Source: Nocardia pseudovaccinii NBRC 100343 (GTDB lineage Bacteria; Actinomycetota; Actinomycetes; Mycobacteriales; Mycobacteriaceae). Taken from it: a stretch of 64,000 nucleotides of DNA. The DNA lies in assembly GCF_001613225.1 (NCBI RefSeq), contig NZ_BDBY01000135.1, positions 1-64,000 of the forward strand, read 5' to 3'. Positions 1 to 64,000 of this stretch are shown here, one piece after another (the stretch's first letter is position 1; every line of letters starts with the position of its first letter). The notes beneath the pieces are model-generated. The model was given only the letters and a program-made list of their open reading frames with translations, was not told the DNA's origin and made no database searches. Made by a program: the position numbers and the translations under genes.

Positions 1-249
1 ACCGGTCTGCTCGATCATCTCCCGGTGCGTGCACACCGTATCGAGCCAGTTCGGCCGCCAGTAGAAGTACACGACGAAACACGACAAACGACCCGAATCC
101 ACTGCCCGGCAAGCCCATTCATAGTTCGCCGCGAAGTTCGGATCACCGAACGTGCCGTCATTCGACCGGAAACTCAGAATCCCGTACCGGTACGAATCGT
201 CCACTGGCGCCTGAAAATATGACACATCAGCAAAAAGACTGTCGACCAT
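1..249 (-). CDS. Partial phage-like ORF (endolysin/GH25-like N-terminus, tentative)
   Basis: An open frame of 83 codons runs from an ATG at 249 to the window edge without a stop, so the C-terminus is not visible. It reads MVDSLFADVSYFQAPVDD at the start, then SFRSNDGTFGDPNFAANY and YFYWRPNWLDTV. This layout (a short LFADVSxFQ opening, an RSNDGT segment, a YFYWRPNW segment) recalls GH25-like or tail-associated lysin domains I remember from actinophage genomes; that is memory-based and not verified. No clear Shine-Dalgarno sequence precedes the ATG. It abuts a broken regulator and a broken hydrolase, which suggests a recombination or prophage boundary. It could also be a chance open frame, but the aromatic-rich composition argues for coding. 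Confidence 0.4.
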   Translation of the reverse strand, partial: MVDSLFADVSYFQAPVDDSYRYGILSFRSNDGTFGDPNFAANYEWACRAVDSGRLSCFVVYFYWRPNWLDTVCTHREMIEQTG

Positions 250-255
250 CGGCCG

Positions 256-441
256 CGGGACTACCCAAGGCAACGGCCTACCGGCTGCTCGACCAGCTGG
301 TCGCGGAAGGGACCGTACAGCGGCTCAGCGGCCGCTATCAGATCGGCCCCCGAGTCTTCCGCCTCGGGCAAACTTGGCAACCCGCGCGGCTGCTGCGGGC
401 CGCCTCGGCACATCCGCTCGGCCAACTGACCACGGCGTCCG
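256..441 (+). pseudogene. IclR-type regulator fragment (HTH segment only)
   Basis: The plus-strand frame encodes GLPKATAYRLLDQLVAEGTV followed by QRLSGRYQIGPRVFRLGQ, a textbook recognition helix and wing of the IclR HTH domain, then a stretch ending near LGQLTTAS. The first HTH helix and start codon are missing on the left, where the phage-like ORF begins at 249. The effector-binding domain is missing on the right, where the frame runs into sequence antisense to a hydrolase gene. What remains is about 60 codons of a gene of usually about 250. It is a non-functional remnant, cut on both sides. Confidence 0.65.
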
Positions 442-445
442 ATCG

Positions 446-704
446 TGGCGGCTTCAGCAGCGGACCTTTCACCCGGAAGCGCCGGACCAGCCGACTCGCC
501 GTAGCCGGGCCGGTCCACGGCCAGTACAGTGAATCCGAGGACCGTGCCGATTCGCAAGAGCGACAACCACGGTCGTTCCGGGCAGTCGAAATACCGGGAT
601 GTGGTCGCGCCACCATGCACAGCCACCACCACTGCGCGCAAGTCGTCGCCTTGCGCGCACAGCGCCGACATCGCGATCCCATCGATCTCGCTCACCAAAG
701 CCAT
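446..704 (-). pseudogene. Truncated alpha/beta hydrolase (N-terminal part)
   Basis: Starting at ATG 704 the minus strand reads MALVSEIDGIAMSALCAQG and continues with the alpha/beta-hydrolase features VVVAVHGGATTSRYF (oxyanion HGG region) and LAVDRPGYGESA (strand and turn typical of the fold). After about 85 residues the similarity stops and the frame continues into the antisense of the IclR fragment, ending at 261 without the nucleophile elbow GxSxG or a catalytic His. It follows the fused thiolase gene (stop at 750) by 45 bp in the same direction, so it was probably the last gene of that operon before a deletion or insertion removed its 3' two thirds. Confidence 0.6.
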
Positions 705-749
705 CGCGCCCCCTGGCGTCGCCGATCAGCAGATCGGCCTCCTCCGCCG

Positions 750-2402
750 TCACCGGTCCGCTCGCAGCAGCAGCACACCGCTCGGCGTCAGCCCACCGCT
801 GGTGACCACACCGACCCGGGCGTCGGGAATCTGTCTGACTCCGGCTTGATTCCGGAGTTGGAGGACGGCCTCGCGGACCAGGCCCATGCCGTGGGTGCGG
901 CCGTGCGAGAGCTGCCCGCCGTGGGTATTGAGCGGCAGTACACCGTCACGGGCGATGTTCTTGCCTTGCGCCAGAAAGTCTTTCGACTCTCCGATACCGC
1001 AGAAGCCGAGCGCCTCGATCCAGGACAGACAGTTGAAGGTGAATCCGTCGTAGAGTTCGGCCACATCGACGTCGGCGGGCCTCAGGTCGGTGCGCGTCCA
1101 CATGTGCGCGGCCTGGCCCAGCACCTGCGGCTCATGGGTGAGGGTGCTCTGATCCCATTCCAGCCGTTCGATGATCTGGGTTCCGACAGCCTCCACCAGG
1201 ACCGGCGGCTGCGCCAGATCCCCGGCGGTTTCCCGGGCGGAGACGATCACCGCGACCGCACCGTCGCACGGCACATCGCAGTCGTAGAGCCCGAAGGGGG
1301 TGGTGATGGGACGCGCCGCGAGGTAGTCGTCCATGGTGAGCGGATCGCGGTAGATCGCGGTGGGATCCAATGCGGCATTGGCTCGTTGGTTGAGTGCGAT
1401 CCAGCCGAGGGACTCGCGATCGGTGCCGTACCGGTGGAAGTGGCGCTGCGCGGTCTGCGCCAGCAGATGCGCCGCCGATACCGCGCCGAACGGCACGAGC
1501 CAGCCGTCGGCAATCCCGCCGGAAGGCGAAATACGCCCGGCGCGAACCAATTCACCGTAGGTCGACTCCCATACGGTGCGGAAACACAGCACGTGCCGGG
1601 CGAGCCCGCTGGCCACCGCCAGCATCGCGGCGATGACCGAACCACCGGGCCCGAAGGTCTCGGCGCCGCCATTGTACCAGGTCGGGCGGATACCCAGGGC
1701 CGATTCGAGGGCGGTGACACCACCCTCGCCGAATGGGCCGAAGCCACCGGATCCCGGATAGGTCGAGAGCCCGTCGATATCCTCCAGGCGCAGGCCCGCG
1801 TCCTCGACCGCCGCCCGGCAGGCGTGCACCGTCAGCGACAGCGGATCGGCCATCAACCGCCGCCCGAGCTCCGACATCCCGATCCCGGTGAGCGCGACCT
1901 TGTCCTCGAACTTCTCCGGTGACGCCATCGGCCGCACGTGGCGCGATACCGCGGCAGGCTCGATGTCGTCGATTGGCAAGGGAGCCAACGGCTTCTGCTC
2001 ATCCGCCGGGCGGAACAGTGGCAGCCACACGTTGCCGAGCTGCTCGAACTCCACCTGCATGCGCATACCGAGAGTCAGCTGCCCCGCCGCACATCCCACC
2101 GCATTGGTGGTCAGCCGCACGCGCGGATCCTCTTCCAGGGCAACCTGTGCCACCACGTACGGGGTGGGCAGGCCGGGCACCTGGAAGCGGTGGTTCACGG
2201 TGAAACCGATGAGGGTGGCGAAACCGCTCACCGCCCGCACGCCTATCCGGTCGCCCCGACAGTAGCGGCAGACCGGTTGCGGCGGATGGATCAACGCGGC
2301 ACAGGACAGACATTCCCGGATGCGCAGGCGGCCGTCCGCGCCGGAGGTCCAGAAGAATTCGTTCTCGGGTGTGATGGACGGCTGGGGACGAGTCACGCTC
2401 AC
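750..2402 (-). CDS. Fused DUF35 (zinc ribbon/OB-fold) and thiolase-like lipid-transfer protein, candidate retro-aldolase
   Basis: This 550-aa protein joins two parts that are usually separate. Residues 1-160 form a DUF35 acyl-CoA-associated domain, with a zinc ribbon C31-x2-C34-x10-C45-x2-C48 followed by the OB-fold. Residues from about 165 form an SCP2-thiolase/Ltp-type domain. At the position of the thiolase nucleophile (NACA in the relative at 4634) the sequence is GGAETFGPGG, without cysteine, while a His-rich NTHGGQLSHGRTHG segment (about 492-505) is kept. In steroid side-chain degradation Ltp2 plus a DUF35 partner form an aldolase that needs no thiolase cysteine, so C-C cleavage of a beta-hydroxyacyl-CoA is the best guess. 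The start overlaps the upstream amidohydrolase stop by 4 bp (ATGA). Confidence 0.85.
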   Translation of the reverse strand: MSVTRPQPSITPENEFFWTSGADGRLRIRECLSCAALIHPPQPVCRYCRGDRIGVRAVSGFATLIGFTVNHRFQVPGLPTPYVVAQVALEEDPRVRLTTNAVGCAAGQLTLGMRMQVEFEQLGNVWLPLFRPADEQKPLAPLPIDDIEPAAVSRHVRPMASPEKFEDKVALTGIGMSELGRRLMADPLSLTVHACRAAVEDAGLRLEDIDGLSTYPGSGGFGPFGEGGVTALESALGIRPTWYNGGAETFGPGGSVIAAMLAVASGLARHVLCFRTVWESTYGELVRAGRISPSGGIADGWLVPFGAVSAAHLLAQTAQRHFHRYGTDRESLGWIALNQRANAALDPTAIYRDPLTMDDYLAARPITTPFGLYDCDVPCDGAVAVIVSARETAGDLAQPPVLVEAVGTQIIERLEWDQSTLTHEPQVLGQAAHMWTRTDLRPADVDVAELYDGFTFNCLSWIEALGFCGIGESKDFLAQGKNIARDGVLPLNTHGGQLSHGRTHGMGLVREAVLQLRNQAGVRQIPDARVGVVTSGGLTPSGVLLLRADR

Positions 2403-3631
2403 CGGCTGCTTTCGAATACTGGCGGATGCTGCGCGGCGGGATCGGGATTAGCGATAGGCAGTCCCATGAATCGGCGCGCGTTGTCGCCCATGAAGTCCCA
2501 GGTGCGGCGCTCGTCCATACCCTCGGCGTATTTCCAGTAGCTCTTCGGCTCCGGAAGTCCCTCGGGGTGCGGGTAATCCGAACCGAACATCACTCGGTCC
2601 CACCCGACCGTCTCGACGACATCGGCGACCGATCCCTCCCAGAACGGGCTGACCCAGATATTGCGCCGGAAAACCTCCAGCGGATCTTCGGGGAAGTTCT
2701 GGGGCATCTTCTTGGTCAGATCCGCCAAATCGTGGAAGAGGGGATGAATCCACGAACTGCCGTTCTCCACACTGGCGATGCGTAGCTCGGGGAATCGGGT
2801 GAGCGTGCCATGGCAGATCAGGCTGCCGATCATGTCAGAGATCTCCCGATGCCCGAGCGCCAGCCACCGGAATGAACTCATGGCCATGAAGTTCTTGGTG
2901 GCCGGTGGTTCCCACTTGTTGATGTACTCATCCAGCGGCGGCTGGCTGGCATGCAGCACGATCGGCAGGCCGGCGTTCTGCACGTCACGCCAGAACGGAT
3001 CGAACTCCGGCAGTGCGGGGGAGCGCCATCCGTGCAGGCCCTTTACCGGCGCCGGCTTGATCAGGACCACCTTCGCCCCGTTGTCGAGGAGGTATTCGAG
3101 TTCGCGCCGGGCGCCGTCGACCTCGGCACAGTTAATGATCGGCGTGCTGAAGATCCGGTCTTGGTAGGCGAAGGTCCAGTGCTCCAGCATCCATTGATTG
3201 AGCGCGTGGATGATGGCCAGGGCCAGCTCGGGATCATCGGCCGCCGAGTGCTCGACGAGGCTCGCCAGTGTCGGATAGTTGAGCGTTTCGCGGACACCCT
3301 GGCGGTCGAGTTCGATGATCCGGTCGTCCGGATTGCGGGTGGCGGCGGGTGCTTCGATCGCGGCGCCCTGCATTTCGCGCAGGGTGAGGCCTTCGGTGTT
3401 CGCACCGGCGAAGAACTTCTCGTGTGCGCCCGGCGCGGCGACACGATCGAAGGTCGGGTTCGGGATGAAGTCCGTGATCCGGCCGTTGATGGCGATCCGG
3501 GTGTGCCGTCCGATCTGGACATACTGGACGGCCTGCCGGTACTGCTCGGGCAGGTATCGGGTGAGAGCTTCGACGGTCTCGTACATGTGGGAGTCGGCAT
3601 CGAAGATCGGGGCGTCCATCGGCTGCGTCAT
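2399..3631 (-). CDS. Amidohydrolase-family (Amidohydro_2, TIM-barrel) protein 1
   Basis: A 410-aa COG2159-type metal-dependent hydrolase or decarboxylase-like protein. The N-terminus reads IFDADSHMYE (D11, D13, H15), the metal-binding first strand of the family. Later blocks include VLHASQPP, a SFRWLALGHREI region, NGSSWIHP and the C-terminal MFGSDYPHPEG, the usual metal or catalytic Asp motif. Family members decarboxylate or hydrolyse aromatic or cyclic acids; actinobacterial lipid clusters often contain several of unknown substrate. It lies between the PPOX-type gene (15 bp upstream) and the fused thiolase (4-bp overlap), so the three are co-transcribed. It resembles the copy at 13709 (both have DxDxH-type starts and an NPTF segment), suggesting duplication within the island. 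Confidence 0.85.
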   Translation of the reverse strand: MTQPMDAPIFDADSHMYETVEALTRYLPEQYRQAVQYVQIGRHTRIAINGRITDFIPNPTFDRVAAPGAHEKFFAGANTEGLTLREMQGAAIEAPAATRNPDDRIIELDRQGVRETLNYPTLASLVEHSAADDPELALAIIHALNQWMLEHWTFAYQDRIFSTPIINCAEVDGARRELEYLLDNGAKVVLIKPAPVKGLHGWRSPALPEFDPFWRDVQNAGLPIVLHASQPPLDEYINKWEPPATKNFMAMSSFRWLALGHREISDMIGSLICHGTLTRFPELRIASVENGSSWIHPLFHDLADLTKKMPQNFPEDPLEVFRRNIWVSPFWEGSVADVVETVGWDRVMFGSDYPHPEGLPEPKSYWKYAEGMDERRTWDFMGDNARRFMGLPIANPDPAAQHPPVFESSR

Positions 3632-3646
3632 GTCGTGTCTCCTTGG

Positions 3647-4039
3647 CTATTTGGCGATGAACCTGGTTGCGTCGAGAAGCAGCACGACCCGGTCGTTCAC
3701 GTCGGCGGGCAGGCCCTTCTCGGGTTCGCCGTACAACTCGTTCAACGTCGAATAGAACGAGCCGTCCGCATCCCCTTTCACGGTGACCAGCCATCCTTGC
3801 GCCTCCAAGACCCGGGAAGGGGCGTCCGGGTCGGTGATGAGGAAGGAATAGTTGGGGTTGGCCTGCAGGCTCGTGAACTTCCGCCGCGGAATCGTATGGC
3901 TCATGCGTAGGTGTGCGCCGTCCCAGGTGAACCGCATAGGCGTCTGGTCCGGGGATCCGTGTGGGGTCACGGTCGCGAGCACGCCGACGATCGGACGCCG
4001 CAGCAGGTCCTCGAATCCAGCAGGCACTTTCGACATCAT
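3647..4039 (-). CDS. PPOX-class (FMN/F420-binding split barrel) protein
   Basis: The reading frame extends far upstream, but protein-like sequence begins at two adjacent ATGs (4039 and 4036) with MSKVPAGFEDLLRRP, giving about 130 aa, the normal size of small pyridoxamine-phosphate-oxidase-like flavin or F420 proteins. Typical features are a first strand GVLATVTPHGSPDQTPM, then MRFTWDGAHLRMSH and a RRKFTSLQANPNYSFLI segment that in this family contacts the cofactor phosphate. It probably reduces or oxidises a cyclic substrate with F420 or FMN. It heads the minus-strand operon with an amidohydrolase and the fused thiolase. Its promoter region is shared with the divergent DUF35 gene and holds a degenerate TACTG-type operator. 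Confidence 0.8.
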   Translation of the reverse strand: MMSKVPAGFEDLLRRPIVGVLATVTPHGSPDQTPMRFTWDGAHLRMSHTIPRRKFTSLQANPNYSFLITDPDAPSRVLEAQGWLVTVKGDADGSFYSTLNELYGEPEKGLPADVNDRVVLLLDATRFIAK

Positions 4040-4164
4040 CCACCACCGTTCACCAATAGCATCGAAATGAATACCGTAATGCTCTCCAGAAACCACCGCA
4101 AGCATCGCCGGGAGACAGCTCGACCTCGCGATCCGATGATTGTGAAAGCACTTCCGGTATGGCT

Positions 4165-4183
4165 TACTGTATAAGTATCTGCA
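4165..4183. promoter_or_regulatory. Island operator, degenerate copy A
   Basis: TACTG TATAAGTAT CTGCA. The left arm and the 9-bp spacing match the TACTG-N9-CAGTA dyad found across the island; the right arm has two mismatches. It ends 17 bp before the ATG of the DUF35 gene at 4200 and lies 126 bp from the divergent PPOX-type gene, so binding here could control both operons. A GGAGG ribosome binding site follows at 4188-4192. Confidence 0.55.
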
Positions 4184-4199
4184 AGCTGGAGGAACGAAT

Positions 4200-4616
4200 A
4201 TGCGCAGAATGATTGCCCCTGAGATCTCCAACTGGCCGGACGAAGAGTTCCGGCTCGTCGGCGGGTCGTGTGGCGAGTGCGGTGCGACCGTCTTCCCCAT
4301 CCAGGACCTGTGCCCGCGATGCAGTCGGCAGTCGATCGAATCGATCACACTACCGCGCAACGGAACCCTGGTGGCCTGGACCACCCAGGGGTTCCTCCCG
4401 GGAGCCCCCTACCTCGGCGACGAGACGGCGAAAACCTTCGTTCCCTTCGGTGTCGGTCTGGTGCAGCTCGGCGATGTCATCCGAGTCGAAGCTCGGCTCA
4501 CCGAAAACGACCCGGACAAGTTGGAATTCGGAATGGAAGTAGCGCTGACAGCCGTGCCGCTCGGTACCGACCCCGAAGGCAACGATGTGCTGACCTTCGC
4601 CTTCCAACCAGCCTGA
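4200..4616 (+). CDS. DUF35 zinc-ribbon/OB-fold protein, partner of the thiolase-like protein
   Basis: A 138-aa stand-alone DUF35 protein. A rubredoxin-like zinc ribbon is formed by C24-x2-C27 and C38-x2-C41, followed by the OB-fold part (GTLVAWTTQGFLPGAPYLG and FGVGLVQLGDVIRVEARL). DUF35 proteins bind and stabilise thiolase-like partners and help position acyl-CoA substrates, as ChsH2 and similar proteins do in steroid degradation. The partner gene follows 17 bp downstream. The start is set by the GGAGGAACGAAT leader directly before the ATG. The same domain occurs fused to a thiolase in the divergent operon, so the island has both arrangements. Confidence 0.85.
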   Translation: MRRMIAPEISNWPDEEFRLVGGSCGECGATVFPIQDLCPRCSRQSIESITLPRNGTLVAWTTQGFLPGAPYLGDETAKTFVPFGVGLVQLGDVIRVEARLTENDPDKLEFGMEVALTAVPLGTDPEGNDVLTFAFQPA

Positions 4617-4633
4617 GGGACAGGATTTTTCAC

Positions 4634-5782
4634 ATGACCAACGATGTAGCGATCATCGGTGTGGGTATGCATCCATTCGGCCGCTTCGAAGGCAAGACGG
4701 CGATGCAGATGGGGACGGACGCCATTCGCGCCGCGCTCGCCGACGCGGGATTGGAATGGCGAGACATCCAATTCGCCGTCGGCGGCAGTTGGGAGGTCGC
4801 CAATCCCGACGCGATCGTGGGCCTGATGGGACTGACCGGGATCCCCTTCACCAATGTCTTCAACGCCTGCGCCACCTCGGCCAGTGCCACCGAAGCCTGC
4901 GCCGACGCAATCCGACTCGGCAAATACGACATCGGCATCGCGATCGGCATGGACAAACATCCACGCGGCGCGTTCACCGTCGACCCCACCCTCGTCGGCA
5001 TGCCCAAGTGGTACGGCGAGAACGGCCAATACCTCACCACGAAGTTCTTCGGGATGAAAGCCAACCGCTACCTGCACGATCACGGGATCTCCGCGCAGAC
5101 CCTCGCCAAGGTCGCCGCCAAGAACTACCGCAACGGCGTATCGAATCCGAACGCGTTCCGCCGCAAGGCGGTCTCCGAGGCCGACATCTTGGCCGCGCCG
5201 ATGCTCAACTACCCGCTGACCCACTACATGTTCTGCGCGCCGGACGAAGGTGCCGCCGCCGTGATCATGTGCCGAGCCGACATCGCCCACCGCTACACCA
5301 GCAAGCCGATATACGTGCGCGCTGTCGAGGTGCGCACGCGCAAATACGGTGCGTACGAGGTCAATACGACCTACGCACCGGTGCAGGAAGACGTGTCCCC
5401 CTCGGTCTACGCATCACGCGCGGCGTTCGAGTCCGCGGGCATCTCACCGAAGGACATCGACGTCCTCCAGCTCCAGGACACCGATGCCGCAGCCGAGGTC
5501 ATCCACATGGCCGAGGCCGGATTCTGCGCCGACGGAGACCAGGAGAAGCTGGTCGCCGACGGTGTCACCGAGATCTCCGGTGCGATGCCGGTGAACACCG
5601 ACGGCGGACTCATCGCGAACGGCGAGCCCATCGGCGCCTCGGGAATGCGCCAGCTGCACGAACTCGTCCTGCAACTGCGCGGGACCGCGGGAGACCGTCA
5701 GATAGCCGGTGCTCCCAATGCCGGTTTCGCGCTGCTCTACGGCGCCCCGGGCACCGCAGGGGCAACAATCGTCACCACCTGA
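4634..5782 (+). CDS. Thiolase-like (SCP2-thiolase/acetyl-CoA acetyltransferase family) protein
   Basis: The ATG at 4634 gives 382 aa starting MTNDVAIIGVGMHPFGRF, the standard N-terminus of lipid-transfer-type thiolases. The nucleophile block NACATSA is present with C79, unlike the fused paralogue at 750. The HGG motif of true thiolases is replaced by NTDGG, followed by ANGEPIGASG. With Cys kept and His lost, thiolytic activity is uncertain; it may act as a thiolase, an aldolase or an acyl-CoA hydrolase together with the DUF35 protein encoded just upstream. The two genes form a plus-strand pair behind operator A. Confidence 0.85.
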   Translation: MTNDVAIIGVGMHPFGRFEGKTAMQMGTDAIRAALADAGLEWRDIQFAVGGSWEVANPDAIVGLMGLTGIPFTNVFNACATSASATEACADAIRLGKYDIGIAIGMDKHPRGAFTVDPTLVGMPKWYGENGQYLTTKFFGMKANRYLHDHGISAQTLAKVAAKNYRNGVSNPNAFRRKAVSEADILAAPMLNYPLTHYMFCAPDEGAAAVIMCRADIAHRYTSKPIYVRAVEVRTRKYGAYEVNTTYAPVQEDVSPSVYASRAAFESAGISPKDIDVLQLQDTDAAAEVIHMAEAGFCADGDQEKLVADGVTEISGAMPVNTDGGLIANGEPIGASGMRQLHELVLQLRGTAGDRQIAGAPNAGFALLYGAPGTAGATIVTT

Positions 5783-5931
5783 TCTTCTGGCGAGGTACGT
5801 GGTGGACAGCAGAGCCACGAACAGGGTGACGATTGTGATGGATGCGACCCCGGGCACTCCGGTACGTCGAACCCAGCCATGCGGCGATCAGGCCGGCATC
5901 AGTAGTACGCAGCCGCGCGGAGCGCTGCCGG

Positions 5932-6153
5932 TCACGGCCCGAGGAATAATCGTTCGCCCGGCAGGCGCGGCAGCTGCCGAACGTCGTCGGTGATATCGCG
6001 GACCAATTCGATTGTGTACCAATTTCTTCGGTTCCAATCGTGGATCAAATTCCGTACCGCCCTCGCGCTGGCCACATAGTCGAAGAACCCGTCGGACAAC
6101 CAGATCCGCAGGTGTACATCACCCTCGGCTGGGCACCACTGTTCGGCGGTCAC
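5932..6153 (-). CDS. Small protein of unknown function, translationally coupled to the isochorismatase-like gene
   Basis: A 73-aa frame starts at a GTG (6153-6151) that overlaps the stop codon of the isochorismatase-like gene as GTGA, the same coupling used between that gene and the Rieske oxygenase upstream. The product begins VTAEQWCPAEGDVHLRIWLS, continues SDGFFDYVASARAVRNLI and ends with LPRLPGERLFLGP. The sequence is varied, rich in W, Y, D and N, and has no membrane segment, so it looks like a genuine small soluble protein. I do not recognise the family. Its position at the end of the Rieske operon suggests an accessory role, for example in substrate binding. The remaining 149 bp up to the convergent thiolase gene hold nothing I can identify. 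Confidence 0.6.
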   Translation of the reverse strand: MTAEQWCPAEGDVHLRIWLSDGFFDYVASARAVRNLIHDWNRRNWYTIELVRDITDDVRQLPRLPGERLFLGP

Positions 6154-6917
6154 GACAGAGTCGACCTTGCGGGGAAGGGCGGGGGAGGCGAAGTTGTCGG
6201 CGACGTGTCGCCGCTGCGCGGGCAGGCTGTGCCCGGGGTGTCGGCCTTGCTTTGGTCGGTTCGAATTTCGCCGTTGTTCGCGATGTCGACCCGGGTTGTT
6301 GCGCCCCAGGCTTGCAGAAGGTCCTCGGTCGTGGTCACGGTCGCGAGGAGGGACAGCGTGTTCTCGATGACGGCGTTCCCGTACTCGCGCGGCACTCCCG
6401 CGACGGCGTCGCGGGGCAGCACAACGCGATAGGCGGCATTCACCGCGTCCATGACCAGGTTCGGGATGGCCACATTGAGTGACACTCCGACCGCGACGAT
6501 GGTCGAGACACCCAGATTGCGGAGCACCGCATCCAGATCGGTGCCGCCCATGGGACCGAGTCCGTGTCCCCGCGTGAGCACCAGGTCGCTCGGTTCCGGC
6601 CCGAGTTCGGGCAGCAGCGCCGCACCGGCACTGCCGGGTATGACAGCGACACCGCGACGGCCGATGGCGAAGAGTTTGGCATTGTGATTGGCTCCTTGGC
6701 CGTCGGCCCGCCGCGATACCAGGCAGTGCACCACCCGAACTCCGGCCGCGCGCGCCGCGGGCAGCAGCTTGCCGATATTGGGCAGTGCCTCGCGACGCGC
6801 CTCGTCTGCGAGGGCGGGCAGACCGGCCTCGGGCCCGACGACCGCACCCTGGCACTCCTGGGTGAGGATGGCCGTGTGCTCAGGTGCGACCAGATCCGGC
6901 AGCGCGAGCCGGCTCAC
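6150..6917 (-). CDS. Isochorismatase-fold (cysteine hydrolase superfamily) protein lacking the catalytic Cys
   Basis: The start is taken as the GTG at 6917, which overlaps the Rieske stop (GTGA); the frame then gives 255 aa. The fold is clear: HTAILTQECQGAVVGPE in strand 1, VVHCLVSRR, a GTDLDAVLRNLGVSTIVAVG segment and SLNVAIPNLVMDAVNAAYRV. In active members strand 1 ends with the catalytic Asp (here Glu in TQEC) and the loop reads GVxTxxCV; here it is GVSLNVAI, so the nucleophilic Cys is absent. The protein may bind rather than cleave its ligand. The last 40 residues are Pro/Ser-rich and could be a poorly conserved tail. It belongs to the Rieske operon. Confidence 0.75.
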   Translation of the reverse strand: MSRLALPDLVAPEHTAILTQECQGAVVGPEAGLPALADEARREALPNIGKLLPAARAAGVRVVHCLVSRRADGQGANHNAKLFAIGRRGVAVIPGSAGAALLPELGPEPSDLVLTRGHGLGPMGGTDLDAVLRNLGVSTIVAVGVSLNVAIPNLVMDAVNAAYRVVLPRDAVAGVPREYGNAVIENTLSLLATVTTTEDLLQAWGATTRVDIANNGEIRTDQSKADTPGTACPRSGDTSPTTSPPPPFPARSTLS

Positions 6918-7915
6918 GCGGTGCCGACCGGCGGAACATCGTAGAACTGGGTGGCCCACTTGCGAAGCGACAGATACGGTTTCGCGTCCTTGGGGGAAAG
7001 CGGCGGGCGCTCGACGTACTTCTGATGCCGCCAGATGCTCAGGTCTTCCCACACGGTGACCAGGAACTGCTTCTCGACGCGTTCGCGAACCTCCGGCGGC
7101 GGAACGTCGGAATCCTCACCCGGATTGCGCGGCCACCAGATCGAATAGAACAGATCCGAGCATTCATCGTCGACCGGCGTCGTGGCGAAAATCAGCCGGT
7201 GCTTGGACGATCCGTCGAACGCGCTGATGGAGCCACCCAGACCGAACATCTGCGCGTGGATCTTCAAAGCCATCTTGTCCGGATCGTCACTGCGCGCGTC
7301 CGGCCAGCCGGTGAGGAAGTTCCAGGTGTGGTCGACAACGCTGTAGTCCAGCATCCGCGGGGTGACGGTGGCACCGTGCACATACTCGAAATGCAGACTG
7401 TCCGGACCGTTCTCCAGCACGACCTGGGGATGCACCGGCTCGCGTTCGGTCTTGCGGGAAAACTCCGGATACGGCCGGTAGAAGTTGTCCGGGTCGGTCT
7501 CGAGTTCCGGGAACAGCCGCAGGATATCGGGCATCTCCCACTGCGGTTCCTTGCCGTCGGGCTGATGCCACATGAACACGCAGCCGTTCTGCTCGTTGAC
7601 CGGATAGACCCGCAATCGCAGACCGCGGTTGGTCCGGTCCTCGCCGGGAATGCGGCGATTGGTGCCGTCCGGGCCCCAGCGCCAGCCGTGGAACGGGCAT
7701 TCGACACAGTCGCCGACCACTTTGCCCCCGTAGCCGATATGCGCACCGAGATGGCGGCAGTGCCCGGTCAATATGTGCAGTTCACCGGATTCGTCACGGT
7801 AGGCGACGAGATCCTCGCCGAAGTATCGGAGCGGGCGAACCTCACCTTGCGGGAATTCGGCCGACCACCCCACCATGAACCACCCGGTGACCTTCCAGGT
7901 GAAGGGGACCTTCAC
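6914..7915 (-). CDS. Rieske non-heme iron oxygenase, KshA-like
   Basis: 333 aa from a GTG at 7915, chosen because GGAGG lies six bases upstream. The N-terminal Rieske [2Fe-2S] site is C53-x-H55 and C73-x2-H76. The catalytic iron ligands appear as D172-x2-H175-x4-H180 within ENGPDSLHFEYVH. This layout is that of 3-ketosteroid 9-alpha-hydroxylase oxygenase and its relatives, which hydroxylate bulky cyclic substrates using a separate reductase. No reductase gene (KshB-like) is present in the window. It begins a three-gene run with the isochorismatase-like and 73-aa genes, behind a perfect-arm island operator 37 bp upstream. Confidence 0.88.
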   Translation of the reverse strand: MKVPFTWKVTGWFMVGWSAEFPQGEVRPLRYFGEDLVAYRDESGELHILTGHCRHLGAHIGYGGKVVGDCVECPFHGWRWGPDGTNRRIPGEDRTNRGLRLRVYPVNEQNGCVFMWHQPDGKEPQWEMPDILRLFPELETDPDNFYRPYPEFSRKTEREPVHPQVVLENGPDSLHFEYVHGATVTPRMLDYSVVDHTWNFLTGWPDARSDDPDKMALKIHAQMFGLGGSISAFDGSSKHRLIFATTPVDDECSDLFYSIWWPRNPGEDSDVPPPEVRERVEKQFLVTVWEDLSIWRHQKYVERPPLSPKDAKPYLSLRKWATQFYDVPPVGTA

Positions 7916-7951
7916 GTGACACCTCCAGTCGTGCCAGGCGGAAACCGCCGA

Positions 7952-7970
7952 TACTGATAGCATTACAGTA
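7952..7970. promoter_or_regulatory. Island operator, perfect-arm copy B
   Basis: TACTG ATAGCATTA CAGTA, both 5-bp arms perfect with 9-bp spacing. It lies in the 89-bp gap between the LLM oxidoreductase stop and the Rieske oxygenase start, 37 bp upstream of the GTG. This marks an internal promoter for the Rieske operon inside a longer run of minus-strand genes. Confidence 0.75.
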
Positions 7971-8004
7971 ATATATATGGCATGGGTCTCGCGACCCCCT
8001 GCGG

Positions 8005-8919
8005 TCATCGTTCGCCGATGACGACCTTCCCGAACGTCCGCACGAAATTCACCGCCGCTTCGGGACTCGAACCGTCGACGTGCACCACCGCCCAACCGGC
8101 ACCGCGCTTTTCGAGATCGTCGAGGTAGGCCCGCGCCGTGCGCACCGTGCCCGCGGCGGCGAAATCCAGATGCGGGCACACCACCTGAACATCGACCGAG
8201 TCCGGGTCACGGTCGGCGGCGGCAAGCCGCCGACGCAGTGCGGTGACGGCGTCACCGAACTGGTCGGGATTCTCGATGGCCTTGGTGCGCATCGCGGCGG
8301 CCATATCCGCACCCGCGATGATCGGCATCCACCCATCGCCGTGCTGGACCACCCGCCGCAGGGCCGCCGGTCCATTGCCGCCGATCCAGATCGGCGGATG
8401 CGGTCGTTGTGCCGGGGCCTGCAGCCACAAAGGCCCCGGTGCCGCGAAATCTCGGCCCTCAACCGGCTTTTCGGGTTCGGTCCAAATCCGCCGCAGCGCG
8501 CCCAAAGCCTCGTCGAGTAGTTCGGCGCGGCGTTCGTGGCGCACGCCGACGGCGGCGAACTCCGCCCGCAGATAGCCCGCACCCACACCGGCGATCAACC
8601 GCCCACCCGAGACGATATCCAGACTGCCGAGCGCCTTCGCGGACAGATAGGGGTTGCGGAACGGAAGGACATAGAGGTTGGTCAGCAACCGAATTCGCGT
8701 GGTGACGCCCGCCATGAAACTCAGCGCGGCGATCGGGTCGAGGGTGTTGTGGCCGCCGTTGCGCCGCCATTTCAGCGACGGGGCCGGATGTTCGCTCAAT
8801 GCCACCGCCGAGAATCCGGACTCCTCGGCCGCCGTGACGACCGAGCGAATCACCTCCGGTCGCAGGAACGCATCCGAGGCGGTCGGCAGTTCGCTCGGGT
8901 ATTCGAGCACGTATTTCAT
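8005..8919 (-). CDS. LLM-class (luciferase-like) F420-dependent oxidoreductase
   Basis: 304 aa with the TIM-barrel luciferase-like monooxygenase layout: FSAVALSEHPAPS early on, TRIRLLTNLYVLPFRNP, then SGGRLIAGVGAGYLRAEF (the conserved GGRxxxGxGxG block) and PPIWIGGNGPAALRRV. In actinobacteria this branch usually uses coenzyme F420 and forms TIGR03619-type proteins. The probable role is oxidation or reduction of a cyclic intermediate. It is the last gene of the six-gene minus-strand run that begins at 14911, 36 bp after the acyl-CoA dehydrogenase gene. Confidence 0.85.
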   Translation of the reverse strand: MKYVLEYPSELPTASDAFLRPEVIRSVVTAAEESGFSAVALSEHPAPSLKWRRNGGHNTLDPIAALSFMAGVTTRIRLLTNLYVLPFRNPYLSAKALGSLDIVSGGRLIAGVGAGYLRAEFAAVGVRHERRAELLDEALGALRRIWTEPEKPVEGRDFAAPGPLWLQAPAQRPHPPIWIGGNGPAALRRVVQHGDGWMPIIAGADMAAAMRTKAIENPDQFGDAVTALRRRLAAADRDPDSVDVQVVCPHLDFAAAGTVRTARAYLDDLEKRGAGWAVVHVDGSSPEAAVNFVRTFGKVVIGER

Positions 8920-8955
8920 TGCGCCGGTGTCCTTGTCGAGTGCCGCGCTCCCCCT

Positions 8956-10152
8956 TCAGCTCGCCTTCGCCTGCACCGGCGCGGCATAGTTGGGCCGTCC
9001 GAGACCGAGCACGTGCTGCGCGATCAGATTGCGGAAGACCTCGAGGGTGCCGCCGTAGATTCCGCACAGCGGCGCCCAGCGGTAGATGTATTCGGCGCCG
9101 CCGTCATCGATGGCGCCCTCGGTGTCGATCGGCAACGCCGAGGCGGACCCGAGGATGTCCATCAGATCCGGGGCGATGTCACGCATGGCCTGTGCGATCG
9201 CGACCCGGCCGAACATATCCGGCGCCGACAGCGCGGCCTCCAGCCGGGCGATGCTGCGGCCGAGTCGATACGCGACCGACCCGTCGTCGAGCAGCCGACG
9301 ACCGTCCGGACCAGGCCGCGCGGTTATCGCCGCCACCTTGTCGGCCGACGTCGCCATCACCAAGCCCTGATGCACCAGCACCGACACGTCCTGCAGGCCG
9401 TCCGCGGCGACGTCGACCACGCCGTGCTCGACACTGAGCGGCTCCATGAGCACGCGCCAGCCGCCGTTCACCTCGCCGAGCCGATATTTGTCGTCGATCC
9501 GGACGTCGCTGTAGTAGACGATATTGGTGCGATCGCCGTCCACCGTCCGGATGCCCTGGATCTCGATGCCCGGGGTGCCCAGCGGGACCAGGAACATGGT
9601 GAGGCTCTTGTGTTTTCGCGCCTCGGGATCGGTATTGGTGATCAGGAAGACGTATTGGCAGTTGTGCGCGCCGGTGGTGAACATCTTGGCGCCGTTGATG
9701 ATCCACTGATCCCCGTCGCGGACGGCGCGGGTCTTGCACGTCGCGACATCGGAACCGCCCTCGGGCTCGGTGTAGCCCAGGCACAATCGGACCTCGCCGG
9801 TGAGCACGCGGGGCAATACCTCCTCGCGCAGCTCGGCCGATCCGAACTCTTCGACGGATTGCGCCACGATGATGGTGGTGCCCCAGGTGACCCAGGGCAC
9901 GTGCGCGCGCCGCTTCTCCAGATCCCAGATGCGCCGCTGCACACGGGTCATGCCGTCGTCGGCGCCGGTATTCATCTCGGCCGTCAGCCACCCTTCGGCG
10001 CCCATGGCGAGGTGCACGCCCGCGTCGAAGTTGTCACCGGTTTCGCGATCGCGGCGGCGCACCTCGTCGGTGACGTGGGTGTCGAGAAACGCGCGCACCC
10101 GGTCGTGGAAAGCCGCATCCTCGGCGGAGAGCTCAACGAGAGAAAAGTCCAT
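8956..10152 (-). CDS. Acyl-CoA dehydrogenase, larger subunit type
   Basis: 398 aa starting MDFSLVELSAEDAAFHDRV. FAD and substrate regions are intact: YTEPEGGSDVATCKTRAV, the DQWIINGAKMFTTGAHN segment, and a C-terminus with YIYRWAPLCGIYGGTLEVF where the flavin-contacting YGGT motif sits. It is preceded 13 bp upstream by a shorter dehydrogenase gene (10166-11203). Adjacent long and short FadE genes in actinobacteria encode alpha2beta2 enzymes such as ChsE1-ChsE2 for steroid side chains, so a heterotetramer acting on a bulky acyl-CoA is likely. A close paralogue lies at 30613. The ATG at 10152 fits the family N-terminus. Confidence 0.9.
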   Translation of the reverse strand: MDFSLVELSAEDAAFHDRVRAFLDTHVTDEVRRRDRETGDNFDAGVHLAMGAEGWLTAEMNTGADDGMTRVQRRIWDLEKRRAHVPWVTWGTTIIVAQSVEEFGSAELREEVLPRVLTGEVRLCLGYTEPEGGSDVATCKTRAVRDGDQWIINGAKMFTTGAHNCQYVFLITNTDPEARKHKSLTMFLVPLGTPGIEIQGIRTVDGDRTNIVYYSDVRIDDKYRLGEVNGGWRVLMEPLSVEHGVVDVAADGLQDVSVLVHQGLVMATSADKVAAITARPGPDGRRLLDDGSVAYRLGRSIARLEAALSAPDMFGRVAIAQAMRDIAPDLMDILGSASALPIDTEGAIDDGGAEYIYRWAPLCGIYGGTLEVFRNLIAQHVLGLGRPNYAAPVQAKAS

Positions 10153-10165
10153 CGGTAGCTCCGTC

Positions 10166-11203
10166 CTAGGCCCGAACGAACAGCTCGGCGACTCGCACGG
10201 CGCTGGCGCCCGGATCGCCCGCCGCCAGCGGCCAGCCCCGGGCACGCACCAAATAGGCCGAGGCGGCCGACTCGGTCGTCACACCCAGTCCGCCCTGGAC
10301 GTGCACGGCCATGGTGGCCGCCTTGGCGGCTTCCTCGGCCATGTACACAAAGGCCGCCGCCGCGAGTCCGGGCTGGACGTCGGGTTCGTATTCGAGGAAC
10401 CAGGCGGCCCGCCGAGCCAGGTTGCGCCCGCTCTGCACAACGATCGCGATATTGGCCAGCGGATGGGAGATGCCCTGCAGGGTCGAGATCGGAACACCCA
10501 TGGTGTAGCGGGTTTTCGCGAATTCGGCTGCGATGCGCATCGTCTCTTCGACGAGTCCGACCAGCGCGGCCGCGGTGAGCACGCGCCATTCGTCAAGGGC
10601 GAGCTCGTAGTTCGCGAGCGCCTCGGCTCCGCTGGCCAGCACGACCCGCCCATCGGCGGCCGCCGGTTCGACCCATGCCATCGGCAGACGGCCGATATTG
10701 TCGACTTTCGCCGGTCGGCTGGCGAAGCTCAGCGCGACGATATCGTCGCCGTCGCGCACGATGATCCGATCGGCGATCGCCCCCGACGGGATGAGCCGGA
10801 TTCCGGCGACGGCATCGAGGCGCGGATCCAGCGCAACCACCTGTCTGCCTCCGACCACATCGGCCGCCTCGGCACCTGATGCGCCGAGGCGCCCGAGCAG
10901 ACGAGCCGCACAGACGTGATCAATCCACGGCACCGGTGCGATGGCGCGGCCGAGTTCCTCCGCGACCAGGACGAGGTCGACCAGTGTCGCGCCGTCGCCG
11001 CCCACGGCTTCGGGCAGCGCCATGGTGGTCGCGCCGGTACCGCACAGCTGCTCCCACAGATTCTTGTCGAAACCCGTCGGTTCGGCCGCGCGCACGACCT
11101 CCAGGGGGCAGCGGCTTTTGAAGAACTTCGCATACGCGGCCTGGAGTTCCGTTTGGTCTTCCGACAGGCTGTAATCCTGCCTGCGCAATTCGTAGCGGTC
11201 CAT
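10166..11203 (-). CDS. Acyl-CoA dehydrogenase, smaller subunit type
   Basis: 345 aa from the ATG at 11203 (MDRYELRRQDYSLSEDQ). An in-frame ATG six codons earlier is unlikely because it overlaps the GAGGAGCAAGGG ribosome binding site used by this one. The domains are N-terminal helical (SEDQTELQAAYAKFFKSRCP), middle beta (LPEAVGGDGATLVDLVLVAE) and C-terminal helical (TRYTMGVPISTLQGISHPLA, and VHVQGGLGVTTE). The C-terminal part matches the FadE partner type that contributes part of a shared active site rather than a full homotetramer. It sits between the amidohydrolase 2 gene and the larger dehydrogenase gene. Confidence 0.87.
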   Translation of the reverse strand: MDRYELRRQDYSLSEDQTELQAAYAKFFKSRCPLEVVRAAEPTGFDKNLWEQLCGTGATTMALPEAVGGDGATLVDLVLVAEELGRAIAPVPWIDHVCAARLLGRLGASGAEAADVVGGRQVVALDPRLDAVAGIRLIPSGAIADRIIVRDGDDIVALSFASRPAKVDNIGRLPMAWVEPAAADGRVVLASGAEALANYELALDEWRVLTAAALVGLVEETMRIAAEFAKTRYTMGVPISTLQGISHPLANIAIVVQSGRNLARRAAWFLEYEPDVQPGLAAAAFVYMAEEAAKAATMAVHVQGGLGVTTESAASAYLVRARGWPLAAGDPGASAVRVAELFVRA

Positions 11204-11233
11204 ATTTCCCTTGCTCCTCATTCCGCGCGCGGC

Positions 11234-12073
11234 TCAGCCGGCAACCGCTCGGTCACCGAAAAAGAATTCCTGTGCATTGTTGTAGAGATAGTTGTCCAGC
11301 ACGTCTTCGGGGAGGTCGAGCGCCAGCGCTTCCGGCACCACCCGGCTCATGCGAAGCACCGGCCAATCCGAGCCGAAGATCACCTTCTGCTTTCCCCGGG
11401 TCCGCATGAAATGCACTAAACTTTCCGGCAGCCGTTTAGGCGACCAGGCCGAGGTCATGAGCCGGAGATTCTCGTATTTCATGAGCAACCGGATCGCGAT
11501 ATCCCACCACGGATCGGCGCCGTGGATCATGCACAGCCGGAGCTCCGGGAACCGGAAGCACACCCGATCCAGGTAGATGGGATTCTGCACCTCGCCCGGA
11601 ATCGGTGGTCCCGGTATTCCGGTATTCATACACAATGGCAGACCCAGCTCGGCACATTTGTAGTACAGCGGATAGTAGACCGCGTCGGACGGCGGATAAC
11701 GACCGTCGCCCCAGAAACTCGGCCCGGCCGTCGTGTAGACCACCGGAAGATCCTTGACCAGTGCATCGAGTTCACGCAGAGACCGAATCGGATGCAGGAG
11801 ATCGACCCCGTTGATGGCCAGACCGAATCGGTCCGGGCGCGCTTCGACGAATTTCAGGGCGGTCTTCGACGGTTTCGCCATCGAATACATCAGGACCGCC
11901 TTCTCGACGCCCTGCTCATCCATCTCGTCGAGCAATTCTGCGAGATCGACTTGCGCGTACAACGACGCCGGACCCTTGAAATAGTCGTCCCGGACCTTCA
12001 GCATCCAATCCGGCTGGTCGCGCTCACCGAAATGCACGTTCACCAGGCCGTCGATTACTTTGCGCACAGTCAT
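11234..12073 (-). CDS. Amidohydrolase-family (Amidohydro_2) protein 2
   Basis: 279 aa, shorter than the other two amidohydrolases of the island. It begins MTVRKVIDGLVNVHFGERDQ, where the DxH metal motif is represented by GLVNVHFG, contains CMNTGIPGPP, MIHGADPWWDIAIRL and ends near VIFGSDWPVLRMSR. The C-terminal GSDWP block is the conserved Asp region of the family. The first-strand metal ligands look degenerate (N-V-H rather than D-x-H), so metal content is uncertain. The ATG overlaps the stop of the upstream CoA ligase by 4 bp. It could be a decarboxylase or a lactone-type hydrolase. Confidence 0.82.
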   Translation of the reverse strand: MTVRKVIDGLVNVHFGERDQPDWMLKVRDDYFKGPASLYAQVDLAELLDEMDEQGVEKAVLMYSMAKPSKTALKFVEARPDRFGLAINGVDLLHPIRSLRELDALVKDLPVVYTTAGPSFWGDGRYPPSDAVYYPLYYKCAELGLPLCMNTGIPGPPIPGEVQNPIYLDRVCFRFPELRLCMIHGADPWWDIAIRLLMKYENLRLMTSAWSPKRLPESLVHFMRTRGKQKVIFGSDWPVLRMSRVVPEALALDLPEDVLDNYLYNNAQEFFFGDRAVAG

Positions 12074-13695
12074 GCCCCAATTTCCTCCGCGACGCCCGGC
12101 ACCACACGTTTCGCGGCCCAGCGGTAATCAGGCTTACCGTTGCCGAGGCGTCGGATCTCCGCTACGAAAATGAATTCCTTCGGCACCTTGAATCCGGCAA
12201 GCTCGAGTTTGCACACCTGCCGCAGCGCCGCATCGGTGATTTCCTCCCCCACCCGAAGGCACACCAGTGCGACGACCTCGTGCCCCCAGCGATGACTCGG
12301 CCGCCCCACCACCAATGCGTCGAATATCCCCGGATGCGCCCGCAGCACCTCCTCGACCTCTTCGACGAAAACCTTCTCGCCGCCGGTATTGACGACCAGC
12401 GAATCGCGGCCGAGCAACCGGAGGGTGCCGTCGGCATCGACGCTCGCCCGGTCGCCGGGGATAGCCATGCGCTGACCATCGATCTCCGGAAATGTGCGCT
12501 CGGTGGCCGCGCGGTCTTCGAAATAGCCCAAGGGAACCCGACCGATTCTGGCCGCCCACCCGATCTCGGTGTCACCGGGCGCGAGAAAACGGGTGCGGTC
12601 CGGTGACACCGCGGTCGCGCCGGGGCCTGGATCAAACGTCTCGACCTCGGCGCCGTGCCGACTACGCCCGTAGGCCATACCACCGGTCTCCGAGGCTCCA
12701 TAACCCTCGACGAGCATGACGTGCGGCAGCAGCTCGAGCAGTTGCCGTTTGTGCAGCGGGTTGGTCGCCGCTCCCCCGGTCCCGAGGACCAGCAAGGACG
12801 ACAAATCGTAAGGGCGCGTTTGCATTTCGCGTACCAACGGCCCGGCGTAGGCGTCACCGACGATCGTCATCAGCGCGGCGTTCTCACGCTGCGCGGTTTC
12901 CAGCGCGATGCGCGGATCGAAGGGATCGCGATCGTCGTACAGGACGATCGTCTGCCCGGCCAGCAGTCCCGCGAGCGCGGTCATGATGCCCGCGGCGTGC
13001 GAGAGCGGCGACACCGCGAACCAGACCTGCCCGGTCATCCGTGCGAGATCGCGTAGCGGACCGGCGGAGTCGTGGTCGGCGCCGTTCATCGATGACACAT
13101 ACAGATCGCTCTGCCGCCACAGCACACCCTTGGGCCGTCCGGTCGTGCCGCCGGTGCACAGCATGACCAGATCGTCGGGTGTCGTCGCGATGACCCGGCC
13201 CGCGTCCCCGAGGCGCACGGCATCCTCGAATGCCACCGTGCCCTCCGGTTCGGTGGCGTCGCTGCCGTCGTCGACCGATATCAGCAGTTCCACGTCGTCC
13301 GGCGCGGTCTCGGCTACCACCGGTCCGAACGACCGGTGGTAGACGATGCCGCGCGGCCGGACATACGCGAGCAGCTCCCGGATCTCGCGCGCGGTGTAGT
13401 GATAGTTGATATTCACCGGGACGACGCGCGCCTGCACACACCCGAGCAGCACATCGAGATACTGATCGTTGCGCATGAGCAGGGCAATGCGGTCCTGACC
13501 GCACTCCCACCGGTCGAGCCGGTGCCGCGGCGTGTGCTCTCCGAAACCCTGTGCCGCAACGAAATTGGCGAACCTCCGGATGCGCGGCGCCGACTCACCG
13601 AAGGTGCTGCGCCGCTCGCCGCAGACGGTCATCGTCCGGTCCGGCACCGCCGCCGCGACAGCGTCGAAGACGGCACCGACACTCCATTCGGTCAA
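12070..13695 (-). CDS. Acyl-CoA synthetase (FadD-type, ANL superfamily) 1
   Basis: An AMP-forming CoA ligase of about 541 aa. The P-loop reads CTGGTTGRPKGVLW, the adenine-binding segment GYGASETGG is present, and the C-terminal domain has LLGRDSLVVNTGGEKVF followed by FKVPKEFIF. Similarity begins around LTEWSVGAVFDAVAAAVPDR; the TTG at 13695 with GAGG six bases upstream is the most plausible start, because no in-frame ATG fits and the frame upstream is antisense to the amidohydrolase. FadD3/FadD19-like ligases activate steroid side chains or ring remnants, which fits this context. A paralogue lies at 31820. Confidence 0.85.
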   Translation of the reverse strand: MTEWSVGAVFDAVAAAVPDRTMTVCGERRSTFGESAPRIRRFANFVAAQGFGEHTPRHRLDRWECGQDRIALLMRNDQYLDVLLGCVQARVVPVNINYHYTAREIRELLAYVRPRGIVYHRSFGPVVAETAPDDVELLISVDDGSDATEPEGTVAFEDAVRLGDAGRVIATTPDDLVMLCTGGTTGRPKGVLWRQSDLYVSSMNGADHDSAGPLRDLARMTGQVWFAVSPLSHAAGIMTALAGLLAGQTIVLYDDRDPFDPRIALETAQRENAALMTIVGDAYAGPLVREMQTRPYDLSSLLVLGTGGAATNPLHKRQLLELLPHVMLVEGYGASETGGMAYGRSRHGAEVETFDPGPGATAVSPDRTRFLAPGDTEIGWAARIGRVPLGYFEDRAATERTFPEIDGQRMAIPGDRASVDADGTLRLLGRDSLVVNTGGEKVFVEEVEEVLRAHPGIFDALVVGRPSHRWGHEVVALVCLRVGEEITDAALRQVCKLELAGFKVPKEFIFVAEIRRLGNGKPDYRWAAKRVVPGVAEEIGA

Positions 13696-13708
13696 CGCGG
13701 CCTCGATC

Positions 13709-14911
13709 TCACGCGGTGGCTGCGACGGGCAGCCCCAGGAATTCCAGAGCGTTGTCGCGCATGATCTTTCGCACGTCGGTCGCGTCGAAGGCGGCCAGCT
13801 CGTCGGTGAAGGCAACCGGCTCGGCCAGCCCCTCGCCGTGCGGCCAGTCCGAGCCGAACAGAATGCGCTCGGCACCGATCTTTTCCGCGAGCGGCGGCAG
13901 ATCGTCCTCGTAGTACGGGGCGACCCACACGTGCTCGCGCAGGGTGTCGACCGGATCGTTCGGGAATGCGCGCGGCGACTGATTGGCCAGCTTCTTCATC
14001 CGCTTGGCCAGCCGGTGCACGAAGTCCGAGCCGTTCTCGATACTCGCTACCCGCAGCTTCGGATGCCGATCGAATACACCGTGGATGATCAGCGAGGCCA
14101 TGGTGTCGTGGATCGCGCGGTCGTCGACGACGATCTTGTCCAGCGCATCCCCTGGCCCGAACGGCTCGAACGTATCCTTACCGCCCCACATGGCGGCGAT
14201 CTTCAGATATCCGCTGTCGCCGAGGTGGAATGCGACGGGCACATTCGCCTCCGCCAGTCGCGCCCACACCGGATCGTGCGAGCGATCACCGAGCGAGCGC
14301 GGCTTGCCGACACCGGGCACAGGGGCGGGCCGAATGTGGACGACGCGCGCACCACGAGCCAGCACGAAGTCGACCTCGGCGACCGCGGCCGCCGGATCGG
14401 CCAGCGAGATCATCGGCGCCGACAGGATCCGGTGGTCCGGCCGGTCGAAACCCCAATCCTCGTCCAGCCACAAGTTGAAGGCGTGCAACGACGCAGCCGT
14501 CGCCTCGACATCGTCCCTGAGGGCCTCTTCCACGCCGCAGCCGAAGGTCGGGAACATGAAGATCGTTTCGATGCCCTGCTTGTCGAGCACGGTCACGCGC
14601 GCATCCCGATCCTGGTATTCGGGCCGCATTTCCAGGCTCTCGACCTGCATCAGTGTCGCCGGGTCCACGCCCTCGGGGACCTGACCGCGAAAGATCAGAT
14701 CCAGGCAGCCCGGCACGATGATCGGATTGAAGGTCGGGTTGGGAATGAACCGGTTCACCCGGTTGCCGATGATCGCCGTGTGGTACTTGCCATCCTGGAC
14801 GATCTGCACACCCCGACGCCGGAACTTCTTGTCCAGGTGCCGAGTGAACGCGTCCAGCGGCTCGTAGTAATGGTTGTCGACGTCGATCGCCTTGTAGTCG
14901 AGCGCAGTCAT
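13709..14911 (-). CDS. Amidohydrolase-family (Amidohydro_2) protein 3
   Basis: 400 aa from ATG 14911, MTALDYKAIDVDNHYYEPLDAF; the DVDNHYYE block gives the metal ligands of the first strand. An upstream in-frame ATG at 14986 is less likely because family similarity starts at the second Met. Conserved later blocks are VAFHLGDSGY, VASIENGSDFVHRL and ILFGSDWPHGEG. It heads a six-gene minus-strand run: amidohydrolase, CoA ligase, amidohydrolase, two acyl-CoA dehydrogenases and the LLM oxidoreductase. An island operator lies 192 bp upstream. It is closer to the protein at 2399 than to the one at 11234. Confidence 0.87.
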   Translation of the reverse strand: MTALDYKAIDVDNHYYEPLDAFTRHLDKKFRRRGVQIVQDGKYHTAIIGNRVNRFIPNPTFNPIIVPGCLDLIFRGQVPEGVDPATLMQVESLEMRPEYQDRDARVTVLDKQGIETIFMFPTFGCGVEEALRDDVEATAASLHAFNLWLDEDWGFDRPDHRILSAPMISLADPAAAVAEVDFVLARGARVVHIRPAPVPGVGKPRSLGDRSHDPVWARLAEANVPVAFHLGDSGYLKIAAMWGGKDTFEPFGPGDALDKIVVDDRAIHDTMASLIIHGVFDRHPKLRVASIENGSDFVHRLAKRMKKLANQSPRAFPNDPVDTLREHVWVAPYYEDDLPPLAEKIGAERILFGSDWPHGEGLAEPVAFTDELAAFDATDVRKIMRDNALEFLGLPVAATA

Positions 14912-15102
14912 CAGCGTCCTTTCAATTCGCCGGATGGTCGTTTCGACCTGTCCGGTGGCCGGCCACAACACCGGCTTCGACGACAACGGAACCCGCGGCC
15001 GTGCGGCGCGGTCCTATCTGGGCGAATAGTGCGGCGTGACAGCCCATTCCGGATGCCACCTCCTGCTACCGAACGACCTGCCACAGGTCGAATAGATGTG
15101 TC

Positions 15103-15121
15103 TACTGTATACCTATCGGTA
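15103..15121. promoter_or_regulatory. Island operator, near-perfect copy C
   Basis: TACTG TATACCTAT CGGTA, one mismatch in the right arm. It lies between the lipoprotein terminator and the six-gene run starting at 14911, 192 bp from that ATG. The stretch 14912-15102 holds no gene I can support and probably forms the leader of that transcript. Confidence 0.65.
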
Positions 15122-15169
15122 GCGCATTGCACAAGGCCTCTACCCAAGGCCGGATCCGGATATCAGCCG

Positions 15170-15216
15170 CCGAAAAAGCAAAGCGCCCGGGTGCCGGAAC
15201 ATTCGTTCCGACACCC
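15170..15216 (-). terminator. Rho-independent terminator of the lipoprotein gene
   Basis: A hairpin with 12-bp arms (15189-15200 and 15205-15216, one mismatch, loop ATTC) lies just beyond the lipoprotein stop. On the minus strand it is followed by a T-rich tract (CTTTGCTTTTTC), the classic intrinsic terminator layout. Confidence 0.7.
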
Positions 15217-15242
15217 GCGCGCTCCGGGTTCGCGACGATCGG

Positions 15243-15740
15243 TCAGCAGGCCGAGGACTGACCACCCTGGAGTGCCAGCAGGGCGCAGAATGTCGTCGCG
15301 GCGACCTTCCACTGCGCGCCATCCTTGATCGCCTGGCCGGTTTGGTCCGGCAGCACCGGATTGCCTCCCATCAGCAGGGTGTAGGTGACATCGGCATGGG
15401 TGGCGTCGACCGGCTTGACCGCAGACACCGTGACCGAGATGCCCTGCGCCTGCGGGTTGCCCGCCTGCGCCTGCAACACCGGCGCGAAGACCTGCCCCTT
15501 CTCCACGACCGCGATCCGCTGGTCCGCGGGCGCCCCGCCATTGAAGAAGGTCACATACGCATCGGTAACGGCCTTGATGGTCGCCGAATCAGCCGAAGCT
15601 GCCACAGTGGCGGCGCTGGACGATGCGGCCGACGTCGATGCCACGGCACTCGAATCGTCGGAACAACCGGTCAGAACCGCAGCCGCAATGACCGCCGGAC
15701 CACAGCACGCCACGGCCGCGCGAAGGAGTGAATCACGCAT
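15243..15740 (-). CDS. Small secreted lipoprotein, possibly MTB12-like
   Basis: 165 aa from ATG 15740; GAGG seven bases upstream supports it over the in-frame ATG at 15752. A signal peptide (AAVACCGPAVIAAAV) ends in the lipobox LTGC with C26, so the mature protein is lipid-anchored. A Ser/Ala-rich linker follows, then a compact domain with AVTDAYVTFFNGGAPADQRI and DATHADVTYTLLMGGNPVLP, ending in CALLALQGGQSSAC where two Cys may pair. The pattern resembles mycobacterial low-molecular-weight antigen MTB12-type proteins, though this is from memory. A perfect-arm operator lies 31 bp upstream, so it is tightly tied to the regulon and could help deliver the substrate at the cell surface. Confidence 0.75.
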   Translation of the reverse strand: MRDSLLRAAVACCGPAVIAAAVLTGCSDDSSAVASTSAASSSAATVAASADSATIKAVTDAYVTFFNGGAPADQRIAVVEKGQVFAPVLQAQAGNPQAQGISVTVSAVKPVDATHADVTYTLLMGGNPVLPDQTGQAIKDGAQWKVAATTFCALLALQGGQSSAC

Positions 15741-16126
15741 GGAAATCCTCATCTCGAGTGCCAACTTGTGTACTGTAATAAATACAGTATGGACGCCTGG
15801 CGGATTGCTCGAATTTTGCCCAGGTGCGCCAGCAGGCACCTGAGCTGACGCCGCCGCCAGCACGCACGGAAGTATAACTTCATTTTCGTACATGAGAATG
15901 TAATTTCCGGAGATTGTGACGACGGACCTTCGCTCCAGACGTATTGCCCGACCGGTCCGCACCGGCGCGGGGCGGGCAAACCATTTGCAGGTACACGGCC
16001 GAGTGATCCGATTTCGCGTGAGTATGCCCAGAATGGGCACTCAGGAAGGCCAACGGGCACCGGGTGCGCAGGAGCGTTACCATCACAGAGAATCCAATTA
16101 CCGGGTGAAGGCGCCCGGTCGCACGA
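15741..16126. other. Intergenic region between lipoprotein and SDR genes
   Basis: This 386-bp divergent gap holds operator D next to the lipoprotein gene. An AT-richer patch at 15870-15910 contains a small dyad, TACAT-GAGA-ATGTA (15889-15902), which may belong to the SDR promoter. No coding frame here looks real. Confidence 0.5.
15771..15789. promoter_or_regulatory. Island operator, perfect-arm copy D
   Basis: TACTG TAATAAATA CAGTA, perfect arms and almost fully palindromic including the spacer (TACTGTA and TACAGTA). It lies 31 bp upstream of the lipoprotein ATG on the minus strand, a position expected to overlap the promoter. Confidence 0.8.
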
Positions 16127-16981
16127 ATGGAGATGACCGTGGTTCGTGACGTGGTGGTAGTCATCGGCGCCGGTGGAATGGGCCGGGCGATCGCGCGGCG
16201 GCAGGCCGGTGGCAAACAGGTGCTGCTCGCGGATTTCGACGAAACCACATTGCGGACGGCCGCCGATGCCATGGTGGACGACGGTCATACGGTCATCGCC
16301 GCGAGCGTCGACGTCTCCGCGCGCGAGTCGGTCGCCGAATTGGCGAAGACGGCGGAGTCCCTTGGACCGGTCACCCAGATCGTGCACACCGCCGGGCTAT
16401 CCCCCGCACAGGCGCCGACGGCGGCGATCCTGCGGGTGGACCTCGTCGGCGTCGGCCTGGTACTGGAAGAATTCGGTCAGGTCGTCGCACCGGGCGGAGC
16501 CGGTGTGGTCATCGCGAGCATGGGCGGACATATGGGCACCCTGCCCGCGGATCTGGAGGCCGCGCTGGCCACCACGCCGACCGACGAGTTGCTGAATCTG
16601 CCCGCCCTGGCCCCGGACGTACTGACCGAGCCGGGCTTGGCCTACGCAATCGCCAAGCGGGCCAATCATTTACAGGTTCGTGTCGCGAGCGTGGCATGGG
16701 GCGAGCGCGGCGCCCGGATCAACTCCATCAGCCCCGGCATCATTTCCACCGCGATGGGGCGTCAGGAATTGTCCTCGGCGGCCACCGGCGACGGGATGCG
16801 CGCCATGATCGGCATGTCGGCGGCCGAGCGAGCAGGCACTCCGGACGATATCGCCGCCGCGGCGGCCTTCCTGCTCGGCCCGGACGCGGCCTTCGTCACC
16901 GGCACCGACCTGCTGGTAGACGGTGGCGTGGTGGCCGCATTCCTCGGGCGCGCCGCCAGCGCTGCCGCCGAAACACACTGA
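16127..16981 (+). CDS. SDR-family oxidoreductase 1
   Basis: 284 aa. The Rossmann motif is a variant, VVIGAGGMGRAIA, followed by ADFDE where the acidic residue favours NAD. The NAG motif is replaced by VHTAG, and the catalytic pair is Y173-x3-K177 in YAIAKRAN. An insertion between the Ser strand (VVIASMGGHMG) and the catalytic Tyr (about 135-170) makes it longer than typical SDRs and may form a substrate lid. The C-terminus VTGTDLLVDGGVV is standard. Similar SDRs act on hydroxyl groups of steroids or terpenoids. It is transcribed alone, with a hairpin terminator after it. Confidence 0.85.
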   Translation: MEMTVVRDVVVVIGAGGMGRAIARRQAGGKQVLLADFDETTLRTAADAMVDDGHTVIAASVDVSARESVAELAKTAESLGPVTQIVHTAGLSPAQAPTAAILRVDLVGVGLVLEEFGQVVAPGGAGVVIASMGGHMGTLPADLEAALATTPTDELLNLPALAPDVLTEPGLAYAIAKRANHLQVRVASVAWGERGARINSISPGIISTAMGRQELSSAATGDGMRAMIGMSAAERAGTPDDIAAAAAFLLGPDAAFVTGTDLLVDGGVVAAFLGRAASAAAETH

Positions 16982-17009
16982 TCCGCAATATCTTTGGCGG
17001 ACACCGAAA

Positions 17010-17033
17010 GGCGCCGCCCACATGTCCGGCGCC
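17010..17033. terminator. Bidirectional hairpin between convergent genes
   Basis: GGCGCCG and CGGCGCC form 7-bp perfect arms around a 10-nt loop, placed between the stops of the SDR gene (16981) and the carboxyltransferase gene (17050). There is no T tract, so efficiency is uncertain. Confidence 0.45.
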
Positions 17034-17049
17034 CCCGTACCGGCATCGA

Positions 17050-18546
17050 TCACGGCACGATGACCGTGCGAGAAACCGGTTCGGCGGCGGCCTGCCGGGC
17101 ATGGATCCCCCGCTGCAGTGACAGCAGCAGCGCGTTGCGTGTCTCCTCGGGACGGATGAGTTCGTCGAAGCCCATATGCTCGGCCGAGTGGTACGACGCC
17201 TGCAGCTCCATGGCGCGCAGGGAGGCCGAGAGATCTTGCTCGGCGTGCGAGGCACTGCTCAGGGCGGCGGCGCTCATCGCGCCCATGGTCGCGCCCGGGT
17301 ACGCGAAGGTGGCCACCTGGCTGTCGAATCCGATCAGCGACATCACCATGGACCCGAATCCATACGCCTTGCGCAAGGTGAGATGCAGCTTCAGTGTCGT
17401 TGCCGCCGTTTGTGCGACGAACATCCGTGCGCCACTGCGCAATACGCCGTCTTGCTCGGATTCGCTACCCGGCAACATGCCCGGATTGTCGGCGAGGAAC
17501 ACGATCGGCAGGTGGAACGAGTCCGCGACGGTGATGAAATGGGCGGCCTTATCGGCGGCGGCGGCATCGATCGACCCGGCCAATACCTGCGGCTGATTAG
17601 CCACCACCGCGACCGGGTGACCGCCTAGGTGACCCAGCGCGCAGATGATCGCCTCGCCGAAGTCGGGCTGCACCTCGAACCAGTCGGAATGATCCAGGAC
17701 CACATCGAGCACCGCACCCATATCGTAGGTGCGCCGGTTGTCGCGGGAGATAATGTCGAGCAGTTCCGGCGTCGGCCGTGGCCCGGCCGATTCGTCGGGA
17801 ACCAGCGCTGGTGGATAAGACCAGGCACTCGACGGAAAATACGACAGGTAGCGGCGGATCGCATCGAGCACATCCTCGTCGGTTTCGCCGAGGTTGTGGA
17901 TCAGACCACTCGGCAGCGCGACATCCGGACCGCCGAGCTCCTCCTTCGAAATGTCTTCCCCCGTAGACACTTTCACTACCGGCGGCCCGGCGGTGAAGAT
18001 CGCGCCCTGGCGGCTCATGATCGCGAAATCGGCCACCGGAGCGATCAGCGCACCGTGTCCGGCCGAGGGGCCGAGCACCCCGGTGACCATCGGCACCCGG
18101 CCGGAGCATCGAGCCTGAGCCAGCAAATCGGTCGGCGTGCGACCGTAATGGTCGCCGGTGGGCCGAAATCCCGCACCCTCCAACAGCATTATCAGCGGCA
18201 CCTTATTGCGCAGCGCGAGTTCGGCCAGCCGGTAGCGTTTGGAATTGCTGCCCGGCGCGATGCTGCCCGCCAGGGTCGTGAAATCCTCGGCGCCTACCAT
18301 CACGGGCGCGCCGTCGATCAGTCCGGAACCGGTCACGACCGCGTCGGCGGCGACCGCACCACCGACCAGGGTGCCGAATTCGTGGAAGGTACCGGGATCG
18401 AGCAGCCGCTCGATGCGCGCCCTGGCGTCGAGCTTGCCCTTGCCGCGATGTTTTGCGACCCGTTCGGGCCCGCCCATGGCCTGTGCGCGCGCACGGCGGC
18501 GCCCGAGGTCTTCTAGGGTTTCGTCCCAGGTCTGGGCATTCGTCAT
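17050..18546 (-). CDS. Acyl-CoA carboxylase carboxyltransferase (beta) subunit
   Basis: 498 aa of the biotin-dependent carboxyltransferase family. The N-terminal half has RIERLLDPGTFHEFG and LIMLLEGAGFRPTGD; the C-terminal half has ILAGSIDAAAADKAAHFITV-like sequence, FLADNPGMLPGSESE and RKAYGFGSMVM. These are the carboxybiotin and acyl-CoA sites of AccD/PccB proteins. Length is slightly below the usual 510-540. No biotin carboxylase or biotin carrier gene lies in the window, so it must use an alpha subunit encoded elsewhere or act on its own as a decarboxylase. It follows the P450 gene 53 bp downstream on the same strand and is probably co-transcribed. Confidence 0.88.
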   Translation of the reverse strand: MTNAQTWDETLEDLGRRRARAQAMGGPERVAKHRGKGKLDARARIERLLDPGTFHEFGTLVGGAVAADAVVTGSGLIDGAPVMVGAEDFTTLAGSIAPGSNSKRYRLAELALRNKVPLIMLLEGAGFRPTGDHYGRTPTDLLAQARCSGRVPMVTGVLGPSAGHGALIAPVADFAIMSRQGAIFTAGPPVVKVSTGEDISKEELGGPDVALPSGLIHNLGETDEDVLDAIRRYLSYFPSSAWSYPPALVPDESAGPRPTPELLDIISRDNRRTYDMGAVLDVVLDHSDWFEVQPDFGEAIICALGHLGGHPVAVVANQPQVLAGSIDAAAADKAAHFITVADSFHLPIVFLADNPGMLPGSESEQDGVLRSGARMFVAQTAATTLKLHLTLRKAYGFGSMVMSLIGFDSQVATFAYPGATMGAMSAAALSSASHAEQDLSASLRAMELQASYHSAEHMGFDELIRPEETRNALLLSLQRGIHARQAAAEPVSRTVIVP

Positions 18547-18599
18547 CGCTACGTCCTAATCCGCATTGATCGTTCGTCGATTCGAGTCTGGCGTTCCGG

Positions 18600-19835
18600 T
18601 CACATCAGGGAGTAGCGAATCGGAAGATGTTTGAGCCCGCCCACGAATGTGGTCGCACTGAGTTCGGGCACACCGTTGAGCTCGATCGAGCGCAACCGCG
18701 GCAGCAGTTCGGTGAGGAATTTATTGATCTCCATCCGGGCCAGCCCGGCGCCGAGGCAGAAGTGCACGCCGAATCCGAATGCGACGTGCTTATTGGGCTC
18801 CCGCTCGATATCGAAGCGGAACGGGCCATCGAAGGCATCCTCGTCACGATTGGCCGAAACGTAGGACAGCAGTACCGATTCCCCGGCCGCGATGGGCACA
18901 TCGTGGACCGTGGTGTCCTCGGCGGCGGTCCGCATGAATGCCTTGACCGGGGTGACCCAGCGGATGATCTCCTCGGTCGCCTGCGGCATCAGATCCAGAT
19001 CGGAACGCAGCCGTTCACGCTGATCGGGATGCTCGATCAGCGCGCGCACGCCACCGGAAATGCTGCTGCTGGTGGTGTCGTGCCCGGCCGTTGCGATGAT
19101 GGCGTAGTAGGACATGGTGTCGACATCCGAGAGCGGTTCGCCGTCGATACGCGCATTGGCGATCGTGGATCCGAGGTCTCCGGTGGGATTCTCCCGCCAG
19201 GACGCGGTCAGATGCTGGAAGTACGCGAACATTTCCAGCAGCGAGTTCATCTTCTCGTCCGTCGGTGTGCTGCGCTGCAATTCGGCGTCGTCGCTGCCGA
19301 CCAATTCCTGCGTGAGCTTCAGCATCCGCGGAAAATCGGCCTCGGGGACGCCGAGCAGCGACATGATCACATACAGCGGGAAATTCACCGCAACCTCCTG
19401 AACGAAGTCGCATTCCCCACCGGCATCGCGCATCTTGTCGACGTAGCGTTTGGCCAGTTGTTCGATCCGATCACCCAGTGCCTTCATAGCTTTCGGGCTG
19501 AACCAGTCCGCGGCGATAGCGCGCACGACCCGGTGCTGCGGCTCATCCATATGGATCAGCGTGCGAATTCCGGCCGCCGCCTGCATGTCATCCGATTCGG
19601 CTGTCATGAGCACCGGTCGAGGCCAGTTCGTGAACAGCCGGTTGGCCCGCTCGATCGCCATGATGTCGGCATGCTTGGTGATCGCCCAGAACGGCTTGTA
19701 CGCAGGCACGTCGACCAGCGATACCGGAGCCTTCGCCCGCAGCGCGGTGAGCGCGCCGTGCAATCGTGCCTCGTCGGTATACGCGGTCGGGTCCGCGAGA
19801 ACATTGGCGGCTTCGTCGACGATCGGCATGCTCAT
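18600..19835 (-). CDS. Cytochrome P450 1
   Basis: About 411 aa from ATG 19835, preceded by GGAAG at a good distance; an alternative start at 19865 adds ten residues. All P450 signatures are present: the I-helix oxygen-activating motif ATAGHDTTSSSI, the K-helix ExxR in EEIIRW, and the heme-binding loop FGFGVHFCLGAGLARM with the thiolate Cys. It is a soluble class I bacterial P450 needing ferredoxin and reductase, neither of which is in the window. The presence of the QHRVVRAIAADWFSP stretch resembles steroid-acting CYP families of actinobacteria. The following gene is the carboxyltransferase. Confidence 0.9.
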   Translation of the reverse strand: MSMPIVDEAANVLADPTAYTDEARLHGALTALRAKAPVSLVDVPAYKPFWAITKHADIMAIERANRLFTNWPRPVLMTAESDDMQAAAGIRTLIHMDEPQHRVVRAIAADWFSPKAMKALGDRIEQLAKRYVDKMRDAGGECDFVQEVAVNFPLYVIMSLLGVPEADFPRMLKLTQELVGSDDAELQRSTPTDEKMNSLLEMFAYFQHLTASWRENPTGDLGSTIANARIDGEPLSDVDTMSYYAIIATAGHDTTSSSISGGVRALIEHPDQRERLRSDLDLMPQATEEIIRWVTPVKAFMRTAAEDTTVHDVPIAAGESVLLSYVSANRDEDAFDGPFRFDIEREPNKHVAFGFGVHFCLGAGLARMEINKFLTELLPRLRSIELNGVPELSATTFVGGLKHLPIRYSLM

Positions 19836-19939
19836 CAGCGGGACTTCCGTTCCATCCGTCTTCATACGGGTCCGATCCGGCGGGCGCACCGCGTCCCAGA
19901 TCGTTTGTATCGGCCAACAGCCTGATTTATAGTTACCCT

Positions 19940-19958
19940 TACTGTCAAGCATTCTATA
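19940..19958. promoter_or_regulatory. Island operator, degenerate copy I
   Basis: TACTG TCAAGCATT CTATA, left arm perfect, right arm with two mismatches. It sits between the divergent P450 (19835) and SDR (19991) genes, 33 bp before the SDR ATG, in an AT-rich patch of otherwise GC-rich sequence. Confidence 0.45.
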
Positions 19959-19990
19959 ACGCACATCCGTGCAGCGGAACGGTGGTATTC

Positions 19991-20776
19991 ATGGACTCCG
20001 GGCAACGCAGAATCGTGGTGGTAGGCGCCGGATCGGGAATCGGCGCCGCGACCGCCAGCCACTTCCACGACAACGGCGACCACGTGCTCGCGGTGGATCT
20101 GCGCCCCAACGAAACCCCGGCCGCGCAGCATGAACAGTGCGACCTGCGCGACGCCGCCGCGATCACGGCGCTGCTGGACCGGATCGGTCCGGACTGGGAT
20201 CTGCTGGCCTACATCGCCGGTGTACCCGGCACGGCACCCGCCGCAGACGTTCTGAAAGTGAACTATCTCGGTATGCGGCTGACGGTCGAGGGGATGCTGC
20301 CGCGACTGCGGCAGGGCGGCGCGATCGTCACAGTCGCCTCGGTAGCGGCCCTCGGCTGGCAGCAGCGCATGGACGAGCTGGCCGGGCTGCTCGCCGCGAC
20401 CGACGCCGAAGCCGTCGAGCGCTGGCAGCAGAGCCAAGATCCGTCCTATCCGGTGTACAGCACATCGAAGCAGGCCGCGATCATCTACACGAAGCGGCTG
20501 GCGCCGACGGCATGGCAGAAGTACGGAATCCGGGTGAATACCGTGAGTCCGGGACCGACCGAGACGCCGATCCTGGCCGACTTCGAGGCGTCGATGGGCA
20601 AGGACGTCCTCGACACCGTCAAGGCGACGATCGGCAGGCATGCCACCGTGGACGACATCGTGCCCGTGATCGCCTTCCTCGGCTCACCGCAGGCACGCTG
20701 GATCAACGGACAGGACATCCACGTAGACGGCGGATTCGTCGCGCCGCTGGTCGCGGGGGCGCCCATTCAGCTGTAG
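19991..20776 (+). CDS. SDR-family oxidoreductase 2, 3-alpha-hydroxysteroid dehydrogenase-like
   Basis: 261 aa. The nucleotide-binding motif reads VVVGAGSGIGAATA and the acidic residue after strand 2 (AVDLRP) suggests NAD. The catalytic triad is S117 (TVASVAA), Y156 and K160 (YSTSK). Between Ser and Tyr there is a long insertion (LGWQQRMDELAGLLAATDAE onwards) such as is seen in Comamonas-type 3-alpha-hydroxysteroid dehydrogenase/carbonyl reductase. The end reads INGQDIHVDGGFV. Start ATG 19991 is fixed by the conserved N-terminus. It is the only gene between the two P450 units. Confidence 0.85.
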   Translation: MDSGQRRIVVVGAGSGIGAATASHFHDNGDHVLAVDLRPNETPAAQHEQCDLRDAAAITALLDRIGPDWDLLAYIAGVPGTAPAADVLKVNYLGMRLTVEGMLPRLRQGGAIVTVASVAALGWQQRMDELAGLLAATDAEAVERWQQSQDPSYPVYSTSKQAAIIYTKRLAPTAWQKYGIRVNTVSPGPTETPILADFEASMGKDVLDTVKATIGRHATVDDIVPVIAFLGSPQARWINGQDIHVDGGFVAPLVAGAPIQL

Positions 20777-20833
20777 CCGAGGACCTGTCGAAATAACAAT
20801 CTCCGCCAGCCCGACATGCTGTCGATACGGCTA

Positions 20834-20852
20834 TACTGTATATATTACAGTA
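20834..20852. promoter_or_regulatory. Island operator, perfect-arm copy E
   Basis: TACTG TATATATTA CAGTA, both arms perfect. It ends 48 bp before the GTG of the P450 2 gene and so controls the five-gene operon that includes TetR 1, which would give autoregulation. Confidence 0.8.
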
Positions 20853-20900
20853 GCTTGTACCGGTAAGGTGCCGACCGCTCTGACGACGTAGAGGTGAGCT

Positions 20901-22106
20901 GTGGATATCCCTGTTCGAGACCAATCGGCCGAAGAAGCCCTCGACCTGCGTGACCCCTACCCGTTCTTCGCCGCCAAACGGCGCGACGGTGGCGTCTTCC
21001 ACGGAACGGTCATGGACTATTCCCGGACCCCGGAATCGCTGCGCCCTTCGGACAGCTATGCCGCCGTCTCCTACCCGGCGGTGAGCACCGCATTGCGCAA
21101 CAGTCGGGTATTCAGTTCCAAGCTCTACGATTCCACGATCGGTGTGTTCATGGGCCCGACCATTCTGGCCATGGACGGCAAACAGCATCGGGCGCACCGG
21201 AATCTGGTGGCCACGGCATTCAAGCCGCAATCACTGCTGCGATGGGAACCGGAGATCGTCCGGCCGATCTGCAACGCGCTCATCGACGAGTTCGCCGAGC
21301 GCGGCAGCGCCGACCTCGTCAAGGAATTCACCTTCGAATTCCCCACCCGTGTCATCGCACGCCTGCTCGGACTCCCCGAAGAAGATCTGCCCTTCTTCCG
21401 CGCGGCGGCAGTGTCGATCATCAGCTACGCCAACAAGGTTCCGCAGGCGCTGCAGGCTTCCAACGACCTGAAAGAATACTTTCTCAGGCACATCGAACAG
21501 CGGCGGTCCGAACCCACCGACGACATCATCGGCGATCTGGTGACCGCCGAGGTCGACGGGGAGAAGCTGACCGAGGAGGCCATCTACTCGTTCCTGCGGC
21601 TGCTGCTGCCCGCCGGACTCGAAACCACGTATCGGTCGTCGGGAAATCTGCTGTACCTATTGCTCACGCACCCAGAACAATTCGAGGCGGTGCAGCGCAA
21701 CCACGACCTGATCGCCCAGGCCGTCGAGGAAGGGCTGCGCTACGAAACGCCGCTCACACTGGTGCAGCGATACGTGACCGAGGACGCCGAACTGGAAGGC
21801 GTCGCCATTCCGCAGGGCGCGGTGCTCGATCTATGCCTGGGCTCGGCCAACCGCGACGAGACCCGCTGGGAGCGACCGGAGGAATTCGATATCTTCCGGA
21901 CCCACATTCCGCACATCAGCTTCACCGCCGGTGCGCACACCTGTCTCGGCCTGCACCTGGCCCGGATGGAGACCCGAGTCGCCATGGAGGCCCTGCTGAG
22001 CCGCCTCACCGGATTCACCCTGGAGGCAGAGGGCGATCCGCATATCTTCGGCCAGCCGTTCCGCTCGCCCAACACACTCCCGGCGACTTTCGATGTCATC
22101 GCCTGA
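20901..22106 (+). CDS. Cytochrome P450 2
   Basis: 401 aa from GTG 20901 with GAGGTGA upstream. The I-helix motif is AGLETT, where Glu replaces the usual acidic Asp, the K-helix has EEGLRYE, and the heme loop reads FTAGAHTCLGLHLARM. It heads a plus-strand operon: P450, SDR, CoA transferase, enoyl-CoA hydratase and TetR. The SDR start lies 14 bp inside its 3' end. P450 1 and P450 2 differ strongly, so they probably act on different positions or steps. A perfect-arm island operator lies just upstream. Confidence 0.9.
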   Translation: MDIPVRDQSAEEALDLRDPYPFFAAKRRDGGVFHGTVMDYSRTPESLRPSDSYAAVSYPAVSTALRNSRVFSSKLYDSTIGVFMGPTILAMDGKQHRAHRNLVATAFKPQSLLRWEPEIVRPICNALIDEFAERGSADLVKEFTFEFPTRVIARLLGLPEEDLPFFRAAAVSIISYANKVPQALQASNDLKEYFLRHIEQRRSEPTDDIIGDLVTAEVDGEKLTEEAIYSFLRLLLPAGLETTYRSSGNLLYLLLTHPEQFEAVQRNHDLIAQAVEEGLRYETPLTLVQRYVTEDAELEGVAIPQGAVLDLCLGSANRDETRWERPEEFDIFRTHIPHISFTAGAHTCLGLHLARMETRVAMEALLSRLTGFTLEAEGDPHIFGQPFRSPNTLPATFDVIA

Positions 22107-22875
22107 GCCGCAACAGAATCGAACCCGCTTCGATCTGTCCGGGCGCGCGGCACTGGTCACTGGCGCCGGCGGCGGCATAGGTGCGGCCGTCGCCGCCGCG
22201 CTGGCAGAGCAGGGCGCGGCAGTGCTGGTCACCGATCTCGACGCAGCGGCAGCCGCGACAACGGTGGAAAAGATCGTTGCCAACGGCGGGCGGGCCGCGA
22301 GCACCGCCCTGGATGTCCGGTACTCCCGGGCCGCCGATGCCGCTGTCGCCGCGGCAGCCGAATTGGCCGGGGGCACTTTGCATATCGTGGTCAACAACGC
22401 CGGGGTCACGGCACCGGCGATGTTCGGTAATACCACCGAGGAGTCAGTGCAGCTGCTACTGGACATCCACGTGCTCGGTGCGTTCCGTTGCGCGAAGGCG
22501 GCGCTGGAATATCTGCCCACCGACGGCACCGGCCGCATCATCAACGTGACCTCGTCGGCCGGTCTGGCCGGGGCACTCGGGCAGGTCAACTACTCGGCCG
22601 CGAAGTCCGCCATCGTCGGGTTGACCAAATCGCTGGCTCGTGAGTTGGCGCGCAAGCAGATCACCGTCAATGCGCTGGCGCCCGCGGCCGCCACCGCCAT
22701 GACGGCCAAGATCCGCACCGATCCGAAGTTCGCCGAACAGATGCTGAATCGAATTCCGATGCGCCGGTGGGCCGAACCAGACGAGGTTGCGGGGGCCTTC
22801 GTATTTCTCGCCTCCGACGCCGCCTCCTACATCACCGGTCAGGTACTGCCGGTGGACGGTGGCCTGGTGATGTGA
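22093..22875 (+). CDS. SDR-family oxidoreductase 3 (FabG-like)
   Basis: 260 aa, classical SDR: LVTGAGGGIGAAVA, VVNNAGVTAP, S154/155 in NVTSSAG, then Y167 and K171 in YSAAKSA, ending VLPVDGGLVM. The pattern is that of 3-oxoacyl-reductase or 3-hydroxyacyl-CoA dehydrogenase-like enzymes. It overlaps the P450 gene by 14 bp and the next gene by 1 bp (TGATG), so translation is coupled. Given an enoyl-CoA hydratase two genes on, oxidation of a beta-hydroxyacyl-CoA or of a hydroxyl introduced by the P450 is likely. Confidence 0.87.
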   Translation: MSSPEPQQNRTRFDLSGRAALVTGAGGGIGAAVAAALAEQGAAVLVTDLDAAAAATTVEKIVANGGRAASTALDVRYSRAADAAVAAAAELAGGTLHIVVNNAGVTAPAMFGNTTEESVQLLLDIHVLGAFRCAKAALEYLPTDGTGRIINVTSSAGLAGALGQVNYSAAKSAIVGLTKSLARELARKQITVNALAPAAATAMTAKIRTDPKFAEQMLNRIPMRRWAEPDEVAGAFVFLASDAASYITGQVLPVDGGLVM

Positions 22876-24113
22876 TGGCCGATCCGACTGCGGGCCCACT
22901 CGCTGGAGTCACCGTCGTGGCGCTGGAGCAGGCCGTGTCCGCACCCATGTGCACCCGTACCCTGGCCGATTTCGGGGCCAGGGTGATCAAGATCGAGAAT
23001 CCGCGCGGCGGCGATTTCGCGCGCGACTACGACGATGTGGTCAACGGCCTCGCCGCGCATTTCGTGTGGGTGAACCGCGGCAAGGAATCGGTGACTCTCG
23101 ATCTCAAAGATCCGGAGGGACAAGCGGTTCTGCACCGGTTGCTGGAATCGGCCGACGTATTCGTCTCCAATCTGGCACCGGGTGCGACGGCCGCACTCGG
23201 CTTGGCCGCAGATGATCTGGCGGTGCGGCATCCGGACCTGATCGCCATGGAGATCGACGGCTACGGCCCCGGCGGGCCGCTGTCCGATAAGAGAGCCTAT
23301 GACCTGCTGATTCAGGCCGAATCGGGGGTCTGCGCGGTCACCGGATTCCCAAATGCCCCCGCCAAACCCGGTCCGCCGATCGCCGATGTGTGCTCGGGCC
23401 TGTACGCGGCGTTGACGATCGTGGCGATGCTCTGCGGCAGACGAGCGCCGGGCGGGCCCGCGGCGAAACCCACCGCGGCGTCGGTGAGCCTGTTCGATAC
23501 GGCGGCCGAATTGATGGGGTACGCGCTCAACTACACCCGGCACACCGGAATCGATCAGCAGCCGCTCGGCATGAGTTCCCCGGCGGTCGCCCCCTACGGC
23601 GCCTATCCCACCGGCGACGGCCACACCGTGGTACTCGGCACGACGAACAACCGAGAATGGCAGCGCCTGGCCCGCGACATTCTCGACCGGCCCGATCTCG
23701 CCGATGATCCGCGATTCACCACCAATGCCGGACGGGTGCGCCACCGGGGCGAACTCGATGCAACGATCGCGCAGTGGTGCGCGCGGCACGACCTGGCCAC
23801 TGTCCAGCTGTGCGCCGACGCCGCCGGAATCGGGAACGCCCGCTACAACACCCCCACCGATGTGGTCGCCCATCCGCATCTCGCGGCCCGCCGACGTTGG
23901 CGGCCGATCGATACGCCCGCCGGTCCGGTACCCACTCTGCTGCCGCCACCCGTCATCACCGGATACGAACCGCCCATGGGGGCCATTCCCGCATTGGGGC
24001 AGCACACCGAAACCGTCCTGGCCGCAGCCGGATTCAGCGCTGACGACATTGCCCGCCTACGTGACCGGGGTGCCATCGGGCCCGGTGCCGACCAACCCGT
24101 GATCCGGACATGA
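22875..24113 (+). CDS. CaiB/BaiF family (class III) CoA transferase 1
   Basis: 412 aa from the ATG that overlaps the SDR stop. Family III CoA-transferase features are GVTVVALEQAVSAPMCTRTL at the N-terminus, ARVIKIENPRGGDFAR, and the catalytic Asp in PPIADVCSGLYA (D171). The C-terminal domain contains the usual YPTGDGHTVVLG segment. These enzymes move CoA between carboxylic acids without ATP, so it could activate the substrate at the expense of a product CoA ester. A second, distinct family member ends the mce operon at 54610. Confidence 0.88.
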   Translation: MADPTAGPLAGVTVVALEQAVSAPMCTRTLADFGARVIKIENPRGGDFARDYDDVVNGLAAHFVWVNRGKESVTLDLKDPEGQAVLHRLLESADVFVSNLAPGATAALGLAADDLAVRHPDLIAMEIDGYGPGGPLSDKRAYDLLIQAESGVCAVTGFPNAPAKPGPPIADVCSGLYAALTIVAMLCGRRAPGGPAAKPTAASVSLFDTAAELMGYALNYTRHTGIDQQPLGMSSPAVAPYGAYPTGDGHTVVLGTTNNREWQRLARDILDRPDLADDPRFTTNAGRVRHRGELDATIAQWCARHDLATVQLCADAAGIGNARYNTPTDVVAHPHLAARRRWRPIDTPAGPVPTLLPPPVITGYEPPMGAIPALGQHTETVLAAAGFSADDIARLRDRGAIGPGADQPVIRT

Positions 24114-24125
24114 AAGGACGATGTT

Positions 24126-24926
24126 GTGACCGATGAACCGGTATTGCTCATCGAGCAAGTGGGTGCAGTGCTGACACTGACGTTGAATCGCCCGCACCGT
24201 AAGAATGCGCTCACCCGCGAGGTGTGGGCGGGGCTGCGCGAGCAGTTGCGCCGGGTCGCACACGGTCGTGAGGTTCGCGCCGTGGTCCTGACCGGGTCCG
24301 CGGGCACGTTCTGTTCGGGCGCCGACATCTCCGATGCCGCGGGCATGGACGAGTTTCCCGATCCCAGCCGGGAGTTGCGCACCATCAACGAGGTCGTGCA
24401 GCAACTGCACGACCTGCCGGTGCCCACCGTCGCGAAGGTACGCGGGGTGGCGGCGGGCGCGGGGTGGAATCTCGCGCTCGGGTGCGATCTGGTGGTGGCC
24501 ACCCCCGACGCACGGTTCTGCCAGATCTTCTCCCGGCGCGCGCTGTCACTGGATTGCGGAGGCTCCTGGCTGCTACCCAAACTCGTCGGCATGCAGCAGG
24601 CCAAGCGCCTGGCATTGCTGGCCGACATGATCGGTGCCGAGGAAGCGCACGCCCTCGGACTCGTGACATGGATACAACCCGACGAGGCTGTCGACAAGTT
24701 CGTCGACGAGCTGGCGGTGCGGCTGGCGGCGGGGCCGCCGTTGGCACTCGCGCAGACCAAGGCGCTGTTGAACGACGGAACGGATCGGACGATGCGCGAG
24801 GCGCTCGCCAACGAGGCACGCGCCCAGACCATCAACCTGTCAGGCGCCGATGTGATCGAGGCGTTCGCCGCGTTCGCCGAGAAACGCGAGCCGGTTTTCA
24901 CCGGGGCATGGGGCACAGGAGGTTAG
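24126..24926 (+). CDS. Enoyl-CoA hydratase/isomerase (crotonase) family protein
   Basis: 266 aa from GTG 24126, with GAAAGGA as ribosome binding site. Crotonase features are the oxyanion-hole segments GTFCSGADISDA and RGVAAGAGWNLALGCDLVVA. At the usual second catalytic Glu the sequence is LSLDCGGSWLLPKLVG, with Asp, as in several actinobacterial EchA proteins that act as isomerases or ring hydrolases rather than hydratases. It lies between the CoA transferase and TetR 1, two bases before the latter's start. Confidence 0.87.
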   Translation: MTDEPVLLIEQVGAVLTLTLNRPHRKNALTREVWAGLREQLRRVAHGREVRAVVLTGSAGTFCSGADISDAAGMDEFPDPSRELRTINEVVQQLHDLPVPTVAKVRGVAAGAGWNLALGCDLVVATPDARFCQIFSRRALSLDCGGSWLLPKLVGMQQAKRLALLADMIGAEEAHALGLVTWIQPDEAVDKFVDELAVRLAAGPPLALAQTKALLNDGTDRTMREALANEARAQTINLSGADVIEAFAAFAEKREPVFTGAWGTGG

Positions 24927-24928
24927 CA

Positions 24929-25678
24929 ATGGCGAAACGGGTCACCGTCGAGCGGCGGCAGCGACGCGAACGCGGCTCGCTGAATCCGGAGGACATCATC
25001 GATGGCGCCTTCGAACTCGCGCAACAGGTTTCGATCGACGGTCTGAGCATGCCTCTGCTGGGTAAGCATCTCAATGTCGGGGTCACCAGTATCTACTGGT
25101 ACTTCCGCAAGAAGGACGATCTGCTCAATGCGATGACCGACCGCGCGCTGCGACTGTATGTGTATGCCGTGCCCTACCCGTCCGTCGAAGCGAGCAATTG
25201 GCGTGAGACGCTGGGCAATCACGCGCGGACCATGCGGCGCACCTTCCTGGCGAGCCCGATCCTGTGCGATCTGATTCTGGTCAGATCGGCGCTGAGTCAG
25301 CACGCCGGGCGGGTGGGCGCCGAGCAGGTGGAGCGGACGGTGGCCAGCCTGGTCGAAGCGGGACTATCGGTCGAGCAGGCCTTCGACATCTACTCGGCGG
25401 TCAATCTGCATATTCGCGGATCGGTTGTGCTACAACGGCTCTACGACAAGAACCAGGAGCTGGAGGCGGAGGGCCGGGCGTACTACGACAGCATTCTGGT
25501 CGAGCCCGAGACGACACCGCTGCTCGCCGAGGCCATGGCCAAGGGCCTACGATCGGGTGCGCCGGACGACCGCAATTTCGAATACGGTCTGCGCTGCATC
25601 CTCGATCACGCGAGCCTGCTGATCCAGCTGAATTCGTCGGCGCACGCGAATTCCGGTGACACCACACCGGCCTCGTAG
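24929..25678 (+). CDS. TetR-family regulator 1, candidate regulator of the island
   Basis: 249 aa, ATG 24929 preceded by AGGAGG. The HTH lies at residues 21-65, with recognition part VGVTSIYWYFRKKDDLLNAM. The rest is a ligand-binding helical domain related to TetR_C-type regulators. Its first 70 residues align without gaps to TetR 2 (43774), and positions 50-70 differ by a single Asp/Glu exchange, so both should bind the same DNA. It is the last gene of an operon whose promoter carries a perfect TACTG-N9-CAGTA dyad, consistent with autoregulation. The ligand is probably an acyl-CoA intermediate, as for KstR-type regulators (inference). Confidence 0.88.
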   Translation: MAKRVTVERRQRRERGSLNPEDIIDGAFELAQQVSIDGLSMPLLGKHLNVGVTSIYWYFRKKDDLLNAMTDRALRLYVYAVPYPSVEASNWRETLGNHARTMRRTFLASPILCDLILVRSALSQHAGRVGAEQVERTVASLVEAGLSVEQAFDIYSAVNLHIRGSVVLQRLYDKNQELEAEGRAYYDSILVEPETTPLLAEAMAKGLRSGAPDDRNFEYGLRCILDHASLLIQLNSSAHANSGDTTPAS

Positions 25679-25688
25679 CACTGTCCGA

Positions 25689-25739
25689 CACAATTCGTCG
25701 TCCCGGCCCGGCACCCGCCTGCCGGGACGACGAATTGTG
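25689..25739. terminator. Strong bidirectional hairpin terminator
   Basis: An 18-bp perfect inverted repeat (25689-25706 and 25722-25739, arm CACAATTCGTCGTCCCGG) with a 15-nt loop lies exactly between the convergent TetR 1 and MFS genes. The A/T-rich outer ends supply T-rich runs in both directions. Confidence 0.75.
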
Positions 25740-25744
25740 GATGG

Positions 25745-27364
25745 CTAGTGTACGATTCCCGCCGTACTGGGCTTGCGTCCGTGGCGCATGATCAGCGCGA
25801 TGATCAGCGAGACCAGCGCCAACCCGGACATGACCCAGAAGGTGAGCACATAGCCCTGGTCGGCGAAAACCTGTGGTATCGGTTGTGTCGCGCCCCGACC
25901 CATCGCGCTGACCTCGGCATTGATCGGATTGCCCGACTGGAACGCGGCCATGAGGGCGGCCCCGACCGCTGACCCGATGCCCATGGTCACACCGAGCATG
26001 CCGGATCCGATACCCTGCTGTTCCTCGGGCAGCGCATCGACCATCAGGATGGACGCGGCGGCGAAGAACAATCCGAAACCGATCCCGAACAGTGCGTTGA
26101 GTACCCCGAACAGTTGCCAGCTGTAATGCGGTGTGGCCAGCGCGAAGCCGATTCCCACACCGATCATCACCACACAGGCGATGATCGCCGGGATCCGGGC
26201 GCCGATCCGGCGCGCGAGCACACCGGCGATCAGGCCGAATATCATGCTCACCACACCCGCCCAGATCCCCAGATGGGTTGCGAACGACAGCATTCCGAAG
26301 CCACTGCCATAGTGGTAGGTGGGATCGAGCCTCACGTGCACCACCGAAAGGGGCAAGTTCATTCCGGTCATCTCGTGTGCCTTGTCGACCGCACCTTGCG
26401 CCACCATCTGCTTCAGCTGCTCCGAACTGGGCGTCTGGCTCATGTAACCGAGCGCGGTCGCCACGACCATGAGCATGCCTGTGGCGAACATCGTCATCAG
26501 CATCGTGAGACCAACCGCTGGCCGGGCCAGCAGCTTGACGTTCATGACGGGTCGGCTCGATCGGGACTCGATCACGACGAACAGCACGATCAGCGCCGCT
26601 CCGCCGATGGCCCAGGCCAGCGCCGAGGCCCGGCCCCAACCCCAATCCTGTCCCTTGGACAGATACAGCAGGATACCGAAGGTGCCCGCGGACAACATGA
26701 TGATGCCGAAGGGCTGGATCCGCTCACGCACTCGCAGCTTGGACTCCGGAACAACGACCGCGAACAACACCATCACCGCCGCGGTGTAGGCAACCAGGAA
26801 CCAGAACAGTGCGCGCCATTGGAAATGGTCCACCAATGCGCCCGCGATGATCGGCCCCAGCAGCCCCGAGACTCCGACACCGCCCGCGACCACACCGAGG
26901 CCGAGCGCTGAATACTTGCGCGGCAAAAGATCTCGAACGAGTCCGTAGGACAGCACAAGGGTGGCGGTCGCGAATGCCTGTAGGCCACGGCCCACCAGGA
27001 ACAATGTCCAGCTGGAGGTCATCGCATCGAGCAGGCTGCCGAGCAGGAACAACCCGCCGCAGACCAGGTAGACGCGCTTCTTGCCCCACACGTCACTCAG
27101 CTTGCCAAGCACCGGCGTCGCGGCGGCCCCGATGATGCCGGTGATGATGATCGCCCAGTTGATATCGGAACCGACCGTCGAAAACGTTGTCGTCATCTTC
27201 TGCAGCGCCGCGCCGACCATGACGGTCTGGAATGCCGAGGTCTCGGTGAGCAGCACGATGGCCGCGAGCACCGCGATGATCCGCGGCCCGGAGGCGCCGT
27301 CGAGCCGTCCGGTGTCGACTGGTTCGACACCCTCAGGCGGGGTGGTAGTAGCTGTCGTTGTCAT
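25745..27364 (-). CDS. MFS transporter, DHA2 (EmrB/QacA-like, about 14 helices)
   Basis: 539 aa with a hydrophilic N-terminus (MTTTATTTPPEGVEPVD) and about 14 predicted membrane helices. The MFS loop motif appears as GKLSDVWGKKRVYLV, motif C-like glycines as GVGVSGLLGPIIAG. A long extracytoplasmic loop lies around residues 320-370 (SSEQLKQMVAQGAVDKAHEM). DHA2 members are proton antiporters exporting amphipathic compounds. It follows the LuxC-type gene by 3 bp, so the operon is LuxE-type, LuxC-type, MFS; export of an aldehyde, alcohol or wax-like product is plausible, as is import. Confidence 0.88.
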   Translation of the reverse strand: MTTTATTTPPEGVEPVDTGRLDGASGPRIIAVLAAIVLLTETSAFQTVMVGAALQKMTTTFSTVGSDINWAIIITGIIGAAATPVLGKLSDVWGKKRVYLVCGGLFLLGSLLDAMTSSWTLFLVGRGLQAFATATLVLSYGLVRDLLPRKYSALGLGVVAGGVGVSGLLGPIIAGALVDHFQWRALFWFLVAYTAAVMVLFAVVVPESKLRVRERIQPFGIIMLSAGTFGILLYLSKGQDWGWGRASALAWAIGGAALIVLFVVIESRSSRPVMNVKLLARPAVGLTMLMTMFATGMLMVVATALGYMSQTPSSEQLKQMVAQGAVDKAHEMTGMNLPLSVVHVRLDPTYHYGSGFGMLSFATHLGIWAGVVSMIFGLIAGVLARRIGARIPAIIACVVMIGVGIGFALATPHYSWQLFGVLNALFGIGFGLFFAAASILMVDALPEEQQGIGSGMLGVTMGIGSAVGAALMAAFQSGNPINAEVSAMGRGATQPIPQVFADQGYVLTFWVMSGLALVSLIIALIMRHGRKPSTAGIVH

Positions 27365-27367
27365 CGG

Positions 27368-28828
27368 TCACCTCACCAGATCCGAGGCTTGCCACAGCGG
27401 GAACACCTGCTGTGGATCGCACTGTTCGTCGACGATCCATTTGCACATCCGCCGTACCGGTTCCATCGCGTCCTGTGGAATCGTGAAGTTGACACTGGCG
27501 GCATAGCCCAAAGAGGTGAGTCGTTGCGCGCCGAACAGCGGAAGCCGATCGCGCAGTTCGGTTTTCAGCGACTCGGGATAGATTCCGATCGTCTGGGTAT
27601 AGGCGTTGACCGCGTCGGTCACCTTGTCGATGCTGTCGACCGGGACGATATTGGCCACCCGCCCGGACAGCATCATCGAATAGTGCACCGGTTCGTCGAG
27701 CTGGGATACGACGATCGCGCCCTCGCTGTTCTCACCGCCGTAGACGCGGTACCAGTCGTCGTTCAGCCGCGACCCCTCGACATGTTCGAGTAGCGTGCGG
27801 TTGACGACCTTCGGCTTGGTGCTCAGCGATTCGGGCAGCTGCAGCATCGATTCGTAGATGAGTTCACCGAGTCGGTTCGCCCGTTCCAGTCCCTGCTCGT
27901 CGGTGCCGCTGAGCAGATAGATGACCCGGGCATTGACGCAACCCTCCTGATTGCCCGCCCCGACGTCGCAGGCCGCGCGCACGGCAACCTCGCGCAAGGT
28001 GTCCTCGCTCTCGAACGCCTCGGATCCGATGATGGTCGCGCTGCGCTTGGGATCGAGCGAAATCAGTTCCAGCCCCGGCTGGATGTACTTCGTCACGTGC
28101 TTGACCGAGGCGAAACCGCCCCAGGCGACGATCTTCTCGATGTGCTCGGGCTTGTAGAGCTGCTCCTCGAAGGCGGTATCGCCGCCCTTCCAGTAGCCGA
28201 CCGACAGGTGTTCGGTAATCGGGTGGTCGGGGGCGATATCGCGCAGGGTGCGCGCGATGGCCATTGCCGTGAGCGGATCGTTGGACGGCGCCTTGATGAT
28301 CACGTCACTGCGCGTGATCGCCGAACGCAGGATGGTGACCGCCGAAACAAGTCCACCATTGCCCGCGGCGATATGCAGCGTGCGGGAGCCGAATGCGCGG
28401 ACCCGGAGATTGCGACCATCGAGCGAGGTGCGGGGCACCCAGCCTTCGAGATACTCGATGCCGACCGAGGTTTCGGCGAGCTCACGAATGAACTCGCGGC
28501 TGAACATCGCCTGCAGTCCGACGTAACCGGTGCGCAGGATCGACTCAGGGAACGGGTTGGCCAGGATGGACGCCTCGTACGCCTCCTGGATGTAGGGGTT
28601 CTGGTCGAGCTCGAGATGCTTCCCGAGCTCCTCCAGCAGATCGAGGATCTCCTCGAAGGACAACGCGTACAGATCGGCCATATCCGCCGGACTGCGCAGC
28701 GGCAGCGCGTTGACGTACTTGTGCGGATCCGGCGCCTGGAAGCTGTGTTCGAGGCGGGTGCCGAACGAAACCAGATCGTCGGTGATCACCTCACCGCGAA
28801 TGAATAGCGGAACGGTGAAAGCGCTCAC
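27368..28828 (-). CDS. LuxC-type acyl-CoA reductase
   Basis: 486 aa of the LuxC acyl-CoA reductase family (ALDH-like fold). NADPH-binding and acyl-transfer regions are visible: HIAAGNGGLVSAVTILRSA, IIKAPSNDPLTAMAIART, KIVAWGGFASVKHV, and the probable nucleophile C297 in AGNQEGCVNARV. LuxC reduces an acyl group received from an acyl-enzyme partner to the aldehyde. The LuxE-type partner is encoded directly upstream with a 4-bp overlap, but no luciferase (LuxAB) or LuxD gene is present. The pair therefore probably makes aldehydes from lipid acids for metabolism, not light. An aldehyde dehydrogenase gene lies at 33600. Confidence 0.85.
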   Translation of the reverse strand: MSAFTVPLFIRGEVITDDLVSFGTRLEHSFQAPDPHKYVNALPLRSPADMADLYALSFEEILDLLEELGKHLELDQNPYIQEAYEASILANPFPESILRTGYVGLQAMFSREFIRELAETSVGIEYLEGWVPRTSLDGRNLRVRAFGSRTLHIAAGNGGLVSAVTILRSAITRSDVIIKAPSNDPLTAMAIARTLRDIAPDHPITEHLSVGYWKGGDTAFEEQLYKPEHIEKIVAWGGFASVKHVTKYIQPGLELISLDPKRSATIIGSEAFESEDTLREVAVRAACDVGAGNQEGCVNARVIYLLSGTDEQGLERANRLGELIYESMLQLPESLSTKPKVVNRTLLEHVEGSRLNDDWYRVYGGENSEGAIVVSQLDEPVHYSMMLSGRVANIVPVDSIDKVTDAVNAYTQTIGIYPESLKTELRDRLPLFGAQRLTSLGYAASVNFTIPQDAMEPVRRMCKWIVDEQCDPQQVFPLWQASDLVR

Positions 28829-30249
28829 GACCGGAACTCCTTCAGGAAATCGATGGCCTCGTTGTGGACCTCATGGCTGGCCGCGCACGAGATGCGGTCG
28901 TCGTCGACACCCTGCTTCTCGCTGAAGCGGATGATGTGGTGCTCGAGAGCGATTGTGGTTCGCCCGCACGGGCATTCGAGTGACCAGTCGACGGTCACCT
29001 CGTCGCCGGTGATCACACCGCCCCAATGGCTCTGGTTGACCAGGTCATATACCGCGAACCGTCCGGTCTGGCGGCCGGTGCGTGGCAACGGCTCGCTGGT
29101 ATCGGGGTCGAGCACATACGGAATCACCCACGGCTGGAGGTGATAACGGCCCTCGGCGCACGCGGCGTGGATGCCGTTGTGTTCGGAGAACCCGTACCCC
29201 TCCTGCACCTCGTTGCCGTAGAACTCCCTGATGACGTCCATGAATCCCTCGGGCAGCACGTCACCGGCCTTGCGCCCGCCGCCGGTCTGGATCGCCGAAT
29301 TCGGCGCGAACGCACCGCGAATGCCCTCCGCGAGCCCGGCCGAGGCCAGGTCGTACATGAGCTTGTAGGTGCTGGACATGAACACCCGCTTGCCCCGCAG
29401 CTGGTTGGTCAACCGCTGCAGGAACTCGCTCACCTCGAGCGGCGCGCGCTGCTGCATGGCGATGAACTCGTCCTTGCGGGCGGCCAGTGCCGGATCGATC
29501 TGCAGGCGATCCAGCTCGCCCTTGGCGGCGGCGGCCCGCATCTTCGCCGCCAGGAACATCATGTCGGTGTCGAGATGGCCGGAATACAGGGCGTGGAACC
29601 GGCTCTCGTCACCGCCGGTGAACTCGAGTTTGATCCACGGCACCACCCGAGTGTGGCCCACCCGGCCGCCGCTGTAGTTCGGCCAGATCACATCGACGAC
29701 GGGATCGAGCTGGTCCTCGGTCGGCTCCTGTCCGAACTGCTGGAACAGCGTCGCGCGCCAGACCTGCATGCCCTCAACGGTGGTGAGCTCGTCCTTGGGG
29801 ATGATCGAGAGCGTTCCGGTTGTGCCCGACGAGGTGATCACCTGCAGCTTGCTGGCGGACTCCACGGCCTCGAGCCACTCGTCGATGGACTGCGCGCCCG
29901 AGGCATCCACCCTGGACAGATCGTGGGTGGTGACCTTGGCCAGCCAGCGGGTCATCAGATCGAAGCGCTTGTTGTCGATCAGCGCCGGCGGATAGGACTT
30001 GTAGGTGGTGTGCGAGAACATCAGCGGCACAACGTCATTGAACTTCTCGACCGTACTGATGCCGAGCCGGTCGGCCAGTTTGCGCACCATCTCGATGCCC
30101 TCGCGGTGCTGCGCGAACCGCAGCATCATCGCCTCGCGCTGCAATTCCTCGAGTTCCGCGCGGGGAAGGCTGTGCATTTTCGTCACGGACTCGTCGAAGT
30201 AATCGAATGGGTGGTCCATGAAAGTCACGACAGTGTGCTTGCTCATCAA
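28825..30249 (-). CDS. LuxE-type acyl-protein synthetase
   Basis: 474 aa. The adenylate-forming signature is SSGTTG (140-145), followed by PNYSGGRVGHTRVVPW and a GYGFSEHNGIHAACAEG block where the acyl or adenylate pocket closes. LuxE proteins activate a carboxylic acid with ATP, carry the acyl group on a C-terminal Cys and hand it to LuxC. Here a C-terminal CPCGR motif (about residue 435) and further Cys in ISCAASHEV are candidates. The protein is longer than Vibrio LuxE (about 370 aa), with an N-terminal extension. It starts the three-gene operon; its promoter lies in the 363-bp gap upstream. Confidence 0.83.
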   Translation of the reverse strand: MMSKHTVVTFMDHPFDYFDESVTKMHSLPRAELEELQREAMMLRFAQHREGIEMVRKLADRLGISTVEKFNDVVPLMFSHTTYKSYPPALIDNKRFDLMTRWLAKVTTHDLSRVDASGAQSIDEWLEAVESASKLQVITSSGTTGTLSIIPKDELTTVEGMQVWRATLFQQFGQEPTEDQLDPVVDVIWPNYSGGRVGHTRVVPWIKLEFTGGDESRFHALYSGHLDTDMMFLAAKMRAAAAKGELDRLQIDPALAARKDEFIAMQQRAPLEVSEFLQRLTNQLRGKRVFMSSTYKLMYDLASAGLAEGIRGAFAPNSAIQTGGGRKAGDVLPEGFMDVIREFYGNEVQEGYGFSEHNGIHAACAEGRYHLQPWVIPYVLDPDTSEPLPRTGRQTGRFAVYDLVNQSHWGGVITGDEVTVDWSLECPCGRTTIALEHHIIRFSEKQGVDDDRISCAASHEVHNEAIDFLKEFRS

Positions 30250-30612
30250 TGTGCTCCCAGTTCGTCGAGCCTGCGCTCGGCGCTATCTCGGCCTCGCCTC
30301 ATGCACTGGATCACATCGACCACGCACGAGACTCTTAAAACATCGGCGGTTTCTTAACCGTACAAGCGCGGTCGCACGGGCGCAAGAGGTGGCGAGCAAG
30401 TCGACGATCCCGGGTCGGTCAATGCTTCTGAGCTGCAAGAAATCCCAGCCAACACGGCACGGAAGGAATCAGCGCAGCAACGTGAAATAGGCTTACCGCA
30501 AATGACACGGTAAGCCTATTTGAAAATAGCTTTTCGCTATAATTTATCCGAGTGTGGTCAGGTAGGTGGCGGACAAACCCCAAGCGATACCTCGGCTCTG
30601 CGTTGTTTCGGA
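30250..30612. other. Intergenic region with long inverted repeat
   Basis: A 363-bp gap between the acyl-CoA dehydrogenase 3 stop and the LuxE-type start. It has a clear drop in GC content at 30480-30550, a 14-bp perfect inverted repeat at 30485-30521, and a small ATAGC-TTTTC-GCTAT hairpin at 30526-30540. No TACTG-type operator is visible. I see no coding frame. Confidence 0.5.
30485..30521. terminator. Perfect 14-bp inverted repeat (terminator or operator)
   Basis: Arms AAATAGGCTTACCG and CGGTAAGCCTATTT flank a 9-nt loop. The A-rich and T-rich ends would give short U tracts on transcripts from either strand, so a terminator for the acyl-CoA dehydrogenase operon is likely. The high symmetry and AT-rich setting also allow a regulator site for the LuxE/LuxC/MFS operon. 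Confidence 0.5.
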
Positions 30613-31794
30613 CTATTTCGCAGCCGAGTAATTCGGACGTCCCAGCCCGAGAATGTACTGCGCGATCATATTGCGGAAGACATCCAGCGTCCCGCCGTAG
30701 ATACCGATCAACGGCGCCCACCGGTAGAGGTATTCGGCCGCGGCGTCGGCCACCGCTCCCCCGCCACCCGTGGTCAGCGCCGCCTCATCGCCGAGGACAT
30801 CCATGAGATCCGGGGCGATATCCCGCATGGTCTGCGCGATGGCCACGCGCCCGAACAGACTCGGCGCGCTCAGCGCCGCCTCGATGCGGGCATGGGCCCG
30901 GCCGAGCCGATACGCGATCGATCCATCGTCGAGCCCCCGTCGGCCGTCCGGCCCGGCCGCGGCGGCCAACGCGGTCACCCGGTCGGCGGTCACGGCCATC
31001 GTGGTGCCGAAGCCGCTCATGATCGCGATATCGGCCAGCCCGTTCGGGTCGGCACCACCGGCGCCGTGCTCGGCGGACAACGGACCGTTGAGCACCCGCC
31101 AGCCGTCGTCAACCTCGCCGAGCCGGTATCGATCCGGAACCCGAACATCCTGGTAGTAGGTGATATTGGTGCGTTCACCGTCCACGGTCCGCAGGCCCTG
31201 GATATCGATGCCGGGCAAGTCCAGCGGCACCAGGAACATGGTCAGATTGCGATGTCTGCGCCCGTCCGGATCGGTATTGGTCAGCAGGAATACGTACCGG
31301 CAGTTGTGCGCGCCGGAGGTGAACATCTTCTGCCCGTTGATAATCCAGTCCGTGCCCGCGCGCACCGCTCGCGTCGCGCAGTTGGCGATATCGGATCCGC
31401 CCTCGGGTTCGGTGTAGCCCATGGCGAACCGGACCTCGCCGCGATACACCCCCGGCAACACCTCCTCGAGCAGCTCCGGCGAGCCGAATTCGCGGACCGC
31501 GCGCAGGATCATCATGGTGGCACCCCAGGTCACCAGCGGCACCTCGGCCCGGCGTCGCTCGAGATCCCAGATCCGACGCTGCACCGGCGTCAGTCCCCCG
31601 TCTGCCGCGCTGTTCGCCTCCCGCTCGAGCCACCCATGCGCCCCCATCGCCAGATGCAGTTCCTCGACGAATCCGTCGCCGGACTCGTGTGCGCGGCGCA
31701 GCACGTCCTCGGTCACGGTGGCCGCGAGGAATTCCCGCGCCCGGTCCAGGAATTCCTGATCTCCGGCGGTCGGCTCGACCCTGGCGAAGTCCAC
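30613..31794 (-). CDS. Acyl-CoA dehydrogenase 3
   Basis: 393 aa from GTG 31794 (VDFARVEPTAGDQEFLDRA), chosen by similarity to the paralogue at 8956 and an AAAGGGAA leader. It shares the same blocks: YTEPEGGSDIANCATRAV, DWIINGQKMFTSGAHN, YLYRWAPLIGIYGGTLDVF. Unlike the 8956 gene it has no short partner next to it, so it may use the 10166 product or be a homomer. It lies 25 bp after the CoA ligase 2 gene and ends an operon of two. The two dehydrogenases probably arose by duplication within the island. Confidence 0.88.
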   Translation of the reverse strand: MDFARVEPTAGDQEFLDRAREFLAATVTEDVLRRAHESGDGFVEELHLAMGAHGWLEREANSAADGGLTPVQRRIWDLERRRAEVPLVTWGATMMILRAVREFGSPELLEEVLPGVYRGEVRFAMGYTEPEGGSDIANCATRAVRAGTDWIINGQKMFTSGAHNCRYVFLLTNTDPDGRRHRNLTMFLVPLDLPGIDIQGLRTVDGERTNITYYQDVRVPDRYRLGEVDDGWRVLNGPLSAEHGAGGADPNGLADIAIMSGFGTTMAVTADRVTALAAAAGPDGRRGLDDGSIAYRLGRAHARIEAALSAPSLFGRVAIAQTMRDIAPDLMDVLGDEAALTTGGGGAVADAAAEYLYRWAPLIGIYGGTLDVFRNMIAQYILGLGRPNYSAAK

Positions 31795-31819
31795 TTCGGT
31801 TCCCTTTCTCTGTCGCGAA

Positions 31820-33496
31820 TCAGCTCGCGGCGATCGCTTGTTCGCGCGCCCAGCGGTAGTCGGCCTTGCCCACCGGACTGCGTACGATCTCCGGGCGGAA
31901 CAACACCGCCTTCGGAAGCTTGTACCGCGCAATGGATTCCGCGGCATGGGCGATCAATTCCTCGGCAGTCGGCTCGGTCCCGTCGGCCGGTGCGATGATC
32001 GCGACGACCTCCTGTCCCCATCGCTGGCTCGGCCGGCCAACCACCACGACGTCGGCGACGGCCGGATGCGACGAAATCGCCAATTCGACCTCCTCGACGA
32101 AAATCTTCTCGCCGCCGGAATTGATCGTCACCGCATCGCGTCCCAGCAGTTCGATGGATCCGTCGGCCAGCAGTCGGGCCCGATCGCCCGGCAGCACATA
32201 CCGCGCACCAGCGATGACCGGGAAGGTGATCGCGGTCTTGGCGGCGTCGCCCTTGTACCCGAGCGGTGTGAAGCGGCGTTGCGCGAGCCATCCGATACCG
32301 TCGTGACCCGCTGCCAGCACCGAACCGAAGTCTTCGGCCACGATGCAAGTGTCCGCCCCCGGGATGAATGTGCCGGTCGATACGGATCCAGACGACGAGA
32401 CGTGATTGAGCTGAGTGCCGCCCTCCGAGGACCCGACGGCATCCATCACGACCAGACCGGGAACCGCGGCAATCCACCGCTGTTTGACCGACGGGCTCAG
32501 CACAGCACCACCGCTGGCCAACGCCACCAGCGACGATACGTCCGCCGCACCCGACTCGATCGCGGCGAGCAGCGGACGGGCCATCGCGTCGCCGACCACG
32601 ATCAGAATCGCCACCCGCTCCCGCTCGATGGTGCGCACGATTTCCTCGGCATCGATACGGTCCACGACCGAGGACAGGAAAACGCTCTGGCCGGTCATCG
32701 TGGCCGTCAGGACCGCCCACTGCGCCGCACCGTGGATCAGCGGCGGCAGGAGCATGAGCCGGACACCGGGATTCGCGGCCGCCCGAGCGGCGACCTCGTC
32801 GTTCGACCCGATGAGCGATCCGCTGAACATATCCCGCCCGCCGCAGGCGGCCATGAAGATGTCGTGCTGGCGCCACAGGACAGCCTTCGGCATACCAGTG
32901 GTGCCGCCGGTGTAGAGCACATAGAGATCGTCGGGAGAGGGCTGCACGGGCAGCGGCTCCGGCGCGGTCGAGGCGATGACGGTCTCGTAATCGACCGCCC
33001 CGTCCAGCAATTCGTTACCCGACTCGTCGGCGACCTGTATCAGTACTCGCAGTGTCGGCAACTCGGGCAGCACCGCGGCGACCCGTGGCGCGAAGGCGGC
33101 GTGATAGATCAGCGCGGTCGCACCGGAATCCGCCAGCAGATGCCGCAGCTCGCTCTCGACGTATCGATAGTTGACGTTGAACGGTGCGACACGTACTCGG
33201 AAGGCGCCCATCATCGCCTCCACGTACTCGTGTCCATTGTGGGCGTAGATCCCCAGCAGGTCCTGCCCCACCTCGTGGTCCGCGAGTGCCGAACGTTCGG
33301 TGTGACAGCCCAGTCCCTTGGCGTGCAGGTAGGCCGCCAACCGCTTGGAACGCTCGGCGATCTGCGCGAAGGTGTGGCGCCGATCGCCCTGGCAGATCAG
33401 TTCCCGATCCGGAATGGCGGCCGCGGCGGCATCAGCGGCCGCCACGAGCGTGAATTGCGCCGTCGACGGTTCGGATCTGGTCACGGAACGAGACAA
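31820..33496 (-). CDS. Acyl-CoA synthetase (FadD-type, ANL superfamily) 2
   Basis: 558 aa starting MSRSVTRSEPSTAQFTLVAA. The P-loop is YTGGTTGMPKAVLW, the adenine pocket AVGSSEGGTQL, then LLGRDAVTINSGGEKIF and a C-terminal KADYRWAREQ where the catalytic Lys region lies. Several blocks match ligase 1 closely (VNINYHY/VNYRYVE, TVDGT-type region, KADYRW/KPDYRW), so the two are paralogues of the same FadD branch. It would activate a second intermediate or a different acid. Two overlapping degenerate island operators lie 47-77 bp upstream. Confidence 0.87.
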   Translation of the reverse strand: MSRSVTRSEPSTAQFTLVAAADAAAAAIPDRELICQGDRRHTFAQIAERSKRLAAYLHAKGLGCHTERSALADHEVGQDLLGIYAHNGHEYVEAMMGAFRVRVAPFNVNYRYVESELRHLLADSGATALIYHAAFAPRVAAVLPELPTLRVLIQVADESGNELLDGAVDYETVIASTAPEPLPVQPSPDDLYVLYTGGTTGMPKAVLWRQHDIFMAACGGRDMFSGSLIGSNDEVAARAAANPGVRLMLLPPLIHGAAQWAVLTATMTGQSVFLSSVVDRIDAEEIVRTIERERVAILIVVGDAMARPLLAAIESGAADVSSLVALASGGAVLSPSVKQRWIAAVPGLVVMDAVGSSEGGTQLNHVSSSGSVSTGTFIPGADTCIVAEDFGSVLAAGHDGIGWLAQRRFTPLGYKGDAAKTAITFPVIAGARYVLPGDRARLLADGSIELLGRDAVTINSGGEKIFVEEVELAISSHPAVADVVVVGRPSQRWGQEVVAIIAPADGTEPTAEELIAHAAESIARYKLPKAVLFRPEIVRSPVGKADYRWAREQAIAAS

Positions 33497-33542
33497 CAGT
33501 GGCTCCTCGGTCGTGTGCTGCCCGAGCGCAGTCGGACGGTCA

Positions 33543-33573
33543 AACTGTAAGTGATACGGTATTTATTACAACA
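33543..33573. promoter_or_regulatory. Island operator, two overlapping degenerate copies F
   Basis: AACTG TAAGTGATA CGGTA (33543-33561) and TACGG TATTTATTA CAACA (33555-33573) overlap by seven bases. Each keeps the 5-9-5 spacing with two or three arm mismatches. They sit 47 bp upstream of CoA ligase 2; the ALDH gene on the same strand ends at 33600, upstream of this site. Confidence 0.5.
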
Positions 33574-33599
33574 GGGATATTCGTGCCCGGCGATGGAAC

Positions 33600-35096
33600 T
33601 CAACGTCCGGAGCCACGGGCGCCGAGACGTCGACGCGTACGCTGATGCGCAGTGCGCAGCGCGATATCGATGACGCGATGAATGAACCGCGAGAACGGCG
33701 GTGCGGCCAGCGCGGTGACGACGAACGGGAGATCGGTGCCGACCACGGTGCGGTAATGGGTGAAGGTGTCGAACCCCGCCTTGCCACGGTAGGCCCCCAT
33801 ACCGCTGGCCCCGACCCCGCCGAAGGGGGCGTCCTCCGGAAACATATTGAGCGCGAAGTCGTTTCGGGAGACACCGCCGCTGCGCGTATTCCTCACGAAG
33901 GCGCGGAAGTCCCGCCCGCCCGGCCCGTACCAGTAGGCGACCAGCGGCGAGTGCCCTCCATTCAGGTGGTCGACGACATCGGCGAGCTGCGTGTACGGCC
34001 GCAGGATGAGAACCGGCCCGAAGATCTCCTCGGTGGCGATCCGCATGTCATCGGTGATATCGCGGACGACGGTCGGCGGGATCTTCCGAGTGCCCGGATC
34101 GGGCAGCGTCTCGTCCGCCGGCACGATCTGTTCGACCCGCGCTCCTTGGGTGCGCGCCTCGTCGATGAGGGCGCGAACCCTGTCGTAGTTGGCTTGGTCG
34201 ACGCAGGCCGTGTAGTCCTCGTTGGCCGCGATGGCCGGGAACGTATCCCGAAAACTCGTGCCGAGCGCGTCGGCGAAGACGTCGATGCGCCCCTCGGGCA
34301 CGAAGACGTAATCGGGACTCACGCAGACCTGCCCGCCGTTGATCATCCGGGCGCGAGCGATTCGCGCCGCCGCCCTGGTGATGTCGGCATCCGGTGCCAC
34401 GACCACCGGATTCTTCCCGCCGAGTTCCAAGGTCACCGGGACCAGATTGGCCGCGGCGGCCCGCTGAACCAGTCGGCCGACCCGGGTCGATCCGGTGAAA
34501 AACAAATGGTCGAAAGGTAATTCGGCAAAGGCGGCGCCCACCTCGGGACCGCCGGTCACCACCGCGAGCTCGGACGGATCGAAATACTCCGGCGCCAGCG
34601 ATCGGGTCAGTTCCGCGGTGCGCGCGGTGATCTCCGACATCTTGATCATGACCCGATTACCGGCGGCGAAGGCGGCCGCAGCGGGCACGACGACCAGTTG
34701 GAGCGGGAAATTCCAGGGCCCGATGATACCGACCACACCGACCGGAGTGGGTTGCACCTGGGCACGGATCCCGTATAGGCGAGCCGTCGGCTTGGGGTTA
34801 CGGGGGCGCATCCATTTGCCGGTATGCGAGCGGGTGTGCTCGAGGGTGGACAGCATGCCCATGATCTCCGCGAACAGAATCCCGGTTCGGGACCGGGTAC
34901 CGAAATCGCGAGCAAGCGCGTCGACATACGAGTCGAGATTGTCCAGAACCATGGCGAGCAACCGGTCGATCCGGTGCCGCCGGACCGCCGCCGAGGGTGG
35001 CCCTTCGCGCAGATAGGCCTGCCGCTGCAGTTCCAGGATCGCGGCGGGCGCCAGGGCGCTGTCGCTGATCGGCTCTTCGGTGGTTCCAGTGCTCAT
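33600..35096 (-). CDS. Aldehyde dehydrogenase (class 3/coniferyl-aldehyde type)
   Basis: 498 aa. Cofactor and catalytic features are IIGPWNFPLQLV, FFTGSTRVGRLV, E224 in TLELGGKNP and the nucleophile C258 in NGGQVCVSPDYV. The variation GGQVC with a C-terminal amphipathic extension (FVVTALAAPPFSRFIHRVID then an Arg-rich tail) resembles class 3 fatty-aldehyde or coniferyl-aldehyde dehydrogenases that associate with membranes. It could oxidise aldehydes arising from P450 action or reverse the LuxC/LuxE product. Transcribed alone on the minus strand; its leader (35097-35421) contains operator G. Confidence 0.9.
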   Translation of the reverse strand: MSTGTTEEPISDSALAPAAILELQRQAYLREGPPSAAVRRHRIDRLLAMVLDNLDSYVDALARDFGTRSRTGILFAEIMGMLSTLEHTRSHTGKWMRPRNPKPTARLYGIRAQVQPTPVGVVGIIGPWNFPLQLVVVPAAAAFAAGNRVMIKMSEITARTAELTRSLAPEYFDPSELAVVTGGPEVGAAFAELPFDHLFFTGSTRVGRLVQRAAAANLVPVTLELGGKNPVVVAPDADITRAAARIARARMINGGQVCVSPDYVFVPEGRIDVFADALGTSFRDTFPAIAANEDYTACVDQANYDRVRALIDEARTQGARVEQIVPADETLPDPGTRKIPPTVVRDITDDMRIATEEIFGPVLILRPYTQLADVVDHLNGGHSPLVAYWYGPGGRDFRAFVRNTRSGGVSRNDFALNMFPEDAPFGGVGASGMGAYRGKAGFDTFTHYRTVVGTDLPFVVTALAAPPFSRFIHRVIDIALRTAHQRTRRRLGARGSGR

Positions 35097-35421
35097 GCGT
35101 GATGTCTTTCCAGTCGCAACTCAGCTGAGATCGAGCGGGCGATCGCGCATCCGCGCCGAAGGCCGACCCAGATCCTGTTGTCCGCGGTCGCGTCCGAGCG
35201 CGCCGAGACGGAAATAGTTAATCATCCAGTAATGCCAACTGTAACATCTCCCACAAGAGCGAGGCAGGTGAACGCCGATACGTGGCGCAACCAATGGATC
35301 GGCGACCGCTTGCGGCGATATACTGAATATTTTACAGTTGATGACACAAGAGCGTCGGTGCTCGACAATGAGCCTTGGTTCGCGCGGCCACGATCCGGGT
35401 CCGGTGCGCTAGGAGAGAATT
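35097..35421. other. Divergent promoter region
   Basis: A 325-bp gap between the divergent ALDH and the 146-aa gene. It contains operator G at 35321-35339 and a lone half-site CAGTA at 35227. A frame crossing it is GC-poor and unlike a protein, so I regard the region as regulatory only. Confidence 0.5.
35321..35339. promoter_or_regulatory. Island operator, near-perfect copy G
   Basis: TACTG AATATTTTA CAGTT, one mismatch in the last base. It lies 82 bp before the ATG of the 146-aa gene at 35422 and 225 bp from the divergent ALDH start. Confidence 0.65.
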
Positions 35422-35862
35422 ATGAGCGACAACGGGGTCCCCGGTCTCACATCGCGAACCGTCGAGGAACTGCTCGGCGCGGGCGAGGCGCTGGCCCAGC
35501 AGGTGCGGACGAAGATCCCGCACAGCCCGCGGCCGGTATTCCTGCACTACATCGAGCAGACCTTCGACGCGTTGCGCACAAAGCTCTCGCGCGGACTCGA
35601 CCCGCATCCGGACACTCCGGCGCAGCAGCTGTGCCTGTATCTGATGGTCGCGTACGCGGAGCGACGGATCGGATCGCTCGATGCCGATCTCATCCGAATC
35701 CACCATGCGCTGCTCGCCGACGACGACGCTCTGGCCGAAGTCTGCCGCGTCGGCGGGGACCCCGGTCAGTCCTACGACTTCGTCGCACTCGGCGACGCAC
35801 TGACCGGACGCGGCATGAGCGCGTTCTTCGCCCCGCTCGAACCGGACGACCTGGTCGCCTGA
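35422..35862 (+). CDS. Conserved-looking protein of unknown function, 146 aa
   Basis: ATG 35422 follows AGGAGAGAAT. The product is soluble and mostly helical by composition: VEELLGAGEALAQQVRTKIP, then HYIEQTFDALRTKLSRGLDP, and CLYLMVAYAERRIGSLDAD. There is no signal peptide, membrane helix or metal motif. I do not recognise the family. It is followed 24 bp later by an alpha/beta hydrolase gene and preceded by an island operator, so it belongs to the regulon. Confidence 0.65.
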   Translation: MSDNGVPGLTSRTVEELLGAGEALAQQVRTKIPHSPRPVFLHYIEQTFDALRTKLSRGLDPHPDTPAQQLCLYLMVAYAERRIGSLDADLIRIHHALLADDDALAEVCRVGGDPGQSYDFVALGDALTGRGMSAFFAPLEPDDLVA

Positions 35863-35886
35863 CAGCCCGCGAGAGGACGAACCATC

Positions 35887-36810
35887 GTGGGTTCGGATTC
35901 CACCTTCCACCCCGAACTCCGCATTGCGCGCTACCTGCGGCGCTCCACGGTCGGTGCGCGCACCATCGGGCCGGTCCGCAGGCTGACGAAACTCACCGGG
36001 CGCGGTCGACCGGCGGGCGGGACGATCGAGGCGGTCGACGCGCACGTCTCGGTGCGCGTATTCCGACCGGCACGGGCCCCGCGCCAGGCACCGGGCCTGC
36101 TGTTCATCCACGGGGGCGGCTACGTCATCGGCACCGCCGCGATGGGAGATAGCTTCTGCCGCCGAGTCGCGGACCGCCTGGGGGTCATCGCGGCATCGGC
36201 GGAATACCGGCTGGCACCCGAGCACCCCTTCCCGACACCGCTCGAGGACTGCTATGCCGCGTTGCGCTGGCTCGCCGACCAACCGGATGTCGATCCGGAC
36301 CGTATCGCGATCGCCGGGGAGAGCGCGGGCGGTGGCCTGGCCGCCGCGCTTGCGCTGCTGGCCCACGAACGCGCCGAGGTGCACCCGGTACTGCAGGTGC
36401 TGTCCTATCCGATGCTGGACGATCGGACCACCGCGCGCACCGATATCGCCCACCGCGGACTACGTCTGTGGAGCCCGCGGAACAACGGCTTCGGATGGCA
36501 GTCCTACCTGGGCCCGGCCGCGACCGGCACGGTGCCCGCACTGGCCGCGCCGGCCCGATACGAGAACCCGGCCGGGGTCTGCCCGGCCTTGATCGGCGTC
36601 GGCACCAACGATCTGTTCCACGACGAGGACATCGCCTATGCCGAACGCCTGCGCCAGGCCGGTGTCCCCTGCACGGTGCACGTGGTGCACGGCGCGTACC
36701 ACGGCTTCGATCTGATCGAGACTTGGGCGCCGGTCTCACGAGCCTTTCTCCAGGAGCGGCTGACGGCATTGAACGACGTACTGAACGGTGGTGCACACAC
36801 TCGCGGCTGA
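35887..36810 (+). CDS. Alpha/beta hydrolase, hormone-sensitive-lipase (HSL/GDXG) family
   Basis: 307 aa from GTG 35887 (AGAGGACGAACC leader). The HSL oxyanion motif is HGGGY (75-79), the nucleophile elbow GESAG (S146), and the catalytic His lies in GAYHGFDLIE near the C-terminus; an Asp in GTNDLFHDED completes the triad. The N-terminal cap is short. Family members are carboxylesterases of acyl esters, including esters of sterols and lipids. Here it may release the acid or alcohol that enters the pathway. It is the second gene of the operon behind operator G. Confidence 0.88.
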   Translation: MGSDSTFHPELRIARYLRRSTVGARTIGPVRRLTKLTGRGRPAGGTIEAVDAHVSVRVFRPARAPRQAPGLLFIHGGGYVIGTAAMGDSFCRRVADRLGVIAASAEYRLAPEHPFPTPLEDCYAALRWLADQPDVDPDRIAIAGESAGGGLAAALALLAHERAEVHPVLQVLSYPMLDDRTTARTDIAHRGLRLWSPRNNGFGWQSYLGPAATGTVPALAAPARYENPAGVCPALIGVGTNDLFHDEDIAYAERLRQAGVPCTVHVVHGAYHGFDLIETWAPVSRAFLQERLTALNDVLNGGAHTRG

Positions 36811-36816
36811 TCCATC

Positions 36817-36844
36817 GATGTCATTGACTAGATTCAATGACATC
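36817..36844. promoter_or_regulatory. Operator of the third TetR, distal copy
   Basis: A perfect 11-bp inverted repeat, GATGTCATTGA and TCAATGACATC, with a 6-bp spacer CTAGAT. Its core TCATTGA-N6-TCAATGA recurs with the same spacing at 36948-36967. Placed between the hydrolase stop and the TetR 3 gene, it could also act as the hydrolase terminator. Confidence 0.65.
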
Positions 36845-36947
36845 TGTCAGTATGTTCTCAGCCGCACTTCGAAGATTGCTTCAGGCACAGCAAATCGTAA
36901 GCTGGAGAACATATTTCGATATCTATCCGAATCGTGCGGATCGTTCT

Positions 36948-36967
36948 TCATTGACACTCGTCAGTGA
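36948..36967. promoter_or_regulatory. Operator of the third TetR, proximal copy
   Basis: TCATTGA CACTCG TCAGTGA, one arm mismatch, same 7-6-7 spacing as the distal copy. It ends 20 bp before the ATG at 36988 and covers a GTG at 36964, which argues against that GTG being the start codon and for autoregulation. Confidence 0.65.
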
Positions 36968-36987
36968 CAGAAGTTAGAAATTGGCGC

Positions 36988-37596
36988 ATGAGCGAAGTTC
37001 AGGACAAGCCGCAGGGCCGCGAAGCCCAGCGTCTGCAGACCCGGCAGCGCGTATTCGACGCGGCCATCGCCGAATTCAAGAACGTCGGCATGGCCGATGC
37101 CGATATCGGCACGATTGTCGAGGCGGCGGGCGTCGCGCGCGGCACCTTCTATTTCCACTTCCCGAGCAAAGAACACGCGCTGCTGGAACTGGAGGCACGT
37201 GAGGAAGCACGGATCGCCAAGGAACTCACCCGGTTTCTCGCCGCACCGCACGATCTCCAATCGGCGCTACGGAAAACGATTCAGCTGATAGTCGGCCTGG
37301 AACGCCGCCTGGGCAGCCTGCTGTTCAAAGAGCTGCTGGCGATTCACTTTTCGCCGACCCGGCCACTGGACGACGAATGGCGTGAGCATCCGGTGATCGT
37401 CCTGGTGGTCGAGGAGATCGAGCGCGCCCGCGACAACGGCGAGGCCGAGATCGCCGTCGATCCCTATCACAGCGCGGTGTTCTTTCTGCTCGGGCTCTAC
37501 GCCCTGCTGACCACGACCTCGGGCTCGAAGGCGTTGCGCGCCAACGCACTCGACAACTACCTGATCACCGTTCTGCGCAGTCTGGAGCCTCGATGA
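36988..37596 (+). CDS. TetR-family regulator 3, local regulator of the MoxR-VWA block
   Basis: 202 aa from ATG 36988 (MSEVQDKPQGREAQRLQ). The HTH is IGTIVEAAGVARGTFYFHFP followed by SKEHALLELE, a standard TetR fold entirely different from TetR 1 and 2. The C-terminal helical domain contains VGLERRLGSLLFKELLAIHF and a hydrophobic AVFFLLGLYALL stretch that likely forms the dimer interface. Two operators of the form TCATTGA-N6-TCARTGA lie upstream. The next genes, in the same direction with short gaps, are the 32-aa microprotein, VWA protein and MoxR ATPase, so it probably controls that block. Confidence 0.88.
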   Translation: MSEVQDKPQGREAQRLQTRQRVFDAAIAEFKNVGMADADIGTIVEAAGVARGTFYFHFPSKEHALLELEAREEARIAKELTRFLAAPHDLQSALRKTIQLIVGLERRLGSLLFKELLAIHFSPTRPLDDEWREHPVIVLVVEEIERARDNGEAEIAVDPYHSAVFFLLGLYALLTTTSGSKALRANALDNYLITVLRSLEPR

Positions 37597-37656
37597 AGCA
37601 ATCATCGCGGACCACCCATCGAACCACTTCGAACCGACGAATATGGAGATACGGCC

Positions 37657-37755
37657 ATGCTATTGGACCTTGTGCGCATCGCCCTCGCGTGGGGCGCGGT
37701 GCTGCTGATCATCGCGTTCTGGTACTGGATCATGAAGAATATCGGCACATTCTGA
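37657..37755 (+). CDS. Membrane microprotein, 32 aa
   Basis: A short frame from ATG 37657 (leader ATGGAGATACGGCC with GGAG) encodes MLLDLVRIALAWGAVLLIIA then FWYWIMKNIGTF. Nearly the whole length is one hydrophobic helix with an aromatic belt (FWYW), ending in a short polar tail. Size and position between a regulator and a VWA gene are like small subunits or assembly factors of membrane oxidases. No family recognised. The presence of a second microprotein at 40158 in the same block supports a real gene. Confidence 0.6.
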   Translation: MLLDLVRIALAWGAVLLIIAFWYWIMKNIGTF

Positions 37756-37780
37756 GCAGGTCCGGCCCCTGCGGCAGTGG

Positions 37781-39316
37781 ATGTTCGTCATGAAGGGTGC
37801 GGTGCAAGGGCTCTCGATCGAGCGCAGTTGCGCCGTCACGGCCGTCGCATTCTCCGGACGTCGCCGGGAGGGCGTGCGGCTGGTGACCGGTGAGCGGCGC
37901 AGTTTCGGTCTGAACACCACCCGCACCGTCGTGCAGGTCCCGTATCCACCCGTCGCCGCGGATTGGACCAGAGCAACGCTCACATGCGGTGTGGCACTGC
38001 AATGTTCGCCATCGAAAGACCGCATCGCACGGTACCCGTTGCACGAGCTGTCACCCCGGGAACTGGGCGCGCTGTCGATCGTCGAGGGTGGTGTGGCGGC
38101 GGGCTGGATCGCCGACCGGCTGCCCGGCCTGCTGCCCGAACTCCGTCGGCTGCTACCCCACCTCGAGATCGCCGAGCACGACCTCGATGGCGACGAAATA
38201 ATGGACCGTGCACTGGGTTTGGCGCGATCACGGCAGCAAATTCGCGGGCATCCACTGCTCGGCAAGCTCCCGCTGGCGGCTCCCGCACGCGGCGGCCTGG
38301 CCGTAGCGGCACGTCGGGCCTACTCCCGGATGCCGTGGACGTCGACGCGCAGCGACTCCTATCGCGTCATGTCGATACCGGTCGGCGGTGACGGCGGCAG
38401 CCGCAATACCAACCTGCCCCCACCGAGCCGACCGGAGAACGAAGACGTCGAAATCCGAGCCGATCAACGCGCGGGCCTGCCCTATCCGGAATGGAACCTC
38501 TGGACGAAAAGCTTTCTGCGCGACCACGTCGCGGTGCTGGAACGCAAACATGCCACCCGCCCGCGACCGCTCGCACCGGTCTCCCCCGACATCCGCCGCT
38601 GGTTCGAAGAACACACCCACCGCGCCATGCGCAGCGGCCTCGAGGACGGGTCGGATCTCGATATCGACCGGTATGTCGGCCATTACGTCGACATGCTCTC
38701 CGGTGCGACCGCCGAGCCACGGGTGTTCCGCGAGTTGCTGCCCAGTTCCCGTGACGTCGCCACCGCGGTACTCCTGGACGGTAGTTCCTCCCTCGGGGTG
38801 CACGGCGGCCGGATCTTCCGGCTCGAATTGGCCTGTGCCGACGCCCTGTCCCGAGCCATGACGCTCGCCCGGGAACGCCACGGCCTGTTCGTCTTCACCG
38901 GCAATACCCGCCACCGGGTCGAGGTGCGCTGCCTGAAGGACTTCGACGATGCCCGTTTCGTGGACCCGAGCAGTCTGGGGCTGATCACCGGCGGCTACAC
39001 CCGGCTCGGCGCGCCACTGCGGCACCTGACCCGCCGCCTGCTAGAGCAGCCCTCGGAGCGGCGCCTGATCATCGTGATCGGCGACGGCCTGATGTCCGAC
39101 GAAGGCTACGAGGGCCGCTACGCGTGGGCCGATGTCGCGCACGCCATCGAAGAGGCCGACGACGCTGGCGTCGCGATCTACTACCTCGCCATCGGCCCCA
39201 CCCGCGTGGATCCGCTCCCCGAGGTATTCGGCGCGCGCCGTTCGCGCCGGATCCTGCAGGTGGAGGAGTTGCCCCGCGTGCTCGCCCATATCCACCGCGA
39301 GTTGGTCGCCCAATGA
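37781..39316 (+). CDS. VWA-domain protein, NorD/CbbO-like
   Basis: About 511 aa from ATG 37781; an in-frame ATG at 37790 is an alternative, and neither has a strong ribosome binding site. The N-terminal half is poorly conserved (LLPELRRLLPHLEIAEHDLD). The C-terminal VWA domain holds the MIDAS motif DGSSS at about residue 333, the Thr in GGYTRLGAPL and the Asp in VIGDGLMSDEGYEG. NorD/CbbO-type VWA proteins work with a NorQ/CbbQ MoxR ATPase to remodel or insert metal into a target enzyme (nitric oxide reductase, Rubisco). The matching ATPase gene follows at once. Confidence 0.85.
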   Translation: MFVMKGAVQGLSIERSCAVTAVAFSGRRREGVRLVTGERRSFGLNTTRTVVQVPYPPVAADWTRATLTCGVALQCSPSKDRIARYPLHELSPRELGALSIVEGGVAAGWIADRLPGLLPELRRLLPHLEIAEHDLDGDEIMDRALGLARSRQQIRGHPLLGKLPLAAPARGGLAVAARRAYSRMPWTSTRSDSYRVMSIPVGGDGGSRNTNLPPPSRPENEDVEIRADQRAGLPYPEWNLWTKSFLRDHVAVLERKHATRPRPLAPVSPDIRRWFEEHTHRAMRSGLEDGSDLDIDRYVGHYVDMLSGATAEPRVFRELLPSSRDVATAVLLDGSSSLGVHGGRIFRLELACADALSRAMTLARERHGLFVFTGNTRHRVEVRCLKDFDDARFVDPSSLGLITGGYTRLGAPLRHLTRRLLEQPSERRLIIVIGDGLMSDEGYEGRYAWADVAHAIEEADDAGVAIYYLAIGPTRVDPLPEVFGARRSRRILQVEELPRVLAHIHRELVAQ

Positions 39317-39338
39317 TGTTAGGAATTCCGGAGTTCCG

Positions 39339-40136
39339 ATGACAACCGATCTGTACTATGCCAGCGGCACCGAGGTGCAACTGTTCGAATGGGCCTTCCA
39401 GCAGCACATGCCGGTCATGCTCACCGGACCGACCGGCTGCGGCAAAACGCGATTCGTCGAGCATATGGGCCACCTGCTCGGTCGCCCGGTGGTCACGATC
39501 AGCTGCCACGACGATCTCACCAGCTCCGATCTGGTCGGCCGATTCCTGGTATCCGGCGGCGACGTCGCCTGGCGGGACGGCCCACTGACCAAAGCCGTCA
39601 AATCCGGTGCGATCTGCTACCTGGACGAGGTCGTCGAAGCCCGGCACGACTCGCTGGCCATACTGCATTCGCTCACCGACCACCGGCGCACGCTGTTCCT
39701 CGATCGTGCCGACGAAGTGGTGTCCGCGCCCGCCTCGTTCATGCTCGTCTGCTCCTACAATCCGGCCTACCGCAGCTCACTGAAGGAGTTGAAGCCCTCG
39801 CTGCGACAGCGGTTCGTCACCATCGCCATGGGTTATCTGCCGCCCGAGCGCGAGGCCGAGGTGCTGGTCGCGGAGACCGGTATCGATCTTTCCGTCGCAC
39901 GGCGACTGGTCAACTGCGCCAACACCATTCGCAATGCCGATGACGTCTTCCATTTCGAATCGCCGTCGACGCGCGTGCTGGTGGCGGCGGCGCGGCTCAT
40001 CGCCGCGGGCGCGAACGAACTCGAGGCCGCCGACGTATGCGTCCTCGCGCCGCTGAGCAGCGACGGCGCCATCAACGAAGGCCTACGCGAGATCGCGGCG
40101 GCCAGCCTGCTCACCGCCGAAGACCCGGCCGTGTAG
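39339..40136 (+). CDS. MoxR-type AAA+ ATPase, NorQ/CbbQ-like
   Basis: 265 aa from ATG 39339. Walker A is GPTGCGKT (30-37), Walker B AICYLDEV (91-98), sensor 1 lies in FMLVCSYNPAY and the arginine finger region in LKPSLRQRFVTIAMGYLPP. Length and motifs fit the CbbQ/NirQ/NorQ/GpvN group of MoxR ATPases, which form hexamers that act with a VWA protein on one specific metalloenzyme. No NorBC or Rubisco genes are in the window; the likely client is the six-helix membrane protein two genes on. The gene is 22 bp after the VWA gene. Confidence 0.9.
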   Translation: MTTDLYYASGTEVQLFEWAFQQHMPVMLTGPTGCGKTRFVEHMGHLLGRPVVTISCHDDLTSSDLVGRFLVSGGDVAWRDGPLTKAVKSGAICYLDEVVEARHDSLAILHSLTDHRRTLFLDRADEVVSAPASFMLVCSYNPAYRSSLKELKPSLRQRFVTIAMGYLPPEREAEVLVAETGIDLSVARRLVNCANTIRNADDVFHFESPSTRVLVAAARLIAAGANELEAADVCVLAPLSSDGAINEGLREIAAASLLTAEDPAV

Positions 40137-40157
40137 TCACCCGAGGAGGACCGTTCG

Positions 40158-40277
40158 ATGAACGAACAAGATCGGCAGCGCCGCCGAGCGCTCATCGTTT
40201 TCCAGATCGTCATATACGGATTTCTACTGGCGATGTTCCTGATCCAAATACAGATGTATATGACCAGGGACTGGTAG
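40158..40277 (+). CDS. Membrane microprotein, 39 aa
   Basis: From ATG 40158, with GAGGAGG ten bases upstream, a frame encodes MNEQDRQRRRALIVFQIVIY followed by GFLLAMFLIQIQMYMTRDW. A positively charged N-terminus (RQRRR) and a single hydrophobic helix indicate an N-in membrane protein. The strong ribosome binding site and tight packing (21 bp after MoxR, 8 bp before the next gene) make it a real gene. No family recognised. It may be a small subunit of the complex formed by the neighbouring membrane proteins. Confidence 0.65.
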   Translation: MNEQDRQRRRALIVFQIVIYGFLLAMFLIQIQMYMTRDW

Positions 40278-40285
40278 GGGCGATC

Positions 40286-41011
40286 ATGAATATGCCGACA
40301 TTCACCCTGCGCCGGAGCACCGGAAAGACAGCGCCGGAAACCTCGGTGACCTACGACGAACACCACGAGAAAAGTCGCCGCGCGCAGCGCCGGGCCGACC
40401 AGTGGCTCACTGTCGGAACCGCGCTGATGGGCACCTTCATCTTCGGATTCGTCGGATTGCCGATCTTTCTGCGCGGAGTGTGGTTGCAGCGCAAGGCACA
40501 ACGCGACGGGCTGTCCGTCCGGCCGATCATCGTCACCCTGATCGGCTATCTGGTCATCCTCGACGCCTTCCTCAACAGCATCGGCTGGGTGCTGGACCTA
40601 TTCGCCAACCACACCGTTGTCACCCGCGTGTTCTTCACCGCGTGGGGCAATTTCGTCGATGCCGGATACTTCTGGCACTACAACGAATTGTGGATCGGCG
40701 GCGCGGGCGCGCCCGGCGAAAAAGGCTGGGAAGTCGCGCTGATATTCACCGTATTCCCGATGCGGGTCGCGGCCGCGATCGCATTTCTGCAGATGAAGCG
40801 GTGGGGCCACCAGTGGCTGATCGTCACGTGCTGGTTCGGTGTGGTGATCTGGATCGGCTACGTCGTCAATATGACCATGTACGCCGATGTGCGCTTCCAC
40901 GGCGTCGTGCTGCCGGTGACCGGCTGGTGGTTGTACGACATCTTCTACATCACGCCATTCCTCGCGATCCCCTATCTGCACACGGTCAACCGCGAGATCT
41001 TCTCCGACTGA
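40286..41011 (+). CDS. Six-helix integral membrane protein of unknown family, candidate MoxR-VWA client
   Basis: 241 aa from ATG 40286. After a charged N-terminus (about 45 residues, with DEHHEKSRRAQRRAD) there are about six hydrophobic segments, e.g. GTALMGTFIFGFVGLPIFL, PIIVTLIGYLVILDAFL, EVALIFTVFPMRVAAAI, and VVIWIGYVVNMTMYA. Polar and metal-capable residues occur close to helices: FVDAGYFWHYNELWIGG, KRWGHQW, ADVRFHGV and YLHTVNREI. This distribution of His, Asp and Glu could coordinate metal, but I cannot match it to PmoA/C, AmoC, alkane hydroxylase (no HxxxH/HxxHH boxes) or NorB. The context of MoxR and VWA suggests it needs assisted assembly. Confidence 0.7.
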   Translation: MNMPTFTLRRSTGKTAPETSVTYDEHHEKSRRAQRRADQWLTVGTALMGTFIFGFVGLPIFLRGVWLQRKAQRDGLSVRPIIVTLIGYLVILDAFLNSIGWVLDLFANHTVVTRVFFTAWGNFVDAGYFWHYNELWIGGAGAPGEKGWEVALIFTVFPMRVAAAIAFLQMKRWGHQWLIVTCWFGVVIWIGYVVNMTMYADVRFHGVVLPVTGWWLYDIFYITPFLAIPYLHTVNREIFSD

Positions 41012-41038
41012 CCTCGAATCCGGTTCCAGGAGAACACC

Positions 41039-41473
41039 ATGAGCAACAAATCACCCGCGGCCGAGTCGTCGCCGGAACAAGATCTGCCGCTCGGTACGAC
41101 GGCACCGTTCGCGCGAATGCACAAGTGGCTCAAGCGCGGCATCCTCGTGTGCCTGATCGCGTTGGTCGTCGAGGGTTCGCTGACCGTGCCCGCCCTCGCC
41201 CTCTGGTACGGCTGGCCCACCTTGTCGATCACCGAAATCTGCGACGAGATGATGAAGGTGCGCTACTCCGACGACACGCTCGAATGCAACCAGGGTGCGC
41301 TCAACGCGCCACCGCTCGGCGGCAAACCCGAAGCGGCAGGCCAGACCACCGCCCAGGATCAATGGGGAGTGCAGCCGAAACCGCAGTGGAAGCATATCGG
41401 TTACCGTGAACTCGTCCGGATTCACAACGAGCGGATCGCCCGCGAACAGGCACAGCAATCGGGCCACCGGTAA
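41039..41473 (+). CDS. Single-helix membrane protein of unknown function, 144 aa
   Basis: ATG 41039 has CAGGAGAACACC before it. A cytoplasmic N-terminus (40 residues) leads to one membrane helix RGILVCLIALVVEGSLTVPA and an outside domain with two Cys (ITEICDEMMKVRYSDDTLEC) that could form a disulphide or bind a cofactor. The C-terminus is polar with YRELVRIHNERIAREQAQQ. It follows the six-helix protein by 27 bp and is probably its complex partner. I recognise no family. Confidence 0.65.
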   Translation: MSNKSPAAESSPEQDLPLGTTAPFARMHKWLKRGILVCLIALVVEGSLTVPALALWYGWPTLSITEICDEMMKVRYSDDTLECNQGALNAPPLGGKPEAAGQTTAQDQWGVQPKPQWKHIGYRELVRIHNERIAREQAQQSGHR

Positions 41474-41477
41474 GACC

Positions 41478-42635
41478 TTGCGATCACTCGACACCACCCT
41501 CGGCCTCGGCATGGCCGCACGAGAAGCCGTCCGGGCCGGACTCGATCGCACCCTCCCCGGCCCGGCGGCGATTCCACTGCGCATCCACGAGGTGAACGAA
41601 CACTGGCTCGGCGCGGCACTCGGTTTGCGGCCGGGCACGATCACCTCGGTGCACGTGCTGGACGCGCATTCCGGTACGGCGGCGCGCGCTCGTATCACCG
41701 TGAAATCCGACAGCGGCGAGGTGCCCGAGCAGCTGTTCGTGAAATTGCCGCCGCGCAACTATTTACAGCACGTCCTGATGAACGTCTTCCACCTCGGGAC
41801 CCGCGAGGTCATCGCCTATCGCGCACTGGGCGCGAATCCCTCGGTGCGGGTGCCGAGATGCTATGTCGCGCAATGTGATCGACTCCGGCGCCGCAGCATC
41901 CTAGTGCTGGAGGATCTGTCGGGATCCGCGCAGTTCCGTACTGTCGTCGATACGGTCACGCGCGCCGAGGCTGCGGCCGTGATCGACGCCATGGCAGATC
42001 TGCACCTCACGTTCTGGGGTAGCGGCCGGTTCGCCGACGACCTGCGGCCGCTCACGGTTCGAACGACGGCGGATCTCCGGCTCGGTGATCTCATCCGCCG
42101 CCGGTTCCTTCACGAGATCACCGGGCATACCAAAGATCTGATACCCGAGCCGATGAAGCGTCAGTGCCGGATCTTCTATCAGCGCAGCGCGGATATCGAT
42201 GCCTTCTGGGCCGCGCAGCCGCAGACTCTGATCCATGGCGACCCGCACCTGGGCAACCTGTTCTTCACCGATACCGGGCCCGGCTTCCTGGACTGGCAGA
42301 TCGCCACGGCCGGGGTCGGCATCCGCGATGTCGCCTACTTCGCGAACGCCTCCGTCGAGCCGGACCTGCTCCGCACGATCGAACGAGAACTCGTCGAGCG
42401 ATACACGGCCCGGCTCGCCGCCGCCGGGATCGGAGTCGACCTCGAACGCCTGTGGACGCTGTATCGCGCGGGTATCACCGAACTCTTTCTCGCGGCCGTC
42501 TGCACCGCCGAGGCCGGGGAGCGGATGCAGCCGTTCGAGGTGTCGCGGGTCGGCGTCGTACGTGCCGTCGCCGGTGCCGCGGCACACGACAGCTTCGCGG
42601 TGCTTGCCTCGCTCGTCGACGGTGAGCGAGTCTGA
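41478..42635 (+). CDS. APH/ecdysteroid-kinase-like phosphotransferase
   Basis: About 385 aa if started at TTG 41478; the ATG at 41511 is an alternative giving 374 aa. Kinase features are VPEQLFVKLPPRNYLQ (Lys of the N-lobe), SILVLEDLSGSAQF (hinge), the catalytic loop LIHGDPHLGNLFF at about residue 250, and the metal site FLDWQIATAG. This is the aminoglycoside phosphotransferase-like or DUF1679 type, whose members in lipid-degrading actinobacteria phosphorylate small alcohols; antibiotic resistance is not implied. It ends the TetR 3 block with 4 bp spacing from the previous gene. Confidence 0.8.
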   Translation: MRSLDTTLGLGMAAREAVRAGLDRTLPGPAAIPLRIHEVNEHWLGAALGLRPGTITSVHVLDAHSGTAARARITVKSDSGEVPEQLFVKLPPRNYLQHVLMNVFHLGTREVIAYRALGANPSVRVPRCYVAQCDRLRRRSILVLEDLSGSAQFRTVVDTVTRAEAAAVIDAMADLHLTFWGSGRFADDLRPLTVRTTADLRLGDLIRRRFLHEITGHTKDLIPEPMKRQCRIFYQRSADIDAFWAAQPQTLIHGDPHLGNLFFTDTGPGFLDWQIATAGVGIRDVAYFANASVEPDLLRTIERELVERYTARLAAAGIGVDLERLWTLYRAGITELFLAAVCTAEAGERMQPFEVSRVGVVRAVAGAAAHDSFAVLASLVDGERV

Positions 42636-42645
42636 CGCGCTGGGC

Positions 42646-42765
42646 GGCCGTCCCCGGGCTCGGACGCAGGCGGCCGTCGGAAGATCGGACGCAGGCGCCC
42701 TCGGGATCGGAGTCAGGGACCCCCGGGATCGAGGTCAGGTGGCCCTTCGGGTATCGGGCTCAGGT
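42646..42765. repeat. Degenerate tandem repeat, about five units of 22-26 bp
   Basis: Five imperfect copies of a unit like CCCTCGGGATCGGAGTCAGG follow one another between the convergent phosphotransferase and SDR 4 genes; later units end in GTCAGG or CTCAGGT and earlier ones in GACGCAGGC. The last copy covers the SDR stop codon. It may have arisen by slippage and could act in transcription termination. Confidence 0.55.
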
Positions 42766-43557
42766 GAAATCCGAACCGCCGTCGACATTGACATTCGCAC
42801 CGGTCATATACGAATTTCGCCGCGAGGCCAGAAAGGCGACGACCGGACCGATCTCCTCGGGGCGGCCCGCCCGGGGCAGCTGCGCCGGATGTCCGTAATG
42901 CTCGGCGATCTCGGCCATCAGCAGATAGGGATCGTCGCTCTCGACGCCGACCGAGTGAGCCCAATCGACCAGCGCCGGGGTCACGAAGGTGCCGGGCGAG
43001 ACGACATTCACCAGAATCTCTTCCGCGGCAAGCAACAGTGACAGATTCTTGGACGCACTCGTCAGCATCGCCTTCGCGGCGGTATAGGCCGCCAGCGGAA
43101 TGCTCTGCCGCTGCGTCGAATGCGCCGAAAAGTTCACTATCCGCGCCCATTCGGCCTTGCGCAGCAACGGCAGCGCCGCACGCACGCTGCGCACCATCGA
43201 CAGCACGCCGTCCTCGACGGCCTCGAGCCACTGGTCGTCGGTGAGGATGTCGAACCGGCCTTGCACAGTCGGCCCGACTGTATTGACCAGCACATTGAGT
43301 TCGCCATGCCAGCGCTGCCCCAGTTCGGCGAACGCGGCGGCGATCTGATCGGCGTCGCGCACGTCCGCGACCAGCCCGATGGCGTCGGGGCTACCGCGGT
43401 GGGTCAGGTCCTTGACCGCGTCATCCAGGTCGGGGCGGGAACGCCCCAGCACCGCCACCCGAGCGCCGTCGTCGGCCAAGCAGCGAGCGGCGGCAAGTCC
43501 CATGCCCCGGCTACCGCCCACGACCACCGCTGCCGCGTCGGTCAATCCCAAATCCAT
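42760..43557 (-). CDS. SDR-family oxidoreductase 4
   Basis: 265 aa. The cofactor motif is VVVGGSRGMGLAAA with GGSRG in place of TGxxxGIG, and VLGRSRPDL follows strand 2, where Arg suggests NADP. VNTVG replaces NNAG. The catalytic residues are S144 (NFSAHS), Y158 and K162 (YTAAK), and the end reads MTGANVNVDGGSDF. Reduction or oxidation of a ring or side-chain hydroxyl is likely. A perfect-arm island operator lies 38 bp upstream, shared with the divergent TetR 2 gene. Confidence 0.87.
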   Translation of the reverse strand: MDLGLTDAAAVVVGGSRGMGLAAARCLADDGARVAVLGRSRPDLDDAVKDLTHRGSPDAIGLVADVRDADQIAAAFAELGQRWHGELNVLVNTVGPTVQGRFDILTDDQWLEAVEDGVLSMVRSVRAALPLLRKAEWARIVNFSAHSTQRQSIPLAAYTAAKAMLTSASKNLSLLLAAEEILVNVVSPGTFVTPALVDWAHSVGVESDDPYLLMAEIAEHYGHPAQLPRAGRPEEIGPVVAFLASRRNSYMTGANVNVDGGSDFT

Positions 43558-43594
43558 TGCGCTACCGCCTCCGTCGCGAGCTTATAGATAAGCA

Positions 43595-43613
43595 TACTGT
43601 ATCTTTATCAGTA
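43595..43613. promoter_or_regulatory. Island operator, perfect-arm copy H
   Basis: TACTG TATCTTTAT CAGTA, both arms perfect. It lies between SDR 4 (38 bp) and TetR 2 (160 bp), so it can serve SDR 4 directly and autoregulate TetR 2 from the far side. Confidence 0.8.
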
Positions 43614-43773
43614 TTCACTCCGCGATGACCATGCCGATACGCGGGGCCGCGACGCGCCGATAGAAGGCATCGCAGTAGGATTTACGGTTATAGGTACGAT
43701 GGCTGTTGCTGTCGGTTTCCCGGGACCGGGAAACGATTGCGTCGGAGCGGACTTCACGGAGGTGGGCGCACAT

Positions 43774-44601
43774 ATGGCGAAGCGGGCAGCCGCGGAGAAA
43801 CGGCCGCGGCGTGAGCGCGGATCCCTCAATCCCGGGGACATTCTCGACGGTGCGTTCGAGCTCGCGGATCAGGTGTCGCTGGACAACCTGAGCATGCCGA
43901 TGCTGGCCAAACATCTCGACGTCGGCGTGACGAGCATCTACTGGTACTTCCGCAAGAAGGACGAACTGCTCAACGCCATGACCGACCGCGCGCTGCGCCA
44001 GTACGCCACCTTCGTCACGCCTTTCGTCGTCGCGAGCGACTGGCGCGAATCGCTGCGCAACCACGCCCGCACCATGCGGGAGACGTTCAACGCCAATCCC
44101 ATTCTCTGCGATCTGATACTGATCAGGTCGGCACTGAGCCCGGAAGCCGCACAGCTGGGCGCACGGCAGACCGAGGAGGTCATCGCCAATCTGGTCGAGG
44201 CCGGACTGTCGCTCGACGACGCCGTCGCGACCTACTCCGCGGTTCAGCTGCATGTGCGCGGATCGGTTGTACTGCAACGTCTCTCCGACAAGAACGAGGA
44301 ATCGGAGTCCGGCGCGGGCGCATACTACGACAGCCTCACCATCTCGCCCGACACCACACCGCTACTGGCGGAGGCGAGTTCGAAGGGCCTGCACACCGGG
44401 GCCCCGGACGATCGGAATTTCGAGTACGGCCTCGACTGCATTCTCGAACAGGCGAGCCGGTTGCTCGAATCGGGATCGGGTGCGAAGGCGAAGAAAGCAC
44501 CCGCCAAGAAGGCACCCGCTAAAAAGGTACCTGCCAAGAAGGCAGCGCCGACGAAGTCATCGGCTACGCGCCGTCCTACCAAGGCCGCTGCGGCGAAGTA
44601 G
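43774..44601 (+). CDS. TetR-family regulator 2, paralogue of TetR 1 with Lys/Ala-rich tail
   Basis: 275 aa, ATG 43774 with GGAGG 11 bases upstream. The HTH (residues 21-65) has VGVTSIYWYFRKKDELLNAM, nearly identical to TetR 1, and the ligand domain is collinear with it (HARTMRETFNANPILCDLIL against HARTMRRTFLASPILCDLIL). After residue about 236 comes a tail of about 39 residues with repeats of AKKAPAKK and AKKVPAKK, absent from TetR 1. Such tails resemble those of HupB or histone H1-like proteins and would increase non-specific DNA affinity. It is divergent from SDR 4 and upstream of the mce operon. Confidence 0.88.
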   Translation: MAKRAAAEKRPRRERGSLNPGDILDGAFELADQVSLDNLSMPMLAKHLDVGVTSIYWYFRKKDELLNAMTDRALRQYATFVTPFVVASDWRESLRNHARTMRETFNANPILCDLILIRSALSPEAAQLGARQTEEVIANLVEAGLSLDDAVATYSAVQLHVRGSVVLQRLSDKNEESESGAGAYYDSLTISPDTTPLLAEASSKGLHTGAPDDRNFEYGLDCILEQASRLLESGSGAKAKKAPAKKAPAKKVPAKKAAPTKSSATRRPTKAAAAK

Positions 44602-44612
44602 TCACCCGCTAT

Positions 44613-44641
44613 CCGTACCCGCCGGAACCCGGCGGGTACGG
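44613..44641 (+). terminator. Hairpin terminator after TetR 2
   Basis: CCGTACCCGCCGG and CCGGCGGGTACGG form 13-bp perfect arms with a 3-nt loop, 12 bp after the TetR 2 stop. It is followed by CCGTTTCC rather than a long T tract, as is common in high-GC actinobacteria. Confidence 0.7.
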
Positions 44642-44829
44642 CCGTTTCCGACGGCGTCCCACACGGCTCGATCGAGCGTGCGGCGATATCTCCAGCTCGC
44701 CGCGATCCGTTGTCGCCCTTCATGTCCGGCGACAACGCGCTTTCGTCTGTCGTAATTACGCTCAAACAGCTGGACACAATTCATCGCAAACGCCTGGGCA
44801 AGCCCCTTGCCGTGATGTATCGTCGGTCA

Positions 44830-44848
44830 CACTGTAAGAGCAATAGTT
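44830..44848. promoter_or_regulatory. Possible weak island operator J before the mce operon
   Basis: CACTG TAAGAGCAA TAGTT keeps the 5-9-5 spacing with one mismatch in the left arm and two in the right. It lies 62 bp before the first mce-operon gene. Alone it would be weak evidence; position and the surrounding regulon make it worth listing. Confidence 0.3.
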
Positions 44849-44910
44849 AGTCATTCGACCAGCCCGGTGCCGACATCGTCCACAGCGCCGAGTGGTCCGC
44901 TGGAGGATCG

Positions 44911-45678
44911 ATGGAACTAGAACGGCTGCACGCGCCGGTTCGGGAAGTCGGTCAGTTCTTCGCCATGATCGCCGAGGTCGGACGGGGTTTGGTGCGGACG
45001 CGATTCCGGTTCGGCGAATTCATCGAGCAGAGCTGGATGCTGGCGCGGGTGTCGCTGCTGCCGACCATCCTGGTGGCGGTGCCGTTCACCGTACTGGTGA
45101 GCTTCACCCTCAATATCCTGTTGCGCGAGATCGGTGCGGCCACCATGAGCGGGGCAGGTGCGGCATTCGGCGCGGTCACCCAGGTCGGACCGATGGTGAC
45201 CGTACTGATCGTCGCCGGTGCGGGGGCGACGGCGATGTGCGCGGATCTGGGATCGCGAGTCATCCGCGAGGAAATCGCGGCCATGGAGGTGCTCGGCATC
45301 GATCCCATTCAACGGCTGGTCATTCCGCGCGTGGTCGCCTCGACGATGATCGCGGTTCTGCTCAACGGTCTGGTGTGCGCCATCGGCATCACCGGCGGAT
45401 TCGTGTTCTCGGTATTGCTGCAGGGCGTGAATCCAGGAGCGTTCGCCGCCGGTGTCACATTGCTGACCGGGTCGACCGAGCTCGCCATCTCCGCGGTCAA
45501 GGCCATGCTGTTCGGACTGATCGCCGGACTGGTGGCGTGCTATCGCGGCCTGTCGGTATCCGGTGGCCCGAAAAGCGTCGGGCAAGCGGTCAACGAAACC
45601 GTGGTCTACGCGTTCATCGCCCTCTTCGTGGTGAACACCGTGGTGACCGCGGCCGGAATCCGATTCTCGGGGAGGTGA
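44911..45678 (+). CDS. yrbEA: YrbE-family ABC permease A (MlaE-like)
   Basis: 255 aa from ATG 44911, ribosome binding site GGAGG. The MlaE/YrbE permease fold shows as GAATMSGAGAAFGAVTQVGP, then VLIVAGAGATAMCADLGSRV and EEIAAMEVLGIDPIQRLV, the conserved coupling segment that contacts the ATPase MceG. It has about five membrane helices. With YrbEB it forms the inner-membrane part of an Mce lipid importer. It starts a ten-gene operon ending with a CoA transferase. The MceG ATPase is not in the window, as usual for actinobacteria where one ATPase serves all Mce systems. Confidence 0.92.
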   Translation: MELERLHAPVREVGQFFAMIAEVGRGLVRTRFRFGEFIEQSWMLARVSLLPTILVAVPFTVLVSFTLNILLREIGAATMSGAGAAFGAVTQVGPMVTVLIVAGAGATAMCADLGSRVIREEIAAMEVLGIDPIQRLVIPRVVASTMIAVLLNGLVCAIGITGGFVFSVLLQGVNPGAFAAGVTLLTGSTELAISAVKAMLFGLIAGLVACYRGLSVSGGPKSVGQAVNETVVYAFIALFVVNTVVTAAGIRFSGR

Positions 45679-45683
45679 TTTCG

Positions 45684-46535
45684 ATGGATATCGCCGAAAC
45701 CGGCAAATTCGTCCGCACCCGGCAGCGGCTGGGCCGCTGGAACCGCGAAATCGACGCCGTCGGTGCGCGAATCATCTTCTACGGCAAGGCAATTCTGCAA
45801 ACTCCCGGCGCGGTGGCCAGACATCCCGGCGAAACCCTGCGCCTGGTGGCCGAAATCAGTATGGGCAGTGGCGCTCTCGCGATGATCGGCGGAACCGCGG
45901 CGATCGTCGGATTCATGACGCTGGCGACCGGCAGCACCATCGCCATCCAAGGATTCAGCTCTTTGGGCAATATCGGCATCGAGGCGCTGTCCGGATTCCT
46001 GTCGGCCTTCATCAATGTGCGGATCGCGGTGCCGGTGATTTCCGGGATCGCCTTGTCAGCGACGCTCGGGGCCGGGGCGACGGCACAGATCGGGGCCATG
46101 CGGATCGCCGAGGAAATCGACGCACTCGAGTCCATGGCCATCCGGCCGGTGCCCTATGTCGTCAGCACCCGGGTCGCGGCGGGCATGATCACGATCATTC
46201 CGCTGTATTCGCTGGCTTTAGCGGCGTCGTTCCTGGCGGGACGATTCACCACAGTGGTGATCTTCGGCCAGTCACCCGGGCTGTACGACCACTACTTCTC
46301 GACCTTTCTCAACCCGATCGATGTGGCGTGGTCGTTCGTGCAGGCGATCGCGATCGCGGTGCTGGTCATGCTGATCCACACCCACTACGGATTCACCGCC
46401 GCGGGCGGTCCGGCGGGCGTCGGCGCTGCGGTCGGGCGCGCGGTGCGGATGTCGCTCATCATGGTGGTCCTCGTCGTGCTCCTGGTGTCACTCGCGTTGT
46501 ACGGCGGCACCGGCAATTTCCACCTCTCCGGATAG
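45684..46535 (+). CDS. yrbEB: YrbE-family ABC permease B (MlaE-like)
   Basis: 283 aa from ATG 45684, five bases after the yrbEA stop with GGAGGTG. Permease motifs are SGFLSAFINVRIAVPVISGI, ATLGAGATAQIGAMRIAEEI and DALESMAIRPVPYVVSTRV, the same coupling segment as in YrbEA. A longer cytoplasmic N-terminus (about 45 residues) is typical of the B protein. It pairs with YrbEA to form the permease heterodimer. Confidence 0.92.
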   Translation: MDIAETGKFVRTRQRLGRWNREIDAVGARIIFYGKAILQTPGAVARHPGETLRLVAEISMGSGALAMIGGTAAIVGFMTLATGSTIAIQGFSSLGNIGIEALSGFLSAFINVRIAVPVISGIALSATLGAGATAQIGAMRIAEEIDALESMAIRPVPYVVSTRVAAGMITIIPLYSLALAASFLAGRFTTVVIFGQSPGLYDHYFSTFLNPIDVAWSFVQAIAIAVLVMLIHTHYGFTAAGGPAGVGAAVGRAVRMSLIMVVLVVLLVSLALYGGTGNFHLSG

Positions 46536-46538
46536 GGC

Positions 46539-47708
46539 GTGGATGCAATGGTGCGGCAAATAACGCGGAAACTCGCGGTGCTCGGGCTGGTGGTCGTGAC
46601 AGTAAGCGTCGGATGGCTGGTGCTGGGCAGCTACCAGCAGCGCTTCGACGACTGGGTAACGGTGACGGTGGTCGCCGATCGTGCCGGGCTGGTCATGGAT
46701 CGCGGCGCGAAGGTCACCATGACCGGCGTCGACGTCGGCGAGGTGACCGCGATCGAATACGGCTCTGATCAGGCCCGGCTGACGCTGCGCGTGCATCGCT
46801 CGGCGCTGGCGTCGATTCCGGCCGATGTCACTGCCGAGATCACCTCCAATACCGTCTTCGGTGCGAAGTTCGTCAGCCTCGACGCACCCGCCCAGGCCGC
46901 CGCCGCACGGCTGGCTCCCGGTGCGGAGATCGACATTTCGCGCGTCACCGTCGAGATCAATACCGTCTTCGAGCAACTCACCAACCTGTTGCGGGTGGTC
47001 GACCCCGCGCAGCTCGAGGCAACCCTCGGCGCGCTGGCCACGGCACTGCAGGGCCGCGGTGATCGGCTCGGCGCGGCAATCGACCACGCCGCCGGGGTGC
47101 TCGCGCAATTGAATGCCGCCGATCCGGGATTCGCCGAGCTGCTGCGCACGGCCGCACCCACCACCCAGCTCTACGCCGACATCGCACCGGATCTGCTTCG
47201 CACGCTGGACGCGCTGACCACAACAGGCCACTCGGTGGTCGACGAGCAGCGCCAACTGTCGGCGTTGCTCATCAGCACCACGGCCGTCTCGAATACCGGG
47301 TCGGATCTGCTGGCGCACAACGGTTCCGGTCTCGCGGACCTACTGCGGCTGCTGGATCCCACCACCGCACTGCTGGCCTTGTACTCACCCGAGATCCCGT
47401 GTGTGTTCAGGGGAATCACGGCGGGCAACGCGTCCAACCCGGCCGCCTACGCCGGGCAACCTGGCATCAAGATGTTCGCCGGGCTGATACCGGGCGCGAC
47501 GCCGTACCGCTATCCGGAAGACCTACCCAAGGTCAACGCGACCGGCGGCCCGAACTGTATGGGGCTGCCCTACACCGACCCAGTCGTCAATGTGCCGTAC
47601 ATGGTCACCGACACCGGCGCGAATCCGTACGATCCGTCGCGCCAGGCGATCGGGCTGCGGACCCCCGACCTCGTCAGCTACCTCTTGGGTATCGGAGGTG
47701 GCCGATGA
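46539..47708 (+). CDS. mceA: MceA, Mce-family substrate-binding protein
   Basis: 389 aa from GTG 46539 (or ATG 46548). An N-terminal membrane anchor (LAVLGLVVVTVSVGWLVLG) precedes the Mce/MlaD domain: VTVVADRAGLVMDRGAKVTM, then GVDVGEVTAIEYG and FGAKFVSLDAP. A helical region follows, with VEINTVFEQLTNLL, which forms part of the hydrophobic tunnel in Mce complexes. The C-terminal domain contains PEIPCVFRG and PNCMGLPY, with conserved Cys. The stop overlaps the MceB start (ATGA). Confidence 0.92.
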   Translation: MDAMVRQITRKLAVLGLVVVTVSVGWLVLGSYQQRFDDWVTVTVVADRAGLVMDRGAKVTMTGVDVGEVTAIEYGSDQARLTLRVHRSALASIPADVTAEITSNTVFGAKFVSLDAPAQAAAARLAPGAEIDISRVTVEINTVFEQLTNLLRVVDPAQLEATLGALATALQGRGDRLGAAIDHAAGVLAQLNAADPGFAELLRTAAPTTQLYADIAPDLLRTLDALTTTGHSVVDEQRQLSALLISTTAVSNTGSDLLAHNGSGLADLLRLLDPTTALLALYSPEIPCVFRGITAGNASNPAAYAGQPGIKMFAGLIPGATPYRYPEDLPKVNATGGPNCMGLPYTDPVVNVPYMVTDTGANPYDPSRQAIGLRTPDLVSYLLGIGGGR

Positions 47709-48721
47709 ACCGGTCGCGCGCAGTGAAATTGGGCATCTTCGTGCTCGTCATGCTCTTGGTGAACGGCGCGATGATCCTGGTGTTCACACAGGTCGAGGCC
47801 GGGGGCTCGCGGACCTATCACGCAGTGTTCACCGATGGGTCCGGAATGCGTCCCGGCGCGAAGGTCCGCATCGCGGGAGTCCCGGTCGGATCGGTCGGCG
47901 CGGTGCGCTACGGCGCGGATCACCGGGCCCATGTCGACTTCTCGATCACCACGAACGACCGGCCGACCACCTCCACCCGGGCCGCCATCCGGTACGAAGA
48001 CCTCGTCGGCAACCGCTACCTCGAATTGCAGCGCGGCCCGGACACCACGCCGCTACCGGTGGGCGCAACCATCCAACCGCCGAACACCGCACCCGCACTC
48101 GATCTGGACGCCCTGCTCGGCGGGTTCCATCCGCTGCTGCAAGCGCTGGACCCGCGACAGGTCAACGAGCTATCGATGGCATTGCTGAAGATCTTCCAGG
48201 GCCGCGCGGGAACCATCGCTGATGTACTGACCCGGGTCGGTTCGGTGACCAGCACGCTGGCCGATCGCGATCAGGTCATCGGGCGGGTGATCACCAACCT
48301 GAATACCGTCCTCACCGAAATCGCTTCGCGGGGTGACCAATTCAGTAGCACGCTCGACCATCTGCAGCAGTTGGTGTCGGGTTTGGCGCAGGACCGGGAC
48401 ATCCTCGGGCACGCGGTCGAGGGCCTCGACGGCGCCGCCGACGCGTTCACCGGACTGCTCGCCGACGTGCGCCCAGACCTATCCGCCACGGTCAGCCAGT
48501 TGAATGCCGCGCTCACCCCGACCACCAACCACATCGACACCCTCGACGAAGTGCTCAACCGGCTTCCAGATGACTACCGCAAGCTGATCCGCATGGGCAC
48601 CTACGGGTCCTTCTTCAACTTCTACCTGTGCGGCCTGTCGTTCAAACTGACCGGCGCGGACGGCCGCCCCGTGGTCATCGAGATGACCGACCAGCAGACC
48701 GGCAGGTGCGCGCGAAAATGA
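47705..48721 (+). CDS. mceB: MceB, Mce-family protein
   Basis: 338 aa from ATG 47705, overlapping the mceA stop. It has an anchor helix LGIFVLVMLLVNGAMILVF, the MlaD-like domain (FTDGSGMRPGAKVRIAGVPV, EDLVGNRYLELQRG) and a long helical tunnel segment with QVNELSMALLKIFQG and VGSVTSTLADRDQVIGRVI. It ends with FNFYLCGLSFKL typical of MceB. Four-base overlaps on both sides show strict co-translation. Confidence 0.92.
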   Translation: MNRSRAVKLGIFVLVMLLVNGAMILVFTQVEAGGSRTYHAVFTDGSGMRPGAKVRIAGVPVGSVGAVRYGADHRAHVDFSITTNDRPTTSTRAAIRYEDLVGNRYLELQRGPDTTPLPVGATIQPPNTAPALDLDALLGGFHPLLQALDPRQVNELSMALLKIFQGRAGTIADVLTRVGSVTSTLADRDQVIGRVITNLNTVLTEIASRGDQFSSTLDHLQQLVSGLAQDRDILGHAVEGLDGAADAFTGLLADVRPDLSATVSQLNAALTPTTNHIDTLDEVLNRLPDDYRKLIRMGTYGSFFNFYLCGLSFKLTGADGRPVVIEMTDQQTGRCARK

Positions 48722-49743
48722 ATCGACTCTCCCAGCGCGAAGCCGGTCGCATCGGTCTCATCGGCATAGTCCTGACCGCGGCGATATGTCTGGTCTCACT
48801 GCAATTCGACAAGATCACGCTGCTCAATGGCCAGCCGCTGCGGTACGGCGCTTTGTTCGACGATGCGAGCGGTCTGCGCGTCGGCGACGATATCTCGGCT
48901 GCGGGAGTGCGGGTCGGCACTGTCACCGATATCACCGTGGACGCTGGTCATGCGCGGGTCACCTTTACCGCCGACCCGGATATCGCACTAGGCGACGCGA
49001 CCACCGCTACCATCAAGACCACGTCACTATTGGGTCGGCGCGCCGTCGAACTGGTCCCTACCGGTGTCGGTCGGCTCCGCACCGGCGACACCATCCCACT
49101 GGACCGGACCCGCTCCGGTTACACATTGCCGACCATCCTCAACGAGGCAACCACAACCATCCGCGATATCGACCTCGACCAGTTGACCCGCGCACTCGAC
49201 AGCGCCTCCGATGTCCTATCGGCGGCGGCCCCGCAGGTGCGGCCCGCACTGGACGGGATGCGACGCCTCGCCGAATCGGTCAACCAGCGCAATGCCGCGT
49301 TGCGTGGCCTGCTCGCGGGCGCCGAACAGGTGACGTCGGCACTGGCCAAGCGCGGGCCACAGGTCAATTCCCTACTGCTCGACGGCAATTCGCTGCTCGC
49401 AGAACTCCAAGCCCGCAGTGCGGCGCTGGGCGGGCTCATCACCGGAATCGACCAACTGTCGCGGCAACTATCCGGTCTGGTGCACGACACCGATGCCGAC
49501 CTGGCACCGGCCCTGGACAAGCTCGGACAGGTGCTGGCGGTGCTGAACAACAACCGCGACAACGTGGCGAAGAGCATCCAGGGCCTCTCCATGTACATCG
49601 GCACGCTCGGCGACGCCGTGGCCAGTGGTCCCTACTTCTACGCATACCTGCAGAACCTCGTACCCGCCGACTACACACAGCCCCTGGTCAATACGGTGCT
49701 CGGCCTCCCGCCTGCGCCCCTACCGATCCCACAGGTCCGATGA
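48718..49743 (+). CDS. mceC: MceC, Mce-family protein
   Basis: 341 aa from ATG 48718. The anchor is IGLIGIVLTAAICLVSLQF, the Mce domain has FDDASGLRVGDDISAAGVRV and KTTSLLGRRAVELVP, and the helical part reads LAESVNQRNAALRGLLAGAE. The C-terminus ends with PAPLPIPQVR and lacks the long Pro-rich tail of some MceC proteins. Overlaps its neighbours by 4 bp. Confidence 0.92.
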   Translation: MNRLSQREAGRIGLIGIVLTAAICLVSLQFDKITLLNGQPLRYGALFDDASGLRVGDDISAAGVRVGTVTDITVDAGHARVTFTADPDIALGDATTATIKTTSLLGRRAVELVPTGVGRLRTGDTIPLDRTRSGYTLPTILNEATTTIRDIDLDQLTRALDSASDVLSAAAPQVRPALDGMRRLAESVNQRNAALRGLLAGAEQVTSALAKRGPQVNSLLLDGNSLLAELQARSAALGGLITGIDQLSRQLSGLVHDTDADLAPALDKLGQVLAVLNNNRDNVAKSIQGLSMYIGTLGDAVASGPYFYAYLQNLVPADYTQPLVNTVLGLPPAPLPIPQVR

Positions 49744-50966
49744 TCGCCCGAATCCGAGCCGGTGCCTTGCGAATTCGAACCGGCCTCCCCCGCCGACGGT
49801 GGCTGTCGCGAATCACCGCCGCCGCGCTCGCACTCGCACTCGTAGTCGCCGGATACGACCTCGTCCAGCGGTCGCGCTATTACACCGTCGCGGCGCATTT
49901 CACCTCCACCAGCGGCCTGTACGTCGGTGACGAGGTTCGCGTGGTCGGGGTGAAGGTGGGCACCATCAAGGCGATCGAGCCGCACGGCACCGAGCTCACG
50001 GTGCGTATGCGACTGCCGCGGTCGCTGCGGTTACCGGTCGACGTGAAGGCCGTGATCATGGCCCAGAGCCTGGTCGCCGCTCGGTTCATCCAGCTCACCC
50101 CCGCCTGGACCGGTGGGCCCAGTGCCGGTCGCGAGGTCGATATCCCGGTAGACCGCACCGCAGTGCCGGTCGAATGGGATCAGGTGGAGGAGCAACTGTC
50201 TCGGGTCACCAGCGCACTCGCGCCGCGCCCTGATGACCCCACCGGACCCGGCGCACGGTTTCTCGGATCCGCCGCCACGGCGATGAACGGCAACGGCGAC
50301 ACCCTGCGGGCCAGCCTCGACCAGCTCTCCGCCACCATGGCGACGCTATCGGCGGGCAGTACGGACCTGTTCGGCACCGTCCGCAACCTGCAGGCGTTCA
50401 CCACCGCGCTCGCGGCCAGCGAGCAGCAGATCGTCGTGTTCCAGGGTCGGCTGGCATCGGTCACCGAGGTGCTGGCGGGCAACCGCAGCGATCTGTCGAC
50501 CGCACTGACCACGCTGGACACCGCCATCGGCGATATCCAGGCATTCGTCACCGAACATCGCGACGGGCTCACCACACAGGTGCACCAGCTCGTCGAAGCC
50601 ACCGATGTGATCGTGGCCCAGCGCGATGCGCTGGAAACCGTGCTGCACCGCGCTCCCACCGCACTGTCGAACTACTACAACACCTACAACCCCGGACAGG
50701 GCGCGATGACCGGCGTTCCTGGACCCCAGAACTTCGGCAACCCCATCAATTTCATCTGCGGCGGCATCGCCGCCCTCGCGAACGCCACCTCCGAGCAAGG
50801 AGCCCAGCTGTGCGCGCAATACCTCGGGCCGCTGCTGAACACGCTGCGGATGAACTACCCGCCGGTGAGCATCAATCCGAGCACCGGCACCGGCGTTGGT
50901 CCCGGCCAACTCGTCTACAGCCCACCGCAATTGCAGCAGCTCCTGCTACCGGGACAGCCGCGATGA
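49740..50966 (+). CDS. mceD: MceD, Mce-family protein
   Basis: 408 aa from ATG 49740. The N-terminus is cationic (RIRAGALRIRTGLPRRRW) before the anchor helix; the Mce domain has FTSTSGLYVGDEVRVVGVKV and VIMAQSLVAARFIQLTP. A helical segment follows (LDQLSATMATLSAGSTDLFG). The C-terminal region has NFICGGIAALANATSEQGAQ with two Cys, a family feature. Overlaps mceC and mceE by 4 bp. Confidence 0.92.
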   Translation: MIARIRAGALRIRTGLPRRRWLSRITAAALALALVVAGYDLVQRSRYYTVAAHFTSTSGLYVGDEVRVVGVKVGTIKAIEPHGTELTVRMRLPRSLRLPVDVKAVIMAQSLVAARFIQLTPAWTGGPSAGREVDIPVDRTAVPVEWDQVEEQLSRVTSALAPRPDDPTGPGARFLGSAATAMNGNGDTLRASLDQLSATMATLSAGSTDLFGTVRNLQAFTTALAASEQQIVVFQGRLASVTEVLAGNRSDLSTALTTLDTAIGDIQAFVTEHRDGLTTQVHQLVEATDVIVAQRDALETVLHRAPTALSNYYNTYNPGQGAMTGVPGPQNFGNPINFICGGIAALANATSEQGAQLCAQYLGPLLNTLRMNYPPVSINPSTGTGVGPGQLVYSPPQLQQLLLPGQPR

Positions 50967-52012
50967 GCACCGCCCGCCACCGCCGTCCCGTAGCACTGCT
51001 GTGCGGGATCGCACTGTGCGCCACGGTGTCCGGATGCCAGTGGACCGGGTTGAATTCGCTGCCGCTGCCGGGGACGCAGGGCCACGGCCCCGGCAGCTAC
51101 CACGTGGTCATCGAGATGCCGGACGTCACGACCATCACCCCGAACTCGCCGGTCCTGGTAGACGATGTGGAAGTCGGCACCATCACGACCATCACCACTG
51201 AAGACTGGCACGCGCGAGTGACCGTGGCGCTCAACGGTTCCGTCGTACTACCCGCCAATGCCACCGCCAAAATCGGACAGACAAGCCTGCTGGGCTCGAC
51301 CCACATCGAACTCACCGCACCGGCCGACCCGCAGGGCTGGCTGGTCGAGGGCAGTGTGATCCCGCTGGCGCGAGCGGGCAGCTACCCGACTACCGAGCAG
51401 ACGCTGGCCGCGCTGTCCATGGTGCTCAATGGCGGCGGGCTGGGACATCTGCAGACCATCGTCACCGAGGCCACCAAGGCGATTGCCGGACATGAGGATT
51501 CGATCGGCAATGTGCTCGACGGGATGAATACGCTACTGGGTGAGTTGGATTCGCAGCGGAACGCGATCACCGCCACACTCGACAATCTCGACCGGTTCGC
51601 CGCGCAGCTATCCGGTGACGCCGACACCATCGGCCGGGCCGTCGCCGCCATCGACCCCGCTCTCGGCGTGCTCAGCCAGCAGCGAGGAGACCTGACCAAT
51701 GCCTTCGCCGCACTGACTCGATTCGGCGACGCCGGAACCGCCCTGGTACGACAGATCCACGGGGACCTGAAGCAGAACCTGGCCAACCTCGCGCCGACCC
51801 TGCAGCAGATCGCCGCAACCGGTGACGATCTCGTCGCCAATATCAACCAGCTCGCCACCTTCCCGTTCCCGCCGGTCGCCATCACCAATGGCATCCACGG
51901 CGACTACATGAACCTGTGGGCGGAAGCGGATCTCACCCTGCCGCGGCTGCAACAGGGCCTGCTGTTCGGCACCCCCTTCGCCGCCGCACCGGCGACCGGA
52001 GGTGGCCGATGA
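50963..52012 (+). CDS. mceE: MceE, Mce-family lipoprotein (LprN-like)
   Basis: 349 aa from ATG 50963. Instead of a simple anchor it has a lipoprotein signal, PVALLCGIALCATVSGCQW, with lipobox VSGC and C25 as lipidation site, as is general for MceE. The Mce domain reads ITPNSPVLVDDVEVGTITTI and IGQTSLLGSTHIELTAP. The helical tunnel part is shorter than in MceD. The end is Gly-rich (ATGGGR). It overlaps mceF by 4 bp. Confidence 0.92.
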   Translation: MSTARHRRPVALLCGIALCATVSGCQWTGLNSLPLPGTQGHGPGSYHVVIEMPDVTTITPNSPVLVDDVEVGTITTITTEDWHARVTVALNGSVVLPANATAKIGQTSLLGSTHIELTAPADPQGWLVEGSVIPLARAGSYPTTEQTLAALSMVLNGGGLGHLQTIVTEATKAIAGHEDSIGNVLDGMNTLLGELDSQRNAITATLDNLDRFAAQLSGDADTIGRAVAAIDPALGVLSQQRGDLTNAFAALTRFGDAGTALVRQIHGDLKQNLANLAPTLQQIAATGDDLVANINQLATFPFPPVAITNGIHGDYMNLWAEADLTLPRLQQGLLFGTPFAAAPATGGGR

Positions 52013-53385
52013 GTACCGAATCGACCAGGCGCACTTCCCGGCTTGTCCGCAACCAGCTGATCGTCTTCACGATCATCGCGCTGGTGTCGACGACTTTCAC
52101 CGGCATCTACTATCTCCGGATTCCGGCGGCGCTCGATATCGGCCGCTATCGCGTCACCGTCGAATTGCCAGGGGCCGGTGGACTTTATCGCAATGCCAAC
52201 GTCACCTACGACGGGCATACGATCGGCCGCGTCACCTCCGTCGACCTGGCACCCACCGGAGTCATCGCGACGCTGTCGCTCATCGACTCGGTCGCCGTGC
52301 CTGCCGACCTGACCGCACGGGTCCGCAGCATGTCGGCGATCGGCGAACAGTACGTGGATCTGCAGCCCGCCGTGCAGCACGGGCCTTTCCTGCGCGATGG
52401 CGATACGATCGCCGTCGACCGGGTGCGGATCGCCGATCGGATCGGTCCCATCCTCGAGCAGACCCGCGCGATCCTCGCCTCGCTCCCACCCGAAACTCTG
52501 CATACCGTGCTCGATGAGTCCGCGCGCGGATTCGGCGGTGCAGGAAAGGATCTGGCGAGCCTGCTGGACTCCACCGTCAGCTTCGTCGACGCCATGGCCG
52601 CCAATGGCGACGCCCTCACCACCCTCGTCCAGCAACTCACCCCGCTGCTGAACACCCAGGTGGTCAGCAGTGCCGAAATCCGCGATTGGACCGCGAATCT
52701 GGCCTATCTCACCGACCAACTCCGCACCGCCGACCCCGCCGTGCGCAATATCCTGGAACGCGGTCCGGCCGCGGCCGACGATGCCAACCAGCTGTTCCAG
52801 AACCTGGCACCGACACTGCCGCTGCTGCTGGCCAATTCGACCGCGGTGGGACAGGTCGCCCTGACCTACAACCCAGCCATCGAGCAGATCCTGGTCCTGC
52901 TGCCGCCCCTGATCGCGGCCGAGAACACCGCCGGTGCGCGCGGTGCCGCCGACGGGGGCGCCAATGTCGTCTTCTCCGTGGAGGTTCAGGATCCCGCCGC
53001 CTGCACCACCGGATATCTCTCTGCCGACGAACGACGCAGCCCCACCGACGCCAGCACGCCCGATACCCCGCCCAATCTGTACTGCAATGTCCCGCAGGAT
53101 TCGCAGTTCGCCGTGCGCGGCACCCGGAACCTGCCGTGCCTGGAAAATCCGGGCGTGCGCGCCGCCACTCCCGAGCAGTGCCGCAACGGGGTGGTACCGC
53201 CCTCCGGAAACAACGGGCCCTTCGAGTTGAGTCCCTCGCCCGCTCCTGCCGGTGTCGCCCACTATCTGCCCGGTAGCCCCATGTATCTGACACCGGACGG
53301 ACATCCCTACCGCCACATCGACATCAACCGACCAGACTCCCAGGAAGCGTCATGGACCTCACTGTTGACCGCTCCGATTCCCTGA
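52009..53385 (+). CDS. mceF: MceF, Mce-family protein
   Basis: 458 aa from ATG 52009. Anchor helix NQLIVFTIIALVSTTFTGIY, Mce domain VELPGAGGLYRNANVTYDGH and MSAIGEQYVDLQPAV, then a long helical stretch and a C-terminal domain rich in Pro and Cys (DPAACTTGYLSADERRSP, PPNLYCNVP, NLPCLENPG). The length is at the high end for the family because of this domain. The start of the next gene lies 34 bp inside its 3' end. Confidence 0.92.
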   Translation: MSTESTRRTSRLVRNQLIVFTIIALVSTTFTGIYYLRIPAALDIGRYRVTVELPGAGGLYRNANVTYDGHTIGRVTSVDLAPTGVIATLSLIDSVAVPADLTARVRSMSAIGEQYVDLQPAVQHGPFLRDGDTIAVDRVRIADRIGPILEQTRAILASLPPETLHTVLDESARGFGGAGKDLASLLDSTVSFVDAMAANGDALTTLVQQLTPLLNTQVVSSAEIRDWTANLAYLTDQLRTADPAVRNILERGPAAADDANQLFQNLAPTLPLLLANSTAVGQVALTYNPAIEQILVLLPPLIAAENTAGARGAADGGANVVFSVEVQDPAACTTGYLSADERRSPTDASTPDTPPNLYCNVPQDSQFAVRGTRNLPCLENPGVRAATPEQCRNGVVPPSGNNGPFELSPSPAPAGVAHYLPGSPMYLTPDGHPYRHIDINRPDSQEASWTSLLTAPIP

Positions 53386-54086
53386 CCGCGACCGACGCCG
53401 CGACCGCGTTGATGACGGAACCGCCGCGGCGTCGGCGGGCAACCCGCCCGACCGGGCCACCGAGCGAGTCCCCAGATCCCCCGGAAGCCATGGTGAGCAC
53501 TGATACAACGCCATCCGCGGGCAGACCACCGAGGGAGCCCAAACAACGCCTGCGACTGCGGCACGCTCGTCCGAAGCTGGGGCACAAGAGTTTTCGCACC
53601 GCTGCGGTAGTGCTCGCCGTCGCCGCGCTGCTCGCCGCGACCACGGTGACGGCACTGGCGCTGCGCGAGCATCGGCGGACCGACGTCGCCGCGAATCACC
53701 AGGCCGCCATCGTCGACACCGCCCGGCGCGGTGTCACCGCCCTGATCAATATTCGCCGCGACAGCGCCGATTCGGACTTCGCCCGTCTCAGCGATATCAC
53801 CACCGCACCGTTCGCGGACGAACTGCACAGCCGGTCCGGGAACTACCTGCAGGCCATCCGAGACGCCGACGTGCTGTCCACCGGCGAGGTCGTCGCCGCG
53901 GCCATCGCCGCCGACGACGGCGCCGAGGCTCCGGACGACGGCACGGTCACCGTCATCGTCGCCGCGAACGCACAGGTCACCAACACGCAGACTCGGCAAC
54001 AGGAACCGCGCTCCTACCGGTTCAGCGTGAAGATCAAGGAAGTCGACGGCACCCCGAAGGTATCCAACGTGGAGTTCGTGCCATGA
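53352..54086 (+). CDS. Mce-associated membrane protein 1
   Basis: 244 aa from ATG 53352. A Pro/Arg-rich cytoplasmic N-terminus of about 75 residues (EPPRRRRATRPTGPPSESPD) leads to one helix, TAAVVLAVAALLAATTVTAL, and an extracytoplasmic NTF2-like domain (VTALINIRRDSADSDFARLS, ending in VDGTPKVSNVEFVP). This is the Mas layout known from mycobacterial mce operons, where such proteins stabilise the Mce complex. It overlaps mceF by 34 bp and the next gene by 4 bp. Confidence 0.87.
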   Translation: MDLTVDRSDSLTATDAATALMTEPPRRRRATRPTGPPSESPDPPEAMVSTDTTPSAGRPPREPKQRLRLRHARPKLGHKSFRTAAVVLAVAALLAATTVTALALREHRRTDVAANHQAAIVDTARRGVTALINIRRDSADSDFARLSDITTAPFADELHSRSGNYLQAIRDADVLSTGEVVAAAIAADDGAEAPDDGTVTVIVAANAQVTNTQTRQQEPRSYRFSVKIKEVDGTPKVSNVEFVP

Positions 54087-54592
54087 CCGATCGATTCATA
54101 GTAGTCCTGCGAAACATTCTGCGGCTCAGCATGATTCCGCTGCTGACTGCAGTGATCGTCGCCCTGACCGTCGCCGCGGTGCTGCTCGTGCGAGACAACC
54201 GGCACGACGCCGCCACGGTCGCCGCTCGCCGGGACGCCCCGACCGCCGCCCGCGAAACAGTCGCGGCAATGCTCAGTTACACCTCGGCCACGGTCGACAA
54301 GGATCTGGCCACCGTGGCGGGACTCACCGGCTCGTTCCAGGACGACTACCGCAATCTGGTGAACAAGACGATCGTGCCGGTGGTCAAGGAGAAGGGTGTG
54401 AGCACCAGAGCGCGGGTGGTATCCGCAGGCGTACTGTCGGCCTCCACCGACCGTGTGACGGTGCTGATGTTCATCGACCAGGTGACCATCAGCACCGCCG
54501 TGCCCGCACCGACCACCAGTTCCAGCCGGGTGACCGTCACCGTCGAGAAGCACGACGACCACTGGCTCGTCAGTGGTATGACACCGCTGTAG
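54083..54592 (+). CDS. Mce-associated membrane protein 2
   Basis: 169 aa from ATG 54083. A short N-terminus and one helix (LRLSMIPLLTAVIVALTVAA) precede the same kind of outside domain as Mas 1 (VAAMLSYTSATVDKDLATVA, ending HDDHWLVSGMTPL). It is the smaller member of the pair. It ends the transporter part of the operon, 17 bp before the CoA transferase gene. Confidence 0.87.
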   Translation: MTDRFIVVLRNILRLSMIPLLTAVIVALTVAAVLLVRDNRHDAATVAARRDAPTAARETVAAMLSYTSATVDKDLATVAGLTGSFQDDYRNLVNKTIVPVVKEKGVSTRARVVSAGVLSASTDRVTVLMFIDQVTISTAVPAPTTSSSRVTVTVEKHDDHWLVSGMTPL

Positions 54593-54609
54593 CCGAAAGG
54601 ATGATGTAG

Positions 54610-55857
54610 ATGCCGAATCCCGGGACCTCCGCGGCGCAGCCGCTGGCCGGTGTGCGCATCGTCGAGATCTCCAGCTTCGTCGCCGCACCGCTGGCGGGTA
54701 TGACGCTGGCGCAGCTCGGCGCGGAGGTCATCCGCGTGGACCCGATCGGCGGTGCCGCCGATTACCGTCGTTGGCCGCTCACCGACGACGGCGAGAGCAT
54801 CTATTGGACCGGACTCAACAAGGGAAAGCGCTCCATCACAGCCGATTTGCGCGCACCGGCCGGGCAATTGCTCGTCACCCGCCTGATCACCGGCGGCGGC
54901 CCCAGCGGCGGTATCCTGCTCACCAACGCCGCCGGTCGGGATTGGCTCGACTACGAGACGCTCACCGCCACGCGGCCCGACCTGATCCAGCTGGAGATAC
55001 TCGGCCGCGCCGACGGTTCGGCCGCCGTCGACTACACCGTCAATGCTGCCACGGGTTTCCCGCTCGTCACCGGGCCCGCCGACCACGAAGGCCCGATCAA
55101 TCATGTACTGCCAGCATGGGATCTGCTATGCGGTGTGTACGCGGCGCTGGCGATCACCGCGGCGGTGCGCCACCGCGACGCAACCGGACAGGGCAGCCGG
55201 ATCACCGTCCCGCTGGAGGACGTCGCGCTGGCCACGGTGGGCAACCTCGGCTTCCTCACCGAGGCAGCGCTGTGCGGGCGGCAGCGCCCGCGCATGGGCA
55301 ATGCCATCTACGGCCAGTACGGTCAGCACTTCACCAGCGCCGACGGCGTCTCCTTCATGGTGGTTGCCTTGACCTCCAGGCATTTTCGTGACCTGACCGA
55401 ACTGACCGGCAGCACCCCGGCGGTCGACGCGCTGGCCACCGCGCTGGCGGCGGACTTCACCGACGAGGGCACGCGCTACCGTCATCGCGACGTACTGACC
55501 GGACTGTTCACCCCGTGGTTCCGCGACCGCCCCGCCGAGGAGATCGCCACCGCCCTGGCGAAAACATCGGTGCTCTGGGAGCGCTACCGCAGTTTCGACG
55601 AACTCGCGACCGACCCCCGCATCACGGCGAACCCTCTGTTCACCCTGCTCGATCAACCCGAGATCGGCGAATACCTCGCCCCCGGTTCCCCGATCTCGGT
55701 GAACGGTGCACACATTCCCGCCCGCCCCGCACCCCGACTCGGCGAACATACCGAGTCCGTACTGCAGGATCGGCTCGGACTATCCCCCGAATCTATTGCG
55801 GCACTGCGCATGTCGTCGATCGTCGCAAGCGAGCCCCCGGAACGAATCGCCCGATGA
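54610..55857 (+). CDS. CaiB/BaiF family CoA transferase 2 (possibly 2-methylfumaryl-CoA isomerase-like)
   Basis: 415 aa from ATG 54610. The family III pattern is GVRIVEISSFVAAPLAGMTL, then EVIRVDPIGGAADYRRWP, and the catalytic Asp in LPAWDLLCGVYA (D171). The DYRRWP...SIYWTGLNKGKRSI block resembles the branch annotated as mesaconyl/2-methylfumaryl-CoA isomerase, which moves CoA within one molecule. Co-transcription with an Mce importer suggests that it activates the imported acid or isomerises a product acyl-CoA. The sequence differs clearly from the CoA transferase at 22875. It is the last gene of the island. Confidence 0.85.
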   Translation: MPNPGTSAAQPLAGVRIVEISSFVAAPLAGMTLAQLGAEVIRVDPIGGAADYRRWPLTDDGESIYWTGLNKGKRSITADLRAPAGQLLVTRLITGGGPSGGILLTNAAGRDWLDYETLTATRPDLIQLEILGRADGSAAVDYTVNAATGFPLVTGPADHEGPINHVLPAWDLLCGVYAALAITAAVRHRDATGQGSRITVPLEDVALATVGNLGFLTEAALCGRQRPRMGNAIYGQYGQHFTSADGVSFMVVALTSRHFRDLTELTGSTPAVDALATALAADFTDEGTRYRHRDVLTGLFTPWFRDRPAEEIATALAKTSVLWERYRSFDELATDPRITANPLFTLLDQPEIGEYLAPGSPISVNGAHIPARPAPRLGEHTESVLQDRLGLSPESIAALRMSSIVASEPPERIAR

Positions 55858-55952
55858 TCGGTCTGATGTGTCGCGGCCTCAGGACAGCGGGGGGGAGCCG
55901 CGGCTATAGCGACGTGGAATCGGCGCGGACCGTGCCCGCAAGGTGGCGCTGA

Positions 55953-56362
55953 ATCCAGCCTTTGAAGCGGCGAATCCCGCTCGCGATCGCGCTCAGGATT
56001 CCGTTGACCGACTTGCTGACCCGCGACACCGACCCCGGCCCGGTATTCCTAGCCGGTACCGAGATCTGCGAGGGCGAGGTCGGCCGGGAGTTGCTGCGGC
56101 GGATCAGCAGCGGTAACAGCCTGGAGATCTGGCGGTTGCGGATGCCTGCTCATACCGATCTGGCGGGCGTGCCACACGCGAACCGCACAGTGGAGCACCT
56201 GCTGGTCGCCTCGGGCCGGTTGACAGCAGGCCCGACCGATGACCTGCGCCTGCTGGGGCCTGGTGATCTGCTCGCGTTCACTGGAGACGCCCCCATCGCT
56301 ACCGCACCGACACCGAACCGGCCGATGCCACCGTCGTCATCGCCTCGCCCGTCGTCAGCTGA
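55953..56362 (+). pseudogene. Frameshifted, truncated XRE/cupin-type regulator remnant
   Basis: The plus strand reads RIPLTDLLTRDTD followed by GPVFLAGTEICEGE, GNSLEIWRLRMPAHTDL and VEHLLVASGRLTAGP, the linker and cupin domain of an XRE-cupin regulator. At a run of five C (56290-56294) the frame breaks: the normal end HRYRTDTEPADATVVIASPVVS is in the next frame and stops at 56362, consistent with loss of one C. The N-terminal HTH is missing, with a stop just upstream at 55950. The gene is dead. Confidence 0.6.
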
Positions 56363-56645
56363 GAAGCCACTCGAAGGCTGCGGGGGCAGGCCCACATCAT
56401 TGAGCCCACCGCCCCCGTGCGTTCACGAGTGACAGTGCCCGGCGGCGCTGGCCGCGCGAGATCGTCGACTCCATGCGCCCGTTGCCTGCGACGACTCCGA
56501 GGCGCGATGGTCGCTGCCGGGCACAAGCCTCGCGGAACCGTCAGCGCTCCCGGCCGCAACACTTCCGGGCCTGATCGGGCTGAAAGATCCACTACGCCAC
56601 GTCCCCGGCCTGCCGGGAATGCGAACAACTCGACGGTGCGCATGG
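56363..56645. other. Degenerate sequence without a supported gene
   Basis: 283 bp between the regulator remnant and the LysR stop. Open frames on both strands are Arg/Pro-rich and unlike proteins. One plus-strand frame near 56580 has a Cys-pair segment (SPACRECEQL) faintly like a transposase zinc knuckle, too short to call. Confidence 0.35.
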
Positions 56646-57590
56646 CTATGGCAGTCGGGGCGAACCGCTCAGGCTGGTGCCGTTTGCCGCAGTGTGCAGG
56701 AAGGTGGCCAGTTCGTGGACGAGCGCGGTCGGTCGGCGACGGTGGACGATGCTGATCTCGCGGGCCGGGGTGTGTCCTTGCAGATCGTGGACCGAGACGT
56801 GGCTGTGGTCGGCTCCGGCGAGGATGCTCGCGGGGACGAGCGCGATTCCTAGTCCTGCGCCGACCAGCGCCAAGATGACGTGGTAATCGGCGGACTCGTA
56901 GGCGACGCGCGGCTCGAAGCCGACTGGGCGTGCGAGAGTTTCCAGACAGGTCCTGTTCGGTATGCCCGGTGCGCCCGAAATCCATGTTTCGTTCTCGAGG
57001 CCGTCGAGGTCGATGCCCCCCCGTGCTGCGCCTTCGGTGAGCCTGTGGCCGACGGGCACCACCAGTCGTAGCGGGTCGTCGAGCAGCGGCTGCCGGTCCA
57101 GTCCAGGGTGCGGTACCGGAGCCACGCCGGGGTAGCGATGGGTGATCAAGACGTCGAGATCGCCGGAGGTCACCAGTCCGTAGCCCTCGGGCGGTTCGAT
57201 GGCGACCAGCGATAATTCGGCTCGAGGATGCCGGGCTTGCAGCGCCGCCAGCGCCGTCGGCACCAGCAGTTGAGCCGCGGTGGCGAAGGAGCCCAGCGCA
57301 AGACGCTGCGGCTGAGTTGCGATCGCGGCGTCGAGTGCTGCGCGCGCTTGCCGTAGCTCACCGATGACGCGCTCCGCGTGATCCACCAGAACCGCGCCGA
57401 CCGGTGTCGGGGTGACCCCGCCCGGGCGACGTTCCAGCAGCCGGGTACCGAGCTCGGTTTCGAGTTTGGCGATCTGCTGTGACAGTGCCGAGGGGGTGAA
57501 AGCAAGTTTGCGCGCCGCCTCGGCGATGGATCTGGCGTGTGCCACCTCCATCAGGACCAGCAGGCGGTTCACGTCGAGCTCTCGCACCAT
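56646..57590 (-). CDS. LysR-family transcriptional regulator
   Basis: 314 aa. N-terminal winged HTH: VNRLLVLMEVAHARSIAEAA and FTPSALSQQIAKLETELGTR, the standard LysR recognition helix. The effector domain follows, with RLALGSFATAAQLLVPTALA and VPVGHRLTEGAARGG. It is divergent from the PLP-dependent dehydratase gene, 71 bp away, and the gap contains a T-N11-A type LysR box. Control of the dehydratase, probably in response to an amino acid, is the natural reading. Confidence 0.9.
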   Translation of the reverse strand: MVRELDVNRLLVLMEVAHARSIAEAARKLAFTPSALSQQIAKLETELGTRLLERRPGGVTPTPVGAVLVDHAERVIGELRQARAALDAAIATQPQRLALGSFATAAQLLVPTALAALQARHPRAELSLVAIEPPEGYGLVTSGDLDVLITHRYPGVAPVPHPGLDRQPLLDDPLRLVVPVGHRLTEGAARGGIDLDGLENETWISGAPGIPNRTCLETLARPVGFEPRVAYESADYHVILALVGAGLGIALVPASILAGADHSHVSVHDLQGHTPAREISIVHRRRPTALVHELATFLHTAANGTSLSGSPRLP

Positions 57591-57600
57591 ACGGCCAGCA

Positions 57601-57623
57601 TAAGCGCTGCTAACGTCCGCTTA
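57601..57623. promoter_or_regulatory. LysR-type operator between divergent genes
   Basis: TAAGCG CTGCTAACGTC CGCTTA: perfect 6-bp arms with an 11-bp spacer, matching the T-N11-A layout of LysR boxes. It lies 11 bp from the LysR start codon and 39 bp from the dehydratase ATG. Confidence 0.65.
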
Positions 57624-57661
57624 CTGAACGTTGCTTGCGCTAATTGGCTGGCGCGCGAACC

Positions 57662-58597
57662 ATGAACTCCATGAAGAGTTCGATTGACCGTCCGGCCCAA
57701 ACGCTTTCGGCCGCCGATGTGTACGCGGCTGCTGACAGAATCCGCCCCTACATCCGTCGTACCCCGTTGCTCGATCTCGAGGTCGACGATCGGCGTGTCC
57801 TACTGAAGCTGGAGTACCTGCAGCGCAGTGGCTCGTTCAAGCTGCGGGGCGCGCTCAACGCGATGCTCTCCGGTTCTCTGGATGACCAGGTGGTTGCGGC
57901 ATCGGGTGGTAACCACGGCCTGGCGGTCGCGACCGCGGCATCGCTGCTGGGAGTGTCCGCGACGATCTATGTGCCGCAGACGGCTCCGGCGGCGAAAGCA
58001 CGCCGCATCGAGGCCACTGGCGCGCGGCTGGTCCGGCACGGCGCCACCTTCGCCGAGGCTGCCGCGGCGGCATCGGAGGTTGCCGCGCGGCCGGGATATC
58101 GGTTCCTGCACCCCTACGACGATCCGGCCGTCATCGCGGGGCAGGGCACCGTTGCGGCTGAGATCGTCGCCGATGCCGCAGATGTCGACACGATCGTGGT
58201 GGCCGTCGGTGGCGGAGGGTTGGCGGCAGGTACGGCGCTGTCTGTTGGAGACCGCCGTGTCGTCGTGGTGGAACCCGAGCATTGCTGCTGCCTGAACGAG
58301 GCGCTCGCCGCAGGCAGGCCGGTGGACTCGGCGGCGGACTCCGTCGCTGCCTCGGCGACCGGGGCAAGCAGGGTCGGCGAGGCCCCTTTCGCGGTCCTGA
58401 CCGCACACGAGGTGTCATCGGTTCTGGTCAGCGATGAGCAGATCCTGCACGCACGCGACCGGCTGTGGGAGGAATGCCGGATCGCGGTCGAACCGGCCGC
58501 GGCGATCTCGTTCGCCGCATGGCTCGCCGACCAGGTTCCCGGGGAAACGCCGTGCCTGATCGTCTGCGGCGCGAACGCCGACTGGACCGCCGAGTGA
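57662..58597 (+). CDS. PLP-dependent serine/threonine dehydratase family protein
   Basis: 311 aa from ATG 57662 (MNSMKSSIDRP); ATG 57671 is possible. Fold type II motifs: KLEYLQRSGSFKLRGALNAM with the PLP-binding Lys in SFKLRG, SGGNHGLAVATAA (phosphate/substrate loop) and VAVGGGGLAAGTA (phosphate-binding glycines). It lacks the C-terminal ACT-like regulatory domain of biosynthetic IlvA, so it is a catabolic threonine/serine dehydratase or a racemase. Divergent from a LysR regulator that probably controls it. Confidence 0.88.
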   Translation: MNSMKSSIDRPAQTLSAADVYAAADRIRPYIRRTPLLDLEVDDRRVLLKLEYLQRSGSFKLRGALNAMLSGSLDDQVVAASGGNHGLAVATAASLLGVSATIYVPQTAPAAKARRIEATGARLVRHGATFAEAAAAASEVAARPGYRFLHPYDDPAVIAGQGTVAAEIVADAADVDTIVVAVGGGGLAAGTALSVGDRRVVVVEPEHCCCLNEALAAGRPVDSAADSVAASATGASRVGEAPFAVLTAHEVSSVLVSDEQILHARDRLWEECRIAVEPAAAISFAAWLADQVPGETPCLIVCGANADWTAE

Positions 58598-58736
58598 GGG
58601 CACACGCGGCGACGTCGGTTTGGGGCAGCCAGGTCGACCTGCCGCAGGGTGACTGTTCGCCCACCCGGAATCATAGGTGCGACACCATAATTCGCGCCAC
58701 CCCACGGCCCACAGAGTCGCCCACCTCGTCTCAGGG

Positions 58737-59096
58737 CTAGCGGCAGCACTCCGGGTCGAGTACGAAACACAAGGCGGACAACGCATCCCGGCGTGCCGCA
58801 TGCTGCACGGTCATGCCCTGACGCACCGATTCCACCAGACCGGCGGCGCGCAATTGCCCCAGATGATGGCTCACCGTCGACTCCGCCAGTGCTACCGCGC
58901 CGGCCAGCTCGCGGGTATTGACGGTGCCGTCCCGCTCGGCCAACAGCAGCGACATCAACTTCACCCGCACCGGATCCGCCAGTGCCTTCAACCGCAACGC
59001 CACCTCCAGCGCGACCCGATCGTCGACCGGGGCCGCCGCCACCGGCGCGCAGCAGATCGGCGCGGACACATCCAGCGCGGGCAGCGTCTTGGGCAT
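58737..59096 (-). CDS. ArsR-family regulator with Cys pairs (metalloid-sensing type)
   Basis: 119 aa from ATG 59096. N-terminal SAPICCAPVAAAP contains an adjacent Cys pair; the winged HTH follows (ALKALADPVRVKLMSLLLAE, AVALAESTVSHHLGQLRAAG), and the C-terminus ends ALCFVLDPECCR with three more Cys. The N-terminal CC pair is that of the actinobacterial ArsR branch which senses arsenite or other thiophilic metals. No arsenic resistance genes (arsB, acr3, arsC) are next to it in the window. Confidence 0.85.
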   Translation of the reverse strand: MPKTLPALDVSAPICCAPVAAAPVDDRVALEVALRLKALADPVRVKLMSLLLAERDGTVNTRELAGAVALAESTVSHHLGQLRAAGLVESVRQGMTVQHAARRDALSALCFVLDPECCR

Positions 59097-59173
59097 CCCT
59101 ATATCGTGGCATAAATCGAAAGGCCCGAGCCGCGCCGCCATAGCGAAAGCATCAGTCCCCCACCGGAAATACG

Positions 59174-59205
59174 CCTGCGGCCGCCGCAGTAGCGACGGCC
59201 GCAGG
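59174..59205 (-). terminator. Hairpin terminator of the HdeD-like gene
   Basis: CCTGCGGCCG and CGGCCGCAGG form 10-bp perfect arms around a 12-nt loop, 12 bp beyond the stop of the HdeD-like gene. No T tract follows. Confidence 0.55.
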
Positions 59206-59216
59206 AATCGCAGATC

Positions 59217-59795
59217 TCAGATCTCGGCGAGCTTCTTCGCATCCTTGCGGACACCGAACGAGGTGACGATCTCCATGATGCCCAGGACGATCAGCCACCA
59301 CCCGGCGACCAAGGCCAGCGTCGCCACCGACGCGACCGGCCACACGATCAGCACCACACCACCGATCGCGGTGATGATTCCGAAGAAAGCCTCCCAGCCG
59401 CGCCCCGGCAGCGCGGGCTCGGAGATCGCCGCCATCAGCAGCGCGACACCGCGGAACAGCCAGCCGATACCGATCCACAGGCCGAGCAGAAGAATCGATT
59501 CCAACTCGTCACGGAAGCAGAAGATACCGATGATGATCGACAACACACCGCTGATGAACGCGAGCACCCGGATTCCGGTGCTGGTATGCGTGCCGAATGC
59601 GGCCACCAACTGCAGGAAGCCACTCACCACCAGATAGATGCCGAAGATGATGCCTGCGGCCACCAGTGTCACATCGGGCCAGACCAGGATCATCACACCG
59701 AGGATCACCGACAGGATGCCGGTGACCAGCACCGTTTGCCACGCACTGCGCGCAACCCGTTGCAGAGGACCCTCTAGCACGCTGTTTGTCGTCAT
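59217..59795 (-). CDS. HdeD-family (DUF308) membrane protein
   Basis: 192 aa with six membrane helices in three pairs, e.g. TVLVTGILSVILGVMILVWP, VAAGIIFGIYLVVSGFLQLV and VAGWWLIVLGIMEIVTSF. Each pair repeats the DUF308 pattern GxxxxxLGxxxLxWP. HdeD in E. coli takes part in acid resistance at high cell density; the role in actinobacteria is unknown. The C-terminus is basic (RKDAKKLAEI). Single gene with its own terminator. Confidence 0.85.
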   Translation of the reverse strand: MTTNSVLEGPLQRVARSAWQTVLVTGILSVILGVMILVWPDVTLVAAGIIFGIYLVVSGFLQLVAAFGTHTSTGIRVLAFISGVLSIIIGIFCFRDELESILLLGLWIGIGWLFRGVALLMAAISEPALPGRGWEAFFGIITAIGGVVLIVWPVASVATLALVAGWWLIVLGIMEIVTSFGVRKDAKKLAEI

Positions 59796-59862
59796 AGCGT
59801 GATGCTATGCCTCACACCAGCGATTTTCTGAACATTTGCTCGAACGGGTCGAGCGCCGCGAC

Positions 59863-60273
59863 CTAGGCGGGCGTCGCGATATTTACCATCCACGCGATAC
59901 CGAAGCGATCCAGGCACATGCCGAATTCGTCGCCCCACATCTGCTTCTCCAACGGCACGGTCACGGTGCCACCGGCAGACAGCTTGTCCCAGTAGCCGCG
60001 CAGTTCATCGGGCGCGTCACCGCTGAGGCTGATCGAAATGCTGCTTCCTGGTTTGTACTCCATACCTGGCGGGGTATCCGAAGCCATCAGCGTGAATCCG
60101 CTCGGCGTTTCCAGCATGCCGTGCATGATCAGATCCGCGCCGGGCGCGTCCTTATCCCCCATATCCCCGAAGGTCTGCATGGTCAGCGTGCCGTCGAACA
60201 CATCTCGATAGAACTCCAACGCGGTGCGCGCCGAGTCGGAAAAACTGATGTAAGGGTTGAGTCGGGAGGTCAT
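59863..60273 (-). CDS. PhnB-like VOC-superfamily protein
   Basis: 136 aa. MTSRLNPYISFSDSARTALE then FYRDVFDGTLTMQTFGDMGD is the typical PhnB-like start, and MWGDEFGMCLDRFGIAWMVN the typical end of the second beta-alpha-beta-beta-beta module. Metal ligands are hard to assign (H51 in IMHGML, E near the end of strand 4). These proteins are often called 3-demethylubiquinone methyltransferase-like or glyoxalase-like, and their true substrates are mostly unknown. Confidence 0.85.
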   Translation of the reverse strand: MTSRLNPYISFSDSARTALEFYRDVFDGTLTMQTFGDMGDKDAPGADLIMHGMLETPSGFTLMASDTPPGMEYKPGSSISISLSGDAPDELRGYWDKLSAGGTVTVPLEKQMWGDEFGMCLDRFGIAWMVNIATPA

Positions 60274-60475
60274 AGGAACGCTCCTTGGTGGTAGTTGGCC
60301 GCCATCGCAGAGGTTAGTCCTCCGACTCGGACAGTGGGCCCGATAACGAGCTACTCGCTCACGTTTATCGCCGAGCGGGCTCGGGTAGTTATCCCTAAGT
60401 GGCTCTCGTCGTGTGCATCCATGGGGTGAAGCGGGTGGGTCGGGTTCGCGAGTCTCGGGTGGCTAGGAGAAGAGG

Positions 60476-61462
60476 GTGGCGGTTGTTCTCGTGCTGCAGG
60501 CACGTGGCCTCGGTGATCTGCTCACCGCGGTTCCCGCGTTGCGCGCGCTGCGACGGGCGAAACCGCACGATCAGATCGTCCTCGCCGCTCCGCATCGCCT
60601 GAAGCCGATCGTCGACCTCATCGCCTCCGTCGACTCGATGATCCCCACCTCGGACCTCGGCGACCTGCGCTGGGACGCTCCCGAACCCGCACTGGCGGTG
60701 AATCTGCACGGTCCGAGCGCCGAGAGCATCGTCGCACTCACCAAGACCGATCCCGGACGCATCCTCTCCTACCGCAATCCCGCTTTTCCGGAGCTGGATG
60801 GCCCGGAATGGCAGATGGATGTGCATCACGTCGAGCGCTGGTGCCATTTGCTCGAATCCGACGGCATCGTGGCCGATCGCCGCAATCTCGGACTCGTCCC
60901 GCCGGTCGCGACCACCAGTCGCCGCAATTGCATCGTGGTGCACGTGGGAGCGGGCGCACCGGCCCGACGCTGGCCGCCGGACCGGTTCGCCGCAGTCGTA
61001 CGGCATCTGCTGGTGCTCGGTCGCGAGGTGGTGCTCACCGGTGACGAGTCCGAGCGCGATATCGCGCTGAGTATCGCCGCCCGCACGGGCCTACCCGGTG
61101 GCCGGGTGCTCGCGGGCGAGCAGAACCTCATCGAACTCGCCGCCACCGTCGCGGAGGCGGCGCTCGTGATCTCCGGCGATACCGGCGTCGCGCATCTGGC
61201 CACCGCCTTCGGAACCCGCACCGTATTACTGTTCGGACCGACACCGCCGCGCTGGGGCGGACCGCCACCGCATCTGCTCGGCAGGCATGCGGTGCTGTGG
61301 GCCGGTCAGCTCGGCGATCCGATGGCCGATACACCCGACCCCGGATTGCTGCGGATCGGCGTCACCGAGGTGATCAGCGCGGTCGACAAGCAACTCGCCA
61401 GGCGGGCGTGGCCTGCCAACGGCAACAATCGCGGGCGAACGGCGTATCGCCGCGTGGGTTGA
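60476..61462 (+). CDS. Glycosyltransferase family 9 (heptosyltransferase-like)
   Basis: 328 aa from GTG 60476 with AGGAGAAGAG upstream. GT9 features are VLVLQARGLGDLLTAVPALR at the N-terminus (ADP-heptose:LPS type), VVHVGAGAPARRWPPDRFAA in the second domain, LTGDESERDIA, and VISGDTGVAHLATAFGTRTV near the nucleotide-sugar site. Actinobacteria lack LPS, so it probably adds a sugar to another cell-envelope or secondary-metabolite acceptor. It ends with a basic stretch. Convergent with an ArsR gene. Confidence 0.88.
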   Translation: MAVVLVLQARGLGDLLTAVPALRALRRAKPHDQIVLAAPHRLKPIVDLIASVDSMIPTSDLGDLRWDAPEPALAVNLHGPSAESIVALTKTDPGRILSYRNPAFPELDGPEWQMDVHHVERWCHLLESDGIVADRRNLGLVPPVATTSRRNCIVVHVGAGAPARRWPPDRFAAVVRHLLVLGREVVLTGDESERDIALSIAARTGLPGGRVLAGEQNLIELAATVAEAALVISGDTGVAHLATAFGTRTVLLFGPTPPRWGGPPPHLLGRHAVLWAGQLGDPMADTPDPGLLRIGVTEVISAVDKQLARRAWPANGNNRGRTAYRRVG

Positions 61463-61472
61463 CCACGAGCAT

Positions 61473-61832
61473 TCAGCTGTTGCCTTCGGCGCGAGCGTTG
61501 CTCAAAGCCGCGGCATAGGCCGCCAGCGCGCTGGGCCAGAACTGCTCCAGATAGTCGCGCGCATCGCCCAGTCCGCGTGGATCCAGGAAGTACAACCGAC
61601 GATTGCCGTCCGGACGCATCATCACCAGCCGGGCCTCGCGCAGTACACGTAGATGCTGGGAGGCCGCCGAGCTGGTTACGCCGACGAGTTTCGCGAGATC
61701 GCCGACCGACAGCGGCGCGGTCGGCAATGCCTCGAAAATGGCCCGGCGGGTCGGGTCGGCGAGCGCCTCGATGGCATGAACTCCATTAGTCGCCACTGAA
61801 ACAGTGTGAGCGACCGACATCTTGCTGGTCAA
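61473..61832 (-). CDS. ArsR-family regulator (no Cys)
   Basis: 119 aa. The winged HTH is AIEALADPTRRAIFEALPTA and LAKLVGVTSSAASQHLRVLR, followed by VMMRPDGNRRLYFLDPRGLG. There are no cysteines, so it does not sense metals through thiols; it is of the SmtB/ArsR-like group that often regulates a START-domain or lipid gene. Start ATG 61832 is the first of two close Mets. No obvious target gene lies next to it on the minus strand. Confidence 0.85.
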   Translation of the reverse strand: MTSKMSVAHTVSVATNGVHAIEALADPTRRAIFEALPTAPLSVGDLAKLVGVTSSAASQHLRVLREARLVMMRPDGNRRLYFLDPRGLGDARDYLEQFWPSALAAYAAALSNARAEGNS

Positions 61833-61955
61833 CTCCGCTCAATACGGCATCACGCCAGTTGGGGAATGCATACACACCGTGTCGTTATCGATTTGTAACT
61901 AACCAACTGGGCTTTTGCAGACCTGTGACGGTTGGCACAGGATTACGGAAGCCGA

Positions 61956-62666
61956 ATGTCCGTCCCGTACGTTCTAGCCATGCCCGTGACCGTACCGTTA
62001 CCTCATCGTCTCGGCGCGACTCGCTCACGCCGCAACCGCGCCACAACTCGAGTGGTCGCCGCGGCGGCCGTCGTCAGCGCCTCGCTCGGCGTCATGGCCG
62101 CCGTGGAACCCGACGCACTGGCCGGGAAGACGGACCAGTCGGCCGAGCAGACCAGTGGCGCCGTCGCCTTCACCGCGTTCACCCCGCGCGAGGCCCAGAT
62201 GCCGCAGACCGTGCCCGAAGCCGTGATCTGGGAGCAGACCCGCATCGCCACCGAGGCGGCCCGGCCGCGCACCGTTCGCCCCATCGAGGGCGTGCTGACA
62301 TCCAACTTCGGCATGCGCTGGGGTGCGCTGCACGCCGGCCTCGATTTCGCCGACGCCATCGGGACCCCGATCGCCGCGGTCACCGACGGCACCGTCATCG
62401 AGGCAGGTCCGGCCTCCGGCTTCGGTCTCTGGGTGCGGGTGCAGCAGGATGACGGCACCATCGGCATCTACGGCCATGTGAACGACATTCTCGCCACCGT
62501 CGGTCAGCAGGTGCGCGCGGGCGATGTCATCGCCACCGTCGGCAACCGTGGCTTCTCCACCGGCCCGCACCTGCACTACGAAATCCACTCGGGCAACGGC
62601 GCACCGATCGATCCGATGCCCTGGCTCGGCGCGCGTGGTATCGCCGTCGGCTTCGCCCCGGAGTAA
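61956..62666 (+). CDS. M23-family peptidase (LytM-type, secreted)
   Basis: About 236 aa from ATG 61956, chosen because GGAAG precedes it; an ATG at 61980 is also possible. An Arg-rich n-region and a hydrophobic helix (VVAAAAVVSASLGVMAAV) serve as signal peptide or anchor. The catalytic domain has the zinc ligands in HAGLDFAD (HxxxD) and HLHYEIHSG (HxH), with GVLTSNFGMRWGALHAGLDF before. It cleaves peptidoglycan cross-links or activates amidases. The gap upstream (61833-61955) shows no ydaO-type riboswitch that I can recognise. Confidence 0.88.
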   Translation: MSVPYVLAMPVTVPLPHRLGATRSRRNRATTRVVAAAAVVSASLGVMAAVEPDALAGKTDQSAEQTSGAVAFTAFTPREAQMPQTVPEAVIWEQTRIATEAARPRTVRPIEGVLTSNFGMRWGALHAGLDFADAIGTPIAAVTDGTVIEAGPASGFGLWVRVQQDDGTIGIYGHVNDILATVGQQVRAGDVIATVGNRGFSTGPHLHYEIHSGNGAPIDPMPWLGARGIAVGFAPE

Positions 62667-62831
62667 ACGAGCCCGCCGCTGCCCCGCGTGAGATTCGGCC
62701 ACCGGCGCATTCGCGATTCGACGAGGGGATCGCGAGTGCGTCCGGTGGTCGATTTCCAGTACCTCGGTATTACCCGCGAATGGCGCTGCAGCGGGACGTG
62801 GCCGGGCGTCGTCGATTCCTACCGTCGGATC

Positions 62832-63911
62832 ATGCCGACGATCGATACTCTTTCCGCCCCTGGCGATTCCGCGCGCCACCGCCGTCCCGCCGTCACACCG
62901 GACCTGCCGGGCGGCAGTCGCCTCCATCGCCCGCTGCTGTGGATGGTGGCCACTATGGGTGCGCTCGTCCTGTTCTCGGCCGGTGGCATGGTGTTCGACG
63001 ACCGGATGCTGCTCGACGAATCCGTATGGCTCAAACCGTTCAAGTTCGGGCTGGCCTTCGTGCTCTACGGGGTCACCCTGGCATGGCTGCTGTCGTTGCC
63101 GCACAGGGGGAGCCGGGTCACCTGGTGGATGGGAACGGTGTTCGCGATCACCGGGTTCGTGGACGTCGGATTCATCGTGGTGCAGGCCGCGCGCGGGACC
63201 TACAGTCATTTCAACAGCGAGACCGATGCGGTGAATTCGATCGGTCAGATGGTGTTCGCGTCCGGCGTGCCCGGCTTGTTCTTCGCGAATCTCGTTATTG
63301 TGCTGATCCTTTCGTGGCAGCGGCTGGTCGACCGGCCGACCGCGCGGGCCATTCACGCCGGACTCGGTCTGGCCGTCGTCGGGATGGCGCTCGGGTACCT
63401 GATGGGTTTCACCGGGAAACAGCTGGTGCGCGACGCCGACGGCAATGTGGTCGAGTTGGTGGCCGGACATACCGTCCTGGACCACCCGTCACTGGCCGCG
63501 CGTGACGGTGTCGGCGCCATGCCGATCACGCACTGGAGCACCATCGGCGGCGATCTGCGGATCCCGCATTTCCTCGGGCTGCATGCCATCCAGGTCTTGC
63601 TGCTCGCGGTTGTCGCACTGGCGTGGCTGGCGCCGCGCTATCCGTGGCTGCGGGGCGAACGCACGCGCGCCGCGTTGATCGGTGTGCTCGCATCGGGCTA
63701 TGCCGGGCTGCTCGCGATCGTGTTCTGGCAGGCGATGCGGGCCCAGTCGCTGGTACATCCGGACGGTCGGACGCTGTTCGCCTTCGGTGCGTTGATTTGG
63801 GTGGTTGCGCTACTGACTCTCGCCGTCTATTGGCGGGCGCGCGCCCACGGCCGCAACACCCCGAGCGCCGTGCGACTGTTCGCCGCGGGCACGCACGCCC
63901 GCGGGCAGTAG
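62832..63911 (+). CDS. Integral membrane protein, about eight helices
   Basis: 359 aa from ATG 62832. After a polar N-terminus (30 residues) helices follow such as LLWMVATMGALVLFSAGGMV, FGLAFVLYGVTLAWLLSLP, VTWWMGTVFAITGFVDVGFI, and FFANLVIVLILSW. A loop with THWSTIGGDLRIPHFLGLHA is conserved-looking, with two His. I recognise no named family; similar proteins are annotated only as membrane proteins in Nocardia and Mycobacterium (memory-based). Single gene on the plus strand. Confidence 0.78.
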   Translation: MPTIDTLSAPGDSARHRRPAVTPDLPGGSRLHRPLLWMVATMGALVLFSAGGMVFDDRMLLDESVWLKPFKFGLAFVLYGVTLAWLLSLPHRGSRVTWWMGTVFAITGFVDVGFIVVQAARGTYSHFNSETDAVNSIGQMVFASGVPGLFFANLVIVLILSWQRLVDRPTARAIHAGLGLAVVGMALGYLMGFTGKQLVRDADGNVVELVAGHTVLDHPSLAARDGVGAMPITHWSTIGGDLRIPHFLGLHAIQVLLLAVVALAWLAPRYPWLRGERTRAALIGVLASGYAGLLAIVFWQAMRAQSLVHPDGRTLFAFGALIWVVALLTLAVYWRARAHGRNTPSAVRLFAAGTHARGQ

Positions 63912-63936
63912 CGGCGTTCACTAAGCTCCTGCTGCT

Positions 63937-64000
63937 ATGGCCCTGAGCGCAACTCTGCACAACTTCGCCGTCCAACTCGCCGATGTAGACCGTGGTGTCT
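63937..64000 (+). CDS. YaeQ-family protein, N-terminus only
   Basis: ATG 63937 begins MALSATLHNFAVQLADVDRG, cut by the window end after 21 codons. The opening MALSAT...F.v.LaDvDRGvY is the characteristic start of YaeQ proteins (PD-(D/E)XK-like fold, function unclear). Although short, the match to the family start is good. Confidence 0.65.
   Translation, partial: MALSATLHNFAVQLADVDRGV

Follow-up and report, generated by a model that had tools for sequence, protein, structure and literature searches.

The window, a stretch of 64,000 nucleotides from Nocardia pseudovaccinii NBRC 100343 (contig NZ_BDBY01000135.1), lies in a 9.94-Mb Nocardia draft genome of 492 contigs, and its genes are part of a large lipid-breakdown (catabolic) island. 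The island families matched in Pfam and NCBIfam are thiolases with an OB-fold partner, a Rieske oxygenase with a KshA_C domain, P450s, SDRs, amidohydrolases, acyl-CoA ligases and dehydrogenases, CoA-transferases, enoyl-CoA hydratases, a carboxyltransferase, an aldehyde dehydrogenase and TetR-type regulators. A dyad, TACTG-N9-CAGTA, recurs between these genes; it had been described in a sequence-only reading of the window, and all the dyad coordinates given there were exact on re-check.

Two of the regulators, TetR1 (24929..25639, plus strand) and TetR2 (43774..44484, plus strand; frame open from 43699 and conserved from 43774), are the candidate binders of the dyad. They are 69% identical to each other, and the next TetR in the genome is 29% identical (E 2e-13). 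Both carry TetR_N (PF00440; 43.4 bits for TetR1 and 46.4 bits for TetR2, cut-off 24) and TetR_C_1 (PF02909; 52 and 47.3 bits, cut-off 21). The stretch VGVTSIYWYFRKK is common to both, and it was present in all 80 helix matches of 80 related loci, the search pattern having fixed part of it. TetR2 is 97% identical to its N. vinacea counterpart, and a plasmid search with TetR2 yielded no match at E 1e-40. A third TetR of the window, TetR3, is encoded at 36988-37596.

The dyad and its sites in the window

The consensus of the dyad is TACTGTA-N5-TACAGTA, a 19-bp unit. From 51 site clusters, defined by clustering on the flanks alone and so flank-distinct, the half-site reads T A C T(0.74) G T(0.78) A(0.75) A/T, mirrored on the other side. 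Perfect arms with a 9-bp spacer are found at 7952, 15771, 20834 and 43595 and one mismatch at 15103 and 35321, as had been claimed. The degenerate copies of the sequence-only reading divide: 4165, 19940 and 33543 have two mismatches, and 33555 and 44830 are weaker (16.0 and 8.2 with a matrix made from the six best window sites, which was used to score weaker copies). Since this matrix derives from window sites, window counts based on it are circular, and the window counts given next rest on mismatches. Four perfect copies stand against a mean of 0.00 expected from 100 dinucleotide shuffles, six copies with at most one mismatch against a shuffle mean of 0.18 (largest 1), and 25 with at most two against 5.84 (largest 12). 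None of the 100 shuffles attained the window counts at 0, 1 or 2 mismatches, which bears out the earlier claim that the sites are not due to chance. The spacing is equally strict: perfect arms occur in the window four times at 9 bp and never at any other spacing from 3 to 18, and in the 80 related loci they number 25 at 9 bp and from 0 to 2 at any other.

The sites were also said to be intergenic and close to start codons. Raw gene calls overlap 4165, 7952, 15771 and 35321 by over-extended or spurious frames; once start codons had been corrected by domain positions, homologues and sequence, the sites were found about 16-190 bp from a start, in agreement with that description. The two-mismatch site at 4165..4183 lies between a PPOX gene (3647-~4040, minus) and OB-fold and thiolase genes (4200 and 4634, plus), and has a counterpart in G167, a relative with a complete single-contig genome of 10.4 Mb. 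The perfect site at 7952..7970, overlapped by a weak copy at 7964, lies ~36 bp upstream of the gene for the Rieske oxygenase, which is on the minus strand and starts near 7916. At 15103..15121 a site with one mismatch stands upstream of an amidohydrolase-FadD-amidohydrolase-FadE-FadE-LLM run (14971/14911 to 8005, minus), and all 19 of its letters are identical in many mycobacterial loci. The perfect site at 15771..15789 is 18-31 bp upstream of a lipoprotein-like gene (15243-15740, minus) and 338 bp from an SDR gene at 16127. Between a P450 gene (18600-19889, minus) and an SDR gene (19982-20776, plus) lies the two-mismatch site at 19940..19958, which is retained in G167. The perfect site at 20834..20852 is upstream of the P450-SDR-CoA-transferase-ECH-TetR1 operon (20901-25678, plus), of which TetR1 is the last gene. 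Two dyads shifted by 12 bp (33543 and 33555, together 33543..33573) precede FadD and FadE genes (33484 to 30613, minus), and the one-mismatch site at 35321..35339 precedes an unassigned small frame (35422) as well as an alpha/beta hydrolase gene (35887-36810, plus). The perfect site at 43595..43613 separates TetR2 from a divergent SDR gene (42760-43557, minus).

The element at 44830..44848, ~80 bp upstream of the first gene of the mce operon (MlaE/yrbE, 44911), is doubtful and off-consensus, with scores of 8.2 (six-site matrix) and 10.0. Its arms, CACTGTA and AATAGTT, are kept at about -80 in five of six loci with a yrbE match, and its middle takes four forms among those five; the sixth locus holds a distant operon (42% identity). 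Since the mce promoter has only an off-consensus, though conserved, element, its membership in a TetR1/TetR2 regulon is doubtful.

Distribution in the genome and among relatives

Genome-wide, perfect dyads with AT-rich flanking letters number six, four on the contig of the window and two on a second contig, C207. One-mismatch dyads of this kind number 11 (two in the window, three on C207, six elsewhere), and with the AT condition dropped there are 11 perfect dyads, the six AT-flanked ones and five elsewhere. An equal density of sites elsewhere, named beforehand as an argument against the regulon, was thus not found for strict sites, which cluster in the island. Two-mismatch dyads show no excess over the whole genome (67 versus 111 for the reversed pattern) and were rejected as evidence, because the reversed control gives more; for this class a density elsewhere equal to that in the island is possible. 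On C207, eight dyads scoring at least 14 and one overlapping copy were found in the 86 of 106 kb that were read (all but 40001-60000). They adjoin CoA-transferase, amidohydrolase, thiolase, acyl-CoA dehydrogenase, acyl-CoA ligase, enoyl-CoA hydratase and APH/EcKL-type genes.

In G167 all five perfect dyads lie within 75 kb (1655961-1730977), as do 10 of the 15 dyads with at most one mismatch. The 90 kb read there are colinear with the window and with C207, from which it appears that the two contigs adjoin in the present genome. Absent from G167 are the window block 25745-30246 (apart from a partial MFS match at another place), the SDR gene at 16127 and the greater part of the lipoprotein-like gene, and the region of C207 at ~38-85 kb has no counterpart at the corresponding place (40-60 kb being unread). 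Three of 22 G167 sites had been placed inside genes by an over-extending gene caller and were re-judged by homologue positions. At 15 counterpart sites of the two genomes, in pairs picked by score and hence favouring the arms, agreement extends to 147 of 150 arm positions, 30 of 45 positions in the central three bases and, ungapped, 428 of 600 flank positions. Beyond the genus, most island-matching genes in seven mapped non-Nocardia loci match on both contigs, and 54-69 of the 80 loci hold relatives of many island genes (E 1e-20, paralogues included). The island has a conserved mycobacterial counterpart.

The dyad and the TetR subfamily (membership at E at most 1e-60; site defined as a perfect AT-flanked dyad) occur together. 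Among 150 Nocardia genomes a perfect site is present in 23 of 28 with the TetR and in 6 of 122 without it (85 versus 6 sites), and all 21 genomes with at least two sites have the TetR. Among 401 genomes of the family, 52 of which are common to both sets, the figures are 52 of 70 and 10 of 331 (90 versus 10 sites); outside Nocardia they are 45 of 61 and 10 of 288, and in the genus labelled g50, 35 of 45 and 0 of 6. Fisher p values, in which kinship is ignored, are 5e-17 (Nocardia), 2e-39 (family) and 3e-33 (outside Nocardia). The reversed pattern, counted by hand, gave 10 matches in the Nocardia set (one in TetR-positive genomes) and 41 in the family set (five). The TetR gene and the sites travel in one gene cluster, a circumstance that weakens these co-occurrence tests.

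In 65 of the 80 related loci a site scoring at least 14 stands no more than 400 bp upstream of the TetR gene, just as site 43595 precedes TetR2; six of the other 15 loci score 11.7-13.8. Of 15 loci of other TetR paralogues of the genome, all 15 were without a site of at least 14 (best 9.0). Five of the 28 TetR-positive Nocardia genomes are without a perfect site, and in two TetR-positive genomes of this kind (G157 and G168) the 20 kb read held no site of at least 14. Five genomes reached by way of the loci, four of Mycobacterium or Mycolicibacterium and one of Rhodococcus, gave 6, 13, 4, 4 and 4 matches with at most one mismatch versus 2, 11, 3, 4 and 0 for the reversed pattern, so that the signal in these genomes is in position and not in number. 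The dyad is found mainly where the TetR subfamily gene is present, and it is very probably the binding site of that repressor.

Candidate repressors and rival explanations

The dyad is, with high confidence, explained as the operator of the TetR subfamily that the island encodes twice, which would repress the catabolic genes and its own genes until released by a metabolite. An autoregulated TetR pair repressing a lipid-catabolic island is the most likely arrangement. A TetR dimer would read both TACTG arms, with both paralogues presumably sharing one site, and the bound dimer would repress rather than activate, blocking the promoters of the ~30 catabolic genes of the window and of further genes on C207. 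The TetR genes themselves would be blocked as well, and release would come from a metabolite derived from the lipophilic substrate, an acyl-CoA being a plausible candidate. About 30 window genes are headed by sites, by the author's judgement on strand and spacing and with mce not counted. One regulon of this size, as the earlier reading had it, is supported by the concentration of sites in the island, by the co-occurrence with the TetR, by the absence of sites from the loci of other TetR paralogues and by the upstream positions; the mce operon is a doubtful member, and the putative regulon is larger than the window, further sites being present on C207.

It is improbable that the dyad serves another island regulator, TetR3 or one of GntR type, with the TetR1/TetR2 subfamily merely travelling along. 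TetR3 does belong to the island, and G167 retains it (97%); a GntR/FCD gene occurs in one mycobacterial locus, L120; against this, a TetR3 relative (E 1e-20) is present in 4 of the 80 loci and the TetR1/TetR2 subfamily in all 80, the set having been built on it, and among the frames examined (L085, L120 and two of L065) five otherwise unassigned ones of L085 matched no regulator family. Less probable still is a structural or promoter element of the cluster, whether a shared promoter type or a spread repeat, that is no operator. The sites are AT-rich and near start codons, and the centre of site 20834 is -10-like in the author's reading, but the centre letters vary while the arms stay, the spacing is constant at 9, and across genera the sites accompany the TetR. 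Chance AT-rich palindromes would fit the two-mismatch genome count, which is below its reversed control, but not the window counts, which no shuffle reached, nor the counterpart sites in other genera. For the strong sites chance is already refuted, and as a general account its probability is negligible; for single weak sites such as 44830 it may hold.

The arm TACNGTA is itself palindromic. An extra half-site (at least 5 of 7 letters) stands one 12-bp step outside the 19-mer in 16 of 51 clusters, compared with no more than 6 of 51 at each of the other distances between 7 and 26; before clustering the figures were 30 of 196 sides at 12 bp versus 0-8 at others. At window sites 4165, 7952, 33543 and 43595 there is an overlapping second dyad scoring at least 10. 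Dimers may sit next to each other on such sites or occupy alternative registers. A count that registered a second dyad 12 bp away in 20 of 51 clusters, and none at other offsets, was set aside as biased, because the palindromic arm yields half a match free at that distance. Tentatively, and less likely than not, TetR1 and TetR2 may read the same operators, many of them three half-sites on a 12-bp grid with competing or cooperating dimer registers. In that case an island of at least 75 kb would be governed by a switch with two inputs, each paralogue responding to a different intermediate of the pathway.

Relation to known systems and significance

The kind of system, an autoregulated TetR regulon over lipid catabolism, is already known from KstR and KstR2 (PMC3068626). 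The regulons that KstR2 and KstR form around cholesterol in mycobacteria and rhodococci likewise have a TetR-type repressor, a palindromic intergenic operator near start codons, autoregulation, locally clustered genes for acyl-CoA and oxidation enzymes, and conservation across actinomycetes. The KstR2 operator given there is the 14-bp AnCAAGnnCTTGnT, which the present consensus does not match; the present system differs in its 19-bp unit, its arms, its wider spacing, its two paralogous TetRs and its gene set. Neither TetR1 nor TetR2 matched KstR (NCBIfam NF033703) at E 1e-5, and TetR3, tried as a KstR, reached 33.4 bits versus a cut-off of 280.

The nearest solved relatives by sequence in the PDB are tetracycline repressors (TetR classes A, B, D and others), with 5mru aligned over most of the protein (E 6.6e-15, query 18-226). 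Assignment to the tetracycline resistance repressor itself (NCBIfam PRK13756) was rejected, the pair scoring 77.7 and 76.7 bits versus a cut-off of 265. The pair differs from tetracycline TetR in its recognition helix, similarity is low, and no tetracycline resistance gene was noticed beside the pair. The tetracycline operator tetO is a 19-bp dyad too.

Motif X of Mycobacterium sp. VKM Ac-1817D (Rv0767c; PMC6593523) is likewise a TetR-linked palindrome, standing before its own TetR gene and at operons for P450, SDR and aldehyde dehydrogenase; it is given as a figure, so that the likeness is one of description, not of letters. A TAC-6 bp-GTA mycobacterial motif of fatty acid genes shares the TAC/GTA ends and the clusters of 2-3 close sites, but here the arms are TAC-N1-GTA with 5 bp between them and the target genes are others (PMC3388012). 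No description of the present dyad was found in one open-access library of papers, in which logos shown as figures are not text-searchable. Mycobacterial TetR motifs are tabulated as logos in PMC4482099, and with their letters unread an earlier sighting of the dyad is possible.

New in this analysis are the second contig, the conserved mycobacterial counterpart and the extra half-site 12 bp out. A long succession of oxygenases, P450s, enzymes of acyl-CoA metabolism and regulators becomes one testable regulon with a named pair of candidate repressors and a sharp consensus for the putative operator. Nocardia, Rhodococcus, Aldersonia and many environmental or opportunistic mycobacteria share the TetR subfamily, this operator and the core genes, and through this recurrence across genera the consensus would open a way to a conserved but uncharacterised pathway of catabolism and to its inducer.

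Segments without a strong dyad, and the element upstream of mce, in the window

The block at window 25745-30246 comprises an MFS gene, a LuxC-type acyl-CoA reductase gene and one gene without family assignment. The block has no strong dyad (TACTG-N9-CAGTA), is lacking in the island of the complete Nocardia relative G167, and is possibly an insertion. Further along the island, the CbbQ/MoxR-type AAA gene (window 39339-40136) is flanked by two large genes without family assignment, and no strong dyad lies upstream of this region (window 37781-41011). Upstream of the mce operon, the off-consensus element CACTGTA-N5-AATAGTT (window 44812-44855) is conserved, with a variable middle.

Comparison with the complete Nocardia relative

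Sequence comparison revealed a stretch of G167 (C1:1729753-1730019, in locus L141) with a 77% match to residues 20-109 of the regulator TetR2. Two island enoyl-CoA hydratase genes flank this stretch, which appears to be a relic of a third TetR paralogue. For positions 38000-85000 of C207, a second dyad-bearing contig of the Nocardia draft whose sequence was read on either side of 40-60 kb, no counterpart was found at the matching place of G167, where the flanking genes are separated by ~40 bp. The dyad site at C207:77875, within this segment, precedes an APH/EcKL-type gene.

Mycobacterial clusters

In Mycobacterium lepraemurium (locus L098) several island genes are matched only in pieces; the TetR upstream site is absent and two other sites are kept. 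The gene cluster is perhaps decaying in this species. The cluster of M. triplex (L085) includes a DHDPS-family aldolase-like gene (L085:7896-8900), a hint of ring-cleavage chemistry.
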